IMG/VR virus record: IMGVR_UViG_3300031999_006178
Location: 1 to 42,758 of that record
DNA: 42,758 nucleotides
Strand: one strand, 5' to 3'
Source: a virus
Shown here: positions 1 through 42,758 of the stretch, piece by piece
Layout of the letters: every line of letters starts with the position of its first letter
Position numbering within the stretch: position 1 is the first letter of the stretch
Notes under the pieces: generated by a model
The model's database searches: none
The model's input: the letters and a program-made list of their open reading frames with translations, nothing else
What the model was told of the DNA's origin: nothing
Translations under genes and position numbers: made by a program

Positions 1-30
1 ACCCGCGTCGGGCGCGGGCGGCGGGTCTTA
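1..30. other. presumed left host flank
   Basis: Short GC-rich stretch outside the outermost transposase-site copy. Frame 1 is open (TRVGRGRRVL) and would join in frame to the dockerin-like reading frame at the right end if the CTTA at 27-30 and 42645-42648 were the shared target bases. This is only a weak hint, because Mu-type elements normally duplicate 5 bp and here the fifth base differs on either side. Confidence 0.4.
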
Positions 31-40
31 AAAGCATATA

Positions 41-166
41 GGTTCTGCGCAAATGGCCGATGCTACATAAGTCTATGAATACGCGGTGGTTACGTGCGAA
101 AACGGGCAAAACTCGGTTCTGCGCTGCGCAGGCCGAAAACAGGGGTCGGTGCGTGGTTCTGCGCTG
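41..166 (+). repeat. left-end transposase-binding sites (three copies)
   Basis: GGTTCTGCGC occurs at 41-50, and GGTTCTGCGCTG at 115-126 and 155-166, all in the same orientation pointing inward. The second copy is preceded by CTC and the third by GTGCGT, exactly as the two inverted copies at the right end, so sites two and three correspond one-to-one to right-end sites. Three unevenly spaced left sites (74 and 40 bp apart) resemble the L1-L3 layout of Mu. Binding by the local transposase is inferred. Confidence 0.8.
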
Positions 167-262
167 AGCGAGAGGCACATTTCGAGTGCGTTTTTGGTGT
201 GTAAGTGCCGGTGGGACAAGGGGTTATAAATATTCTTCGAGGATGAGTGCAAAACGGGTAGA

Positions 263-290
263 ATCGGACATATCGGACGTGGTATCGGAC
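263..290 (+). promoter_or_regulatory. triple ATCGGAC operator-like repeat
   Basis: ATCGGAC occurs three times in the same orientation at 263-269, 272-278 and 284-290. About 35 bp upstream is the AT-rich stretch TTATAAATATTC (near 226-237), unusual in this GC-rich element. A hairpin GGACG-loop-CGTCC follows at 287-303. The whole 167-380 stretch between the left end and the last early gene has no credible gene. An operator or accessory protein site is inferred. Confidence 0.4.
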
Positions 291-380
291 GGTTTTTACG
301 TCCAAACAACGATCGAGGCCCCTGGCAAGTTCCGTGCCAGACGGCGTTGCACTGCCTGTGAGTTTGTCTCGTGTTCCACA

Positions 381-1625
381 TCAAACGACCATCTTAGCGG
401 CGGCGGATAGGGCTGTCAACTCCTCGCGAATGGCCCGAAGGCGCGGGATCAGACTGAGGACTCTGCGGGTGGCGATCTGCATCTCCGTTCGGGAGCGGTC
501 CCTGCTCCAGGACTCGATCCGGGCATCGATGTCGCGGCGCACGGCGCCGGGCAAGCCGTCCCACCAGAGACGAAGGGTGGCGATCAGTTCAAACTTGGCA
601 TGGCGGTCGCCCTTGGCGACGCGGAGGAAGAAACCACGCCAACGGGGGTCGAGGGATTGCAACCAGGTGACCAAGGGGTGCGGGGACGAAGGGGCGGAGG
701 GACGGAGGGACGAAGCGTTGGAGGGTTCAAGCGTTGAAGACTTCAAGTTGTGGATCGCGGCGCGGGTGGCGTGGTCGTAGACGTCACGCTTGCGGGAACG
801 TGGGTCGGGAATGTCCGGCCAACGGATGGTTTGCGGCGACCGGAGTGGGACGGAGCCGGGGGCGGTTGTGCTACATTCTCGGCGGTAGTCGTTCTTGTCG
901 CAGGCGCGAAAGAGCCAGGTCTCAAAGTCGTACCGGGCCCAGCGAGCGAAAGGTTTGAACGGGAAACGCTGACGGTCGCAGGGCCAGGAGTAAAGACAGT
1001 CGATGGAGGCGAGAACGTCGGCGATCGGGAGGGACGAAGGGACGGAGGGATGGAGGGATGAGGGGCGGAGAAGAGATGCGGCGGAGTGCATCATCGGCGT
1101 GTCGATGCGATCGGCGTTGCCGATGCGGAAACACCACCAGGCGCAGATGAGAACGGCGTCGGAGGCGGTTTGAGGATCGAGGGAGAGGACGGCGGAAGGG
1201 GCGGGGGCGTAACGATCGCAGAGGCCGGCCGGACCTTCGATGTCGAGCTTGCGCGACCAGGCCTGAAGCGATCGCGGGCTGCATTTGATCGAAGCGGAGT
1301 CGGAGACCTGATTGGCGAGGCTGATACGCGAAGTCTTGGGATTCTGCTCGCACAACTCACACCAGCGGGTGACGAGAGACAAACGGGCCTCAGCCTGATT
1401 GTCGATCATCGAATGTCGAATGTCGAATGGACCGCTTCCTGACGGGCGCGGCTCTGGTGCGCGGTTGCGGTAGAGGATTACCACGCTCGTGCGGCCGCCG
1501 ACCGAATAAGGAAATTCCACGCGGCCGGTGACGCGATCGCCGTCGCGAGAGGCGAAAATACGCACACTGGCAAGCTCGATCGAGGGGCGTTCGATGGGGG
1601 TTTGAATGGCGGTCGAGAGGGTCAT
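381..1625 (-). CDS. composite protein with transposase-type HTH and repeat-encoded linkers
   Basis: 414 aa, last gene of the leftward early operon. The start codon overlaps the stop of the ASCH gene (ATGA). Residues 1-55 form a small strand-rich segment (VRIFASRDGDRVTGRVEF). A linker from repeat families G and C (EPRPSGSG, then FDIRHSMIDNQ) follows. Next comes a region whose CSPRSLQAWSRKL...GLCDRYAP resembles the ISLRSLQSWW...LEALVDRYA helix-turn-helix of the transposase. Two family-B tracts encode Ser/Pro/Arg-rich linkers (SLRPSAPSSPHP type) before the helical C-terminal segment ending SAAAKMVV. Function unknown. A regulator or accessory end-binding protein is possible. The gene looks assembled from pieces joined by repeats. 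Confidence 0.7.
   Translation of the reverse strand: MTLSTAIQTPIERPSIELASVRIFASRDGDRVTGRVEFPYSVGGRTSVVILYRNRAPEPRPSGSGPFDIRHSMIDNQAEARLSLVTRWCELCEQNPKTSRISLANQVSDSASIKCSPRSLQAWSRKLDIEGPAGLCDRYAPAPSAVLSLDPQTASDAVLICAWWCFRIGNADRIDTPMMHSAASLLRPSSLHPSVPSSLPIADVLASIDCLYSWPCDRQRFPFKPFARWARYDFETWLFRACDKNDYRRECSTTAPGSVPLRSPQTIRWPDIPDPRSRKRDVYDHATRAAIHNLKSSTLEPSNASSLRPSAPSSPHPLVTWLQSLDPRWRGFFLRVAKGDRHAKFELIATLRLWWDGLPGAVRRDIDARIESWSRDRSRTEMQIATRRVLSLIPRLRAIREELTALSAAAKMVV
676..738 (+). repeat. family B tract inside the 381-1625 gene
   Basis: Degenerate octamers of the GGGACGAA/GGGACGGA type, followed by AGGGTTCAAGCGTTGAAG. It is read on the minus strand as a Ser/Pro-rich linker without breaking the frame. 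Confidence 0.75.
1028..1070 (+). repeat. family B tract inside the 381-1625 gene
   Basis: GGGACGAA, GGGACGGA, GGGATGGA, GGGATGAG in tandem. The minus strand reads SSLHPSVPSSLP within the host frame. Confidence 0.8.
1400..1455 (+). repeat. family C plus family G repeats inside a gene
   Basis: Heptamers GAATGTC at about 1410-1430 are directly followed by the G unit CCGCTTCCTGACGGGCGCGG at 1432-1455. Both are read through in frame on the minus strand and separate the N-terminal segment from the HTH region. Confidence 0.75.
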
Positions 1626-2026
1626 GGTCCAACCTCCGCGAACGCAAGCGGGCGCGTGACTTCGACGTCATAAAGACGATGCTTGCCACGCACGGGAAAG
1701 GGAACAATCCTCCGGATGTTGTCGAGAACCCAGGCGTAGGCTCCCGGTTCCCATGCGCAACACGCCGCCAACACTTCCCGATGCGTTTGCGCCATCGGAC
1801 GACAGTCCGCAAGGTTGACCAGGGCGACGGCGTGCCCGTAGTAGACGCCGGGATACCCGCAACGGCGCAAAGTCGAGCAAATGAGCAGTTCACCGCGATA
1901 CGACGTCCGCCAGCGCCGCGTTTCGATGGTTTTCACGCCCTCGGCGATCATGTTGGCCCAGGGTTGGTGCAGGGATATCGCCTTCATCAAGACGGACGGC
2001 GTTTGAACGGCGGTCGAGGGGGTCAT
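1622..2026 (-). CDS. ASCH-domain protein
   Basis: 134 aa. MKAISLHQPWANMIAEGVK followed by TIETRRWRTSYRGELLICS is the ASCH-fold signature: the QPW near the N-terminus, K-T-I-E-R, and a Y-R-G strand. ASCH proteins bind RNA or modified nucleosides, and some bacterial members hydrolyse N4-acetylcytidine. They are common phage accessory genes. The overlapping ATG at 2026 (ATGA with the upstream stop) adds 13 residues before the canonical MKAIS start at 1987, so either start is possible. The 13-residue leader (MTPSTAVQTP) matches the leader of the next gene (MTLSTAIQTP), pointing to a duplicated start module. Substrate unknown. Confidence 0.85.
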   Translation of the reverse strand: MTPSTAVQTPSVLMKAISLHQPWANMIAEGVKTIETRRWRTSYRGELLICSTLRRCGYPGVYYGHAVALVNLADCRPMAQTHREVLAACCAWEPGAYAWVLDNIRRIVPFPVRGKHRLYDVEVTRPLAFAEVGP

Positions 2027-2649
2027 GGATCGAAGAACTCCATCTCCACGCTTCTAGGCTCGGATTCGCCGAACGTACTGCCGGGTGTGGAGTTATCATC
2101 ACGTCGGCTTTGCGGCGCGGTGCGAACCTTCGTCCCGTATTCGCGCAGCCACCTCGACGTCGCCGCGTAACTTGCCGGCCACATCCAGGCGTTTTGGACC
2201 GCCTTGGCGCACGTCATCTCGTGGCACGTCTTCATCGTGAAACGCTGCGGGGCGTGGTATAGGCCATAGAAGTAATCAATCGCCTCTTGCGATCGCCGTT
2301 CATACGCCTCTCCACCCTTCGGTTTGTTCCCCCGCCGGTCGATCAACCCTTCGACTCCGCGGATCGATCGATCATCGCCGATCGCGTAGTACCTCGCCCG
2401 CCACAATTGAAGCGTCCGAACCGAGATGGGGAAGTCGTCACTCTCCACCCCCTTGGCTTGGGCGACGATGCGCTCCGCCGCATCCGTCTCCGTCATCTCC
2501 CAAGGTTCGCCATACAACTTCTCCCACTCCTTCAGCCAGCGGCATCTCCTGTACGCCTGGTGGACCTTGCGCACCGGGTACCGGATGATTAGCGCCGGCT
2601 TCACGGGGTTTCGGCGCTCCATGTTGAAGTGCTGCGCGATCAGGGGCAT
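2023..2649 (-). CDS. stand-alone paralogue of the transposase DNA-binding domain
   Basis: 208 aa, start chosen where ATG overlaps the upstream stop (TGATG). Residues 25-173 align along their whole length with residues 34-190 of the transposase: RYPVRKVHQAYRRCRWLKEW versus FPRHDVERAYRKAYWMKEW; ISVRTLQLWRARYYAIGDD versus ISLRSLQSWWSAYNTIGDD; IRGVEGLIDR versus IRGLEALVDR; YFYGLYHAPQRFTMKTCHE versus FFYGLFRTERKLTLKLCHE. The alignment stops just before the catalytic core, so the DDE domain is absent. In Mu, repressor and transposase share the operator-binding fold, so a repressor, anti-transposase or end-binding regulator is inferred. The C-terminus (174-208) is unrelated and acidic. Confidence 0.85.
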   Translation of the reverse strand: MPLIAQHFNMERRNPVKPALIIRYPVRKVHQAYRRCRWLKEWEKLYGEPWEMTETDAAERIVAQAKGVESDDFPISVRTLQLWRARYYAIGDDRSIRGVEGLIDRRGNKPKGGEAYERRSQEAIDYFYGLYHAPQRFTMKTCHEMTCAKAVQNAWMWPASYAATSRWLREYGTKVRTAPQSRRDDNSTPGSTFGESEPRSVEMEFFDP

Positions 2650-2906
2650 CAGCGCGCCTCCACCGCGCAGAACTCGGAATCCTCTCGATGGGGGTTGGTC
2701 CGCGCGCGCCACCCGCGAGCGAATGCCCAATTCAGGAGTTTGCAGATCTCGGCTCCTGAGTACCTTTTGTCCGACCTCCACCATTCCGCCCAAAGCTCCT
2801 CCCCGGAGGCGCAGAGAACGACGTCGTACGAAGGCGGGCCTTGCCCTCGACGCTGAACGCGGAACTCCTCTCTCGGCGGAACGGTCGGTTGCTGTGTCTT
2901 GGACAT
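2649..2906 (-). CDS. small protein of unknown function
   Basis: 85 aa, preceded by AAAGGG in a good ribosome-site position and overlapping the next start by one base. The body (ELWAEWWRSDKRYSGAEICK, then LLNWAFARGWRART) is helical and Trp-rich. No family recognised. Its place directly before the transposase-domain paralogue, with coupled translation, suggests the two are made together. Confidence 0.6.
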   Translation of the reverse strand: MSKTQQPTVPPREEFRVQRRGQGPPSYDVVLCASGEELWAEWWRSDKRYSGAEICKLLNWAFARGWRARTNPHREDSEFCAVEAR

Positions 2907-2910
2907 CGTT

Positions 2911-3120
2911 CTAACCCTTTGAGATATTCAGGCTGATCTTAAACGGACCGAGCACCATCCATCCGCCGCTTGTTGCAACCTGATCGGCTTTGCGGGGTTT
3001 CCCTGCCCCGTTTATCTCACCCTTCCGAGCGAGGAGCCGATTGCCGTCAATCTCGATGGTAATCTTGTTCGTCTCGTCCAGATCGATCGTCAGGTTGTTG
3101 CTCTGTAAAACGCTCTTCAT
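2911..3120 (-). CDS. small protein of unknown function
   Basis: 69 aa. The start at 3120 has a strong AGGGAGG ribosome site. Longer starts in the same frame run through repeat sequence and are rejected. Strand-rich sequence (NNLTIDLDETNKITIEIDGN). It ends four bases before the next start. No family recognised. Confidence 0.6.
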   Translation of the reverse strand: MKSVLQSNNLTIDLDETNKITIEIDGNRLLARKGEINGAGKPRKADQVATSGGWMVLGPFKISLNISKG

Positions 3121-3189
3121 CACTACCTCCCTGTAATGGGGTTTCCAAATATCCTTGACCGCGCCAACGAGGTCGCGGTTCCTTTCGCA

Positions 3190-3255
3190 TTCGTCATTCG
3201 CCATTCGACATTCCCCCTGATCGGCCCCGCGCTTGCGCTTGGGGTTCGGAAAGGC
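3190..3255 (+). repeat. family C heptamers plus a GCTTGCGCTTGGGGTT repeat
   Basis: ATTCGTC, ATTCGCC, ATTCGAC (family C, inverted) followed by GCGCTTGCGCTTGGGGTTCG, whose reverse complement encodes NPKRKRG. I associate that string with repeats in planctomycete genomes, from memory and unverified. It forms the C-terminal tail of the 3194-3469 gene and the gap before 3120. Confidence 0.6.
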
Positions 3256-3469
3256 ACACGTCGGGGCGATCCAAAGAGGCGGAAACTTCACCCAACCGAT
3301 AGCTTGAGCGCATCAACTCCGTCACGCGCCAAACGTATTCGGGGTTGCAAGATCGCACGGTCAAAGCACCGCGCAACAGGATCAGATATCGGCCTTCCCG
3401 TTGCTCGAAAGCGACGAGCACGCCGTCGATCTCCCGGTTGAGAATGCGACGATGTAGAGGTTCGGCCAT
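3194..3469 (-). CDS. small protein of unknown function with repeat-derived tail
   Basis: 91 aa from the ATG five bases after the RecQ stop, so probably translationally coupled. Residues 1-60 (RRILNREIDGVLVAFEQREG, then RYLILLRG) look like a compact strand-rich domain. The last 20 or so residues are encoded by repeat sequence (SEPQAQARGRSGGMSNGE). No family recognised. Confidence 0.5.
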   Translation of the reverse strand: MAEPLHRRILNREIDGVLVAFEQREGRYLILLRGALTVRSCNPEYVWRVTELMRSSYRLGEVSASLDRPDVCLSEPQAQARGRSGGMSNGE

Positions 3470-3474
3470 AGCGT

Positions 3475-4947
3475 TCACGCAACTCCCAGGCACACGTCGC
3501 AGGCGCCGCAACCATTGTCCGCTTCCTTACGGGCGCGGCTCGGATCGACCGGCGGTGGTCGATGCTCCTGGCCGAAGTATTCGACTAGGTGGGCGTGACG
3601 ACACAGGGGGAGGGCGTCGCGGTACTTGAAACCGCAGAAGGCTTCCATGTCGCTGAGGGCGATCATCTTGCCGTGGTAAGCGGGATCGTCCGCTCCCTGA
3701 CGGTCGCGGTTCTGAAATATGGAGAGCCAATGGTGATGGTCGTCGGGGGAGTAGAGCAAGACGCACTCCGCGGGTCGGCCGTCGCGGCCGGCCCGGCCGA
3801 TCTCCTGATGATAGATATCCAGCGAAGAAGGCATTCCGTGGTGGATCACGAAACGGACGTCGGGCTTGTCGATGCCCATGCCGAAAGCGATGGTGGCGAC
3901 GACGATCCGCGATCTCTGATCGCGGACCAGAGCCCCGGCGTTCACGCCGGGGGAATTCCGCCCGCCATGAATGGCGGGGCTCGGGCACGGCGCGGAATCG
4001 GGGGCAATGAACCATTCGTGGACGGCGCGGCGCTCTTCGGAGGAAAGGCCGGCGTGATAGGGGCGGGCAGACAAACCGTATGCGGAAAGCATCGCGGCGA
4101 CGCGCTCAGTTTCGGCGCGGGTGGGGCAGTAGACGATGCCGTCGACAGCCGAAGGGACAGAGGGACGAAGGGACGAAGGGATCGAGCGGATCACCTTGAC
4201 CAAGTGGGCATCGGGGTCCCGCGGGTCGCGGAAAACAACGCGGAGGGTTAGGGTGGGGCGGTCGAAGTCGCCGATGAGTTCCACCGGTTTGCGGAGCATG
4301 AGGGATTCCTTGATCTGCTCGCGCACGCGCGGGGTGGCGGTGGCGGTGAAGGCGGCGACGGGAACGTGAGGGAACATCACCCGCAATTGGCCGAGTTTGG
4401 CGTATGCGGGACGGAAGTCGGGACCCCAGATGCTGATGCAGTGGGCCTCGTCGATGACGAAGCTGCGCAGTTCGCATTGCATGAGGACGGGCAGGAAGGC
4501 GAGATCGTCGCAGCGCTCAGGTGAAACGTAGAGCAGACGCAGACGGCCGTCCTTGGCGGCGCGGACCTTCTCATCGTTTATTCGCCAATGATCGCCGCTG
4601 TGGATGCAGTCGGCGGCGATGCCCCGCGACTTGAGGGCCATGATCTGATCGTCCATGAGGGCGATGAGGGGAGAAACAACGAGGGTCAGGCCGGACTCGG
4701 CGACGGCGGGAAGCTGATAGCAAAGACTTTTGCCGCTGCCGGTGGCCATGATGACCAGAGAGTCCTCGCCGTTCAGCGAAGCCTCGATCGCCTCGCGCTG
4801 CAGGGAGCGGAACTCGATCACGCCGAAGAGGCTCGCGGCCAGATTGCCAATTGTCGATTGCCGATTGTCGATTGAACGGCGAGAGCGGCGCTGACCCGTC
4901 GCTGGCGATCCGGGATTCGATCGTTGAATGGGCAGGGTTACCGTCAT
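3475..4947 (-). CDS. RecQ-type DNA helicase with in-frame repeat insertions
   Basis: 490 aa, a 3'-5' superfamily 2 helicase. Visible motifs: FRSLQ motif 0 (46-50), Walker A ATGSGKS (68-74), DEAHC with the aromatic-rich loop ISIWGPDFRP (166-180), motif III FTATATP (200-206), motif IV IVYCPTR (271-277), motif V VVATIAFGMGIDKPDVRF (349-366), motif VI QEIGRAGRDG (381-390), and zinc cysteines C449, C480, C483, C486. The winged-helix and HRDC domains are absent. Start at 4947 is favoured by AAAGGGAG upstream, but a GTG at 4971 overlapping the lipoprotein stop (GTGA) is possible. Repeat-encoded insertions lie at about residues 25-35, 255-266, 317-345, 410-420 and 465-478, between conserved motifs. 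A role in replicative transposition or recombination is inferred. Confidence 0.9.
   Translation of the reverse strand: MTVTLPIQRSNPGSPATGQRRSRRSIDNRQSTIGNLAASLFGVIEFRSLQREAIEASLNGEDSLVIMATGSGKSLCYQLPAVAESGLTLVVSPLIALMDDQIMALKSRGIAADCIHSGDHWRINDEKVRAAKDGRLRLLYVSPERCDDLAFLPVLMQCELRSFVIDEAHCISIWGPDFRPAYAKLGQLRVMFPHVPVAAFTATATPRVREQIKESLMLRKPVELIGDFDRPTLTLRVVFRDPRDPDAHLVKVIRSIPSSLRPSVPSAVDGIVYCPTRAETERVAAMLSAYGLSARPYHAGLSSEERRAVHEWFIAPDSAPCPSPAIHGGRNSPGVNAGALVRDQRSRIVVATIAFGMGIDKPDVRFVIHHGMPSSLDIYHQEIGRAGRDGRPAECVLLYSPDDHHHWLSIFQNRDRQGADDPAYHGKMIALSDMEAFCGFKYRDALPLCRHAHLVEYFGQEHRPPPVDPSRARKEADNGCGACDVCLGVA
3519..3543 (+). repeat. family G repeat in recQ
   Basis: CCGCTTCCTTACGGGCGCGG then CTCGG, read in frame as SRARKEADNG immediately before the final zinc cysteines. 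Confidence 0.8.
3690..3714 (+). repeat. family G repeat in recQ
   Basis: CCGCTCCCTGACGGTCGCGG then TTCTG, read in frame as FQNRDRQGAD after motif VI. It matches the copies at 12261 and 14947 closely. Confidence 0.75.
3929..3985 (+). repeat. family A double-hairpin element inside recQ
   Basis: AGAGCCCCGGCGTTCACGCC, then GGGGGAATTCCG, then CCCGCCATGAATGGCGGGGC and TCGGG. It lies between helicase motifs IV and V, where normal RecQ proteins have only a few residues, and is translated in frame on the minus strand as about 27 extra residues including AIHGGRNSPGVNAGA. The preceding TGATCGCGGACC is also present before the copy at 26250. Confidence 0.9.
4151..4184 (+). repeat. family B tract inside recQ
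   Basis: GAAGGGACAGAGGGACGAAG followed by another octamer, read on the minus strand as SIPSSLRPSVPS in the linker between the two helicase lobes. Confidence 0.85.
4842..4876 (+). repeat. family C heptamers in recQ N-terminus
   Basis: GATTGCC, AATTGTC, GATTGCC, GATTGTC, GATTGAA in tandem, read on the minus strand as SIDNRQSTIGN before motif 0. Confidence 0.85.
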
Positions 4948-4967
4948 GAGATCTCCCTTTGCGAGAT

Positions 4968-6011
4968 TCACTTCTCCGTGAACGGGGCGCTGGTTGCTTT
5001 CGGTGCGGCGGAGGGCAGCTTCCGTATTTGCACCGTAAGCGCTTGCCGTATCTCAAACGTGAGCGATTTCGCCGCCTCCGCGAATCGTACCACCCCTGGA
5101 TATATGATGACCTCCGCACCCGGTCCCCACTTGTCCAACACGAGATTGAGAGGGACGCCGACTTCTTCATCGAGCCAAAAGTTGTCGCCGTGACCTGGAC
5201 CGTAGAAATACAGCTTCGGAATGGTTGGCAATCGGCTGAGGGCTTGCAAACGGGCGTCGGCGAACTTCCGCCACCGATCTTCGACCGCACCACGTCCCTG
5301 ATACCGCAGATTCACGAACCGGAACCTCGACAAGGTCTTGGCTACGACCTCGCAAACGGCGGCGTTGCGATCCTGGGTTACTTGTTGAAAGCCGAAGATG
5401 CTCGGGTTCCACCAGTATTCGACGCCCGTTGGAAGCAGTTTCAGGCCGCTCGCCAGAAGGGCAAGGTCAATGGTTTGCGTGCCGTCAACGTAAGACTTCA
5501 TGGCCTTCTCATTCTCCAACAGCACAATCGGGATATGCGCGGCGGTCATTGGTTCTCCGGCAACGATAAGCCGGACCTCGGCGGCGACGTTGCGCCATCC
5601 CTCCACGTTGTCGAATTGCGGGAGTAGGTCCATTGTTTTGAGGCCGGGGATGATTCGCATGTTGGGAACGAGGGCCTTTAACGTCGTGAAAAGACTGGCC
5701 TTTCCGGGCATCGTCGAGACGATGCCGGCGTAGGCCAGACAGCTATCCCGCCATGTTTGCAGACCGAAGACGATTTCGTCGAGCATGCACGGTGGGTAAT
5801 TGAGTTCCACCCAGGGAATGACTTTCAGGGGGAAATATCTGCACAGTCGTGCTTCCGCGCCGACTTCACCGAAGGCGGACCCGGTCACCTTTGCCTTATC
5901 TGCGACCTCGGGTTTCGTCAGCCCGGGCATGGGAGGACTCGTTGCGGCGCACCCTTCGAGGGCATATCCGGCGATGAGTCCGAACAGAAATAACAACGCG
6001 ATCCGCTTCAA
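4968..6011 (-). CDS. lipoprotein, possibly TIM-barrel hydrolase-like
   Basis: 347 aa from a TTG that overlaps the upstream stop (TTGA) and follows AAGGAAA. This start gives a clean signal peptide, LKRIALLFLFGLIAGYALEGC, with the lipid-attachment Cys at residue 22. The longer open frame upstream is rejected. The mature part has alternating predicted strands and helices (VIPWVELNYPP; IPIVLLENEKAM; VEYWWNPSIF; KLYFYGPGHGD; EVIIYPGVVRF), with acidic and aromatic residues at strand ends as in TIM-barrel glycoside hydrolases. I cannot name a family. Its place in the early operon suggests expression with early lytic genes or in the lysogen: superinfection exclusion, envelope modification or a role in lysis are all possible. 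Confidence 0.7.
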   Translation of the reverse strand: MKRIALLFLFGLIAGYALEGCAATSPPMPGLTKPEVADKAKVTGSAFGEVGAEARLCRYFPLKVIPWVELNYPPCMLDEIVFGLQTWRDSCLAYAGIVSTMPGKASLFTTLKALVPNMRIIPGLKTMDLLPQFDNVEGWRNVAAEVRLIVAGEPMTAAHIPIVLLENEKAMKSYVDGTQTIDLALLASGLKLLPTGVEYWWNPSIFGFQQVTQDRNAAVCEVVAKTLSRFRFVNLRYQGRGAVEDRWRKFADARLQALSRLPTIPKLYFYGPGHGDNFWLDEEVGVPLNLVLDKWGPGAEVIIYPGVVRFAEAAKSLTFEIRQALTVQIRKLPSAAPKATSAPFTEK

Positions 6012-6619
6012 GGGATTTTCCTTTCTTCGCGGCTCAGAACGAGCCTTTCGTTTGGGTTGGACGGCGCGGCGGGACTTTCGCGGCGCGCCACCATGTCCTT
6101 CAACGCGCGGATCACCTCGCCCGCGCGGGCGGTGGTGAGGAGATCGCGGGGTTCCTTGACCTTCCAGTTCTTGAGGAACCACGCCGAGGCGGCGGCGAGG
6201 TTGCCCTCGAAATAGCGGAGCATCAGACGGCCGATTTGCTCGATGTGGTCCGACTGGATCGTGCGGGGAATGGAGCGCCCCAGAGCCCCGGCGTTTACGC
6301 CGGGCGGAATTCCCCCCGCATGAATGCGGGGACTCGGGCGATGACGGGGGCTCGGGCGGCGACGGCGATAGGGCCAGGGCTTGCCGCCCGGAGGATTAGG
6401 CAAGTCGCGGCCGGAGAAATGCTTGATCCAATCGGAGCAGTCCTTCGCGGAGAGGGCGCAGAGCGAACCGCCGACCATTGCCCGCAGTTCGTGAACGTCG
6501 AGGCCGCGCTTGAGCGCCGCGAGCACCAGGGTTTGATGCTGCTTCTTGCTGCTGGAGCGGGGAATGTCGTGCAGCGACGGGATTGGCGATTGGCGATTGG
6601 CGATTGTCGAATGAGTCAT
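6008..6619 (-). CDS. GemA-like (Mu gp16, DUF1018) protein with inserted palindromic repeat
   Basis: 203 aa. The N-terminal half (KQHQTLVLAALKRGLDVHEL, then SAKDCSDWIKHF) and the C-terminal half (DHIEQIGRLMLRYFEGNLAA, then SAWFLKNW and TARAGEVIRALKDMVARR) match the two-part layout of Mu GemA proteins, which modulate host gene expression and DNA topology early in infection. The start codon lies within a family-C heptamer tract, so the first 15 residues are repeat-encoded. A family-A element encodes residues of about 87-113 (PSPRIHAGGIPPGVNAGA) exactly between the two halves. It overlaps its neighbours on both sides (ATGA and TTGA). Confidence 0.75.
   Translation of the reverse strand: MTHSTIANRQSPIPSLHDIPRSSSKKQHQTLVLAALKRGLDVHELRAMVGGSLCALSAKDCSDWIKHFSGRDLPNPPGGKPWPYRRRRPSPRHRPSPRIHAGGIPPGVNAGALGRSIPRTIQSDHIEQIGRLMLRYFEGNLAAASAWFLKNWKVKEPRDLLTTARAGEVIRALKDMVARRESPAAPSNPNERLVLSREERKIP
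6282..6338 (+). repeat. family A element inside the gemA-like gene
   Basis: AGAGCCCCGGCGTTTACGCC through CCCCCGCATGAATGCGGGGA and CTCGGG, followed by an extra GACGGGGGCTCGGG copy of the 3' part. It is translated in frame between the two conserved halves of the protein. Confidence 0.9.
6581..6614 (+). repeat. family C heptamers covering a start codon region
   Basis: GATTGGC repeated three times, then GATTGTC and GAATGAG. The first codons of the GemA-like gene lie in this tract. Confidence 0.85.
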
Positions 6620-6858
6620 TGGGGCACGGGCTCCGGTGCTTCGGGCTGTTGGAGCGCATTGACTGTGAGCATGAATGATTCACGGTCTTCAGCGGACAAC
6701 GGGGCAAAATGAAGGATCGCACCGGCGATGATATCTCCCTTGCTCGCGCGTGAGCGGGCGCGAAGATCGAGTAGCAAGTCGTTCACCTTTGGTGGCAAAT
6801 AGATCGTCAGGCTGACGGCCTGCGGATGTTTTCTGCGATGTTTGTTCAGTTCGGGCAT
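6616..6858 (-). CDS. ribbon-helix-helix-like small DNA-binding protein
   Basis: 80 aa from an ATG preceded by CAGGAAC. QAVSLTIYLPPKVNDLLLDL followed by RARSRASKGDIIAGAILHF has the strand-helix-helix pattern of RHH/CopG proteins: a strand with alternating polar residues, then two amphipathic helices. Its stop overlaps the GemA-like start. A transcriptional regulator or an accessory replication protein is inferred. Confidence 0.6.
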   Translation of the reverse strand: MPELNKHRRKHPQAVSLTIYLPPKVNDLLLDLRARSRASKGDIIAGAILHFAPLSAEDRESFMLTVNALQQPEAPEPVPQ

Positions 6859-7178
6859 GGGTTCCTGCTGTTCCAAGTGGCGTAATGACAGGCAACGGCC
6901 ATGTGCGCAACGTACACCTCGTCGGCGATCCAACTCCGAAAAAAGACGCAGGGATATTCCGGGCGACGATTCGCGGCGTTCCAGAGTTGAAGGGTTGAAG
7001 GGTTTGAGGGTTGAAGAGCCGGCGGGGGGACGCGGCGCCCCGATGTTGAAGGGCGAAAAGGTTTAAGGGTTGAAGGGGGAGCGGGGGCGACGATCTGAGC
7101 GGCGAGGGAAGCCACGAGTTTGCGTAGGGCGCGGCGCGTAGCAGCCAAGGCGTGATCGAGCGCCAAGGTCGTTTTCAT
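6846..7178 (-). CDS. small protein interrupted by repeat-encoded linker
   Basis: 110 aa, start overlapping the upstream stop (ATGA). An Ala-rich helix (DHALAATRRALRKLVASLAA) is followed by about 40 residues encoded by family-F octamers (PSTLKPFRPSTSG, PALQPSNPSTLQ), then a conserved-looking C-terminus (PCVFFRSWIADEVYVAHMAV). The frame survives the repeat. No family recognised. It could be the remnant of two fused short ORFs. Confidence 0.5.
   Translation of the reverse strand: MKTTLALDHALAATRRALRKLVASLAAQIVAPAPPSTLKPFRPSTSGRRVPPPALQPSNPSTLQLWNAANRRPEYPCVFFRSWIADEVYVAHMAVACHYATWNSRNPCPN
6982..7080 (+). repeat. family F octamer tract
   Basis: GAGTTGAAGGGTTGAAGGGT and similar octamers in two blocks separated by a GC-rich stretch. 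The minus strand is open and read as a Pro/Ser-rich linker. Confidence 0.8.
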
Positions 7179-7429
7179 GCGGCGCCCTCCTTTTGTCGCT
7201 CGTCCGCCACCCAGGAGGCGGCGCGACGCCAGTCGAGCTTGCCCTTTCTCACGAGTTGCTGGGCGCGGAACCAGAAGTGGCGTTCGTCGTCATCGCCCTC
7301 AGTGAAAAAACGCAGTAGCGCGGCGCATACCGTTAGTGTGAAGGTATGGCCGCCACCGCCTGTTCCCTCCACATGTTCGAGGAGGCTGGCGGGTATCAGC
7401 AAGCTCTTCTGGATGCTCGGTTTGGCCAT
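7175..7429 (-). CDS. small protein, possibly RHH-like
   Basis: 84 aa. The start is an internal ATG nine bases after the MuB-like stop, because the longer open frame runs antisense-like through that gene. The N-terminal QKSLLIPASLLEHVEGTG followed by TFTLTVCAALLRFF resembles the strand-helix-helix of RHH proteins. The C-terminal part (HFWFRAQQLVRKGKLDWRRA) is basic and helical. Function unknown. Its position between the target activator and the GemA-like gene is where Mu carries small early modulators. Confidence 0.55.
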   Translation of the reverse strand: MAKPSIQKSLLIPASLLEHVEGTGGGGHTFTLTVCAALLRFFTEGDDDERHFWFRAQQLVRKGKLDWRRAASWVADERQKEGAA

Positions 7430-7437
7430 TGTTGCAC

Positions 7438-8565
7438 TCAGGCCGTGGCGACGGCACTCCGTTGCTGGCGGATCAACTCCTGATCGGCGGCGCCGGGACG
7501 CAGAAGCGAATCGACATGGGCTAGATCGTCGGCGGCGATGGTCACGACGTCGTCTTCGGAAAGACTTTGACGCTTGCGGGCGCGACGCGCGCCGTTCATC
7601 ACCAATACCCGGCAACGTCGCAACGATCCCCAGCCGAGAAGGTTGGCTACGTCGAGCAGGTACGCGGCGGCGTCGGCGGCGAGGCGGATGGGCGGCTTCT
7701 CGTAGAGCTTGCGAATCTGCTCGATGGTGAAGTACTTCTTGCCGCCCGATTCGGCGCTGTGGCCTTGAACCACGTCGCGGATCACATCGAACCGGGAATG
7801 AATCTGCCCCGCGTCGGGTTGGGCGGTGCGCTCCACGCGATCGCGGAGGTCTTTGGTGGCCAAGAGGAGAATCGGGCATCCCGTGTCGTCGTGAATCTCA
7901 CGGAGGACCTCGATGGCGTCGTCGTTGAGCTTGTGGGCTTCGTCGATAAAGAGGAGCCGGTTACTACCGCGGAGTTCATCGAGGATACGCTCGAACTGCG
8001 TGATGCGGTTGGCGCTGCTGCTGACCGGCTTGCGAAAGCCAAGCTCGCGGGCGATCAGGCGGATTAGGCCGGTCGGGGCATAGGCCCCATGCTTGACGGT
8101 GACGAAGATAGCGCCCGGAGTGTTGGCTTTGAAAGCCATAGCGCAACGTGTCTTGCCGATGCCGCTCGGGCCGACGGCAAGTCCCATCGTGCCGTTTTCC
8201 AGCACCAACTGGGCGATGGCCCGGATCTGGGTCGCGGTCCTGATGTCGACGAAGTCGCCGTCGAGTTTGGCGGCCTCGCGGCGGGCGTGTTGCTCGACCC
8301 AGGCGTTGAGAACACGTATCTGCTGGTCGGCGTTCTCACGGAACTTGTAGATGACCAACTCGCGGATCGTCGATCCGCGGGGAGTTCCGACCTCGCGTCC
8401 GACGTCGGAAAAGTTGATGTCCCGGCGCTTGCAGTAGGCGGCGAAGTTGGCCATCGCCTGCTTGCGCTCGGCGTCGGTGAGAGATCCTTCGTTCGGCAGC
8501 GTCCATGCAGCCATTAGCGTATCCTGGTCCGTCAGGAAACCCTGGAGTTCCTGATTGTCGGTCAT
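7438..8565 (-). CDS. MuB-like AAA+ transposition target activator
   Basis: 375 aa. An N-terminal helix-turn-helix (DINFSDVGREVGTPRGSTIR, about 49-68) is followed by an AAA+ domain: Walker A GPSGIGKT (132-139), Walker B LLFIDEAH (204-211), sensor I LLLATKD (233-239) and a possible arginine finger SRFD (257-260). This is the layout of MuB and other ATPases that bind target DNA, activate the transposase and confer target immunity. The start overlaps the transposase stop (ATGA), as expected for the A-B pair. Confidence 0.9.
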   Translation of the reverse strand: MTDNQELQGFLTDQDTLMAAWTLPNEGSLTDAERKQAMANFAAYCKRRDINFSDVGREVGTPRGSTIRELVIYKFRENADQQIRVLNAWVEQHARREAAKLDGDFVDIRTATQIRAIAQLVLENGTMGLAVGPSGIGKTRCAMAFKANTPGAIFVTVKHGAYAPTGLIRLIARELGFRKPVSSSANRITQFERILDELRGSNRLLFIDEAHKLNDDAIEVLREIHDDTGCPILLLATKDLRDRVERTAQPDAGQIHSRFDVIRDVVQGHSAESGGKKYFTIEQIRKLYEKPPIRLAADAAAYLLDVANLLGWGSLRRCRVLVMNGARRARKRQSLSEDDVVTIAADDLAHVDSLLRPGAADQELIRQQRSAVATA

Positions 8566-10595
8566 GGAAAGTCGTCAATCTCCGAAGACTCACCGTCGCC
8601 TTGCGGCGACGGCTCCGAGAGTAGATCGTCGCAATCCCAATCGGCCTCCGGCGGGCGCACTTCTCCGGAGAGAAGTTCGCTGAGATCGCCGGGCACGAGG
8701 TCGCGCATAGAGGCCGATTCAACCCACGTTTGAGGGGGGATCGACTGGCCCTCGAAGCCGCATCGAACGGGGGCGATGTTGGGGCGGGCGTTGTCGGTCC
8801 CGGTGGCGCGAAGAGTTGCCGCTTGCTCGCGGCGATCGCGGTCGAGAACGGCGGATACATCGAGCGTGCGGCGGGCGGACTTCTTGGCGTAGTCCACCAT
8901 CTCCTTGCGATTGCGATTCACCGCGGCGCTGGCCTCACGGAGGTCATCGCTCTTGTCCAGGGGATGAATGCGTTTGTTGGGGTCCAGAACGCAAATCTGC
9001 CGGTGATTGCCGGTTTCGTAAGCGACGCAACGCGCCGGATATTCGGGATCCACGGACACCAGTACCTTGCGCCCGATCCAGGGGCGGAGGCCGGCGGTGC
9101 GGGCCCCGTATCCGAGGTGTTTGCCGCAGACGGTGAGGTGCACCCCGTTGGGACCGACCTTGTACTCGCCGCGAATGGAAATCAGACAATCCAGTTCGCC
9201 TTCGACGGCCTTGCGAAGGCGCGGCGCGGCATTCCATGCAGCGAGCGGCGAGCGGCCGTTCATGCCTTCGCCACGATGCGCGGCGGCATGGTAGATGGTC
9301 AGGTAATCGCCTATCGCGGCGGCGGCGCCCTCAAGAGTCGGAACGGCGCTGCCGTCGACCAGGGCAAGAGGATCGACGCCGCGACCGGTATATCCGTCGC
9401 GGATCAGTTGCAGGCTCTCCGGGCGAGCCGATGGAGTGTGGCCGCAATAAGTATTGAAGAGCTTGCCGCACTGATCCTCGAAAGTGCGGAAGAAACGTTC
9501 CAGAGTGCCCTTGCTCCAGGGCGAGTAGCGCTTGGCCAGGATCAGTTCAACCCCCAGTTCGGGCACGATTCCTCGCCAGCGGGGATCGTCGCAGACCACG
9601 TGATCGCGGCTCCTGCGGACGATGGCTTTCCATTGCGGGCCGTAGTCGCGGCGCAGGGCGCGAGCCTCCATCTTGGTCAGACCGGTGAGGGCCTTGGCGG
9701 TGAAGTCCTTGCCGTTGTCGACGCGCATAACTTCAGGAATGGCCTCGCGGAATGCCATCCGTAGAGCGACCAGGATCGCTTCCTGGTGAGGAGCCGGGCC
9801 TAGATGCCAGCCCGCGATGCGCCGCGAACCGCAGTCTTGAATGGCGGTTAGCCACGGACGAATCTGGTGATCCTTGTAACGAACCCAGAAATCGACCTGA
9901 TGGTGATCGCAGACGTAGAAGCGGCCTGGATCGACGGCGTCCCAATCCTGCTCGCTGTAGGGCATGTATTTCTTGGAGTGGAGCGTCTTGCCGTTCCGGC
10001 AGAGGAAAGTCAGAGGGATGTCGTCACAATCGCGCAGCCAGCGAGCGGTCGCGGACACGCTGGGCGGCCAGGACCATCCTTCGCGGCGGGATTCACGCTG
10101 GGTGATCTCGTGGCAGAGTTTGAGGGTGAGTTTTCGCTCGGTTCGGAAAAGACCGTAAAAGAAGTTGATGGCGGCGGCGGAGCGGGAGGATTCACCGCCG
10201 GGGGCTGCGGTGCCACAGGCATAGCGATCGACCAGAGCCTCCAAGCCGCGAATCCGGCCGTCGTCGCCGATCGTGTTGTAGGCGGACCACCAGGACTGAA
10301 GGGAACGGAGGCTGATGAGGAAGTCGGCCCCTTCGTGCTGCTTGGCCTCGGCGACGACGACGCGAGCGATATCGCGGGCGGTGCGACATGGCGGCGCTTC
10401 GCTTGGCCATGCCACCCGCGGGGTAGCGCAGCGCGAACGCCACTCCTTCATCCAATACGCCTTGCGGTAGGCGCGTTCGACGTCATGCCGCGGAAATCGG
10501 GACTGAAGATTCTCGCGGGCGGCCTGCTGGCAGGCGTCACGGTCGGGATTGCCGATCGCCGATTGTCGAATGTCGAATGAGACTAGAGCCGTCAT
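8562..10595 (-). CDS. MuA-like DDE transposase
   Basis: 677 aa. The ATG at 10595 follows the zinc-ribbon gene stop by two bases, and the longer open frame is rejected. Residues 1-20 are partly encoded by family-C heptamers. Residues 34-190 form the sequence-specific DNA-binding region, shared with the protein at 2023-2649. The retroviral-integrase-like core has D230 (VCDHHQVDFWV), D293 (RVDNGKDF) and E366 (SKGTLERFF), so the DDE triad is intact. The rest (PWIGRKVLVSVDPEYPARCV, about 540-560) matches the beta-barrel domain after the core. It cuts and joins phage ends during lysogenisation and replicative transposition. The likely sites are the GGTTCTGCGCTG copies at both ends. Confidence 0.95.
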   Translation of the reverse strand: MTALVSFDIRQSAIGNPDRDACQQAARENLQSRFPRHDVERAYRKAYWMKEWRSRCATPRVAWPSEAPPCRTARDIARVVVAEAKQHEGADFLISLRSLQSWWSAYNTIGDDGRIRGLEALVDRYACGTAAPGGESSRSAAAINFFYGLFRTERKLTLKLCHEITQRESRREGWSWPPSVSATARWLRDCDDIPLTFLCRNGKTLHSKKYMPYSEQDWDAVDPGRFYVCDHHQVDFWVRYKDHQIRPWLTAIQDCGSRRIAGWHLGPAPHQEAILVALRMAFREAIPEVMRVDNGKDFTAKALTGLTKMEARALRRDYGPQWKAIVRRSRDHVVCDDPRWRGIVPELGVELILAKRYSPWSKGTLERFFRTFEDQCGKLFNTYCGHTPSARPESLQLIRDGYTGRGVDPLALVDGSAVPTLEGAAAAIGDYLTIYHAAAHRGEGMNGRSPLAAWNAAPRLRKAVEGELDCLISIRGEYKVGPNGVHLTVCGKHLGYGARTAGLRPWIGRKVLVSVDPEYPARCVAYETGNHRQICVLDPNKRIHPLDKSDDLREASAAVNRNRKEMVDYAKKSARRTLDVSAVLDRDRREQAATLRATGTDNARPNIAPVRCGFEGQSIPPQTWVESASMRDLVPGDLSELLSGEVRPPEADWDCDDLLSEPSPQGDGESSEIDDFP
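10546..10580 (+). repeat. family C heptamers in transposase N-terminus
   Basis: GATTGCC, GATCGCC, GATTGTC, GAATGTC, GAATGAG in tandem. The minus strand encodes SFDIRQSAIGN at the start of the transposase. Confidence 0.85.
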
Positions 10596-10597
10596 CT

Positions 10598-10840
10598 CTA
10601 CGCCACCCGCGCATCCGCCAAACGTTGCAGGAACTTTCCCAAGGCGACCGGCTCGGTCGCGGCCCGGTAATCGAGGGCGAAGACGGAGCCGTCGTCGTAG
10701 AAAGAGGCCTCGTAGCCGACGCCGCAAAACTCGCAGTATACGAACTTGTCCACGCGATCGGGCCCGCGGGCCTCGGCGAAGTCCTCGCGGGGGATCATGC
10801 CGCCGCAGCGGGGGCATTCCTGGTAATCAACATGCAGCAT
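10598..10840 (-). CDS. small zinc-ribbon protein
   Basis: 80 aa. Two CxxC knuckles, ECPRCGG (9-13) and YCEFCG (35-39), with an acidic C-terminal half. The start overlaps the end of the upstream gene by 14 bases in another frame. It lies directly before the transposase. Zinc binding is read from the cysteines and function is unknown. Confidence 0.7.
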   Translation of the reverse strand: MLHVDYQECPRCGGMIPREDFAEARGPDRVDKFVYCEFCGVGYEASFYDDGSVFALDYRAATEPVALGKFLQRLADARVA

Positions 10841-11135
10841 CGGGAACCTCCACGGTCGATTGCCGATTGGCGGCGGCGCACCAGGGGCACAGTTTGGTCA
10901 GTTCCCCCGCCAGGACGGCGCGGTCCTGGGGAGCGCAAAGTACATCGCGCATTTCACGGCGGGCGCAGGCGCAGCGGACGTTCACGGCCAGATGCTCGTA
11001 AGCCTCCGCGAAGTTGATCGCCAGCCAACCGAGGGCGAAGGCCGCGAGGCCCCAGAGGATGTCCGTCACAGGGACATAGGGACAGAGGGACGAAGGGACG
11101 GAGGGAAAAACAGAAACGCAGAAAGCAGAAATCAC
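10827..11135 (-). CDS. small membrane protein with repeat-encoded N-terminus
   Basis: 102 aa from a GTG overlapping the upstream stop (GTGA). Family-B octamers encode SVFPSVPSSLCPYVPV at residues of about 9-23. One transmembrane helix follows (DILWGLAAFALGWLAINF), then a Cys-containing C-terminus (CACARREMRDVLCAP, LCPWCAA) that could bind zinc. Function unknown. Confidence 0.55.
   Translation of the reverse strand: MISAFCVSVFPSVPSSLCPYVPVTDILWGLAAFALGWLAINFAEAYEHLAVNVRCACARREMRDVLCAPQDRAVLAGELTKLCPWCAAANRQSTVEVPDAAC
11068..11106 (+). repeat. family B tract inside a gene
   Basis: CAGGGACATAGGGACAGAGG followed by GACGAAGGGACGGAGGGA, translated in frame on the minus strand before the transmembrane helix. 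Confidence 0.85.
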
Positions 11136-11653
11136 GGGTTCACCGCCTTGCGCTCCACGGCGCGGTTGAAGGTGTTGACGATGGCGTGGTGCAGGTTGGC
11201 GTCGCGCTTCCGATGGACGTGGAAGGCGTCGTCGTACTCGTGCACGGTCTTGGCGTCGAAGTCGTCGATGCGCCCGTCGGCCAGGATCTGGGCCACGGCC
11301 TTCATCTGGTCGTGGTAGGCGATCTCGGCCTCGATGGCGTCGCGGAAAAACGCGGGGGCGGAGGCGGGGCAGTTGCAACGAATGTCGCTGATCTCGAAGT
11401 CGAACTCCTCGGGTATGAGCAGGGCGACGATGCGGCGATCGCAGAAGTGCTCCAGGATGGATCGCCAGAATTCCACGGGGATGTTGCGCGTTCCGTTGCG
11501 GTATTCGCTGATGGTCTGCTCGGCCTTGCCCGTCCAGACCACGAGTTGTTTGACCACGAAGCAGGTGACCTGGCCGTCCACCCGATCGCGGACCAATGCG
11601 GCGTCGTTGAGCAAGGCGCTTAATAGTTCAGCGTCGCGGCGCACGTCGTTCAC
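11132..11653 (-). CDS. HTH-like phage regulator (CII/Ner-type role possible)
   Basis: 173 aa. The GTG at 11653 is preceded by AAGGAGG, the best ribosome site in the early operon. The centre (KQLVVWTGKAEQTISEYRNG, then TRNIPVEFWRSILEHF) has the helix-turn-helix and following helix of XRE-like phage regulators, with LLIPEEF after it. A Cys pair (IRCNC) lies near residue 98. The C-terminal half is helical (AIEAEIAYHDQMKAVAQILA). As the first well-supported gene of the early operon it is a candidate early regulator. The family is not certain. Confidence 0.65.
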   Translation of the reverse strand: MNDVRRDAELLSALLNDAALVRDRVDGQVTCFVVKQLVVWTGKAEQTISEYRNGTRNIPVEFWRSILEHFCDRRIVALLIPEEFDFEISDIRCNCPASAPAFFRDAIEAEIAYHDQMKAVAQILADGRIDDFDAKTVHEYDDAFHVHRKRDANLHHAIVNTFNRAVERKAVNP

Positions 11654-11888
11654 GAAGAGGCCTCCTTGCCTGGGACGAAGGGACACTGGGACGTAGGGAC
11701 GAAGGCACTGAGGGACAAAGGGACGAAGGAACGACCGGAGAAACGGGTTGTGAAATCCCTTGGGGAACGGGGTTCGCCGGAGTACCATTCAAGGAAAGGA
11801 CGCTGAATAGAGCATCGCCGAAGCGGGTGCAGACGCACACGCCGGGGTCGGCGTCGAGGAGTCGTTCGGTTGAGCGGTTCGTCGTCAT
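11628..11888 (-). CDS. doubtful first ORF of the early operon
   Basis: 86 aa open frame. Residues 1-50 (TNRSTERLLDADPGVCVCTR, then FGDALFSVLSLNG) look plausible, but the C-terminal 35 residues are encoded by family-B octamers (VPSSLCPSVPSSLRPSVPSS). It overlaps the next gene's start. No family recognised. It may be a short leader peptide or not expressed. Confidence 0.3.
   Translation of the reverse strand: MTTNRSTERLLDADPGVCVCTRFGDALFSVLSLNGTPANPVPQGISQPVSPVVPSSLCPSVPSSLRPSVPSSQARRPLRERRAPRR
11671..11733 (+). repeat. family B tract upstream of the early regulator
   Basis: Seven or so degenerate octamers (GGGACGAA, GGGACACT, GGGACGTA, GGGACGAA, and so on) between the doubtful ORF body and the GTG start at 11653. 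Confidence 0.85.
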
Positions 11889-11895
11889 CGCATCC

Positions 11896-11957
11896 GCCCC
11901 GCATGAATGCGGGGGCTCGGGCCCTGAACCCCGGCGTTCACGCCGGGGGAGTTCGGG
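11896..11957 (+). repeat. family A element with hairpins in swapped order
   Basis: The ATG-containing hairpin (GCCCCGCATGAATGCGGGGG, then CTCGGG) comes first and the CCCCGGCGTTCACGCCGGGG hairpin second, the reverse of the other copies. This suggests two partial copies or a phase-shifted tandem. Confidence 0.8.
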
Positions 11958-12292
11958 AAAAGCATTGCCCGGGGCCCGCGCGGCGAGGGCCGCACGTGGG
12001 AGTATCGCCTACGTTCCATCCGGGCGCTCCTGAAACAAGACAGCTTCGCCAGTCGGGTTCCTGCGTCGGTTGAGTGGTTGTACCGGGTGTCGCGTGTGGG
12101 AAACTCCCGCCGCTTCAACCGTCGCTCTCACCGGATACGTACTGCCGATCTGGCACTCGGCGGATCAGGAAGCGGTCCAGATGACCGCGAGCCTCCGGGC
12201 AATCTCTTACGCTTTTCCGCGAACTCAGCGTGACGCGGATTCACGCTTAAGGCTGTAAGTCCGCTTCCTTACGGTCGCGGCTCTGAATTCCG
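11958..12292. promoter_or_regulatory. non-coding control region upstream of the early operon
   Basis: About 330 bp with no credible gene, where the early leftward promoter should lie. I could not pick a convincing -35/-10 pair. Visible structure: TCTTACGCTTTTCCG at 12205-12219 (repeated at 14495-14509), a hairpin AGCGTGA-loop-TCACGCT at about 12227-12247, and a family-G copy at 12261-12285. Confidence 0.45.
12261..12285 (+). repeat. family G repeat
   Basis: CCGCTTCCTTACGGTCGCGG then CTCTG. It is the best intergenic match to the copies found inside recQ and the 381-1625 gene. Confidence 0.8.
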
Positions 12293-12487
12293 TCAACGCC
12301 GCTTGTGGCGGCGGTCGTTTAAGCGGGTCGTGCTCCAGGATGCAGTGGCCGCGTCGTGGACACGATCGACCACGGCCAGGAAGTCCCCAATCTGGGCAAA
12401 GACGGTGAAGCTGACGCTCTTGGCGGCGATGCGGTCGTAGACGGAAACCGTGATGGTGTGACGCCCGCGATTGATTCGACGCCCCAT
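12293..12487 (-). CDS. small basic protein of unknown function
   Basis: 64 aa (MGRRINRGRHTITVSVYDRI, then AAKSVSFTVFAQIGDFLAVV). Its start lies in a 23-bp sequence repeated at 13111, where it likewise carries a stop, three bases and an ATG. It was probably once directly downstream of the 13118-13321 gene before the segment between was inserted. No family recognised. Confidence 0.45.
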   Translation of the reverse strand: MGRRINRGRHTITVSVYDRIAAKSVSFTVFAQIGDFLAVVDRVHDAATASWSTTRLNDRRHKRR

Positions 12488-12506
12488 CGGTCAGCCTGCC
12501 TTTCGC
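12484..12506. repeat. 23-bp direct repeat, left copy
   Basis: Exact match to 13111-13133, beginning CCATCGGTCAGCC and ending TTTCGC. On the minus strand each copy contains TGACCGATGG, a stop codon followed three bases later by a start codon. The two copies bracket the plus-strand gene at 12565-13077 at a distance of 627 bp. Confidence 0.9.
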
Positions 12507-12564
12507 CCCCGTCGCGGCGAGACCAGGAGAGGCTCGGACGCGGCGGAACTGGTACAATGAAGCG

Positions 12565-13077
12565 ATGAACATCGAACCGGAGTGGCCTCTGCCAGCGACG
12601 ATCGTGATCCCCGGCGCCGTTTACGGGCGGTGCATGGAGTATTTCCTAGATGAGCTATTTTCGGAGGACCGACACCAACAAATCGTCGAAGGGCAGGCGG
12701 AATTCGCGGTGCTGAGCGATCACGAAGACGAGCAAGTTCGGCGCGCGTTGGGCGGCGCCATATCAGTTCCGTTCTGGCGGCGTCGAGAGCACGCTGCACG
12801 CGACTGGGATCTGGCCTTGGCCCGCCTCGCGGCGAGGAAAGTGATGGGTCTCGCGCAGTTTGGAGGAGGGCTACGGCAAGTGCGCGTAGATCCGCGATCC
12901 GCGGAATCGTGGTGCGGAGGGCTTCCGCGGCGAGCGAAAGGAAGCGATCCGCAGGGTGAATCGATCTGCCTTTGCCTCGTCGAGACGTACGAGTACTGCT
13001 GCTGGCTGGCCGAGGGCGGACACCCGGACCTTGGCCGATGGATCGCGCGAGCGGTCGAACAGGGCCTTTGGTCCTAG
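12565..13077 (+). CDS. unknown protein bracketed by direct repeats (candidate moron)
   Basis: 170 aa, on the strand opposite to its small neighbours, with a normal acidic composition (EYFLDELFSEDRHQQIVEGQ). A C-terminal SICLCLVETYEYCCWLAEGG followed by HPDLGRWIARAVEQGLW may form a small hydrophobic domain. TACAAT just upstream (about 12552-12557) could serve as a -10 element, which would allow independent expression from the prophage. The fully open antisense frame is Arg/Ser/Pro-rich and judged a shadow. No family recognised. Confidence 0.6.
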   Translation: MNIEPEWPLPATIVIPGAVYGRCMEYFLDELFSEDRHQQIVEGQAEFAVLSDHEDEQVRRALGGAISVPFWRRREHAARDWDLALARLAARKVMGLAQFGGGLRQVRVDPRSAESWCGGLPRRAKGSDPQGESICLCLVETYEYCCWLAEGGHPDLGRWIARAVEQGLWS

Positions 13078-13110
13078 CCGACTTACGGTCCGGGGACGGT
13101 CGTTTTTTGG

Positions 13111-13133
13111 CCATCGGTCAGCCTGCCTTTCGC
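13111..13133. repeat. 23-bp direct repeat, right copy
   Basis: Exact copy of 12484-12506. On the minus strand it supplies the last codons (KRKAG) and stop of the 13118-13321 gene. Confidence 0.9.
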
Positions 13134-13321
13134 TTTGTTGCCGTGTCGAGGGCCCGCCCACGAGAATTGAGCCAACGTTGGTACTCGCGGGTTCGCCTGA
13201 GAAGCACAGCGGCGGCGCTTGTCGCGCTGCCGAACTGGGCTGCCATGTCGGAAAGGAAGTCCACGATATCCTCGTAGGCACCTTTCCGCTGGGAACCCGT
13301 GATGTTGACCACCTTGCCCAT
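13118..13321 (-). CDS. small protein behind a leaderless promoter
   Basis: 67 aa (MGKVVNITGSQRKGAYEDIV, then DFLSDMAAQFGSATSAAAVL). The ATG lies only eight bases after a good -10 element, so the mRNA would be leaderless or nearly so, as for some phage repressors. The second half is helical and basic (LRRTREYQRWLNSRGRA). It is transcribed divergently from the RHH gene at 13416 across a 94-bp region with operator-like repeats. That position fits a lysogeny switch, but the sequence does not identify it as a repressor. Confidence 0.55.
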   Translation of the reverse strand: MGKVVNITGSQRKGAYEDIVDFLSDMAAQFGSATSAAAVLLRRTREYQRWLNSRGRALDTATKRKAG

Positions 13322-13329
13322 GATATACC

Positions 13330-13358
13330 AGTATAAACCAAGATCGGCTCGATGGCAA
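13330..13358 (-). promoter_or_regulatory. sigma70-type leftward promoter
   Basis: Minus strand TTGCCA (13358-13353), 17-bp spacer, TATACT (13335-13330). Both hexamers match five of six consensus bases at the ideal spacing. It drives 13118-13321. Confidence 0.75.
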
Positions 13359-13384
13359 GGAAAATCTTGGAAAATCTTGGATTT
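13359..13384. promoter_or_regulatory. tandem operator-like repeat GGAAAATCTT
   Basis: GGAAAATCTT occurs twice in direct tandem (13359-13368, 13369-13378) followed by a partial GGATTT, directly upstream of the leftward -35. One-turn spacing fits cooperative binding by a ribbon-helix-helix protein such as the product of the adjacent divergent gene. The binding is inferred. Confidence 0.55.
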
Positions 13385-13415
13385 CGGTTTTAGGTGATGG
13401 TGATAGGCTGAGACT

Positions 13416-13700
13416 GTGCCACAAACGAACCTGGATCTGGCCGAGGAGATCGACCGCCTTCTTCGTGCTGAAAAGAAGAGGGGCCCGTCAATTACCTCGA
13501 CGATCGAATCCGCTGTTTACTGGTTTTTACACCGGCTGACGCCGCAGGAAAGGGAATGGGCGCGTGAAGAATGCCAGGAGTTGATTCGCACGGGGAAGGT
13601 GCCGATTCCAAAGCTCGGCTCTGAGTTGGTGCAGGCCCTGCATACCGGGCAAGGACAGGGATCGCAACAATCAGATCGGAAAATTGAAGGCGATCGATGA
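13416..13700 (+). CDS. ribbon-helix-helix-like regulator
   Basis: 94 aa from a GTG. TNLDLAEEIDRLLRAEKKRG followed by ITSTIESAVYWFLHR shows the strand and two-helix pattern of RHH/CopG proteins. The C-terminal part is acidic then Gln/Gly-rich. It is divergent from 13118-13321 with tandem 10-bp repeats between them, which suggests autoregulation of the pair. An antitoxin role is an alternative, but no toxin-like partner is recognisable. Confidence 0.55.
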   Translation: MPQTNLDLAEEIDRLLRAEKKRGPSITSTIESAVYWFLHRLTPQEREWAREECQELIRTGKVPIPKLGSELVQALHTGQGQGSQQSDRKIEGDR

Positions 13701-13852
13701 GTTGATGTGCCTGATCCCGCGCCAATTGAAGTTCCGATTGTATCGCAAACTGAATCATGGCAGCCTTCCTTTAGAGGGGCCTGGCGGGTCCGCCTCCTTG
13801 CGGACACAATTCCTTGGCCACCGCCAGGCGAGACCGGGCTGGCATCCCGAGG

Positions 13853-13874
13853 CACTGCTCAAGAGCAGTGGCAC
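13853..13874. repeat. family H hairpin
   Basis: CACTGCTCAAGAGCAGTGGC then AC: a perfect stem CACTGCT/AGCAGTG with a CAAG loop. Confidence 0.8.
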
Positions 13875-13928
13875 GCGGGGATCGGAGAGCATGTTAGCAA
13901 GGAGTTAGGGTGTTTGTCAAGCCTATTT

Positions 13929-13956
13929 TCGATTGTCGAATGTCGATTGTCGAATG
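13929..13956 (+). repeat. family C heptamers
   Basis: TCGATTGTCGAATGTCGATT followed by GTCGAATG: four near-perfect units of seven bases, about 25 bases before the next start. Confidence 0.85.
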
Positions 13957-13981
13957 GGGGCCGGGGGCCGAGAATGCGGGG

Positions 13982-14350
13982 ATGAACATCTTCTGTCCCA
14001 ACTGCGAGAACGAATGCTCCGAGGCGGCGGCGACGTGCCCGAAGTGCGGGCATCCGTTGCGGTTTACACTCCCGCCGGGGTTGAAACCGGCCCTGGCGGG
14101 GAAGGATCGCCGAGAGGGATGGACCGAAGTTGCCGTGATTTGCGGCGCTCTCCGGGTGATCGGCGCCTTCGTGATCCTTGGCGGGCTCGCGGTGTGGTCG
14201 GACGGGTGTGAAAGCAAACGGGTGACGGCTTCGGGGGTGCATTTTGATTGGGCGACGATCGGGGTTGGTGTGGGGATCATCTGGACCGGGTGCGTGGGCT
14301 TCGCAATCGCCGGAATCTGGCAAGCGATCGAACGGGCGGCGAGGAGGTGA
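13982..14350 (+). CDS. zinc-ribbon membrane protein
   Basis: 122 aa. The N-terminal CPNCENECSEAAATCPKCGH is a classic zinc ribbon (two CxxC pairs 13 residues apart), followed by a linker and two transmembrane helices (VAVICGALRVIGAFVILGGL and WATIGVGVGIIWTGCVGFAI). The start codon chosen puts the ribbon at the N-terminus; the longer frame begins in repeats. Function unknown; such ribbon-plus-membrane proteins are common in host genomes too. Confidence 0.75.
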   Translation: MNIFCPNCENECSEAAATCPKCGHPLRFTLPPGLKPALAGKDRREGWTEVAVICGALRVIGAFVILGGLAVWSDGCESKRVTASGVHFDWATIGVGVGIIWTGCVGFAIAGIWQAIERAARR

Positions 14351-14360
14351 GGGATGGGGG

Positions 14361-14390
14361 CGAGTTACAAGTTACGAGTTACAAGTTGCC
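14361..14390 (+). repeat. family D heptamers
   Basis: GAGTTAC, AAGTTAC, GAGTTAC, AAGTTGC in tandem right after the zinc-ribbon membrane gene. Confidence 0.9.
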
Positions 14391-14434
14391 GAGATTGCCC
14401 AGATTGACATTCCAAAAAAAATCCAAATGGGGGG

Positions 14435-14462
14435 TTGACAGTCTCGCCGGGCGGGGCAGAAT
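14435..14462 (+). promoter_or_regulatory. candidate promoter of a small RNA
   Basis: Perfect TTGACA (14435-14440), 16-bp spacer, CAGAAT (14457-14462). An A-rich tract (CCAAAAAAAATCC) lies just upstream. No gene begins within the next 800 bp, so the product would be non-coding. Confidence 0.5.
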
Positions 14463-14468
14463 CCCACG

Positions 14469-14676
14469 CATCGGACGGCCAAAGGCCGTCGATATCTTAC
14501 GCTTTTCCGTAGAGACCTGATCCGAACAGTGCGGCTAACCCGCTGAAAAGCGGGCGCAGTTGAACTTTGCAGCCACGAAGGCACGAAGCCACGTAGCCAC
14601 GAAGGGAAACTGAAAGCCGACCACGATATGGACCGGGTTCGAGCTCAGCGTGAAGCTGAATCGGACCCGGTTTTTT
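14469..14676 (+). ncRNA. candidate non-coding RNA of about 210 nt
   Basis: The stretch starts after a TTGACA-type promoter and ends in a strong intrinsic terminator. Inside are hairpins ACGGCC-AAA-GGCCGT (about 14474-14489) and CCCGCT-GAAA-AGCGGG (about 14539-14554), the sequence TCTTACGCTTTTCCG also found at 12205-12219, and octamers of the GCCACGAAG type. No ORF with a ribosome site. The shared 15-mer could be a contact with the early control region. It may instead be the 3' part of the upstream message. Confidence 0.4.
14632..14676 (+). terminator. rho-independent terminator
   Basis: ACCGGGTTCGA (14632-14642) pairs with TCGGACCCGGT (14661-14671) with one G-U pair. An inner GCT/AGC pairing is possible, and the arm is followed by TTTTTT (14671-14676). 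Confidence 0.85.
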
Positions 14677-14689
14677 GTTGCGCCTCCGA

Positions 14690-14733
14690 GCCGGGCGGAA
14701 TTCAGCCCCCCGCATGAATGCGGGGGTTCGGGC
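14690..14733 (+). repeat. partial family A element
   Basis: GCCGGGCGGAATTCAGCCCC then CCGCATGAATGCGGGGGTTC. The first arm of hairpin one is missing. A further GCCGGGCGGAAT fragment follows at about 14737. Confidence 0.8.
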
Positions 14734-14780
14734 GACGCCGGGCGGAATGCAGGGAAGCGGGATGGCAAGGATGCCAACGA

Positions 14781-14826
14781 AGAGGGACGCAGGGACCAAG
14801 GGACTAAGGGACCCAGGGACGAAGGT
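14781..14826 (+). repeat. family B octamer tract
   Basis: GGGACGCA, GGGACCAA, GGGACTAA, GGGACCCA, GGGACGAA in tandem. Confidence 0.9.
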
Positions 14827-14851
14827 TCCGGGGTTGCAGGGTTTAAGATAC

Positions 14852-14876
14852 CCACTGCTAAAGAACAGTGGTGCAC
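14852..14876. repeat. family H hairpin
   Basis: CCACTGCTAAAGAACAGTGG then TGCAC: stem CCACTG/CAGTGG. Confidence 0.8.
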
Positions 14877-14894
14877 GAATTCTCTCCCCACCCA

Positions 14895-14930
14895 GAGACG
14901 CCGACTCGGTCCCTCCCCGAGCGGCGTCTC
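14895..14930. repeat. long 14-bp hairpin
   Basis: GAGACGCCG pairs with CGGCGTCTC and CTCGG with CCGAG, with one bulged A and a 7-nt loop TCCCTCC, followed by GTTT. It could be a weak intrinsic terminator or a structured RNA; no other copy seen. Confidence 0.6.
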
Positions 14931-14946
14931 GTTTGCGCGGGGGGAA

Positions 14947-14971
14947 CCGCTCCCTCACGGTCGCGGCTCGG
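14947..14971 (+). repeat. family G repeat
   Basis: CCGCTCCCTCACGGTCGCGG then CTCGG, followed by two partial GCGCGGTTCGG-like copies. Confidence 0.8.
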
Positions 14972-15038
14972 AGCAAGGCGCGGCTCGGAACGGGCGCGGT
15001 TCGGATCGCAGATGGGGGAACGAATCTCCTCCTCCAGA

Positions 15039-15074
15039 GCGGACGGGGCGAGCGCCAACAATCGCCCCGTCCGC
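15039..15074. repeat. 13-bp perfect hairpin
   Basis: GCGGACGGGGCGA (15039-15051) pairs exactly with TCGCCCCGTCCGC (15062-15074) across a 10-nt loop. No T-tract follows on either strand. Confidence 0.7.
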
Positions 15075-15211
15075 GCCCCAAAACAAAAACGCCAGGGACC
15101 CCAACATCCGAGGGGGCGCGCGGGGGATGGATCCCAGCAGGGATGCGACCGCGCGCTTTGGAAACAACCTTCGAGCCGCGAAGGCGCGAAGCCGCGGAGC
15201 CACGGAAGAAG

Positions 15212-15234
15212 ACACTGCTGACACGGCAGTGGCA
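15212..15234. repeat. family H hairpin
   Basis: CACTGCTGACACGGCAGTGG then CAC, about 50 bases before the first late gene. Confidence 0.75.
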
Positions 15235-15284
15235 CATGGACGGATTTGAGATTTGAGGTTGCAGAACGAAAGGAGTGACAGAGG

Positions 15285-15920
15285 ATGACACAGGCAATGG
15301 ACAGGGACGAAGGGACGAAGGGACGAAGGGACCGGGGGAGTGAGTGCCGAGGCGTGGCACCGAGGAAAAGGCTTTGTTTTTCGGTCTTTCTTGCGTGTGT
15401 CATGCTGTGGCACTGCGGCGGGTGCCTGAACCTCGCCAGCGCCCGTCACCTCGCCGGATTCACCGAACCGAAGTTGGTGGTGAAGAAGACGTGGAACGGG
15501 TTCTACGCCGAGGCGGGGACGGACTTCAACGGCACGATCGATGCGACCTACGACCCGGCCACCAATGCCTTCACCCTCAAGGGACAGGTGAACAGCAACG
15601 CCTCGGGAGTCATCACCGCGGAGGGCGAACGGGCCGACCATATCCTCGAACTGCGCAAGGCGGAGATCGCGGGAACCGTGGAGGTGCAGCGCCTGGTGGG
15701 CGAGAACTTCAAGGCCTTCGGGACCATGCTGGCGCTCGCGGCGGCGGGCGGGGGCGACGCGGTGGCCAAAGTGGTGGACGCGGCGGCGCCGATCCTCAAG
15801 GGGAGCGCGGCGAACTTGTCGTTGGTGGGTCTGGGAGCGGCGGGAATCAACCTCGGTGCGCCGACGTCGGGAGTGCCGCCGGCGAAGAGCGAAGAGGCCG
15901 ACAAATCGCCGGGATCGTAG
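15285..15920 (+). CDS. lipoprotein-like secreted protein, first late gene
   Basis: 211 aa behind a strong AAAGGAG ribosome site. Residues 6-20 are encoded by family-B octamers (RDEGTKGRRDRGSE). A hydrophobic signal (KRLCFSVFLACVMLWHCGGC) ends in Cys, giving a possible lipidation site with an atypical lipobox. The mature part is strand-rich then Ala/Gly-rich (KAFGTMLALAAAGGGDAVAK), ending in an acidic tail. Close to lysis-type genes, so an envelope or spanin-like job is possible; no family recognised. Confidence 0.65.
   Translation: MTQAMDRDEGTKGRRDRGSECRGVAPRKRLCFSVFLACVMLWHCGGCLNLASARHLAGFTEPKLVVKKTWNGFYAEAGTDFNGTIDATYDPATNAFTLKGQVNSNASGVITAEGERADHILELRKAEIAGTVEVQRLVGENFKAFGTMLALAAAGGGDAVAKVVDAAAPILKGSAANLSLVGLGAAGINLGAPTSGVPPAKSEEADKSPGS
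15301..15333 (+). repeat. family B tract in a lipoprotein N-terminus
   Basis: AGGGACGAAGGGACGAAGGG plus one more unit, translated in frame ahead of the signal peptide. Confidence 0.9.
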
Positions 15921-15929
15921 GGCGAGGGG

Positions 15930-15960
15930 AATTACGAGTTACGAATTACGAGTTACGAAA
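15930..15960 (+). repeat. family D heptamers
   Basis: GAATTAC, GAGTTAC, GAATTAC, GAGTTAC, GAAAT in perfect seven-base register. Confidence 0.9.
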
Positions 15961-15987
15961 TGGGGAAACCGGAAGGAGAATTGCGGA

Positions 15988-16215
15988 ATGCGACTGATTT
16001 ACTGCACCAAGTGCCGGTTAGTGGGCAACATCGAGATCGAATCGCGCATGTCATTGTCGCTCGTCTGCAACTGTCATTCAGACTTGCAGAGGCTCGCGGT
16101 GCGGGCCAAGGACGGATCGTGGAAGCTCTCTGACCGGGCGAAATTGGTGACGGTGGACGACGCGGTTTTCGAGCAGACGAGGGGCCCGACCGTGGAACGA
16201 TCACATTGCGGGTGA
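15988..16215 (+). CDS. small zinc-ribbon-like protein
   Basis: 75 aa after GGAAGGAG. IYCTKCRLVGNIEIESRMSL followed by VCNCHSD gives CxxC and CxC pairs that could hold zinc. Strand-rich. Its stop overlaps a GTG in the next frame, so it is coupled to the following gene. Function unknown. Confidence 0.6.
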   Translation: MRLIYCTKCRLVGNIEIESRMSLSLVCNCHSDLQRLAVRAKDGSWKLSDRAKLVTVDDAVFEQTRGPTVERSHCG

Positions 16216-16220
16216 ATCAA

Positions 16221-16505
16221 ATGCGGCGGATTCGCTGGGAAAAGGGTTACGAGGGGTTCGCATGGGGGTGCCTGATCGCGGCGGCGGCGCTGATCGCCGG
16301 GGCCGCGATTGCGGGTTGCCACCTCCATTTCCATGCCTTCGAGAAGCACTACCACGAACAGGGGACGAAGGGACTAAGGGACGAAGGGACTGAGGGAACG
16401 GACCCGTGGATCGAGGCGAACCCGAGGGGCGAACCGGGGATCGAAATCGTGATCCCGGAGCCCCGAACCCCGGCGTTTACGCTGGGCGGAGTTCCCCCCG
16501 CATGA
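16221..16505 (+). CDS. small lipoprotein with repeat-encoded tail
   Basis: 94 aa. A single hydrophobic segment (AWGCLIAAAALIAGAAIAGC) ends in a good lipobox (IAGC). After HLHFHAFEKHYHE, family-B octamers encode GTKGLRDEGTEGT, and a family-A element encodes the last 15 residues and the stop. A short lipoprotein next to a holin-like gene suggests an Rz1/spanin-like part, but this is inference. GTG at 16212, overlapping the upstream stop, is an alternative start. Confidence 0.6.
   Translation: MRRIRWEKGYEGFAWGCLIAAAALIAGAAIAGCHLHFHAFEKHYHEQGTKGLRDEGTEGTDPWIEANPRGEPGIEIVIPEPRTPAFTLGGVPPA
16361..16398 (+). repeat. family B tract inside a lipoprotein gene
   Basis: GGGACGAA, GGGACTAA, GGGACGAA, GGGACTGA in tandem, read as Gly/Thr/Asp/Glu-rich sequence in frame. 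Confidence 0.9.
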
Positions 16506-16519
16506 ATGCGGGGGCTCTG
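16457..16519 (+). repeat. family A element at a gene 3' end
   Basis: GGAGCCCCGAACCCCGGCGT through CCCCGCATGAATGCGGGGGC. It supplies the C-terminal codons and stop of the lipoprotein gene. Confidence 0.9.
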
Positions 16520-16535
16520 ACAAGGGAATGACGCG

Positions 16536-16733
16536 ATGTTGAGTTGGCTGAACGGGAAAAAGACCTACATCGGGATGATCGCGGGGGGAATGCTGGGGAT
16601 CGCCGTGTCCGCGGGGTGGGTGGAGTGGGAAAAGGTGCAGTGGATCGCGGCGGCGATCGCGGCGTGGACCGGGGTGGCGATCACGCACAAGGCGGACAAA
16701 GCGATCGGGAAGACTGAGAAGGTTCAAAGTTGA
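16536..16733 (+). CDS. holin-like small membrane protein
   Basis: 65 aa. MLSWLNGKKTYIGMIAGGML then GIAVSAGW forms one membrane segment, and VQWIAAAIAAWTGVAITHKA the second, with a basic C-terminus (KADKAIGKTEK). The NGKKTYIG start followed by two helices is typical of small phage holins. It would set lysis timing in the inner membrane. No endolysin is recognisable nearby. Confidence 0.65.
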   Translation: MLSWLNGKKTYIGMIAGGMLGIAVSAGWVEWEKVQWIAAAIAAWTGVAITHKADKAIGKTEKVQS

Positions 16734-16806
16734 AAGTTCAAAGTTCAAAAAGGGAGGTCTTTGAATTTCGATCCCTTCGAGGCTCAGGGCGAGCTTTGAA
16801 CTTCGG
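16726..16806 (+). repeat. family E heptamers, inverted pair
   Basis: GTTCAAAGTTGAAAGTTCAA at 16724 on, then the reverse sense TTTGAATTTCG and GCTTTGAACTTCGG after a CCCTTCGAGGCTCAGGGCGA unit. The two halves could form a long stem. Confidence 0.8.
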
Positions 16807-16824
16807 TCTTCGGAGCACACTGAC

Positions 16825-17064
16825 GTGAGGGATGATGCCCCGCCGAAATGCCCGCGATGCGAGAGGCCGCTGCGGCGCATGGGAGAACGGCTGAGGCCGG
16901 GAAGCGACCCGGACGACGCGGACTACGTCGAGGCGGTGATCTACCGGTGTGATGACTGCCGGTTGCGGTGGATGGACGCGATGGACGGAACGGCCCTGCA
17001 ACTCATGGGGGCGGCGAAGAAACGGGAGGGGCGAAGCCCGAAGATCGAAGGGAACGACGCTTGA
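16825..17064 (+). CDS. small zinc-ribbon protein
   Basis: 79 aa from a GTG. KCPRCERPLRRMG and IYRCDDCRLRWMDAMDG give two CxxC pairs about 35 residues apart, a typical two-knuckle zinc ribbon. No clear ribosome site. Function unknown. Confidence 0.6.
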   Translation: MRDDAPPKCPRCERPLRRMGERLRPGSDPDDADYVEAVIYRCDDCRLRWMDAMDGTALQLMGAAKKREGRSPKIEGNDA

Positions 17065-17113
17065 ACGGTTGCAGGGTTGCAGGGTTCAAGGGTTGAAGGG
17101 TTGAAGGGTTGAA
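17063..17113 (+). repeat. family F octamer tract
   Basis: GGGTTGCA, GGGTTCAA, GGGTTGAA repeated. The start codon of the next gene is the last TTGAAT of the tract. Confidence 0.9.
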
Positions 17114-17528
17114 TGCGGCGAGGGCGCTAGATTCCGAGCGGGTTCACGGGCTGAGGATTGCGGCCCTGATCGCGGCCCTGGAACGCAACCGGGACTTCGG
17201 CACGCCGCATCCCCTGCTGGCGGTCGATCTCGCGGCGGCGTGCGGATGGGGCGGAGGGCATGAGAACCGGCGACGGCGAGTGCGCGAAATGGTCGCCGAA
17301 CTGCATGAGCAAGGGACCCGAATCTGCGCCTCCAGCGGGCGCCCGGAAGACTGCGGCTATTGGCTGGCCCGCGACGACGCCGAATGGGCGGCGTGGCTGG
17401 GGAGCAAGCGAATGCACGCGCGGTTCGAGTTCGCCAAACTGCGGACGATGGCCACGGCGGCGGGGGAAATCGCCGTGGGGCAGGGGAAGTTGTTCGCGGT
17501 TGCGAACACGGCGTGGGCGAGAGCATAA
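17109..17528 (+). CDS. winged-helix DNA-binding protein
   Basis: 139 aa from a TTG inside the family-F tract. ALIAALERNRDFGTPHPLLA, then HENRRRRVREMVAELHEQGT and GYWLARDDAEWAAWL fit the winged-helix fold common in phage replication and regulatory proteins: recognition helix R-R-V-R-E-M-V, then a wing ending in a Gly-Tyr-Trp strand. No activator of the Mor/C family was seen in this phage, so this is one candidate for a late regulator. That role is speculative. Confidence 0.6.
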   Translation: MNAARALDSERVHGLRIAALIAALERNRDFGTPHPLLAVDLAAACGWGGGHENRRRRVREMVAELHEQGTRICASSGRPEDCGYWLARDDAEWAAWLGSKRMHARFEFAKLRTMATAAGEIAVGQGKLFAVANTAWARA

Positions 17529-17530
17529 CC

Positions 17531-17624
17531 GGAGCCCCGGCGTTTAAGCCGGGCGGGATGCCGCCCGCATGAATGCGGGGGCTCGGGCGCGGGGGCTCGG
17601 GCGCGGGGGCTCGGGCGCGGGCGT
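17531..17624 (+). repeat. family A element with tandem 3' ends
   Basis: CGGAGCCCCGGCGTTTAAGC through CCCGCATGAATGCGGGGGCT. The unit GGCTCGGGCGCGGG follows in three tandem copies up to about 17624, ending just before a GGAG leader and start codon. Confidence 0.9.
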
Positions 17625-17645
17625 TCGGACGGAGTGTAGCGAAGT

Positions 17646-17960
17646 ATGACGGCGACGGATTATCTGGCGATCGCGGGGCTGCTGGCGGGGTTCGTGGCCC
17701 TGCCCGGCGCGGTGATCGGGGTTTCGCTGAGGGGGTTGCACAAGGAACTTGCCCGCATGGATGAACGGCTATTGAACGTGGAGCAACACAAGGTCTCGCA
17801 CGCGGAGTGGGTGCGGGTGACGGTGTCGCACAACAACCGCATGGACCGGGTGAGCGAGCAACTGGCGGAACTGAGCGGGAAAATGGACGCGACCTTCGGA
17901 ATCCCCGCGGGATTGACACGGATCGCGGCGGCACTGGAGCAGCACACGGAGCCGAAATAG
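17646..17960 (+). CDS. DUF2730-like (Mu gp25-type) membrane coiled-coil protein
   Basis: 104 aa behind the leader GGAGTGTAGCGAAGT. One N-terminal transmembrane helix (YLAIAGLLAGFVALPGAVIG) and a coiled-coil C-terminal part (LHKELARMDERLLNVEQHKV, RMDRVSEQLAELSGKMDATF). In Mu-like phages a protein of this plan precedes the gp26 winged helix and the terminase genes, as here. Role unknown; its stop overlaps the next start. Confidence 0.65.
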   Translation: MTATDYLAIAGLLAGFVALPGAVIGVSLRGLHKELARMDERLLNVEQHKVSHAEWVRVTVSHNNRMDRVSEQLAELSGKMDATFGIPAGLTRIAAALEQHTEPK

Positions 17961-18268
17961 TGAGCACCTACGAAGAGGCGCGGGCCAGGATGATTAAGCA
18001 GACGCGGCGGGAAATCCTTACGGCACTCGCGGTGATGTACTCCATCGAGAGCCTGAGCTTCGATGAGATCTGCCGAGCGCTCACACACCTGGAACTGGCT
18101 GACGATCAGGTCGTTAAGAACGACCTCACCTACCTCTGCGAACGCGGATACGTGCGCTGGACCAATGAGCGGAAGATGATGCCGTGGAAGGACCGGTTCT
18201 ACAAGCTCACCGCGGAGGGCAAGGACGTGCATGACAAGATTGAGGTCGATCCAAGGCTGGAACCATAG
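17960..18268 (+). CDS. Mu gp26-like winged-helix protein
   Basis: 102 aa from a GTG overlapping the upstream TAG. RREILTALAVMYSIESLSFD, then VVKNDLTYLCERGYVRW and FYKLTAEGKDVHDK form a winged helix ending in L-T-x-x-G-x-D-V, the hallmark of the conserved gene between DUF2730 and the small terminase in transposable phages. Possibly part of the packaging machinery or a regulator. Confidence 0.7.
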   Translation: MSTYEEARARMIKQTRREILTALAVMYSIESLSFDEICRALTHLELADDQVVKNDLTYLCERGYVRWTNERKMMPWKDRFYKLTAEGKDVHDKIEVDPRLEP

Positions 18269-18269
18269 G

Positions 18270-18318
18270 GGATTTTCGATTTCAGATTTTCGATTGTCGA
18301 ATGCGGGTGAATGTTGAA
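18270..18318 (+). repeat. family C heptamers
   Basis: GATTTTC, GATTTCA, GATTTTC, GATTGTC, GAATGCG, and GAATG just before the small terminase start. Confidence 0.8.
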
Positions 18319-18869
18319 TGACGGATCAATCGACAATCGCCAGTTCGAAACCGGCGTTTCCCTTGTGGGTCACGCGGGCGGCGGAGGCCGCGGGGTTGGA
18401 ACCGGGGGTGCTGATGGGGCAGATCGACGAACTGCTCTACGACGGCTGGCAGCCGGCCAAGGTGCGGAGCAAGCTGGAGATCCCCGAACAGCAGGAACGG
18501 TCGCTGGAGGAGTACGCCAAGAAATACCGCTACCGGCGGGTGATCGCGCCCATGACGCGGATCCGCGAGGCCCTGGTGGCGGGGGCCGAACCGCTGAGCA
18601 AAGACTGCGTGAAGCTCTTCGGATTGGTCATGCAGCAGAGCCTCGCCGAGGGAACGGACGAGGGCAAACGACAGCGGGCCGCGGAGATCATGCTGGAATA
18701 CATGGACCGCGTGGAACGGATCGGACAGCGGGCGGAAATCCTGAGTGAAAAAGCGGATGCCAACGAAGCCAAACAATCGGGCGGACCGGCGGAGAGCGCT
18801 GAGGACATGTTGCGCCGCGTGCGTCGTGACGTGTATGGCATTGAATCGCCCGCCGGGGGAAACGGCTGA
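18318..18869 (+). CDS. small terminase subunit (DUF3486-like)
   Basis: 183 aa. FPLWVTRAAEAAGLEPGVLM and DGWQPAKVRSKLEIPEQQER suggest an N-terminal DNA-binding region followed by long helices (CVKLFGLVMQQSLAEGTDEG, AEIMLEYMDRVERIGQRAEI) as in Mu gp27. It would recognise the packaging start near the left end and feed the large subunit. The stop is one base before the large subunit start. Confidence 0.75.
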   Translation: MTDQSTIASSKPAFPLWVTRAAEAAGLEPGVLMGQIDELLYDGWQPAKVRSKLEIPEQQERSLEEYAKKYRYRRVIAPMTRIREALVAGAEPLSKDCVKLFGLVMQQSLAEGTDEGKRQRAAEIMLEYMDRVERIGQRAEILSEKADANEAKQSGGPAESAEDMLRRVRRDVYGIESPAGGNG

Positions 18870-18870
18870 G

Positions 18871-20166
18871 ATGCAACCGGCTTTTCCACTGCGGCCGTAT
18901 CAGCATCGCGCGGTCTACAACCCGGCGCGGTTCACCTGGAACTGCTGGTCGCGGCAAACCGGCAAGAGCACGGTCATGGCCTTGCGGCGGGTGATGCGGG
19001 GGCTGGAACGGAAACGCAATCAAATCCTGCTCTCCGCGGGAGAACGGGCGAGCCGGGAATTGATGCTGAAGGTGAAACAGCACGTTGAAGCCCTCAAGAT
19101 CGGATTCGAGTGGCGGGAACACCAGATGTTCGAGGGGACCACGTTCAAACAACTGGAGATCGCCATCCCCGAGCGGCGAATGAGGATCATCGGACTGCCC
19201 GCCAACCCGAACACGGCGCGGGGGTTCACCGGGGACCTGCTGCTCGACGAATTCTCCACGCATCGTGACAGCCGGGAGATCTGGGGGGCGGCTTACGCAA
19301 CCATCACGCACGGGAAGGGCGATTTGGACGTCTGCGGCACGCCCAAGGGCCGACAGAATATGTTCTACGCCCTGCAACAAAACGATCTTTTCAGCCACGG
19401 CACGGTGACTATCCACGACGCCATCGCGGACGGATTAGAGGCAGACGCCGAAGTCCTGCGCAAGGGCCTCATGGATGAGGAGTTGTGGCGGCAAGAATAC
19501 CTCTGCGAATTCGTGGACGAGGCCACGGCGTTTCTCACCTACGAACAGATCTGCGAGTGCGAGAAGCAGGACCTCCCGCGGGAGCTGAACCTGGATGAAC
19601 TGCGGAGCCTCAAGGGCGACGCCGTCGTGGGGATCGACATCGGCCGCAAGCACGACCTGACCGTGATCTGGGCCTTCGCGGTGCGCGAGCACGTGATGGA
19701 GAGCCTGGGGATGCTCGAACTAGCGAAGATGCCCTTTCGAGAGCAATTCGAAGCCGCTTCGAACGTCATCTGCCAGCGGTGCGTGCGGCGCTGCGCGGTG
19801 GACGCCAGCGGACTAGGAATGCAACTGGCCGAGGAGCTGGTTACGCGGTTCGGGGATCACACCGTGGAGGCGTGCACGCTCAGCGGCCCGTTCAAGGAAC
19901 AGATCGCCAGCCGGATGCGCAACCGGTTCATCGACAAGCTGATCCGCATCCCGGTCGATGAACGAATCCGCAACGACCTGCACAGCGTACGGAAGACGGT
20001 GACCAGCGCGGGGAACGTGCGCCTGGACGCCCCGCGGGAGGAGGGATCGCACGCCGACCGCTTCTGGGCGGCGGCGCTGGCGTGTCACGCGGCGGCGGAA
20101 GAGAGCGGGCCCATCGAGTGCGAATTGGGGCCGCAACTGGCGATGGCGGGAATGAGGGACTGGTAG
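18871..20166 (+). CDS. large terminase subunit (Mu gp28-like)
   Basis: 431 aa from ATG two bases past the small terminase stop; the longer frame is rejected. ATPase: Walker A-like SRQTGKST (27-34), Walker B DLLLDE (122-127), coupling motif CGTPKG (155-160). RNase-H-like nuclease: D256 and D262 in GIDIGRKHDLTVI, D in CAVDASGLG, and HADRFWAA near the end. It packages DNA by the headful mechanism expected for Mu-like phages. Confidence 0.92.
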   Translation: MQPAFPLRPYQHRAVYNPARFTWNCWSRQTGKSTVMALRRVMRGLERKRNQILLSAGERASRELMLKVKQHVEALKIGFEWREHQMFEGTTFKQLEIAIPERRMRIIGLPANPNTARGFTGDLLLDEFSTHRDSREIWGAAYATITHGKGDLDVCGTPKGRQNMFYALQQNDLFSHGTVTIHDAIADGLEADAEVLRKGLMDEELWRQEYLCEFVDEATAFLTYEQICECEKQDLPRELNLDELRSLKGDAVVGIDIGRKHDLTVIWAFAVREHVMESLGMLELAKMPFREQFEAASNVICQRCVRRCAVDASGLGMQLAEELVTRFGDHTVEACTLSGPFKEQIASRMRNRFIDKLIRIPVDERIRNDLHSVRKTVTSAGNVRLDAPREEGSHADRFWAAALACHAAAEESGPIECELGPQLAMAGMRDW

Positions 20167-20197
20167 TGAATTACGAATTACGAATTGCGAATTACCA
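20165..20197 (+). repeat. family D heptamers directly before the portal start
   Basis: GAATTAC, GAATTAC, GAATTGC, GAATTACC, then CA and ATG. The tract replaces a recognisable ribosome site. Confidence 0.9.
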
Positions 20198-21517
20198 ATG
20201 AACGGACTGAAACAACTGGCGATGCGGGTAGGCGAGGCGATCGGCGCATTGCGCGGGCGCCCGCCCGAGGGGCGGGTGTACGCCTGGAACTCGGCGCTCG
20301 ACAGCCTGCGAAGTACGCTCACGCCACGGCTAACCTTTACCAACCTGGCGGCCCTCATCAGCCAGGGCAAGGACGGAGATCTGGCGACGACGCTGGCCCT
20401 GTACGAGGAAATGGAGCAACGCGATCTGCGGCTGCGGAGCGTCGCCAACACGCGGCGGCTGGCGCTCACGCGGCTGGACTATGAGATCGTCTCCGCGTCC
20501 GAGTCCATGCAGGAGGGGGCGGACCAAACGCTGGCCGACGACGCGGCCGCGTATGTGCGCGAAGCGTTCCAAGGGCTGGACGGACTGGACCGCACGCTCA
20601 AGCACCTGGCTACGGCCATCGGGCCGAACCTGGCGGTAGCGGAAATCGAATGGGAGAACTACGAACCCATCGCCGTGTTCCCCATCCCCAGTGACCGGCT
20701 CACGATGCAACTTCACCAGTCCAACGAGGTGCGCATCGTCACCCAAGAGCAACGGCTGGGGATGCCCGCGGCGACGCCGAAGTTCATCGTACACGTGCCG
20801 GACTCGGTGAGCGGGTCGCCGCTGGCGAAGTCGCTCTCCGAGGCCCAGGCGTGGATCTGGCTCATGAAGAAACTGGCCCTCGCGGACTGGGCGATCTTTT
20901 GCGAAATCTTCGGAATGCCGGTGCGGATCGGGAAGTACCGGCCCGCCGCTACGACCGAAGAAAAGAACATCCTCAGAACCATGCTTCAGAGCGTCGGGAC
21001 CAACGCCTGGGCGATGGTCAGTGAGGGGACATCGATCGAATTCACGGAGTCGAGCCAGCGGGGCATCGCCCCATACGAGGCGCTGCTCAACTTCTGCAAT
21101 CGGGAAACGGCGGTGGGCTGGCTGGGCGGCAACCTTACGACCGAAAGCACCGGCGTGACCGGCGGGCTCGCGGCGGCGGTAGTGCAGGACGCCGTCCGCG
21201 ACGACATCCGCGACGACGACATCAAGAACGAATCGGCCACGGTGGGCAAACAACTCATCACCCCGATGGCGGCGTTCAAGTATCCCGGCCGGGACGTGCC
21301 GTTGCCCACCTTCCGGAGGGTCAAACCGGAGACGGTGGATCGGCAGAAGGAGGCCCTGCTGCTCCGCGCGGCGCAGGGCGCGGGCGTGCAGGTGCCGAAA
21401 GCCTGGGCCTACAAGCGGCTGGGGATACCCGAACCGCAAGAGGGAGATGAGGTGCTGGAGCCGGTAGATGCGTTTACCGCGGGAGTGATGGAAGGGAACC
21501 CGGAGGAAGGGACGTAG
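20198..21517 (+). CDS. portal protein (DUF935, Mu gp29-like)
   Basis: 439 aa, the usual length. LYEEMEQRDLRLRSVANTRR is the conserved portal segment, followed by IGPNLAVAEIEWENYEPIAV, LALADWAIFCEIFGMPVRIG, EFTESSQRGIAPYEALLNFC and DIKNESATVGKQLITPMAAF. It forms the dodecameric ring at the capsid vertex that docks terminase. The last residues run into family-B octamers. Confidence 0.92.
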   Translation: MNGLKQLAMRVGEAIGALRGRPPEGRVYAWNSALDSLRSTLTPRLTFTNLAALISQGKDGDLATTLALYEEMEQRDLRLRSVANTRRLALTRLDYEIVSASESMQEGADQTLADDAAAYVREAFQGLDGLDRTLKHLATAIGPNLAVAEIEWENYEPIAVFPIPSDRLTMQLHQSNEVRIVTQEQRLGMPAATPKFIVHVPDSVSGSPLAKSLSEAQAWIWLMKKLALADWAIFCEIFGMPVRIGKYRPAATTEEKNILRTMLQSVGTNAWAMVSEGTSIEFTESSQRGIAPYEALLNFCNRETAVGWLGGNLTTESTGVTGGLAAAVVQDAVRDDIRDDDIKNESATVGKQLITPMAAFKYPGRDVPLPTFRRVKPETVDRQKEALLLRAAQGAGVQVPKAWAYKRLGIPEPQEGDEVLEPVDAFTAGVMEGNPEEGT

Positions 21518-21603
21518 GGACTGGGGGACGAAGGGACGGGGTAATCGGAGCCCCGGCGTTCACGCCGGGGGGATTCCTCCCCGCGTGAATGCGGGGGCTC
21601 GGG
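21505..21603 (+). repeat. family B tract followed by family A element
   Basis: Octamers at 21505-21540 (GAAGGGACGTAGGGACTGGG), then the full A element at 21546-21603 and an extension GGGCACTGCGGGGGCTCGGA shared with the copies near 26310 and 30880. Confidence 0.9.
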
Positions 21604-21636
21604 CACTGCGGGGGCTCGGATGGAGCGCAGCGACGA

Positions 21637-21915
21637 ATGTTGAGGACGCAGAAGGCCGTGATCGCGAACTTGGACCGCACCAGCGGCGGGCACATGCGGC
21701 GGGCCGCGAAACAATACCGGGCGGGCGTGGTGGAACCGTTGGTTGAAACGTTGAAGGGTTCGCAGAGCGCGGAGCAAGCCTTGCGGATGCTGAACGCGGG
21801 GTTGTTTCGGCGGATGGATAGCGCGGCGCTGGAGACGGCGGTCGCGGATGCGAACGTGCAGAGCGCGATGATCGGAAGAGCGTCGGCGTTGCCGACGAAA
21901 CGCAGAAACGGATGA
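21637..21915 (+). CDS. small protein between portal and MuF
   Basis: 92 aa behind GGAGCGCAGCGACGA. RTQKAVIANLDRTSGGHMRR and GSQSAEQALRMLNAGLFRRM then ALETAVADANVQSAMIGRAS are helical. It could be a split-off N-terminal part of the MuF protein, whose gene follows at once, or an independent head-completion factor. The upstream MRGLG codons in this frame come from the A element and are not used. Confidence 0.6.
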   Translation: MLRTQKAVIANLDRTSGGHMRRAAKQYRAGVVEPLVETLKGSQSAEQALRMLNAGLFRRMDSAALETAVADANVQSAMIGRASALPTKRRNG

Positions 21916-21924
21916 AGACTCTGA

Positions 21925-22665
21925 ATGCCCGTATCGGTGCTAACCAAGGCGGACTTCACGCCGCGACCGGCGACGGAGGCGGCGGGGCACTTCGCCAAGA
22001 AGGTGGCGCTCACCCACGAGGCATTCGAGTTGCTGTCGGCGGAGGCCAAACGCCATGCCTTCCGCGTGGCCACGGTACACAAGGCGCGGATGATTCAGGA
22101 CATCCGCAACGTGGTGGAAAAGGCGATCGAACAGGGCACGGATTGGTCGGCGGTGCAGCGGGAACTACTCAAGAAATTCGACACCGAGGGCGTGCCCAGA
22201 CCGGCGCTCTATCGACTGCGGGCGATGTTCCAGCGGAACACGATGGACGCATACAGGGCCGCGCGGCGGGAAGTGCTCGACGAACCGGAGATAGTCAATT
22301 TCTTTCCCTATCGGATGTACTGGACGGTGGGGGATGGGACGCCGGGAGTCAACAACGTGCGGGCCACGCACGCGGCCCTGCACGGCAAGGTGTTCACCTG
22401 GGACGATCCGATCTGGGATGCGTATGTGCCCCTACAGGAATGGGGATGCCGCTGCACGTTCGTGGGCCTCACCGCGGGGCAGGCCAAGGCGCGAGGCGAG
22501 GTGATCGACCTGGCCTATGTGCGGACGCGGATCGCCGTGCCGGGAACGGAACGCAGGGGCATCGCGGAGAGGCCGGGGTTCGCCCCGGGAGAGTTTGATC
22601 TGCGGAACATCGAAAAGGAATTGCGCGAAGCGGTAAAGGGGATGATCGGCGAAGAAGGGACGTAG
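21925..22665 (+). CDS. MuF-like minor head protein (SPP1 gp7 family)
   Basis: 246 aa. FQRNTMDAYRAARREV, YWTVGDGTPGVNNVRATHAA, LHGKVFTWDDPIWDAYVPLQ and EWGCRCTF are the diagnostic MuF region with its conserved GCRC. The protein binds the portal and is packaged in the head. The C-terminal residues meet the family-B tract at 22655-22690. Confidence 0.92.
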   Translation: MPVSVLTKADFTPRPATEAAGHFAKKVALTHEAFELLSAEAKRHAFRVATVHKARMIQDIRNVVEKAIEQGTDWSAVQRELLKKFDTEGVPRPALYRLRAMFQRNTMDAYRAARREVLDEPEIVNFFPYRMYWTVGDGTPGVNNVRATHAALHGKVFTWDDPIWDAYVPLQEWGCRCTFVGLTAGQAKARGEVIDLAYVRTRIAVPGTERRGIAERPGFAPGEFDLRNIEKELREAVKGMIGEEGT

Positions 22666-22690
22666 GGACGAGGGGACTGAGGGACGGAGT
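22655..22690 (+). repeat. family B tract supplying a ribosome site
   Basis: GAAGGGACGTAGGGACGAGG then GGACTGAGGGACGGAG. The final GGAG sits eight bases before the ATG of the protease gene. Confidence 0.85.
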
Positions 22691-22697
22691 GACGACG

Positions 22698-24062
22698 ATG
22701 CCGATGCCCAAACCAAACGACGGGGAGTCGCATAACGCCTTTGTCAATCGCTGCATGGGCGACGCGATGATGAATGGAGACTTTCCCGAAGGGGATCAGC
22801 GACGCGCGGTGTGCGAGCGGCAATGGAGCGAGCCGATGGCGATGAAGAGCGATTGTCGGTTGTCGATTGACGATTGTCGAATGGTCCTGCGGGCGACGGA
22901 CTTCGCGGGTCAGGCGGAGACGATCGACGTGCTCATCGCACCGGACGGCGCCGTCAAGTCAACCAGTGGGGATTTCACCTTTGATGAGGAATCGTGGGCG
23001 GCGATCGACAAGGCTTTCAGCGAGCACAACACGATGCTCGTCATCGACTATGAGCATCAAACGCTGGGCGGGGACTACGCCTCGCCGGATGGAACGTCGC
23101 CCGCGGCGGGATGGGTGAAACTGAAGGGGCTGCGCTATGAGAAAGGCAAGGGGCTCGTCGCCTCCGTGGCGTGGACGGAGCGGGCCCGAAACCTGATCCG
23201 GGCGGGCGAATACCAGTATGTCTCGCCGGTGCTCATCGTGCGCAAGGCGGACCGCAAGGCCATCGGATTGCATTCCGTGGCATTGACTAACAAACCCGCG
23301 ATCGAGGGCATGGAGCGTGTCGCGGCGAAGGACACGAACCAGGGACTTGGGGACGAAGGGACGAAGAAACAGGATGACAAACTGGCCGCCGGCCAGAGAA
23401 AGGACAGGGCTATGAATGAGCTGCTGCTCATCGGGAAGGATCTCGGCCTGGCGGAAGCCGACTGCAAGGTCGAGACCATTACGAACAAGATCGGCGAACT
23501 GAAGAAGCGGGCGGAGGCGGCGGACGCGCCGGGGGCGACCGTCAAAGCGGTGTGCAAGGAACTGGGCCTGCCGGAGAGCGCGGGGGCCGAGGCCATCAGT
23601 GCCAAACTCAAGCTCATGCACGAGGCGTCGGCGAACTCAGACAAGAACGTGGCGCGGCTCGCGGAGGTCGAAAAGCAGTTGACCGAGATCCGCGTCAACA
23701 GGCTGCACGCCATGCTCGAGGAGAAGGCCAAGATCAACGCGATCAACCCCAACAGCGACACCTACAAGGCGCTGAAGGCGTTGGCGACCAAGGACCCGGA
23801 TAGTTTCGTCGTGATCGTGAACGGCTTGGAGCCGGTGATCGCTCCGGGGCGGACGACGCCGCCGGAAGGCGGGGCGAATACCGCGGCGGGCAAGGAAGAT
23901 GAACTGATCGCCAACTCCGTGAAGGACCACAAGGGGGACTACGGCGAGGCGATCGTGGCGTTGCAGCGCGATCTGAAAAAACCGTACCTCGAACAGGGCC
24001 TGACCCAGAAAGCGGCCAACGCGGCCTGCGCCGCGAAGTATCCGAAGGTTTTCGCGGCCTGA
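22698..24062 (+). CDS. gpI-like head maturation protease with scaffold domain
   Basis: 454 aa from the ATG eight bases after GGAG (GTG at 22689 is the alternative). Residues 10-45 (SHNAFVNRCMGDAMMNGDFP, EGDQRRAVCERQW) form a small domain also seen in other phage prohead proteins. A family-C linker (CRLSIDDCRM) follows, then the gpI protease: VIDYEHQT, PAAGWVKLKGL, VAWTERARNLIRAGEYQYVS, VALTNKPAI. A family-B linker (QGLGDEGTKKQD) leads into the helical scaffold region (AEVEKQLTEIRVNRLHAMLE). Thus repeats mark both domain borders. Confidence 0.88.
   Translation: MPMPKPNDGESHNAFVNRCMGDAMMNGDFPEGDQRRAVCERQWSEPMAMKSDCRLSIDDCRMVLRATDFAGQAETIDVLIAPDGAVKSTSGDFTFDEESWAAIDKAFSEHNTMLVIDYEHQTLGGDYASPDGTSPAAGWVKLKGLRYEKGKGLVASVAWTERARNLIRAGEYQYVSPVLIVRKADRKAIGLHSVALTNKPAIEGMERVAAKDTNQGLGDEGTKKQDDKLAAGQRKDRAMNELLLIGKDLGLAEADCKVETITNKIGELKKRAEAADAPGATVKAVCKELGLPESAGAEAISAKLKLMHEASANSDKNVARLAEVEKQLTEIRVNRLHAMLEEKAKINAINPNSDTYKALKALATKDPDSFVVIVNGLEPVIAPGRTTPPEGGANTAAGKEDELIANSVKDHKGDYGEAIVALQRDLKKPYLEQGLTQKAANAACAAKYPKVFAA
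22845..22882 (+). repeat. family C heptamers inside the protease gene
   Basis: GATTGTC, GGTTGTC, GATTGAC, GATTGTC, GAATGGT, translated in frame between the N-terminal domain and the protease. Confidence 0.9.
23341..23366 (+). repeat. family B tract inside the protease gene
   Basis: GGGACTTG, GGGACGAA, GGGACGAA, translated in frame between protease and scaffold parts. Confidence 0.9.
23412..24062 (+). CDS. nested scaffold protein (gpZ-like internal start)
   Basis: 216 aa in the same frame as the protease. An ATG preceded by AAAGGACAGGG lies just after the protease domain and family-B linker. In Mu the scaffold gpZ is made from an internal start within gene I in this way. The product (MNELLLIGKDLGLAEADCKV, then long coiled helices) has the composition of a scaffold. 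Confidence 0.6.
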   Translation: MNELLLIGKDLGLAEADCKVETITNKIGELKKRAEAADAPGATVKAVCKELGLPESAGAEAISAKLKLMHEASANSDKNVARLAEVEKQLTEIRVNRLHAMLEEKAKINAINPNSDTYKALKALATKDPDSFVVIVNGLEPVIAPGRTTPPEGGANTAAGKEDELIANSVKDHKGDYGEAIVALQRDLKKPYLEQGLTQKAANAACAAKYPKVFAA

Positions 24063-24101
24063 CGGCGTAGCAGAGCCTTGCAAGAAACAACAAACTAAAC
24101 G

Positions 24102-24124
24102 CACTGCTCGGAGAGCAGTGGCAC
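24102..24124. repeat. family H hairpin
   Basis: CACTGCTCGGAGAGCAGTGG then CAC, between the protease/scaffold and decoration genes. Confidence 0.8.
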
Positions 24125-24141
24125 CATGAAAGGAATCACGG

Positions 24142-24519
24142 ATGATCCAAGCGACTATCCTTCAAACCAAGAACTTCATAGCCGGTGCGGCGATCGACAA
24201 GAACAAGATCGTCATGTTCGGCTCGGATGACGATAGCGTCATCCACGCCACGGCGGCGACGGACAGGCCGGTCGGCGTGTCGTTGGCCGCTGCCGCCTCC
24301 GGGGCCCGGGTGGACGTTGCATTGCAGGGCATCGCGGAGGTGAAACTCGGCGGAACCATCGCCCGTGGGGGTGACGTGACATCGGGCGCGGCGGGCGTCG
24401 GTGTTGATCTGTCCGCGGCGGCGACCATCAAATCCAGTATCGGTCGAGCGATGGCCAGCGGCGACTCGGGAGACGTCATCCCCGTCAACTTGAACTTATG
24501 GTCGGCGACGACTGCGTAG
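24142..24519 (+). CDS. head decoration protein (DUF2190-like)
   Basis: 125 aa after AAAGGAA. KNFIAGAAIDKNKIVMFGSD, VGVSLAAAASGARVDVALQG, AEVKLGGTIARGGDVTSGAA and GRAMASGDSGDVIPVNL are the beta-tulip-like repeats of capsid cement proteins. It would bind the outside of the capsid made by the next gene. Confidence 0.85.
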   Translation: MIQATILQTKNFIAGAAIDKNKIVMFGSDDDSVIHATAATDRPVGVSLAAAASGARVDVALQGIAEVKLGGTIARGGDVTSGAAGVGVDLSAAATIKSSIGRAMASGDSGDVIPVNLNLWSATTA

Positions 24520-24520
24520 T

Positions 24521-24590
24521 CGGGATCCCGGCGTTTGCGCCGGGTGGAATTCCGCCCGTCACCGCCCGCCATGAATGGCGGGGCTCGGGT
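24521..24590 (+). repeat. degenerate family A element
   Basis: GGGATCCCGGCGTTTGCGCC, an 8-base insertion CGTCACCG, then CCCGCCATGAATGGCGGGGC. The paired changes in the second stem (CGCCATGAATGGCG) match the recQ copy. Confidence 0.85.
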
Positions 24591-24663
24591 AAGACGGGAC
24601 TCGGAAAGAACACAGTTTGGGCGCGGCAGGAAGCCGCTCCCGTTTTCAGGAAGGAGCCAGTAA

Positions 24664-25662
24664 ATGGCTGTACCCATTGACGTATCCTACGCGCCGGGAT
24701 TGACCCGGATCGCGGTGGAGTACCAGAACAAACAACTCATCGCCGATCAGGTCTTGCCGCCGATGCCGCATTCGGCGAAGTCCGGCAAGTATAAGTCGTA
24801 CAGCGTCTACGACGTGTTCGGCATCGAGGGCGGCATGATCGGCCCGACCTCGCAGGCGGACGAGCTCGATTACGACGTGAGCGAGACGTCGTTCGCTATG
24901 GATGACTTCGGCATCGTCGGCTGGGTCTCACAACAGGCGATCGATAACGCGGACGCGCCGGTGCAACCCATGCAGGCGATGACCCGCAAGGTGACCAACA
25001 AGGTCCTCCTCATCCGGGAGCGGCGGGTGGCGCAGGCGGTGCTGAACACAAGCAACTTTGCCACGGCGAACAAGGCAGACGTGGCGGGCGCGTGGGTAAA
25101 GACAGCGCCCACGTTTGACATCTGGTCGGCGCTGCGCGTCGGGCTGGATGCGTGCCTGGCCCCACCCAACGTGTTCGTCGTGGATATCAACACTTTCAGG
25201 TCGATGCAGTCGAACACGACCATCCTGGCGGCGATCAAGGGGACGCTGGCGCCGCAGTTCATTGAGCAGGAGGTTGGTCCGGCTAAGACCGGGGCGCCGA
25301 GGATTTCCGACTCCGTGTTCTGTCCGGCACTGGCCCAGGCGCTGGGCGTCGATCGCGTGTTGATCGGCTCGGCCTGGTATGCGAGCAGCAAAAAAGGGCA
25401 GACGCTGACCAGAGCTCGCGTCTGGGATTTGCCCAACGCGACCAAGGGCGGCGCCGCCTTTCTGCGTGTGGCCCAGGACCAGGTCGAGGACGTGGTCTGG
25501 GGGATGCAGTTGATGTGGAAGCAACCGCTCCGGGTCCTTACCTGGTTCGATCCGAACCGAGGGGCGGACGGCAGTACGGCGATCAAGGTTGTCGAGACGA
25601 CGAAGGTCGTGCTGGTGGCCAACGACGTGGGTTATCTGTTCCACGACACGCTCCTGACGTGA
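24664..25662 (+). CDS. major capsid protein
   Basis: 332 aa behind the strongest ribosome site of the late operon (GGAAGGAG). ITLITPV-type motifs are not needed: the position after scaffold and decoration genes, the N-arm (YQNKQLIADQVLPPMPHSAK), VGWVSQQAIDNADAPVQPMQ, VAQAVLNTSNFATANKADVA, and the A-domain sequence VDINTFRSMQSNTTILAAIK fit an HK97-fold Mu-like capsid protein. Confidence 0.88.
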   Translation: MAVPIDVSYAPGLTRIAVEYQNKQLIADQVLPPMPHSAKSGKYKSYSVYDVFGIEGGMIGPTSQADELDYDVSETSFAMDDFGIVGWVSQQAIDNADAPVQPMQAMTRKVTNKVLLIRERRVAQAVLNTSNFATANKADVAGAWVKTAPTFDIWSALRVGLDACLAPPNVFVVDINTFRSMQSNTTILAAIKGTLAPQFIEQEVGPAKTGAPRISDSVFCPALAQALGVDRVLIGSAWYASSKKGQTLTRARVWDLPNATKGGAAFLRVAQDQVEDVVWGMQLMWKQPLRVLTWFDPNRGADGSTAIKVVETTKVVLVANDVGYLFHDTLLT

Positions 25663-25720
25663 TGACGGTCGGGGTCGGTTGCGGGCCACAGGGGTGATGG
25701 CCTGACCGACCGCGGACTAC

Positions 25721-25778
25721 CGAGCCCCGGCGTTCACGCCGGGCGGGATTCTCCCCCGCATGAATGCGGGGGCTCGGA
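25721..25778 (+). repeat. family A element
   Basis: CGAGCCCCGGCGTTCACGCC through CCCCCGCATGAATGCGGGGG and CTCGG, about 28 bases before the next start. Confidence 0.92.
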
Positions 25779-25806
25779 TATGGCGGGGTTCGGGCCGAGC
25801 GACGCG

Positions 25807-26241
25807 ATGAGCTACATCGTCAACCAGGACATCGTCGACCGCGTGGGCAACGACCGGGCGGTGCAACTGAGCAGCGACTCGGGCACGGCGGTCAATACCA
25901 ACGTGCTCGACGAGGTGCGGCTCAGCAGCGAGGGCGAGGTTAACGGGTACCTGGCGAAGCGGTACGCCGTGCCCGTTGATCTCACGGCCCACCCGGACCT
26001 GGACGCCACGCTGTCGGGATTCACGTTGGATATCGCGGTGTACCGGCTGATGCTCCGCCGGCCGCCGGTGCCGGAAGACATCCGCCGGGCGTATGACAAT
26101 GCGGTGAAGTGGCTGGTGGCGGTGTCGAAGGGCGAGGTAATTCTGCCCGCGGATACGCCGCCGGCGTCGGCAACGGCGGACGCCCCGACGATTGACTGGG
26201 GGAGCAGCGAGCAGAACGCGGCGATGCTCCGGGATCTGTGA
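25807..26241 (+). CDS. DUF1320 (Mu gp36-like) head-tail connector
   Basis: 144 aa; the ATG after GAGCGACGCG is chosen over an upstream one in repeat sequence. YIVNQDIVDRVGNDRAVQLS, VLDEVRLSSEGEVNGYLAKR, LDIAVYRLMLRRPPVPEDIR and AYDNAVKWLVAVSKGEVIL are diagnostic for the gp36 family of adaptor proteins. Confidence 0.88.
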   Translation: MSYIVNQDIVDRVGNDRAVQLSSDSGTAVNTNVLDEVRLSSEGEVNGYLAKRYAVPVDLTAHPDLDATLSGFTLDIAVYRLMLRRPPVPEDIRRAYDNAVKWLVAVSKGEVILPADTPPASATADAPTIDWGSSEQNAAMLRDL

Positions 26242-26242
26242 T

Positions 26243-26337
26243 CGCGGACCGGAGCCCCGGCGTTCACGCCGGGGGAATTCCCGCCCCGCATGAATGCGGG
26301 GGCTCGGGTACGGCGGGGCTCGGGCACTGCGGGGGGT
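26243..26337 (+). repeat. family A element with extended flanks
   Basis: GATCGCGGACC precedes the core (also before the recQ copy). The core runs to about 26308, followed by GGTACGGCGGGGCTCGGGCA and CTGCGGGGGGTCGG, ending at the leader of the next gene. Confidence 0.9.
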
Positions 26338-26357
26338 CGGACGGAACGTAGTGATGC

Positions 26358-27011
26358 ATGGCGATCAACATCCGGACCAGGATCGTGGTGAGCGGACCGG
26401 CGGGCGATCTGGCGGAGATCGGACGCAAGATGCGCAATCCGCGGCCGCTGCTACGCGCCGTGGGACTAATGGGCTTGCAATCGGGGGTGGTACGGCTCAA
26501 CGACGTGCTGGGCAAGAAGAGCAAGGACGCGGTGCGGACGGGATTCTTGGCGGCGTCGCTGCATCTAGGCAAGGCAGACAACGTGTTCGAACTGGGGGAC
26601 TACCAGATCGAATTCGGGAGCAATCTGCCCTATGCGGCACAAAGGCAGTTCGGTGGCCCGATCTATCCGACCGAGGGGCACAAGGCCCTGGCGATCCCGC
26701 TGCCAGTGGAACTGAAACGGGCGAAGTTATGGCCGAAAGACTTCGAAAAAGGAATCTTGCACTTCGTGCCGGTGAATCGAGGCAACCTCATCGGGCTGCT
26801 CGTCGACGCGGGCGACGAAGAAGAACGCACGGACAAGCGAGGGCGCAAGCGTACGCGGGTCGTGAAGCGGACGCCCTACGGACCCGGTCCGCTGTTCGCA
26901 TTGGTGCGCGAGGTGTGGCAAGAGGGCGACCCGTTCCTGTACTTCAGCGACGAGGACGTGCGGGTGATTAACGAGGAACTGTGGCCGAAGTTCCTGAGAA
27001 CAGGGACGTAG
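26358..27011 (+). CDS. gpG-like virion morphogenesis / tail completion protein
   Basis: 217 aa. MRNPRPLLRAVGLMGLQSGV, SNLPYAAQRQFGGPIYPTEG, ALAIPLP and LRTGT at the end match the phage virion morphogenesis family (Mu gpG): a helical start, then Y-A-x-x-Q-x-G-G and a strand-rich centre. It joins head and tail. Leader GGAACGTAGTGATGC. Confidence 0.8.
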   Translation: MAINIRTRIVVSGPAGDLAEIGRKMRNPRPLLRAVGLMGLQSGVVRLNDVLGKKSKDAVRTGFLAASLHLGKADNVFELGDYQIEFGSNLPYAAQRQFGGPIYPTEGHKALAIPLPVELKRAKLWPKDFEKGILHFVPVNRGNLIGLLVDAGDEEERTDKRGRKRTRVVKRTPYGPGPLFALVREVWQEGDPFLYFSDEDVRVINEELWPKFLRTGT

Positions 27012-27036
27012 GGACCGAGGGACGTAGGGACAAAGG
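27002..27036 (+). repeat. family B tract
   Basis: AGGGACGTAGGGACCGAGGG then ACGTAGGGACAAAGGAC, starting within the last codons of the gpG-like gene. Confidence 0.9.
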
Positions 27037-27048
27037 ACAAGGTGAAAC

Positions 27049-27693
27049 ATGATACCGATTGAACTTGGCAACCACGCGGCGGGGAGCGTTCTGGACTTCA
27101 TCTGGAACACCTATCTCGCCGCCGGTTCGTACACGCGATCGACGAACGGGACGATCCGCGTCTACAAGGGCAACGACGTCGTCCAACTGGCGGACGGTGA
27201 TGCGAACGACGGCATCACGGACACGGAGGACTTCGACGCCGTTACCGGTGTGCACCACTGCCGGATCGACACCTCCGTAAACCCGACTTTCTATGCAGCG
27301 GGGAACGATTTTAATGTGGTCGTGGCCGGGATGGTGGTCAATGGGTACACATTCAATCTCTGCATCGCCCGGTTCTCGCTGGAAAAGGGCTTTGACAAGG
27401 TCGACGCCGTGAAGATCGACGGTCTCGCGGCGGCGGCGACAAAACTCAAGACGGCCCTGGGGACGGAGGTCACCGGGGCGGCGGCGGCGGGGACGCTGTC
27501 CACGACGCAGATGACCACGGGCCTGACGGAGACGAGAGACGATCAGTACAACGGGCGGACGCTGATCTTCACCAGCGGAGTGCTGACCGGGGTGAGCACG
27601 GTGATCCAGGACTATAACGGAACGAGCAAGATGCTCACCTTCACGGCGGTGGCCACGGCGCCGACGGCGGGCGATGCGTTCATCATTGTATGA
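27049..27693 (+). CDS. virion structural protein
   Basis: 214 aa. TNGTIRVYKGNDVVQLADGD, NPTFYAAGNDFNVVVAGMVV, TLIFTSGVLTGVSTVIQDYN and TSKMLTFTAVATAPTAGDAF form a beta-domain often found in phage structural genes beside connector proteins. Possibly an appendage or minor head component. Exact role unknown. Confidence 0.7.
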   Translation: MIPIELGNHAAGSVLDFIWNTYLAAGSYTRSTNGTIRVYKGNDVVQLADGDANDGITDTEDFDAVTGVHHCRIDTSVNPTFYAAGNDFNVVVAGMVVNGYTFNLCIARFSLEKGFDKVDAVKIDGLAAAATKLKTALGTEVTGAAAAGTLSTTQMTTGLTETRDDQYNGRTLIFTSGVLTGVSTVIQDYNGTSKMLTFTAVATAPTAGDAFIIV

Positions 27694-27766
27694 GAAAGTT
27701 CAAAGTTGAAAGTTCAAAGGTCGAAAAGGCTTTTTGAACTTTGAACTTCGATCTTTGAACTTCGGA
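27694..27766 (+). repeat. family E heptamers, inverted pair
   Basis: AAGTTCAAAGTTGAAAGTTC then, in opposite sense, TTTTTGAACTTTGAACTTCG and TTTGAACTTCGG. The two halves can form a stem between the two genes. Confidence 0.85.
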
Positions 27767-27778
27767 GCGTAGCGACGC

Positions 27779-28330
27779 ATGAGCACGCTTTCGGCCATCA
27801 GCAGACTCGCATCCCACGGGACGCCGATTGCGGCGATGACCGGCGTCGCCGTGCACGACGGGTCGCTGGCGTCGCTCACCGAGGCGTGGATCGTGGAACG
27901 GTTGCAGACGCTGAGCGTGTTCGCGGACGCGAAGATCGAGCCGTTTCCGGGGACGAATGCGGCGTCGGGCGAGAAGCTGGTGGAGGAAATGCTGGCCCAC
28001 CGACGCACCTACATCGCCGTGCTCTTCGAGAGCGACCGGGCGATCGAACTGGAAGAGGGTCAGCAGGACTATGAGTCGACCTACGCGATCTACGTCACGG
28101 TGCAGAACGCCCGGCCCGCGGCGGCGAGAAAGGGTGACGGGCGGACGCCGGGGACGAACCTGATGCGCGATCTGCTGCGCAACGCACTGCATAACCAGGA
28201 AGTGAACCTATCCGCCAACGGGTTCTGGGCGGGCCGGGCGGAGTTTCGGGGAGTGACGGCGGTCTTCCAGCGGGCGGACGCCTTCATCATGCGGGCGGAG
28301 TTGGTGGTGAGAGAAGCCGCCGCAGCGTAG
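27779..28330 (+). CDS. DUF1834 (Mu gp37-like) tail terminator
   Basis: 183 aa behind GGAGCGTAGCGACGC. LASLTEAWIVERLQTLSVFA, EKLVEEMLAHRRTYIAVLFE, TYAIYVTVQNARPAAARKGD, GTNLMRDLLRNALHNQEVNL and RAELVVRE match gp37-family proteins that cap the tail tube. Confidence 0.8.
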   Translation: MSTLSAISRLASHGTPIAAMTGVAVHDGSLASLTEAWIVERLQTLSVFADAKIEPFPGTNAASGEKLVEEMLAHRRTYIAVLFESDRAIELEEGQQDYESTYAIYVTVQNARPAAARKGDGRTPGTNLMRDLLRNALHNQEVNLSANGFWAGRAEFRGVTAVFQRADAFIMRAELVVREAAAA

Positions 28331-28335
28331 CGGCG

Positions 28336-28382
28336 GAGGGACATAGGGACTGAGGGACGAAGGGACGGAGGCACGAAGGGAT
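28336..28382 (+). repeat. family B tract
   Basis: GGGACATA, GGGACTGA, GGGACGAA, GGGACGGA, GGCACGAA, with GAAGGGA then serving as the ribosome site of the next gene. Confidence 0.9.
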
Positions 28383-28387
28383 AGACG

Positions 28388-29290
28388 ATGGCGAACAAAC
28401 GAACAATCCTGGTTCAGGGATTGAGTCTCAATGCAGTGAATGTGGGCGGGTTGGCGTCACTGGGATTCAGTGGGGCCTTCAAGACCGTCCCCGGACGGGC
28501 GGATGGAGCACTGGGCATCCAAGAGGTGTCGCGCCACGGGCAGAGCGTCGATTTCAATATGAGTTGCGCCGACGTCACGAACGTCAACGCCCTCCTGGCG
28601 GCGGTGAAGGCGGATACGACCTTCTATGTCAAGGAATCAGGGTTGGCCACATGGCATAAGTACATCCTACCCGATACGACGGCTTGGATCGTTCTGAATC
28701 GAATGAGCCTTTTGCTCAGCGGGAGTGCGGACGGCCAACTCGATCTCAGCGGGAAGGTGAGCTTCGTCGATGGCAGCAAAACCCTGGCCGGTGCGCTGAC
28801 CCTGACGGGCGCTTTCGCGACGGACCCGACGATCGTCCATCCGATCCGGCTGGGTTATCCCAACGCCGTCTCCTTCAATCCCGGCTCGACGATTGCGCCG
28901 CTACACACCCAAAAGGTGTCGCTCACGCTCACGCGTCCGGTGAAGGAGAGCACGGGGGATAACGACATCAGCGAGGTGGTCGACGCCCTGGAATGGGATT
29001 TACTCGACGTGAACTGGACATTTGTGGATGCCAGCGAGACGAACGGATCACACATCGCGGCTTCCCTCCTGGCCGCGAGCTACGGGTTTATGACCGTCCC
29101 ATGCGTGCAATTGGGCGGGCAAACGCCGGCCAAGACGCTGACGGTGAACAATGTGCTTTGGACGGGCATGGAACAGCGCGAGGGGAAGGACCACACGGAG
29201 TTCACGATGAAGGGGCAGGCGGGATGGAGAAGCGCGGCGGGCGTGGATTACAAGATGAACGCGGCGACGAAACTGTTTGGGTTTGCGTAA
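28388..29290 (+). CDS. major tail tube protein (putative)
   Basis: 300 aa. QGLSLNAVNVGGLASLGFSG, VSRHGQSVDFNMSCADVTNV, SADGQLDLSGKVSFVDGSKT and GMEQREGKDHTEFTMKGQAG suggest a beta-rich protein. The position between the terminator and tape measure genes is that of the tail tube. I saw no sheath gene, which fits a non-contractile tail. Confidence 0.65.
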   Translation: MANKRTILVQGLSLNAVNVGGLASLGFSGAFKTVPGRADGALGIQEVSRHGQSVDFNMSCADVTNVNALLAAVKADTTFYVKESGLATWHKYILPDTTAWIVLNRMSLLLSGSADGQLDLSGKVSFVDGSKTLAGALTLTGAFATDPTIVHPIRLGYPNAVSFNPGSTIAPLHTQKVSLTLTRPVKESTGDNDISEVVDALEWDLLDVNWTFVDASETNGSHIAASLLAASYGFMTVPCVQLGGQTPAKTLTVNNVLWTGMEQREGKDHTEFTMKGQAGWRSAAGVDYKMNAATKLFGFA

Positions 29291-29293
29291 CCC

Positions 29294-29387
29294 CGAGCCC
29301 CGGCGTTTACGCCGGAGTAGGGAAGTTCAAAGTTGAAAGTTCAAAGTTCAAAAAAACGACGTCTTTGCACTTTGCACTTTGAACTTC
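29294..29387 (+). repeat. truncated A element followed by family E
   Basis: GAGCCCCGGCGTTTACGCCG only (hairpin one), then GTTCAAAGTTGAAAGTTCAA and an opposite-sense TTTGCACTTTGAACTTCGG. The gap where tail-assembly chaperones usually lie is only 112 bp here and non-coding. Confidence 0.85.
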
Positions 29388-29402
29388 GGAGCGTAGCGAC
29401 GG

Positions 29403-30821
29403 ATGGCGGGTGAAACGACAACTCGGTTGACGATGTTCGCCGAGGCGATGGGGTTCGACTCCACCGCCAGCTCGGCGGAGCTCCTTGCGGCCGCTCTGAA
29501 AAGGCTCGGCGAAACGACGGAAGCGCTGCAGACGGCGCGGACTAGCGGAGCGGTTGGTGAGCTACCTCAGCTCATGGAGGACGAGCAAATCCTCCGACAG
29601 TACATTGCCGAGCTCACGCCCGCGCAACAAGCACAGGAAGAGCTCAATCTCTCCACGCGCAACTTCGTCGGATTGATCCGGCAGGTCTCGCCCGGACTGG
29701 CGTTCTATGTGGAGGGCCTTTTCCGAAGCGTTCACGTCGTTGGACAGTTGGCCAACAAGAACCTCGAACTCGGGAGCGCCCTGAAGGGCGCGGGGAACTT
29801 CATCAAGGAAAACGCCGCAAGCCTGGCGCTGCTCGGCGCGGGTGGGGCGGTGGTCTTCGGCATCAACGCGATCACGGGCGCCTGGGAGCAAATGCGAAAA
29901 GAAGGCGAAAAAGTCGCGGAGATGCTCAAGAAGCAAGCCGAGGCGGCCAACAAGTTGCGCGAGGGGCAGGATGAACAGCGCGGGGGCATCGCCAAACTCT
30001 CCGATGCCCGCCGCGAAGGGAGAATGAGCGCCTCAGAAGAGACGAAGGCGCAACAAGAGGCGGAAACGATCGGCAAACGTTTCGGCGGCGAGGGAGGGCT
30101 GGACAAAGACTCCATCAATAAGGCGGAAGCCCTGCTCGCCGGGAAGGGCTTTTCAATTGATGAGGTGGCCCGGGCGGTCTTCCTGATGCAGACGCCGGGC
30201 GCGGAAGGGAAGCCTATGCTCGAACTGGACCCACGGGCTTCGGCTGCGCGGCTTCGAGCGGCGTTTGAACGGGCTTCGAGACGCTATCAGAAACCGGTCG
30301 AAGCGTTCTTTGCGGAAAGGCCGGAGGTCGCCCAGGAAAGAGCCAAGGAAGCAGTCGCGCTCCTGACATCCGCGAGCGACGTGGGAATGAATGTTCCCAT
30401 CAAGGAATCTATTCAGGGTCTTCCCGGAAAACTGGCGGAGGGGATGGACCCCGATCGAGCGGCGGCGATCGTTGCGGGATTGAAGGCGAAGAAAGGGCAA
30501 AGGGGATCCAACGTTGAGTGGGGTTGGTGGAGAGACCTATCTGGAATGGGGGAGGAGATGCTGGCGACGCAGTACACTCCATTCTCCGATCTGACGGCTA
30601 AGGCGAGGCTCCTGGAAAACGAAGGCTTTGCCAAGGACGTGCATCCCGCGGAGATCAGAATAGGGGAGATCATCCTTCAGCAGTTGGAAAAGATGGAAAA
30701 GAGGCAGAACGTGACGGTCAACTACACCGAGGCCCATCGGAAGATGATCGTCCCCGGCCAGCGGGCGCGGGAGGAGGCGAGCATGAACGGGGCGGCGAGG
30801 GCGCGGTTGGCGGAGGAATAG
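29403..30821 (+). CDS. tape measure protein (putative)
   Basis: 472 aa, short for a tape measure. Long helical stretches (AELLAAALKRLGETTEALQT; QAEAANKLREGQDEQRGGIA; SASEETKAQQEAETIGKRFG) surround a hydrophobic segment (AASLALLGAGGAVVFGINAI). At roughly 1.5 Angstrom per residue this would give a tail near 70 nm. Leader GGAGCGTAGCGACGG. No lytic domain seen. Confidence 0.65.
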   Translation: MAGETTTRLTMFAEAMGFDSTASSAELLAAALKRLGETTEALQTARTSGAVGELPQLMEDEQILRQYIAELTPAQQAQEELNLSTRNFVGLIRQVSPGLAFYVEGLFRSVHVVGQLANKNLELGSALKGAGNFIKENAASLALLGAGGAVVFGINAITGAWEQMRKEGEKVAEMLKKQAEAANKLREGQDEQRGGIAKLSDARREGRMSASEETKAQQEAETIGKRFGGEGGLDKDSINKAEALLAGKGFSIDEVARAVFLMQTPGAEGKPMLELDPRASAARLRAAFERASRRYQKPVEAFFAERPEVAQERAKEAVALLTSASDVGMNVPIKESIQGLPGKLAEGMDPDRAAAIVAGLKAKKGQRGSNVEWGWWRDLSGMGEEMLATQYTPFSDLTAKARLLENEGFAKDVHPAEIRIGEIILQQLEKMEKRQNVTVNYTEAHRKMIVPGQRAREEASMNGAARARLAEE

Positions 30822-30823
30822 AC

Positions 30824-30882
30824 CGGAGCCCCGGCGTTTACGCCGGGGGAATTCCGCCCCGCATGAATGCGGGGGCTCGGGC
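30824..30882 (+). repeat. family A element
   Basis: CCGGAGCCCCGGCGTTTACG through GCCCCGCATGAATGCGGGGG and CTCGGG, then CACTGCGGGAGCTCGGATGG leading into the next start. Confidence 0.92.
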
Positions 30883-30908
30883 ACTGCGGGAGCTCGGATG
30901 GAGCGACG

Positions 30909-31400
30909 ATGGGCACGACGCCGCGATTTGGAGGGACGAACGGAGTTGACGAGCTGGACCTCGGCCAGGCGGGCGGGGCGCGGCGAGCCAACAATCTGGC
31001 CTTCTACACCGTGCAGGTACACGAAGGTCCGGACCGGGCGGCGGTGGTAGATCAGAAGATCGTGCAGCAGAACGTGGCCTTCGAAGACAACCTGGGCTTC
31101 GAGCAGGCGCGGATTGTATGGTCGGGGACGCTAAAGGTGAGCAGCGACGCGGTGCTGGGGGCGATCGTGAGCGACCTCAATCGGACCAAGCACGGCAGCG
31201 CTCGAGTATCGGGGGCGCTGGCGGCACCGTCGCCGGGGGCGATGAAGCCGACACAGTTGGTGAACTCCTTCGGACGGACACTCTCCAACAACGCGGTGCT
31301 GGAGGACTGGAGTTTCGACGGGCCGGTGAAGGCGATGTCCGGGGGAGGGGCGTTTACGTTGATCGTGGGGTTGAGAGTCGTTTTTAAGATGCTCGGATGA
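30909..31400 (+). CDS. minor tail protein of unknown type
   Basis: 163 aa; ATG after GATGGAGCGACG. The N-terminus is Gly-rich (GTTPRFGGTNGVDELDLGQA) and the rest strand-rich (LAFYTVQVHEGPDRAAVVDQ; ARIVWSGTLKVSSDAVLGAI; FTLIVGLRVVFKML). Genomic position implies a tail tip or hub part. No family recognised. Confidence 0.6.
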   Translation: MGTTPRFGGTNGVDELDLGQAGGARRANNLAFYTVQVHEGPDRAAVVDQKIVQQNVAFEDNLGFEQARIVWSGTLKVSSDAVLGAIVSDLNRTKHGSARVSGALAAPSPGAMKPTQLVNSFGRTLSNNAVLEDWSFDGPVKAMSGGGAFTLIVGLRVVFKMLG

Positions 31401-31401
31401 A

Positions 31402-31462
31402 CCGGAGCCCCGGCGTTTACGCCGGGGGAATTCCCCGCCCCGCATGAATGCGGGGGCTCGGA
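31402..31462 (+). repeat. family A element
   Basis: CCGGAGCCCCGGCGTTTACG through CCCCGCATGAATGCGGGGGC, followed by GATGCGGGGGTCGGACGGAG and the next start. Confidence 0.92.
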
Positions 31463-31492
31463 TGCGGGGGTCGGACGGAGCGGAGCGACGCT

Positions 31493-33907
31493 GTGCCGCC
31501 GTTGATTGATCGTACACGTATTCAGCCCATCGAGCGCCTGGTGCGGAGCGAGATGCAGCCGATGTCGCTCTCGCGGACGCCGCCGGCGGTGTCGCTGTAC
31601 CTGGAGAATAACTACCACGAATTCGTCCTGGCCACGGACATCGACTGGTCGGGGATCAACCTGCAACTCGACGCCCAGGACGATACGGCGACGCTGATCC
31701 TGCGAGCCCTGGACGCGAGCAAACTGCAAGGACCGGGGGCGATCGGCACGCGGCACCTCAAGCACATCCTCGACGATCTCAATCCCGACAAGCGGGTGCG
31801 GATCGCTATGGGCATGGGGGCGGACGCGCCGATCTTCCTGTTCCAGGGCTGGCCCATGAGCCGCACGCCGTCGTGGAGCGAAAAACACCAGGCCCTGACC
31901 TGCACGTGCCTGAGCGAAGGACAGGAGCTACTACGCAGCAGCAGGAACATGCAGATTGTGGGGCGGACAATCCGTTACTCCTCGATCCCGGTCGGGCCGG
32001 GCGGTGACATCCAGTTGGTAGACGTACAGACCGACCCGCCGGTGTTTAACGCCAAGGGGAAACCCAATCGAATCGCTCGGGAAGAGTTCCTGATGGTCCA
32101 GGACGCGGACGGCGGCGGCCATGTGGTGTTCGTCTTTACGACCGATGCGGCCCCGAGGGCAGAATTCTGGAACGCGGCCAACGCCTTGCGCTACGTCGTA
32201 TGGCGTTACGTCGTGCAAGCCGGGCGTGGCGCAGTCCGAGCGGTGAATGCAACGGCCTTCCTGCTGGACACAGATCAGTTCGCGAACATGGACACGACGG
32301 CGGAGGATTCGGGCGATCCCTTCATCCGCAAGATGGCGGCGCGGATCAACAACGTGTCCATCCAGGCCATGAACGCGGAGCAGGCCATCGGGGCGATCTG
32401 CGCGGCGGTGGGGCTGCACTTTCACCTCGACTTGCGGGCCGACGGGTGGCAGAACCCGCAATTCTATCTGCGGGTGTTCGCGGCCCTGGAGAATGAAGGC
32501 CACGAACAGAACTCGCCGCAGAGCCGGAACATGGGCATTCCGCGAATATTGGACCTCCCCCGTGATGCGCCGTTTGCGGACTACCGCGGACTCACGCCCG
32601 CGGACATCGCGGGGCGGAATGAGGCGCGGCAGGCGCAATTGGTTCTGGATGATCGGGCGGTGAACGCGCCGGCCTTCCTGGGCGGGGCGAAGGAGTTTCA
32701 GGTCGCATTGCTGCTACGGCCCGGATGGTTGCCGCATCCGCCGTACGTCGACAACGTCGTTTCGACTGACGATATTTACTCGCCCGAACAGATCAAGGCA
32801 TTCTTTGAGACGGCGCTCGGAAAGTGGGAAGACGCCTTCGGATACGAGGACGCGGTCGACGATTTTAGGCCGGACCTCGGCCAACCCAACAGCATCTACA
32901 ACGCCAAGGATCCGCTGTTCTATACGGTGGCGGACGTGTGGCGGCTGTGGGTCTTCCCCGACGACGAAAGCTACGTTGTAGAGACGCCCGAGGAATTCAG
33001 CTCGCCCTACGCCCGGCAAGCGCCATGGGACAATCCGGAGCTTTGGAGCCCGTACAGTAACACCCAGGATCGGCACCTGGTCTACGCGGAGGGGGATCTG
33101 GGTGGGTCGGTGCCGATCGACGAGGTAAGGCGGTGGAGCCCGCACCGGAGGCCGTTCCTCCCCACCATTGGGCGAATCAATCTGGCGACGAGTTCGAGAG
33201 AGCCGATTGTATGGCTCAATTTTCACGCTACGAACCCCCACACGGCCCTCGCGGACCTGAACTGGGTCCGCTACACCGGGAACCCGAAAATTGACGCCAA
33301 GCGGGCGGCGATCTGGTTTCCCGACGACAACCTGTGGGCCAGCCCCAGCCTCCGCGAAAACCCCCACGACGACTATTCGGGGATGATCCCGGCCTACTTC
33401 GGCTTGCAGAATGACGGGAGCTTCGGGGCCCCACACTTCTTCGTGGCGATTACCTGCACGGTGCGGGGGGACGTGCGGATGGTGAATGAGCCCCTGACCT
33501 TTGGAAATTCTATCGCCCGGCAACGGACGCAGACGATCGACCTGGGGTTTGAGCGTTTCGTGAGCCGCAAGACGATCGCCCCGCCAATTGAGTTCCCGTC
33601 GATGGCCCAGGATGAGACCGACCCGGCGTTCAAAGACCGCGACGACACGGATGCATTCAACAAGCATTGCAACCGGGTGGTGGAGGCCACGGCGCGGCAG
33701 ACGGTGAGCGGATCGTGGGAAGCGCCGTACGTGAAGACCGACGTGCGGCTGGGGGATTCGTTTTCCGGGGTGGATGGACTAGGGATCGCCTTCGGGAGTT
33801 ACCCGGAGTGCGTGGCCGTCGAGTTCAGCAAGGACGAGAAGGCGGGATACAGGACGGTGTATCACCTGAGCGATCTGCGGCATGCGCCGGAACTGGGTGC
33901 TGAATGA
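31493..33907 (+). CDS. large tail protein, possible hub or tip
   Basis: 804 aa from a GTG behind GGAGCGGAGCGACGC. The first third (DIDWSGINLQLDAQDDTATL; FLFQGWPMSRTPSWSEKHQA; TCTCLSEGQELLRSSRNMQI) and NVSIQAMNAEQAIGAICAAV then GLHFHLDLRADGWQ resemble tail hub proteins that form the tube tip. The C-terminal half is aromatic and Pro-rich with no clear motif. Most likely a baseplate-like hub of a flexible tail. Confidence 0.6.
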   Translation: MPPLIDRTRIQPIERLVRSEMQPMSLSRTPPAVSLYLENNYHEFVLATDIDWSGINLQLDAQDDTATLILRALDASKLQGPGAIGTRHLKHILDDLNPDKRVRIAMGMGADAPIFLFQGWPMSRTPSWSEKHQALTCTCLSEGQELLRSSRNMQIVGRTIRYSSIPVGPGGDIQLVDVQTDPPVFNAKGKPNRIAREEFLMVQDADGGGHVVFVFTTDAAPRAEFWNAANALRYVVWRYVVQAGRGAVRAVNATAFLLDTDQFANMDTTAEDSGDPFIRKMAARINNVSIQAMNAEQAIGAICAAVGLHFHLDLRADGWQNPQFYLRVFAALENEGHEQNSPQSRNMGIPRILDLPRDAPFADYRGLTPADIAGRNEARQAQLVLDDRAVNAPAFLGGAKEFQVALLLRPGWLPHPPYVDNVVSTDDIYSPEQIKAFFETALGKWEDAFGYEDAVDDFRPDLGQPNSIYNAKDPLFYTVADVWRLWVFPDDESYVVETPEEFSSPYARQAPWDNPELWSPYSNTQDRHLVYAEGDLGGSVPIDEVRRWSPHRRPFLPTIGRINLATSSREPIVWLNFHATNPHTALADLNWVRYTGNPKIDAKRAAIWFPDDNLWASPSLRENPHDDYSGMIPAYFGLQNDGSFGAPHFFVAITCTVRGDVRMVNEPLTFGNSIARQRTQTIDLGFERFVSRKTIAPPIEFPSMAQDETDPAFKDRDDTDAFNKHCNRVVEATARQTVSGSWEAPYVKTDVRLGDSFSGVDGLGIAFGSYPECVAVEFSKDEKAGYRTVYHLSDLRHAPELGAE

Positions 33908-33985
33908 CGAATGGCGAATGTCGAATGTCGAATGGGGTGCCGTCACATCCTTATTCGACATTCGACATTTGCCATTCGACATTGA
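33902..33985 (+). repeat. family C heptamers, inverted pair
   Basis: GAATGAC, GAATGGC, GAATGTC, GAATGTC, GAATGGG, then in opposite sense ATTCGAC, ATTCGAC, ATTTGCC, ATTCGAC, ATTGAG. The halves can pair into a long stem between two genes. Confidence 0.9.
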
Positions 33986-33997
33986 GAACATGAGCCG

Positions 33998-34549
33998 ATG
34001 CGGACTCCCGTAAAACTCAGAGTGCCTTATCCCGCCGACGCGGACGCCGGGGACGCGCTGCAGGTCTTCAGCGACTTCGGCGTGGTGCGGGCGCGGACGC
34101 TTCCGGCTCCCCACGGGGTCCCGCAGGGATCGCTCTCGCCGGTGGATCGGACGCGGCCGCTGCTCAAAGCGGGGGCGGGGCTCTTCGTCGGGGCGTTGGA
34201 GCGATCGGAAGGATTAGGCTCGGAAACCCTGGGAGAAACCGTCCCGGAAACGACGTTGGCCCAACCGCCGCGGGCCTATGGGCTGGGCGATGAACTCCTG
34301 GGGGAGACGCCGTGCGGAGAGACCTTCTCCTACCGGGAGATCACGGTGCACGTGCCGCCCGCGTTCGGGATGCACCGCTTCTCCGTGCAGTTGCTGGACG
34401 AGGCGGGCAATCCACAAGGGGCGACGCCCGTGGAACTGGAAGCCTTTGTGAGCAGTGAGGAGCCACCGGGGATCCACGAGTTTGCGTTTTCATCCTATGA
34501 CGCGGGCAATGACCGGCTGACCTTCAGCCTGAGCAAGAACAAGGAGTAG
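33998..34549 (+). CDS. tail-associated protein of unknown function
   Basis: 183 aa. Strand-rich, with Pro-rich segments (VRARTLPAPHGVPQGSLSPV; GLGDELLGETPCGETFSYRE; HRFSVQLLDEAGNPQGATPV). Ends four bases before the next start with an AAGGAG ribosome site inside its last codons. No family recognised. Confidence 0.6.
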   Translation: MRTPVKLRVPYPADADAGDALQVFSDFGVVRARTLPAPHGVPQGSLSPVDRTRPLLKAGAGLFVGALERSEGLGSETLGETVPETTLAQPPRAYGLGDELLGETPCGETFSYREITVHVPPAFGMHRFSVQLLDEAGNPQGATPVELEAFVSSEEPPGIHEFAFSSYDAGNDRLTFSLSKNKE

Positions 34550-34552
34550 AGC

Positions 34553-36160
34553 ATGGCCAGTCCAACGTTTCCAGCACTCAGTGACGCCGAGGGCGACGCC
34601 CTTTCCGACGTCGTCGATCCCAAGACCGGGATCCGGCATTGGAAAAAGGGGGCGACGAAGTTTGACGCGCCGAGCGTCTTCACCCGCTACCAGCAACTGC
34701 ACGAGGCGCTGTTCGAGCTCATCAGCCGCCTGGGGGGAGCGTGCATCAAGGTCGGCGGGCTGAACGTCGGCGTATTCACCCTCAATTATCAGATCGGGGC
34801 GACGGAGAAAGTCTTTGCGGGAATCGCCAGCCAGGCCCTCTCGCCGAACGTCACCAGCTACCTGTATCTGGACAGCGATCAAACGCTGAAAATCAGCACC
34901 ACGGCGTGGCCGGGGACGGGGCATTTCAAGATCGCCAAAGTGTTCACCAGCGGCACGGAGGTGACCACGATCCTAGACGTCCGGATGCGAAACTTCCAGA
35001 TCGACATCGTCAACGCCTGGTGGTCGGTGATCGCGGGCGGGGACGTGGACGTAAATGGCAAGGCGCTCAAAGGCGTCGGCCAGCAATGGTTCTCGGCCTC
35101 CACGGAACTGACCCTGGCGTCGGATGCGATCACGCCCACGCAGGCGGTGCACAGCGTGGACACGCAGGCAGACGCGGCGGCGGATGACCTGGTCACCATC
35201 ACCGCGGACGCGGCCAAGATCAACCGGCTGGTCATTCTGCGCTGCGAGAACGCGGCGCGGGTGGTCACGATCAAGAGCACGGGGAACATCAAACTTAAGC
35301 ACGGCAACCTGGTGCTCGACGACGTGGAGAAGTTCATTCTCGCCATGCAGATCACGGCCACGACGTGGATCGCCGAGCCGATGAACTTCGCCAGCTTCGG
35401 ACCGCTTCTGCAGGACTTGGATTGCAACCTCAAAACGCTGCGTAACATTGGCGTGCTCGCAGTCAAAAACATGGGTACTCGCGTCATTGCGACCGATGCC
35501 ATCACGGTGGCCGGCACTTTTCATCGCCTTGTTCCGGAAAGCGGATACACCGACGATCTGAAGACAATCAATGGAGGGGAACAGCACCAGCTGTTACTCA
35601 TCACCCCAAACTCGGGGCTCTTTGACATCACCATCTATGACTGCAGCGCGTCGGGCGGAAACAACATCTTCCTGAGCAAACCAGGCAGCACTGTGCACTT
35701 GGCTGATCCCACTGATTGGCTCCTACTTTTCGAGGACGTTGGCAATTGGTCAGAGATCGCCCGCTCGAAACATCGGCTGGATGACCTGGTCGGCACGGGG
35801 CAGGTAATCCCCCTGGCGATCGGGCCGTGCCATTATCCGGGCGCGTTGACGATCAACCAGGAAACCTGGGACTACCTCGCCCCCTTCCCCTTCAAACTGA
35901 AGCGGGCCCGGGGCCGGGTGCGGACCGCGCCGACCGGGGGAAGTTGCGTCATCGACGTGCTCAAGAACGGGGCTTCGGTCTTCGCGGCGGACGCCAACGC
36001 CATCAACATCGCGGACGCCGCGCTGGAGGATAACTCCGACACGATCGACGTGGACTTCGCCCAGGGGGATCGGATCTCGGTGAAGGTGAAAGCGGTGAAC
36101 GGGGCGGTGAGCGCCACGGTGAGTTTCGACGCCTGGACCCAGGCGAGCACGGCGGCATAG
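34553..36160 (+). CDS. tail fibre-like protein
   Basis: 535 aa. A helical start (FTRYQQLHEALFELISRLGG) leads to strand-rich repeats with many Thr and Asn (LTLASDAITPTQAVHSVDTQ; RVVTIKSTGNIKLKHGNLVL; GTFHRLVPESGYTDDLKTIN; DITIYDCSASGGNNIFLSKP), and a C-terminal beta-sandwich (SVFAADANAINIADAALEDN; SVKVKAVNGAVSATVSFDAW) like phage receptor-binding appendages. Confidence 0.65.
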   Translation: MASPTFPALSDAEGDALSDVVDPKTGIRHWKKGATKFDAPSVFTRYQQLHEALFELISRLGGACIKVGGLNVGVFTLNYQIGATEKVFAGIASQALSPNVTSYLYLDSDQTLKISTTAWPGTGHFKIAKVFTSGTEVTTILDVRMRNFQIDIVNAWWSVIAGGDVDVNGKALKGVGQQWFSASTELTLASDAITPTQAVHSVDTQADAAADDLVTITADAAKINRLVILRCENAARVVTIKSTGNIKLKHGNLVLDDVEKFILAMQITATTWIAEPMNFASFGPLLQDLDCNLKTLRNIGVLAVKNMGTRVIATDAITVAGTFHRLVPESGYTDDLKTINGGEQHQLLLITPNSGLFDITIYDCSASGGNNIFLSKPGSTVHLADPTDWLLLFEDVGNWSEIARSKHRLDDLVGTGQVIPLAIGPCHYPGALTINQETWDYLAPFPFKLKRARGRVRTAPTGGSCVIDVLKNGASVFAADANAINIADAALEDNSDTIDVDFAQGDRISVKVKAVNGAVSATVSFDAWTQASTAA

Positions 36161-36169
36161 GAGCGGACG

Positions 36170-36222
36170 AAGGTTGCACGGTTCAAGGGTTGAAGAGTTG
36201 CAGGGTTGCAGGGTTGCAGGGT
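36170..36222 (+). repeat. family F octamer tract
   Basis: GGTTGCAC, GGTTCAAG, GGTTGAAG, AGTTGCAG, GGTTGCAG repeated, nine bases before the next start. Confidence 0.9.
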
Positions 36223-36230
36223 AGCGGATT

Positions 36231-36950
36231 ATGCCAATTTACCTTCCTTCAGGTGCAGAAGCGACGCCGATCTCTCCCACGCCGGATGCAGCGTGGGAGG
36301 ATACTTCGATCCTCGCCAGGGTGAAATGCTCGACCTCGAAGCGCTCCTTGGCGATGACGACGGTGTCGTTCACCGACAGCAACTGGTCGAACAAAGACAT
36401 TTTATTCCGCCAGTGGATCAACGAACTTGTTCCCGGGCGGCTAATCCTCGGAGGCTACTACTTCACGGGTCAGTGCCGTGTGTACCAGCCCGATCTGATG
36501 AACGGAATGTTCCTCACGTTCGGCATTCGTATCCTCGCGGGGAACGGCACAGATGTACGAAAAACGCTTGTCCCCGTGACGAGTGACAATCTACTGGCTC
36601 CGAGCGACGTACTCACCAATCGCTCGTGGGGCGTCACGGCGGCGTCGGGTAACTACACGACGCAAGCCGGTGATTGCCTGGTTATAGAAGGTGGGATGGG
36701 CGGCAATCCTGATGAGATCGGACCGCCGGTGGGGTATCCCAACCACTCGTCGAGCATGAGGTTTGGTGATGCGAGCGAAACCGATCTGCCTCTATGGGAC
36801 AACAGCCAGAGCGCCGATTACTGCCCCTACATAATACGGTTAAATCAAGAGTATGAAGAAGATATTCTGACATTCGTTTCCGCCGGGTGTGAGTGGAAAC
36901 GCCATTGCGAAAATTTGATTGTCGAACCACCCGTGGCGGTGGCTTACTAG
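36231..36950 (+). CDS. tail appendage protein
   Basis: 239 aa. LPSGAEATPISPTPDAAWED, then KCSTSKRSLAM, WSNKDILFRQWINELVPGRL, NGMFLTFGIRILAGNGTDVR, NYTTQAGDCLVIEGGMGG and SSMRFGDASETDLPLWDN. I recognise this pattern from appendage proteins of uncultured tailed phages, from memory. Probably a beta-sandwich on the tail fibre. Confidence 0.6.
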   Translation: MPIYLPSGAEATPISPTPDAAWEDTSILARVKCSTSKRSLAMTTVSFTDSNWSNKDILFRQWINELVPGRLILGGYYFTGQCRVYQPDLMNGMFLTFGIRILAGNGTDVRKTLVPVTSDNLLAPSDVLTNRSWGVTAASGNYTTQAGDCLVIEGGMGGNPDEIGPPVGYPNHSSSMRFGDASETDLPLWDNSQSADYCPYIIRLNQEYEEDILTFVSAGCEWKRHCENLIVEPPVAVAY

Positions 36951-36995
36951 GAAACCAGCCGTCCGTTGCGACGGCGAAAACAAAGGAGACGTACC

Positions 36996-37442
36996 ATGAG
37001 TTACTATCTAGGTCGACAAAAGTTCACCCCGGCGGCGCTTGACGCGGCCTTGCACGTCCTGGCATCGGCCTCGACCCGCGCCGCGCTCTGCGAAGTCGAG
37101 ATCAGCAGCGGCGCTACTCCGGTCGAGCAGACGGGCGAGTACCAGATTCAGCGCACGAGCACGACGGGGACGACGCCGGCGGGAAACACCACGGTGGTCA
37201 AAAGGGACTCATTCAGCCCCGCGGCCGGGTGCACCTTCGGGGGCGGAGGGTATACGACTGAACCCACCCCTGGGGATGCTCTCTTGGACATTTCCGTCCA
37301 CCAGAAGGCGAGTTTCCGATGGGTCGCCTATCCGGGAAGGGAGTTGTTGACCACTCCCGCGGCGAGCGCGGGGATCGCGCTGAGCGTGATTCAGCAAAGC
37401 GCCGCGTTTTCGATCAACGCCTCCTGCATGTGGCTGGAGTAG
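36996..37442 (+). CDS. tail appendage protein
   Basis: 148 aa; start chosen by AAAGGAGA nine bases upstream. CEVEISSGATPVEQTGEYQI, GTTPAGNTTVVKRDSFSPAA and KASFRWVAYPGRELLTTPAA form an all-beta domain like those decorating phage tails. It is co-transcribed with the previous gene. Confidence 0.6.
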   Translation: MSYYLGRQKFTPAALDAALHVLASASTRAALCEVEISSGATPVEQTGEYQIQRTSTTGTTPAGNTTVVKRDSFSPAAGCTFGGGGYTTEPTPGDALLDISVHQKASFRWVAYPGRELLTTPAASAGIALSVIQQSAAFSINASCMWLE

Positions 37443-37460
37443 GCTGGAAGGAGGGCGCTC

Positions 37461-37727
37461 GTGTTCGAGCATAGTTCTCCACACGCGGCGGGCGTGGTCA
37501 TCGTTACGGACCTCGACCGCAACGAAACGACTAGGGATACCCAACAGTGCGTTCACTGCGGGGCGCATTGGGTCATGGTCAAGGGATCGGGCAAGCCACA
37601 TGTTTTCTGCCAGAAGTGCGGCGGAAATACATGCAGCAACCCGGCCTGCCTGAGCGTGTGCTACCCCGAAAAAAAGCGACATGATGACGCCCTGAAGCAC
37701 GGGCAGTTGATCTGGCCTGGGCAATAG
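37461..37727 (+). CDS. zinc-ribbon protein in the tail module
   Basis: 88 aa from a GTG behind GGAAGGAGG. CVHCGAHWVMVKGSGKPHVF followed by CQKCGGNTCSNPACLSVC contains seven cysteines in CxxC pairs, a metal-binding ribbon with an extra knuckle. In other phages small proteins of this kind sit beside tail fibre genes; structural or chaperone role unknown. Confidence 0.7.
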   Translation: MFEHSSPHAAGVVIVTDLDRNETTRDTQQCVHCGAHWVMVKGSGKPHVFCQKCGGNTCSNPACLSVCYPEKKRHDDALKHGQLIWPGQ

Positions 37728-37738
37728 GAGCCTGACGC

Positions 37739-38449
37739 TTGTACGGAACGATGTGGCAATACCAGGCCTGGGCGCGATCGCCGGATGTTCCCAGCGGGAC
37801 GATCCCAGGCGCCATCGAACCGTTCCTGAGCGAGTTATCTCCCGAGGTTTTAGGATCATTCGATGCGCCATTCGCCGTTTCGGCAGTCGAGATCGTTAAA
37901 CTGCCCGGGGGCGCCGAACCTTACCTGGAAGAATTGCTTCCCCCAACGCTCGGCTTCTTCGAGCGGGCGGTGGACCGCGCCGATCTTTACCAATCCTGGT
38001 CACAGCCAGGATTCGTCGTCTTACCACCGTTGACCGCGCCGATTGACGAACGGTGGCTTTTCTTCATTCCCCGCGATGAGAGGGCTTTCGATCAACCTTG
38101 GAACGTCCAACATCCAAAGGCCGACGGTCTTCTTCCGGCGGAGGTTCTGGGGTTCTTTGATCGTCCTCTTCACGATGGGGCGGTTGTCGTCTACCAGTCC
38201 TGGTCACAGCCGGAGTCGGTCCCATTGGCGATGCTTGCCGCGCCGATCGACGAACGGTGGCTTTTCTTCATTCCCCGCGATGAGAGAACCTTCGATCAAC
38301 CTTGGAACGTCCAACACCCGATCGCCGAAGACATTCTTCCGGCGGAGATTCTGGGGTCGTTTGATCGTCCTCGCCTGGCGGGGGCCGTGGGGGGCGGTCC
38401 GGCCATTCCCCTCTTCATGCATACCTATAAGCAACGGAGGGTCGCCTGA
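37739..38449 (+). CDS. tail appendage protein with 68-residue tandem repeats
   Basis: 236 aa from TTG, eight bases after AGGAG. Two copies of YQSWSQP...APIDERWLFFIPRDER...FDQPWNVQHP...LPAE.LG.FDRP, 68 residues each, nearly identical in DNA. Earlier, more worn copies (EPFLSELSPEVLGSFDAPFA; EPYLEELLPPTLGFFERAVD) precede them. Repeat number may set the length of an appendage. The stop overlaps the next start (TGATG). Confidence 0.7.
   Translation: MYGTMWQYQAWARSPDVPSGTIPGAIEPFLSELSPEVLGSFDAPFAVSAVEIVKLPGGAEPYLEELLPPTLGFFERAVDRADLYQSWSQPGFVVLPPLTAPIDERWLFFIPRDERAFDQPWNVQHPKADGLLPAEVLGFFDRPLHDGAVVVYQSWSQPESVPLAMLAAPIDERWLFFIPRDERTFDQPWNVQHPIAEDILPAEILGSFDRPRLAGAVGGGPAIPLFMHTYKQRRVA
37989..38393 (+). 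repeat. 204-bp tandem duplication within a gene
   Basis: TACCAATCCTGGTCACAGCC at 37989 and TACCAGTCCTGGTCACAGCC at 38193, and GACGAACGGTGGCTTTTCTT in both copies 204 bases apart, with few differences over about 150 bases. The unit is 68 codons, so the frame is kept. Confidence 0.9.
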
Positions 38450-38937
38450 TGTTCCTCAAGCAGTCCACCGCGGTTGTGATCTGTTTCGGACCGTTCCTAG
38501 ACAAAACTGACGGTGTGAGCCTGAAAGCGGGTCTGGCCGGTGCATTGGATCATGCCTCGACGGGGATCATGCTTTCGAAGAACGGCGGCGCATTGACGAT
38601 CCGCCACGCCACGGTCACGGCGAGCACCTACGACGCTCACGGCTGTTACCGGGTGACCTTGGATGAAACGGACACGGATACGTTGAAAATCCTCCGCATG
38701 ATCTACACGGATGCCACGACGTGCCTGCCCGTCTGGCAGGATTTTCAAATCGTGGCCGCAGTTCCCGATGTGCCGGAGATAGTCGACTCCGTGCTCGACG
38801 CACTGGCCACCCAGAAGACCACGATGAATCGGCAGACCGGAGACATCACCGCGTATAAACCCGATTTGACGACACCGCGCGGAGTACGGCGAATCACGGA
38901 GGTCGATCCCCTCACCCAGGCGTTGATACCACAATGA
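38449..38937 (+). CDS. tail appendage protein
   Basis: 162 aa. FLKQSTAVVICFGPFLDKTD, GVSLKAGLAGALDHASTGIM, LSKNGGALTIRHATVTAST and CYRVTLDETDTDTLKILRMI, LPVWQDFQIVAA. This set of motifs is frequent in structural genes of tailed phages next to fibres. A helical tail (DSVLDALATQKTTMNRQTGD) may be a coiled-coil trimer. Confidence 0.75.
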   Translation: MFLKQSTAVVICFGPFLDKTDGVSLKAGLAGALDHASTGIMLSKNGGALTIRHATVTASTYDAHGCYRVTLDETDTDTLKILRMIYTDATTCLPVWQDFQIVAAVPDVPEIVDSVLDALATQKTTMNRQTGDITAYKPDLTTPRGVRRITEVDPLTQALIPQ

Positions 38938-39677
38938 GCCTGCTGCTGGATCAATATCTGCGGACGTGCGACCCCTTCCATTTGGGGTTTACCTCCCATG
39001 AGCTTCTCGGAGCGGGGTATGCGCTGACGGACGGGACGGTCTTTCCGTACCCGGCGGGCGGAACCATTCTGCGGCGACGACGGCTCTATCCCGACGTGGG
39101 GCCGTGGTCGATCTGCGGCTTCGCGCGGCCCAACGACGAGGTGGTCTTCAATATGACCGGCTTTCCGCATGAGGCGAACGGGGCCTTTCAATATCAATCG
39201 GCGATCGTGCTGGGCAACGGATTCACCGGACCGTTCACCGAGCCGGTGCGGGTGGACTTCGACGGATCGCGGACTCGGATCACGCCGCCGCTGCCGATGT
39301 TCCCGCGGCACGTGGCGGCGACTCCGATGGCGGGGGGAAAGTTCCGCGTGTCGTGGGAGTACGACCCCCGTGGACAAGGGGCATGGCCCACGGACTTTCA
39401 GGTGTTCGCCGGTCTCGACGCGGGGAGCGTGGACTACAACACGCCGCTGACCGATTCGCTCACGGGGTTGGATGCGACGCCGGTGATCGGGGCGCGGCGA
39501 GGCTATGAGCTCACCAGCGGGGCGTTTGCGGACGGGACGCAACGGGTTTTCGTGGTGCGGGCGCGGAACTCGGCGGGAACGGCGGAGAAAAACACCTTCG
39601 CCACCAACCTCAAGAGGGCGCGGACCACGACGGCGTCGGCGACGGCCGTCGAGTTTGCGGGGCAGAGGAGACGGTAG
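38934..39677 (+). CDS. fibronectin-type-like tail protein
   Basis: 247 aa overlapping the previous stop (ATGA). The C-terminal half (HVAATPMAGGKFRVSWEYDP, RGYELTSGAFADGTQRVFVV, RARNSAGTAEKNT) has the strand pattern and the V-x-A-x-N-S-A-G-T of an Fn3 domain. The N-terminal part (SICGFARPNDEVVFNMTGFP) is strand-rich. Probably on the tail surface. Confidence 0.65.
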   Translation: MSLLLDQYLRTCDPFHLGFTSHELLGAGYALTDGTVFPYPAGGTILRRRRLYPDVGPWSICGFARPNDEVVFNMTGFPHEANGAFQYQSAIVLGNGFTGPFTEPVRVDFDGSRTRITPPLPMFPRHVAATPMAGGKFRVSWEYDPRGQGAWPTDFQVFAGLDAGSVDYNTPLTDSLTGLDATPVIGARRGYELTSGAFADGTQRVFVVRARNSAGTAEKNTFATNLKRARTTTASATAVEFAGQRRR

Positions 39678-40439
39678 ATGAACGATCCGCAAAGCCTGCG
39701 GCGACGGGCGGAACGAATCCTGCCTGTCTCGGACTCCGGCGGTGGAGCGCAATCGTCCACGGCGCAGTATGCGCCCTTCGCTCCGCGGGTCATCGCGGTC
39801 CTCGACCACATCGACGGAGACGTGCTCTACTGGCAACGCATCCGTTACGCCAACCGCCGGATCCCGAAGGTCGGGGAATACACGCGGTTCGGGCCGATCG
39901 GCAAGGGTTACCCTCTGGAGACGGCGGAGACCTCCGACTATGAGAACGTCAAATGGGGATCGGCGGAGATCGACAAAACCACGACGCCGGTGTGGGCGAC
40001 GTTCCGCCACGGGGCATGGATCATCGAATTGATGGGTGGCGGCGCGCCGATTCGGTTTGTGAGGATCGTCAATACGCTGCCGGAGAATAGCCCGAGCGCT
40101 CTGTGGCTGATCATTCAGCCAGTGAAATACGATAGGAAGGTAGGGTCGGCGACTTGGCATACGTGGATTGACGATCTTCCGCCTCCACCTCCAGTGACGG
40201 ACCCGCCCACACCGCCGCCGGAACCCGTACTAGAGTACGCGGAGGTTTGGCCGAACTACACCGGGGCGCAGTATCTCCCCATGAAGTCGGGGAAAGAGGG
40301 TGATGTGCTGCCGGCCTTGATTCTGCCCGTGTTCGCGTTCGGCGGTTCCCAGTACGTCATGCAGAAAAACCGCTGGTTCATCGGCAAGCCCGCGCTGGGC
40401 GTGGCGGTTAGCGATTGCGCAGTGCCTTTGGTTCCCTGA
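39678..40439 (+). CDS. tail-associated protein with Pro-rich linker
   Basis: 253 aa right after the previous stop with GAGGAGA as ribosome site. An N-terminal domain (VIAVLDHIDGDVLYWQRIRY, KVGEYTRFGPIGKGYPLETA) and a C-terminal one (AEVWPNYTGAQYLPMKSGKE) are joined by LPPPPPVTDPPTPPPEPVLE. No family recognised. Confidence 0.6.
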   Translation: MNDPQSLRRRAERILPVSDSGGGAQSSTAQYAPFAPRVIAVLDHIDGDVLYWQRIRYANRRIPKVGEYTRFGPIGKGYPLETAETSDYENVKWGSAEIDKTTTPVWATFRHGAWIIELMGGGAPIRFVRIVNTLPENSPSALWLIIQPVKYDRKVGSATWHTWIDDLPPPPPVTDPPTPPPEPVLEYAEVWPNYTGAQYLPMKSGKEGDVLPALILPVFAFGGSQYVMQKNRWFIGKPALGVAVSDCAVPLVP

Positions 40440-40446
40440 GACAGGT

Positions 40447-41595
40447 ATGGCTTGTCATTGTGTTAACTGGGCAACGGGCGAGCCGATGTGCATCGGGGTC
40501 ATCGGAGATGGCAGCATCGCCCGTTGTCGTATGGAGTGCCGCCTTAGAGGAATGGGCGTACTGTGTCATAACGGTTTCGGCAATTGCAATGGGGACAATT
40601 GCTCCGGCGGCGCTTTGCTATGGCGAACGGTGCTAGATGCTTTGGTTACCGTGACTTGCATTGGAGATTTGAGTAGACAATGGTACGAGCTTGTCGGGCC
40701 GTTCTGGGTATGTAGTGATACCATCCCCACCACCCCGGCATTCCCTATCGGATTCACGTTTGAATTTGATATCGGTGTTTATTGTCATTACACCGTGGAA
40801 GTCGTAGGTTACTATGACTGGATACCTCACCTCAGCGGCGAAAGGGGTGGGCCGCAGGCTCGATGCTCGGTTCAAGGTCCACTCAAAACCCCCTGCTGTT
40901 ATCCTGATCGTGCCCATGCGGAGATAACTCTGTGCGCCTTCATCGCGCCTGCGGAATGCCTACAGCGTTGCGGGCAGTTTTTCGAGGGGACAATATGGAC
41001 AGATGACCCATGTAGGCTCACCGGCGACGCCAACCCCTGCAACATCCGCCCATGCTGTCGCCAACACTACCCTCATCCGCCGGATACCGACTACATGGGC
41101 GGATCGGGCGAGTATGGGCTCAGCGGGAAGTACTGCCGCAACGGGACGGCGGCCAACTGCGCCAACTGGGGCGGGCATCCGAACGCTGACGCCCGGAGTT
41201 GTTACGCCCCTGAATCTTGCGACAAGGAATGGCTGGATCAAAACCTTCATTGTGTGCGCGGCGATTGGATGGTGAGCTACCGACCCGCAAGCACGCCGCC
41301 GCTGACGAAACGGTGGATCGAGGGCAGCGCGGAGATCGTAAGCGAGAAACCCGAACGGGCGATGAGGCCCTTGGGCGGACCGCAGAATTGCACGAACCAC
41401 TATGGCGACGTGGTCTATCCGATCGTTGAGCAGGGAGCGCCCATGAACGCGATGGGTTCAATTTGCGCGACCCGCGCCGTCGGATCGCGCGACCCCGACC
41501 ACGCTTGCCGGCAGTACAACGCCCAAAATGTATGTCCGGTCTTCTATGGCCCGGATGGGAATGCGAGGTTTCGTTGTGAGTACCGCGTTGCTTAA
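40447..41595 (+). CDS. cysteine-rich tail-module protein
   Basis: 382 aa with 31 cysteines spread over the whole length, including CC pairs (TPCCYPD, RPCCRQHY) and motifs such as GVLCHNGFGNCNGDNC. No signal peptide is visible. Many metal sites or disulphides are possible. It lies at the end of the appendage genes, so a virion surface protein stabilised by disulphides after release is one reading. No family recognised; base composition is less GC-biased at its 5' end than its neighbours. Confidence 0.7.
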   Translation: MACHCVNWATGEPMCIGVIGDGSIARCRMECRLRGMGVLCHNGFGNCNGDNCSGGALLWRTVLDALVTVTCIGDLSRQWYELVGPFWVCSDTIPTTPAFPIGFTFEFDIGVYCHYTVEVVGYYDWIPHLSGERGGPQARCSVQGPLKTPCCYPDRAHAEITLCAFIAPAECLQRCGQFFEGTIWTDDPCRLTGDANPCNIRPCCRQHYPHPPDTDYMGGSGEYGLSGKYCRNGTAANCANWGGHPNADARSCYAPESCDKEWLDQNLHCVRGDWMVSYRPASTPPLTKRWIEGSAEIVSEKPERAMRPLGGPQNCTNHYGDVVYPIVEQGAPMNAMGSICATRAVGSRDPDHACRQYNAQNVCPVFYGPDGNARFRCEYRVA

Positions 41596-42232
41596 CCGAA
41601 TCACCGATCCCGATGCCCGACGGCGGCTTGAAGAGGCGAAGGTAGCCGAGCCGCGACCTGAGCCTCTATCGATCGCACGGCCGGTCCAAGCCGATCCGCT
41701 CGATCGCTACCGGGTCCCGCGGAAGATCGTGGGATGGAGGCACATTACCGTAGGTTGTGCGAGTTGCCGCCAGGCGGAGCCACGGTGGTTGCAGCGAGAG
41801 ATTCAGACGCCGAAACGATTCATGCGCCTGGCCCTCTGGTTTGCCAACTTGCTACCCCGCGCCGTGGAATTGTGGACGGCGCTGGTGGGCGGGTGCATAC
41901 CGTGGGAGCAGTTCCAAGAACGTCAAGCGACATGCTCGGCGTGCCCGGACGCGGTGATCCACCTACGACTCCTCGAAGAAACCATGCGCGAGAAGCGATA
42001 TTGCGGGGCGTGCAACTGCCCGAAGTGGTGGCTGGCGAGGCTGGACGTCAAGAACCAACTGCGCTACTGGCGTTGCCCGAAGCGCCGTCATGCCAATAGC
42101 GATCCTGACGCTACCTATCGGGTCTACGTCCTTGGCAAAACCGCCGAGGCACAGCGGGCCATAGTGGATGGAGGCGGAGGCGATGGAAGGGCAACCGAGA
42201 TGACCATCGGGAGCCCGATTCGGATGACTTGA
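41576..42232 (+). CDS. zinc-finger-like protein, last late gene
   Basis: 218 aa from a GTG with GAGG eight bases upstream, overlapping the previous gene by 20 bases. TVGCASCRQAEPRWLQRE, ATCSACPDAV and REKRYCGACNCPKWWLAR hold paired cysteines for metal binding, with a hydrophobic helix (MRLALWFANLLPRAVELWTA) between. Function unknown; it resembles small Cys-paired proteins found with phage tail genes. Confidence 0.65.
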   Translation: MSTALLNRITDPDARRRLEEAKVAEPRPEPLSIARPVQADPLDRYRVPRKIVGWRHITVGCASCRQAEPRWLQREIQTPKRFMRLALWFANLLPRAVELWTALVGGCIPWEQFQERQATCSACPDAVIHLRLLEETMREKRYCGACNCPKWWLARLDVKNQLRYWRCPKRRHANSDPDATYRVYVLGKTAEAQRAIVDGGGGDGRATEMTIGSPIRMT

Positions 42233-42248
42233 CGAAGGCTTTTTGAAC

Positions 42249-42329
42249 GGGGTTCGACGGGCGTTCGATGAACGTCCGAGGAGCGTCTAACGATAGTTGA
42301 TTGAGCGGCGTTCGAAGGGCGTTCGATGA
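42249..42329 (+). repeat. paired GGCGTTCGA repeats before the right end
   Basis: GGGTTCGACGGGCGTTCGAT at about 42251 and GGCGTTCGAAGGGCGTTCGA at about 42307, two imperfect copies of a double TTCGA unit 56 bases apart, directly after the last gene. Could be a protein-binding site or RNA stems. Confidence 0.55.
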
Positions 42330-42350
42330 CCCCCGGCCGCTCGGGTTTTT
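42330..42350 (+). terminator. terminator of the late operon
   Basis: CCCCCGGCCGCTCGGG forms a short GC-rich stem-loop followed by TTTTT at 42346-42350. Position after the last late gene supports it, although the stem is only 4-5 bp. Confidence 0.6.
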
Positions 42351-42603
42351 ACAGGTGGGACCGGCCGCAACGTTGAGTCCTGCGTTGGGTCAGGTGCCGC
42401 ATACCGGCTCGGCTGGCAGCGAGTTGCCGGGATAACCGGCTGACTCCAGCATAGGTTGGGCCTGTACATTACCCCGAGCCTCCGGTGGGTATTGAACGTT
42501 CGACATCCCCTCAAAGAAAATTTACGACCGCCCCCTGGGCGCTTCAAGCTAGGCAAGGATCGCCAGACATTGAAGTGCGCAGGGGGTGTTCGTGTTATAG
42601 CTC
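42351..42603. other. non-coding right-end region
   Basis: About 250 bp with no gene I can support. Short open frames on both strands lack ribosome sites. No tRNA or known RNA is visible. Space between the last gene and the transposase sites is usual in Mu-like ends. Confidence 0.5.
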
Positions 42604-42635
42604 CAGCGCAGAACCACGCACTTCAGCGCAGAACC
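42604..42635 (-). repeat. right-end transposase-binding sites (two copies)
   Basis: CAGCGCAGAACC at 42604-42615 and 42624-42635, inverted relative to the left end. Read inward on the minus strand they are CTCGGTTCTGCGCTG and then GTGCGTGGTTCTGCGCTG, matching left sites two and three including flanking bases, but spaced by 20 rather than 40. Confidence 0.82.
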
Positions 42636-42648
42636 GAGGCGCTCCTTA

Positions 42649-42758
42649 GATCCGTGCTGTGCTGTGGCCGATACCGACGACGACGGAGACGTGGACCTGC
42701 GCGACGCAGCCGCGTTTCAGCGGGTGTTTGTGAAATCTGAAGACTGCCCGTGTGTGGA
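42649..42758 (+). pseudogene. host gene fragment with dockerin-like motif, interrupted by the prophage
   Basis: One frame reads DPCCAVADTDDDGDVDLRDA then AAFQRVFVKSEDCPCV and runs off the window. The D-x-D-D-D-G-D-V-D-L-R-D calcium-binding loop followed by A-A-F-Q-R is the form found at the ends of many planctomycete secreted proteins. No start codon is present, so the gene seems to be cut by the insertion. Confidence 0.75.

Follow-up and report, generated by a model that had tools for sequence, protein, structure and literature searches.

A free-standing copy of the end-binding module of a Mu-type transposase, without the catalytic core, is encoded as a gene of its own in the early operon of the phage recorded in IMG/VR as IMGVR_UViG_3300031999_006178 (42,758 bases, called the window throughout). 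This 208-aa protein, named P0001, was analyzed together with the transposase of the same phage and other transposable-phage records, among them G001, G005, and G010, and we tentatively propose that it acts as a brake on transposition.

Homology of P0001 to the transposase

In agreement with the original prediction of a second, free-standing transposase DNA-binding domain, BLASTP aligned P0001 to the transposase with 43% identity (69 of 162 amino acids identical; E = 6e-36). Residues 20 to 170 of P0001 corresponded to residues 104 to 263 of the longest transposase open reading frame. Because this longer frame overlaps the zinc-ribbon gene, the transposase start was set at 10595, and numbered from this likelier start, the aligned span was residues 30 to 189, stopping about 40 residues ahead of the first catalytic Asp, which bears out the predicted alignment (residues 34 to 190, ending at the DDE core). 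An independent six-frame search of the whole record located the domain in exactly two places, P0001 and the transposase. Moreover, the Mu-type transposase profile PHROG_310 matched P0001 with an E value of 1.5e-14 (profile positions 105 to 246 of 696), and the I-gamma profile PF09039 gave a subthreshold score (13.6 of 20.5 bits).

The start of P0001 lies in the linker ahead of I-beta, about 10 residues short of where the homology sets in, and the protein ends before the DDE core; thus, both of its borders are domain borders. Beyond residue 170 of its 208 residues the homology stops, no match to DDE, rve, or Mu-transpos_C was found in P0001, and NCBIfam and PADLOC returned no match to it. With neither a DDE core nor domain III, P0001 is not a full Mu-type transposase.

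The AlphaFold2 model of P0001, built with four sequences, comprised two helical DNA-binding domains, with pLDDT values of about 77 to 92 over residues 21 to 90 and 121 to 170 and of 54 to 68 in the linker region (91 to 120). Structural comparison, proposed as a check in the original prediction, supported the relationship: the best match was MuA in the transpososome (4fcy; Z = 8.1, MuA residues 90 to 237), the MuA I-beta (2ezk) and I-gamma (2ezh) structures matched with Z scores of 7.7 and 6.5, and nearly all of the top matches were Mu/TnsB end-binding domains. In the model, P0001 has the folds of both subdomains, I-beta and I-gamma.

Phage genome and early operon

The window is a Mu-like phage (Mu/B3-like) with an inverted early operon, a layout reported for B3-like phages (PMC5977238). 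The minus-strand early genes span about 11.8 kb down to 0.4 kb and include those for a 218-aa HTH regulator, a zinc ribbon, transposase A, the B ATPase, a RecQ helicase, P0001, an ASCH protein, and a 414-aa protein, while the structural genes lie on the plus strand and are read rightward, and both phage ends lie inside the window (Table 1).

Table 1. Features of the window, with the evidence for each
Feature	Position	Strand	Basis
L1, left-end site, GGTTCTGCGC	41..50	+	motif search
L2, left-end site	115..124	+	motif search
L3, left-end site	155..164	+	motif search
414-aa protein, I-beta-like domain about residues 63-140, conserved in G005	381..1625	-	profile and structure matches
ASCH-domain protein, 134 aa	1622..2026	-	Pfam PF04266, E = 2.3e-9
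P0001, free-standing I-beta-gamma (Mu end-binding) protein, 208 aa	2023..2649	-	homology, predicted fold, coupled start/stop
85-aa protein, translationally coupled to P0001	2649..2906	-	ORF call, overlap
RecQ-family helicase, early operon	3475..4971	-	TIGR00614, E = 2e-117; ortholog in G005
AAA ATPase, MuB-like DNA transposition protein	7438..8565	-	PHROG_296, E = 6e-39
Transposase A, 677 aa	8562..10595	-	DDE residues present when aligned with G005
I-beta-gamma end-binding domain within transposase, P0001 homologue	10029..10508	-	BLASTP and six-frame search
HTH regulator, 218 aa, head of early operon	11132..11788	-	conserved in G001 and G005
R2, right-end site	42606..42615	-	motif search
R1, right-end site	42626..42635	-	20-nt spacing to R2, as in G001

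The transposase is without the N-terminal winged-helix-like domain (about 60 aa) carried by the G001 and G005 transposases, and a short, repeat-derived-looking stretch takes its place (10508 to 10600, minus strand). RecQ helicase genes are found in the early transposition operons of two related Mu-like phages (the window and L019, 2581 to 3903), adjoining the 427-aa gene in G005; the PADLOC call of the window gene as DpdF was rejected, being due to its helicase domains. At about 3917 to 3990, the window RecQ gene carries an in-frame insertion of a palindromic repeat, which adds 28 residues just before RIVVATIAFGMGIDKPDVR. This insert is absent from the G005 RecQ, and the same element family, which recalls palindromic elements known to be maintained within genes, occurs about nine times in the window. 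In addition, minisatellite-like GGGACGAAGGGACGAA repeats are read in frame as 'PSSLRPSVPSS' inserts, both in the 414-aa protein and in RecQ, and these are missing from both G005 orthologs. A small conserved protein (window 12565 to 13077, plus strand; L003 7875 to 8378) is weakly similar to VMAP-C and effector-associated domain 2 (E = 0.003 and 0.028, both under the cutoffs). G001 encodes a Cro/CI-type HTH_3 repressor (L003 5814 to 6647), and no counterpart over the cutoff was found in the window or G005. The right flank (42651 to 42758) reads as host DNA, with a dockerin-like stretch, ADTDDDGDVDLRDAAAFQRVF, that suggests a planctomycete (Planctomycetota) host.

P0001 as an intact gene

P0001 is preceded by GGAGG upstream of its start and overlaps the upstream gene at TGATG and the downstream ASCH gene at ATGA. 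Its base composition by codon position is like that of other genes (GC3 of 0.775 versus 0.48 at position 2). Selection was gauged against the transposases, as no close homolog was found for a direct measure: the differences were 0.42, 0.34, and 0.63 at codon positions 1, 2, and 3, with dN of about 0.53 and dS above 1.5 (saturated), the same as between the transposases of different phages, and in a neutral simulation to the P0001-transposase distance, 1.4% of the copies stayed stop free. P0001 is an intact gene coupled within the early operon, and these comparisons indicate purifying selection, with constraint equal to that on the transposases. The original prediction had named a decaying fragment absent from relatives as evidence against a functional protein; the gene is indeed absent from G005, but it is intact, coupled, and constrained rather than decaying. 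No promoter of its own was found on the minus strand between 1500 and 5200, which is weak evidence, as planctomycete promoters may differ.

Relatives and origin of P0001

P0001 shares 48% identity with the G005 transposase and 43% with both the G001 transposase and that of its own phage, and the domain tree of P0001 and the transposases is an unresolved star. Because of this identity pattern and the star tree, a recent duplication of the resident transposase is unsupported, and the duplication within the phage lineage that had originally been envisaged did not hold up; an old duplication and acquisition from another transposable phage appear equally possible. In G005, whose left arm is complete, the 427-aa gene overlaps its direct neighbor RecQ, with P0001 and the ASCH gene missing between them; therefore, P0001 either belongs to an insertion specific to its lineage or has disappeared from G005. 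The G001 contig is without a left arm.

PHROG_310 and PF09039, which would fail to detect paralogs as distant as the 414-aa family, were searched against 25 transposable-phage records, and a second I-beta-gamma copy occurred only in this phage. Second PHROG_310 matches in Mu and Vibrio phage martha covered profile positions 4 to 96 and 5 to 74, which is the I-alpha part, and G010 was rejected as a carrier of a second copy, its transposase being broken into pieces instead. No further P0001 homolog was found in viral contigs by short-peptide patterns (from P0001, the transposase, A1, A4, the terminase, and the 414 family), in the records matched by two DNA-motif scans of viral contigs and then searched with the domain profile, or in genome contigs scanned with A4 and a host-like repeat. 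Likewise, tblastn detected no homolog of P0001 in phages or plasmids and none of the 427-aa protein in phages. Pattern scans depend on short conserved peptides and are not very sensitive, which makes this absence weak evidence. P0001 is known from one metagenomic genome.

The neighboring 414-aa protein family

The 414-aa protein appears to derive from the transposase domain as well; it is I-beta-like in character and more widely conserved than P0001. It shares 34% identity with its G005 ortholog of 427 aa (E = 5e-76), and the I-beta-like domain of the 414/427 family was detected by profile-profile comparison (E = 2.9e-8), the family profile in turn finding the G005 transposase domain (E = 5.5e-10). 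The scores exceeded those of 10,000 shuffles in both directions (18.5 versus 11.3 bits and 31.7 versus 9.9 bits), with the signal coming mainly from the G005 members, as the 414-aa protein of the window alone failed to beat shuffles against the transposase profile. The AlphaFold2 model was poor (mean pLDDT of 39), and in its usable part, residues 63 to 139, it matched MuA I-beta and TnsB with Z scores of 7 to 7.8, above unrelated rows. The likeness is established for I-beta, and any I-gamma part is putative at most. The family shows that derivatives of the transposase domain are able to persist.

End sites

The site quoted in the original prediction, GGTTCTGCGC, proved to be present in five copies in the window (0.26 expected), all at the ends and none elsewhere. 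The end layout is common to the window, G001, and G005: G001 starts with GGTTTTGCACTG twice, 20 nt apart, which equals the R1-R2 spacing of the window, and the G005 sites are GGTTCTGC at 43 and GGTTTTGCAC at 114. The sites themselves vary among the relatives (GGTTCTGCGC, GGTTYTGC, and GGTTTTGCAC). A candidate autoregulatory site at 2663, by the P0001 start, was rejected as within chance, being one of six internal two-mismatch matches against about 5.2 expected. No shared 5- to 6-mer indicating a target-site duplication was found at the inferred ends. With sites at the ends only, there is no internal cluster that would argue against P0001 acting there.

Proposed role of P0001 and alternatives

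Our preferred reading, held with a confidence just short of even, is that P0001 is a noncatalytic end-binding competitor that limits transposition. P0001 would bind the L and R sites, and the bound protein could neither cut nor recruit MuB, because it has no DDE core, domain III, or enhancer-binding domain. Sharing a transcript with A and B, it would build up over the course of transposition, compete with the transposase for L1 to L3 and R1 and R2, and, by occupying the ends, damp or end replicative transposition, much as InsA does in IS1 and the KP repressor does in P elements. The limitation of the homology to I-beta-gamma, the fold match, the constraint, the coupling, and the end-only sites are consistent with such a brake. 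On the other side, the site preference of P0001 may differ from that of the resident transposase, since P0001 is no closer to it than to those of other phages, and isolated I-beta-gamma may bind a single site weakly. Moreover, P0001 occurs in one genome and is absent from the G005 left arm.

Location in the early operon is equally compatible with a helper role, the best supported of the rivals although unlikely in our estimate, in which P0001 serves as a noncatalytic subunit at accessory sites (L2, L3, and R2) or bridges the ends, so that fewer transposase molecules are needed; marking and shielding of the left end for packaging is a variant covered by the same estimate. Coexpression with A and B near the left end agrees with this role, a subunit bound at L2, L3, or R2 need not be catalytic at the terminus, and the retention of the sister 414-aa I-beta family at the same place in G005 suggests a lasting role for noncatalytic end-binders. 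However, absence from G005 means that such phages do not require P0001, which is also without the parts contacting other subunits in the core, and the literature searched held no helper of this kind for transposable phages. Somewhat less probable is protection against relatives, with P0001 originating from another phage's transposase, occupying the ends of a superinfecting relative, and blocking its transposition. The closest sequence is indeed the G005 transposase (48%, against 43% for its own), the tree does not group P0001 with the resident transposase, the end sites differ among relatives, and P0001 and the ASCH gene form an accessory insertion between two conserved genes. Nevertheless, the identity differences are small and the tree is unresolved, the recognition regions resemble those of all three transposases to about the same degree, and P0001 lies in the lytic early operon rather than in an obvious lysogen-expressed module.

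Transcriptional repression at operators in the manner of Mu repressor c, the least likely of these three rivals, is improbable: the window has no HTH_3 repressor over the cutoff, whereas G001 has one, and the Mu repressor too has a DNA-binding part in common with the transposase, but the domain in P0001 is the end-binding half and not the I-alpha half, no internal site rises above chance, and the operon is headed by the 218-aa HTH regulator, which the window, G001, and G005 have in common. We give even less credence to a nonfunctional leftover of a duplicated or imported transposase gene; occurrence in a single genome and absence from G005 would suit it, but the intact frame with a ribosome-binding site and coupled start and stop, the GC3 value, the constraint equal to that of the transposases, and the clean domain borders on both sides argue otherwise. 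In addition to the brake itself, a broader and doubtful proposal is that the early operon holds noncatalytic end-binders (the 414/427-aa family and, here, P0001) that compete with or complement the transposase, with P0001, whose origin is uncertain and may lie in another phage, conferring end-specific immunity against related transposable phages.

Comparison with known systems

MuA recognizes the phage ends specifically through I-beta and I-gamma and the enhancer through I-alpha (PMC3362531). P0001 is like MuA I-beta-gamma (I-gamma being PF09039) in sequence (via PHROG_310), predicted fold, and domain order and differs from MuA as a separate protein without I-alpha, the DDE core, and domain III. 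The I-alpha part of MuA is shared with the Mu repressor. Like repressor c of Mu and D108, P0001 is a phage protein with a DNA-binding part shared with the transposase. The parallel drawn in the original prediction calls for correction, however, as the halves differ: Mu repressor c shares I-alpha (enhancer/operator) with MuA, whereas P0001 shares I-beta-gamma (ends) and has no I-alpha. P0001 is accordingly outside the Mu repressor c family, matching PHROG_310 at 104 to 246 only, as against the I-alpha positions of the second matches in Mu and martha. Mu repressor c has been reported to bind the Mu ends also (PMC3820752).

InsA of IS1 represses transposition, competing with InsAB' for both end repeats (PMC12428005), and defective P transposases that retain the DNA-binding domain occupy binding sites (PMC12393704). 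Like InsA, P0001 is the DNA-binding part of a transposase made on its own, without the catalytic part; InsA, however, is what the transposase gene yields when no frameshift occurs, and it acts on its own promoter as a repressor too, whereas P0001 is a separate gene, 6 kb from the transposase gene and of a different transposase family. P-element KP, a transposase cut down to a form with the DNA-binding domain, blocks binding sites, as proposed for P0001, but it derives from internally deleted element copies, whereas P0001, expressed neither from the transposase gene itself nor from a deleted copy, is a gene in a complete phage operon. The sharing of the enhancer-binding half between transposase and repressor in Mu shaped ideas of the link between lysogeny and transposition, and a free end-binding half offers a natural test of whether transposition control acts at the ends or at the promoter. 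If inhibitory, P0001 would be a natural dominant-negative for a Mu-type (distantly TnsB/CAST-type) transposase.

Follow-up and report, generated by a model that had tools for sequence, protein, structure and literature searches.

REPIN-type palindromes in a Mu-like phage contig, with relatives beside RAYT transposases of Planctomycetota

REPINs and BIMEs are mobilised by RAYTs (TnpA_REP), and a doublet of REP units was proposed to be the mobile unit in Pseudomonas (PMC3116915). RAYTs recognise REPs as single strands, cut near a CT beside the hairpin, and rejoin it (PMC8266576). Palindromes flanking class 3 TnpA_Y1 genes, which are found mainly in Planctomycetes and Acidobacteria, were reported to carry a CnGA foot (Quentin et al. 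2018, PMC6006769). Many chromosomal REPs sit just behind stop codons (PMC3733652), and in-frame intragenic REPs, contributing 20-30 residues to repair genes, were described in 2013 (Di Nocera et al. 2013, PMC3733652), so that REPs read in frame within repair genes are already known. Vertical descent is the accepted mode of inheritance for REPIN populations; horizontal transfer of the replicative kind is viewed as unlikely, since a REPIN depends on its RAYT to be copied onto a mobile vehicle and off it again (PMC8049555). An earlier note on the DNA studied here knew of no in-frame palindromes of this kind in a transposable phage, and literature searches among open-licence papers found none that describes REPIN amplification in a phage.

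The virus record IMGVR_UViG_3300031999_006178, analysed over its full 42,758 bp (the window), is a Mu-like phage contig. Its left arm encodes a MuA-like transposase and a MuB-like ATPase, and its right arm a terminase, portal, head protease, and major capsid protein. The head, packaging, and transposition genes are intact, as are the RecQ and GemA-like frames, and a search of the contig for a RAYT (Y1 transposase) gene gave none. Searches with the portal and MuA proteins detected no close relatives among the viral contigs, and the phage collection searched yielded distant MuA matches only. MuA proteins 38-48% identical are encoded by Mu-like prophages in Planctomycetota genomes related to the metagenome-assembled genome (MAG) G001, some of which have the same divergent gene order, MuB being followed by genes for RecQ and a GemA-like protein. 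The host, absent from the genome collections searched, is taken on these sequence grounds to be a planctomycete from the neighbourhood of G001.

At least 13 copies of a double-hairpin palindrome had been claimed for this contig. All 13 places proved to be real (BLAST E-values within the window, 4e-27 to 2e-6), and the double-hairpin anatomy applies to ten of them; the other three hold swapped halves, a right hairpin plus a left-half remnant, or a left half alone (Table 1). Each REP unit consists of a foot, CnGA(G), a stem with CCC, a variable part and T, a loop of TT or TC, and the mirrored stem ending in GGG, followed by CGG. In the doublets, two such units face each other and meet at a GGAATTCC-like centre, the halves being reverse-complement homologues with a common foot, CCC/GGG stem, and TTYA loop. 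The CnGA 5′ foot is present in 23 of 24 REP units, the exception being the left unit of the copy at 24518; as the feet are CnGA rather than the tetranucleotide GTAG, assignment to the GTAG-tagged REPs was rejected. Many right halves are succeeded by short GCGGGGGCTCGG reiterations, in G001 as well as in the phage, and reiterated GGGGCTCGG tails are likewise present in both.

Table 1. Palindrome copies and associated genes in the phage contig.
Feature	Coordinates	Strand	Remarks
RecQ-like helicase gene	3475..4971	-	28-residue insert PDSAPCPSPAIHGGRNSPGVNAGALVRD
REPIN-like doublet	3927..3986	+	in frame (read on -) within RecQ-like helicase gene
GemA-like gene	6008..6619	-	~25-residue insert around PSPRIHAGGIPPGVNAGA
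Doublet	6280..6339	+	in frame (read on -) within GemA-like gene
MuB-like ATPase	7438..8565	-	phrog_296
MuA-like transposase	8562..10817	-	phrog_310; marks the phage as Mu-like
Right half	11893..11922	+	first of swapped-order pair
Left half	11920..11954	+	second of swapped-order pair
Right hairpin and remnant of left half	14688..14733	+	
Doublet	16462..16519	+	gives C-terminal codons and stop to ORF 16206-16505 (lipoprotein-like)
Doublet	17529..17588	+	directly after TAA stop; then reiterated GCGGGGGCTCGGGC tails
Doublet	21545..21604	+	28 nt past portal gene stop, behind octad repeat array
Doublet, linker enlarged	24518..24590	+	overlaps TAG stop of ORF 24142-24519
Doublet	25720..25777	+	between capsid gene and ORF 25780
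Doublet	26249..26308	+	8 nt past TGA stop of ORF 25780-26241
Left half only	29292..29315	+	2 nt past TAA stop
Doublet	30823..30882	+	2 nt past TAG stop
Doublet	31402..31461	+	2 nt past TGA stop

Most copies are extragenic and lie behind stop codons, two are fully intragenic, and one is at a gene end. Among the rightward genes, seven copies lie within about 30 nt behind a stop codon or overlap one, and six copies in the right arm start at most 8 nt from a stop codon or overlap one. The copies at 3927 and 26249 have a common upstream flank, TGATCGCGGACC, within a 37-nt stretch with 6 mismatches; the flanks of the remaining copies are unrelated. Orientation is identical at all 13 places (two-sided sign test, ~0.0002) despite flanking genes on both strands, a point absent from the earlier note.

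Compensated stem changes had been taken to mean that the hairpin is selected, or is copied by a mechanism that uses it, and this view was borne out by compensatory changes across copies and genomes. Folding was stronger than in dinucleotide-shuffled sequence (z < -2.5) for 11 of 12 stretches, the exception being the copy at 14688 (z -1.3). Two-sided changes were found at three of the eight stem pairs across the phage and planctomycete copies (positions 4, 5, and 7, for example G-C to C-G or G-C to A-T), and stem covariation was 0.332, compared with 0.131 ± 0.024 in shuffles. Paired cells amount to 94.6%, a value biased upward since pairing ability was one of the grounds on which hairpins were collected; the argument therefore relies on how varied the pair types are and not on this percentage. 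The palindrome has no match in Rfam, and no TTTT occurs within 25 nt of any phage copy; identification as an intrinsic terminator was rejected because no T-run follows any copy.

Three genes receive codons from the element, as had been proposed. In the RecQ and GemA-like genes it is read on the minus strand, in the same frame in both. The 28 residues in RecQ are absent from three orthologues encoded by planctomycete prophages, and the ~25 residues in the GemA-like protein from four prophage orthologues, so that both are true in-frame insertions. Neither of the outcomes that the earlier note would have taken as refutation, inserted residues shared by orthologues or stems that fail to covary, was obtained. 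The RecQ insert, PDSAPCPSPAIHGGRNSPGVNAGALVRD, lies immediately before IVVATIAFGMG, a motif in the second helicase domain, at a point where solved RecQ chains have 2 residues and the phage protein has 30. The lipoprotein-like ORF terminates at a TGA within the right hairpin. The orthologues are too diverged for a target duplication or a precise empty site to be visible when they are compared at the DNA level. The GemA name is weakly supported: an orthologue matches PF06252 at E 0.029, below the cut-off, and the phage protein itself obtained no name from Pfam or PHROGs.

The earlier note had directed attention to a REP-type Y1 transposase in the host, and RAYTs do stand beside related palindromes in Planctomycetota genomes, the phage's own host not being among them. 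The exact two-hairpin pattern was found twice in 84,980 species genomes, each time in a planctomycete, and one of these loci (L004) is weak, with no BLAST match in that genome; elsewhere in the viral contig collection it had no match. The best relatives outside phages, at most 91% identical over 56 nt, are in MAG G001, where family members were found on one contig only (C21), clustered on both sides of a Y1_Tnp domain. This RAYT and its palindromes lie within a single open frame of 1486 residues, the other domains of which are an MmeI methyltransferase, a spacer, and a target recognition domain, and the inserts encode the same kind of peptide as those of the phage (SPRIHAGRMPPGVNAGA). Further down the same methyltransferase gene is a palindrome-only cluster, at the position of which the homologue in G031 has a different RAYT.

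Related palindromes also adjoin RAYTs in G029 (C20) and G065 (C5 and C17), and in G100 (C527) a related palindrome beside a RAYT has the foot CTAG/TTAG. Of the RAYTs with roughly 64% identity or more to the G001 enzyme, those of G029 and G065 C5 are accompanied by full family palindromes, and that of G015 by partial ones, read by eye from the encoded peptides; the same search found no family palindromes with RAYTs at 44-52% identity. Y1 transposase matches numbered 4-11 per genome in all eight planctomycete genomes tested, and a wider sample of the phylum gave weak matches only, in three further genomes. Several degenerate copies of the family are present in a second, unrelated phage contig, IMGVR_UViG_3300037264_009342. 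Ten related Mu-like prophage stretches (~159 kb) contain no such palindrome units, which indicates that the palindromes are not general to Mu-like phages of this clade; their amplification may be peculiar to this phage.

The RAYT searches also brought to light transposases in frame within a range of host genes. They were seen in alanyl-tRNA synthetase (AlaRS; G100, and two copies in G065), in an N-terminal extension of MutS (G029), in a class I aminoacyl-tRNA synthetase resembling IleRS (G065), in PurH (G002, G029, G065, and others), and in MmeI-type methyltransferases (G001, G031), with the host domains assigned from Pfam in the seven frames examined. The transposases embedded in AlaRS have the motif YV..GQ. 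Among the 150 matches listed for the G001 RAYT, 38 are in open frames of at least 600 codons, as are 13 of the best 14. The fusions are predicted from open frames, and no description of RAYTs in frame within such genes was found in the literature. Their occurrence within an aminoacyl-tRNA synthetase, MutS, and PurH suggests a mobile strategy that tolerates life inside essential proteins.

The phage element is probably a REPIN/BIME-type palindrome of Planctomycetota, the phage copies having been supplied in trans by a RAYT of the host. This route, in a phage lacking a RAYT of its own, would require an enzyme of the host to have acted in trans. A Y1/HUH RAYT of the host would recognise the single-stranded hairpin with its foot, cut beside the hairpin, and copy or paste the palindrome into single-stranded DNA, and the phage would have received its copies while replicating or resident in such a host. 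Insertion of single strands into one template strand, with a fixed direction of replication, would result in the single orientation, which we read as a probable sign of strand-specific insertion. Selection may then have left the copies that lay just behind stop codons and those in frame within protein loops, and the mosaic or swapped halves and the reiterated GGGGCTCGG tails are possible leftovers of repeated cleavage near CT.

Proximity to stop codons in seven copies among the rightward genes, together with the strength of the hairpins, might also be expected if the palindromes were regulatory or architectural sites of the phage (mRNA 3′-end stabilisers, attenuators, operators, or replication or packaging sites) that were duplicated within it for its own use. 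Such an origin is very unlikely: T-runs and an Rfam match are both lacking, two of the copies lie inside genes and a third supplies the end of a protein, the palindromes are missing from related Mu-like prophages, and members of the family are present in an unrelated phage and next to chromosomal RAYTs. Multiplication of a single original REPIN through gene conversion or recombination, with no transposase acting on the phage, was judged most improbable. It would account for the identical orientation of the copies and for the flank shared by those at 3927 and 26249, but the other flanks are unrelated, placement in frame in the RecQ and GemA-like genes requires an insertion event, and the hairpins differ between copies in a compensatory manner.

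The insertions might instead have occurred in the chromosome rather than in replicating phage DNA, in a resident or decaying prophage that shared the REP load of its host. REPs accumulate in chromosomal DNA, Mu-like prophages are present in relatives of G001, and residence at one chromosomal place would give a single orientation as well. This course of events is unlikely, however: a still-transposing prophage would not hold a constant orientation with respect to the chromosome, other planctomycete Mu-like prophages lack such REPs, and the genes for head, packaging, and transposition are intact, like the frames for RecQ and the GemA-like protein.

Supply in trans by a host RAYT has a wider form, which we put forward tentatively, rating it somewhat short of an even chance: the host RAYT would copy REPINs strand-specifically into phage DNA as it replicates, the phage would carry the population between hosts, and the planctomycete REP/RAYT system to which they belong would habitually insert in frame in conserved genes that survive the insertion, whether or not the transposase comes along. 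If true, this would open a horizontal route for REPINs, regarded as unlikely in the REPIN literature. The tie between the phage family and a single-strand DNA transposase of the host makes the phage a possible vehicle, and the Mu-like phage and IMGVR_UViG_3300037264_009342 together speak for a phage route. A phage with ten doublets and an unrelated one with several copies provide a concrete candidate vehicle, by which the question becomes testable.

The precedent offered in the earlier note, the Rickettsia palindromic elements, holds as regards an in-frame mobile palindrome, but the nearest kind is the REP/REPIN-RAYT system. The Rickettsia elements also encode in-frame peptides, a likeness by description only; they are named in the earlier note and in PMC3733652 as another sequence family. 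With REPIN/BIME-RAYT systems the phage element shares two inverted REPs, a conserved foot, non-autonomy, the link to a Y1 HUH transposase, mosaics and singlets as remnants, and a frequent position right behind stop codons. It differs in its CnGA foot, theirs being GTAG, and in residing in a phage genome without a RAYT, in one orientation, with two in-frame copies in proteins. The class 3 TnpA_Y1 palindromes (PMC6006769) agree in the CnGA foot, in their occurrence in Planctomycetes, and in flanking the transposase gene, and the G001 transposase has the NHVH and W[TA] motifs of that class (the latter as WT). The published Y-x4-Q motif is Y-x3-Q in G001 (YVRNQ), with one residue fewer, and the G001 transposase lies in frame within a different gene; that paper has no discussion of phages. 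Intragenic GTAG/CGTC REPs (PMC3733652) likewise form in-frame dimers of 20-30 residues, in repair and tRNA-related genes, with clusters encoding 43-82 residues. Those REPs have other feet and lie in chromosomal genes, whereas here the inserts are carried by a RecQ and a GemA-like protein of a phage.

Among the matches listed, open frames of at least 600 codons held 38 of the 150 relatives of the G001 RAYT, the Y1 transposase of a Planctomycetota MAG. Conserved Planctomycetota genes with an in-frame RAYT were those for an MmeI-type methyltransferase, AlaRS, MutS, an IleRS-like protein, and PurH, and one AlaRS gene contained two RAYTs. In PurH, a common site between LCAELTR and FIKHTNACG was occupied in frame in several genomes, by RAYTs from two different classes.

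Octads repeated as (GGGACGAA)n form short arrays that recur in large number across the phage window, mostly in intergenic positions, and related GGTTGAAG arrays are dispersed alongside them. The in-frame RecQ residues SIPSSLRPSVPSAVDG (window 4151-4187) seem also to be supplied by an octad repeat array. A RecQ orthologue (L103) has octad-type residues at the matching site and at one other. Heptad repeats, (TGTCGAA)n, are likewise scattered across the window, in one case as a 37-nt inverted pair, and a unit of ~197 nt is present twice in tandem, with 80% identity between the copies.

Coordinates of repeats in the window and of stretches with RAYTs in frame within conserved Planctomycetota genes (Y1_Tnp domain; L numbers, loci of other genomes or contigs)
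Feature	Source	Coordinates
Octad-type arrays, (GGGACGAA)n / GGTTGAAG	window	672-716, 1028-1064, 11060-11112, 11669-11745, 14781-14825, 15301-15345, 16351-16403, 21498-21534, 22646-22690, 28327-28387
Heptad (TGTCGAA)n	window	1398-1433, 4843-4878, 6582-6617, 10548-10583, 13925-13960, 18272-18307, 22852-22887, 33903-33989
Heptad inverted pair	window	33897-33989
Tandem unit	window	37988-38388
In-frame RAYT	L062	2713-7170
In-frame RAYT	L063	1949-5443
In-frame RAYT	L064	864-5087
In-frame RAYT	L067	2369-5263
In-frame RAYT	L068	4780-9837
In-frame RAYT	L070	3861-8801
In-frame RAYT	L071	2814-5345
In-frame RAYT, common PurH site	L122, L124, L125, L128, L129, L067, L071, L072	

The regions downstream of the doublets (two inverted REP hairpins) starting at 17529, 21545, 26249, 30823, and 31402 share a CGGAGCGNAGCGACG-like leader, located immediately ahead of the next start codon. 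The palindrome family is also borne by a phage unrelated to that of the window (IMGVR_UViG_3300037264_009342, loci L111 and L112; portal phrog_156, head protein phrog_14242), in which three degenerate doublets or halves, all in the same orientation, are accompanied by additional single palindrome units.
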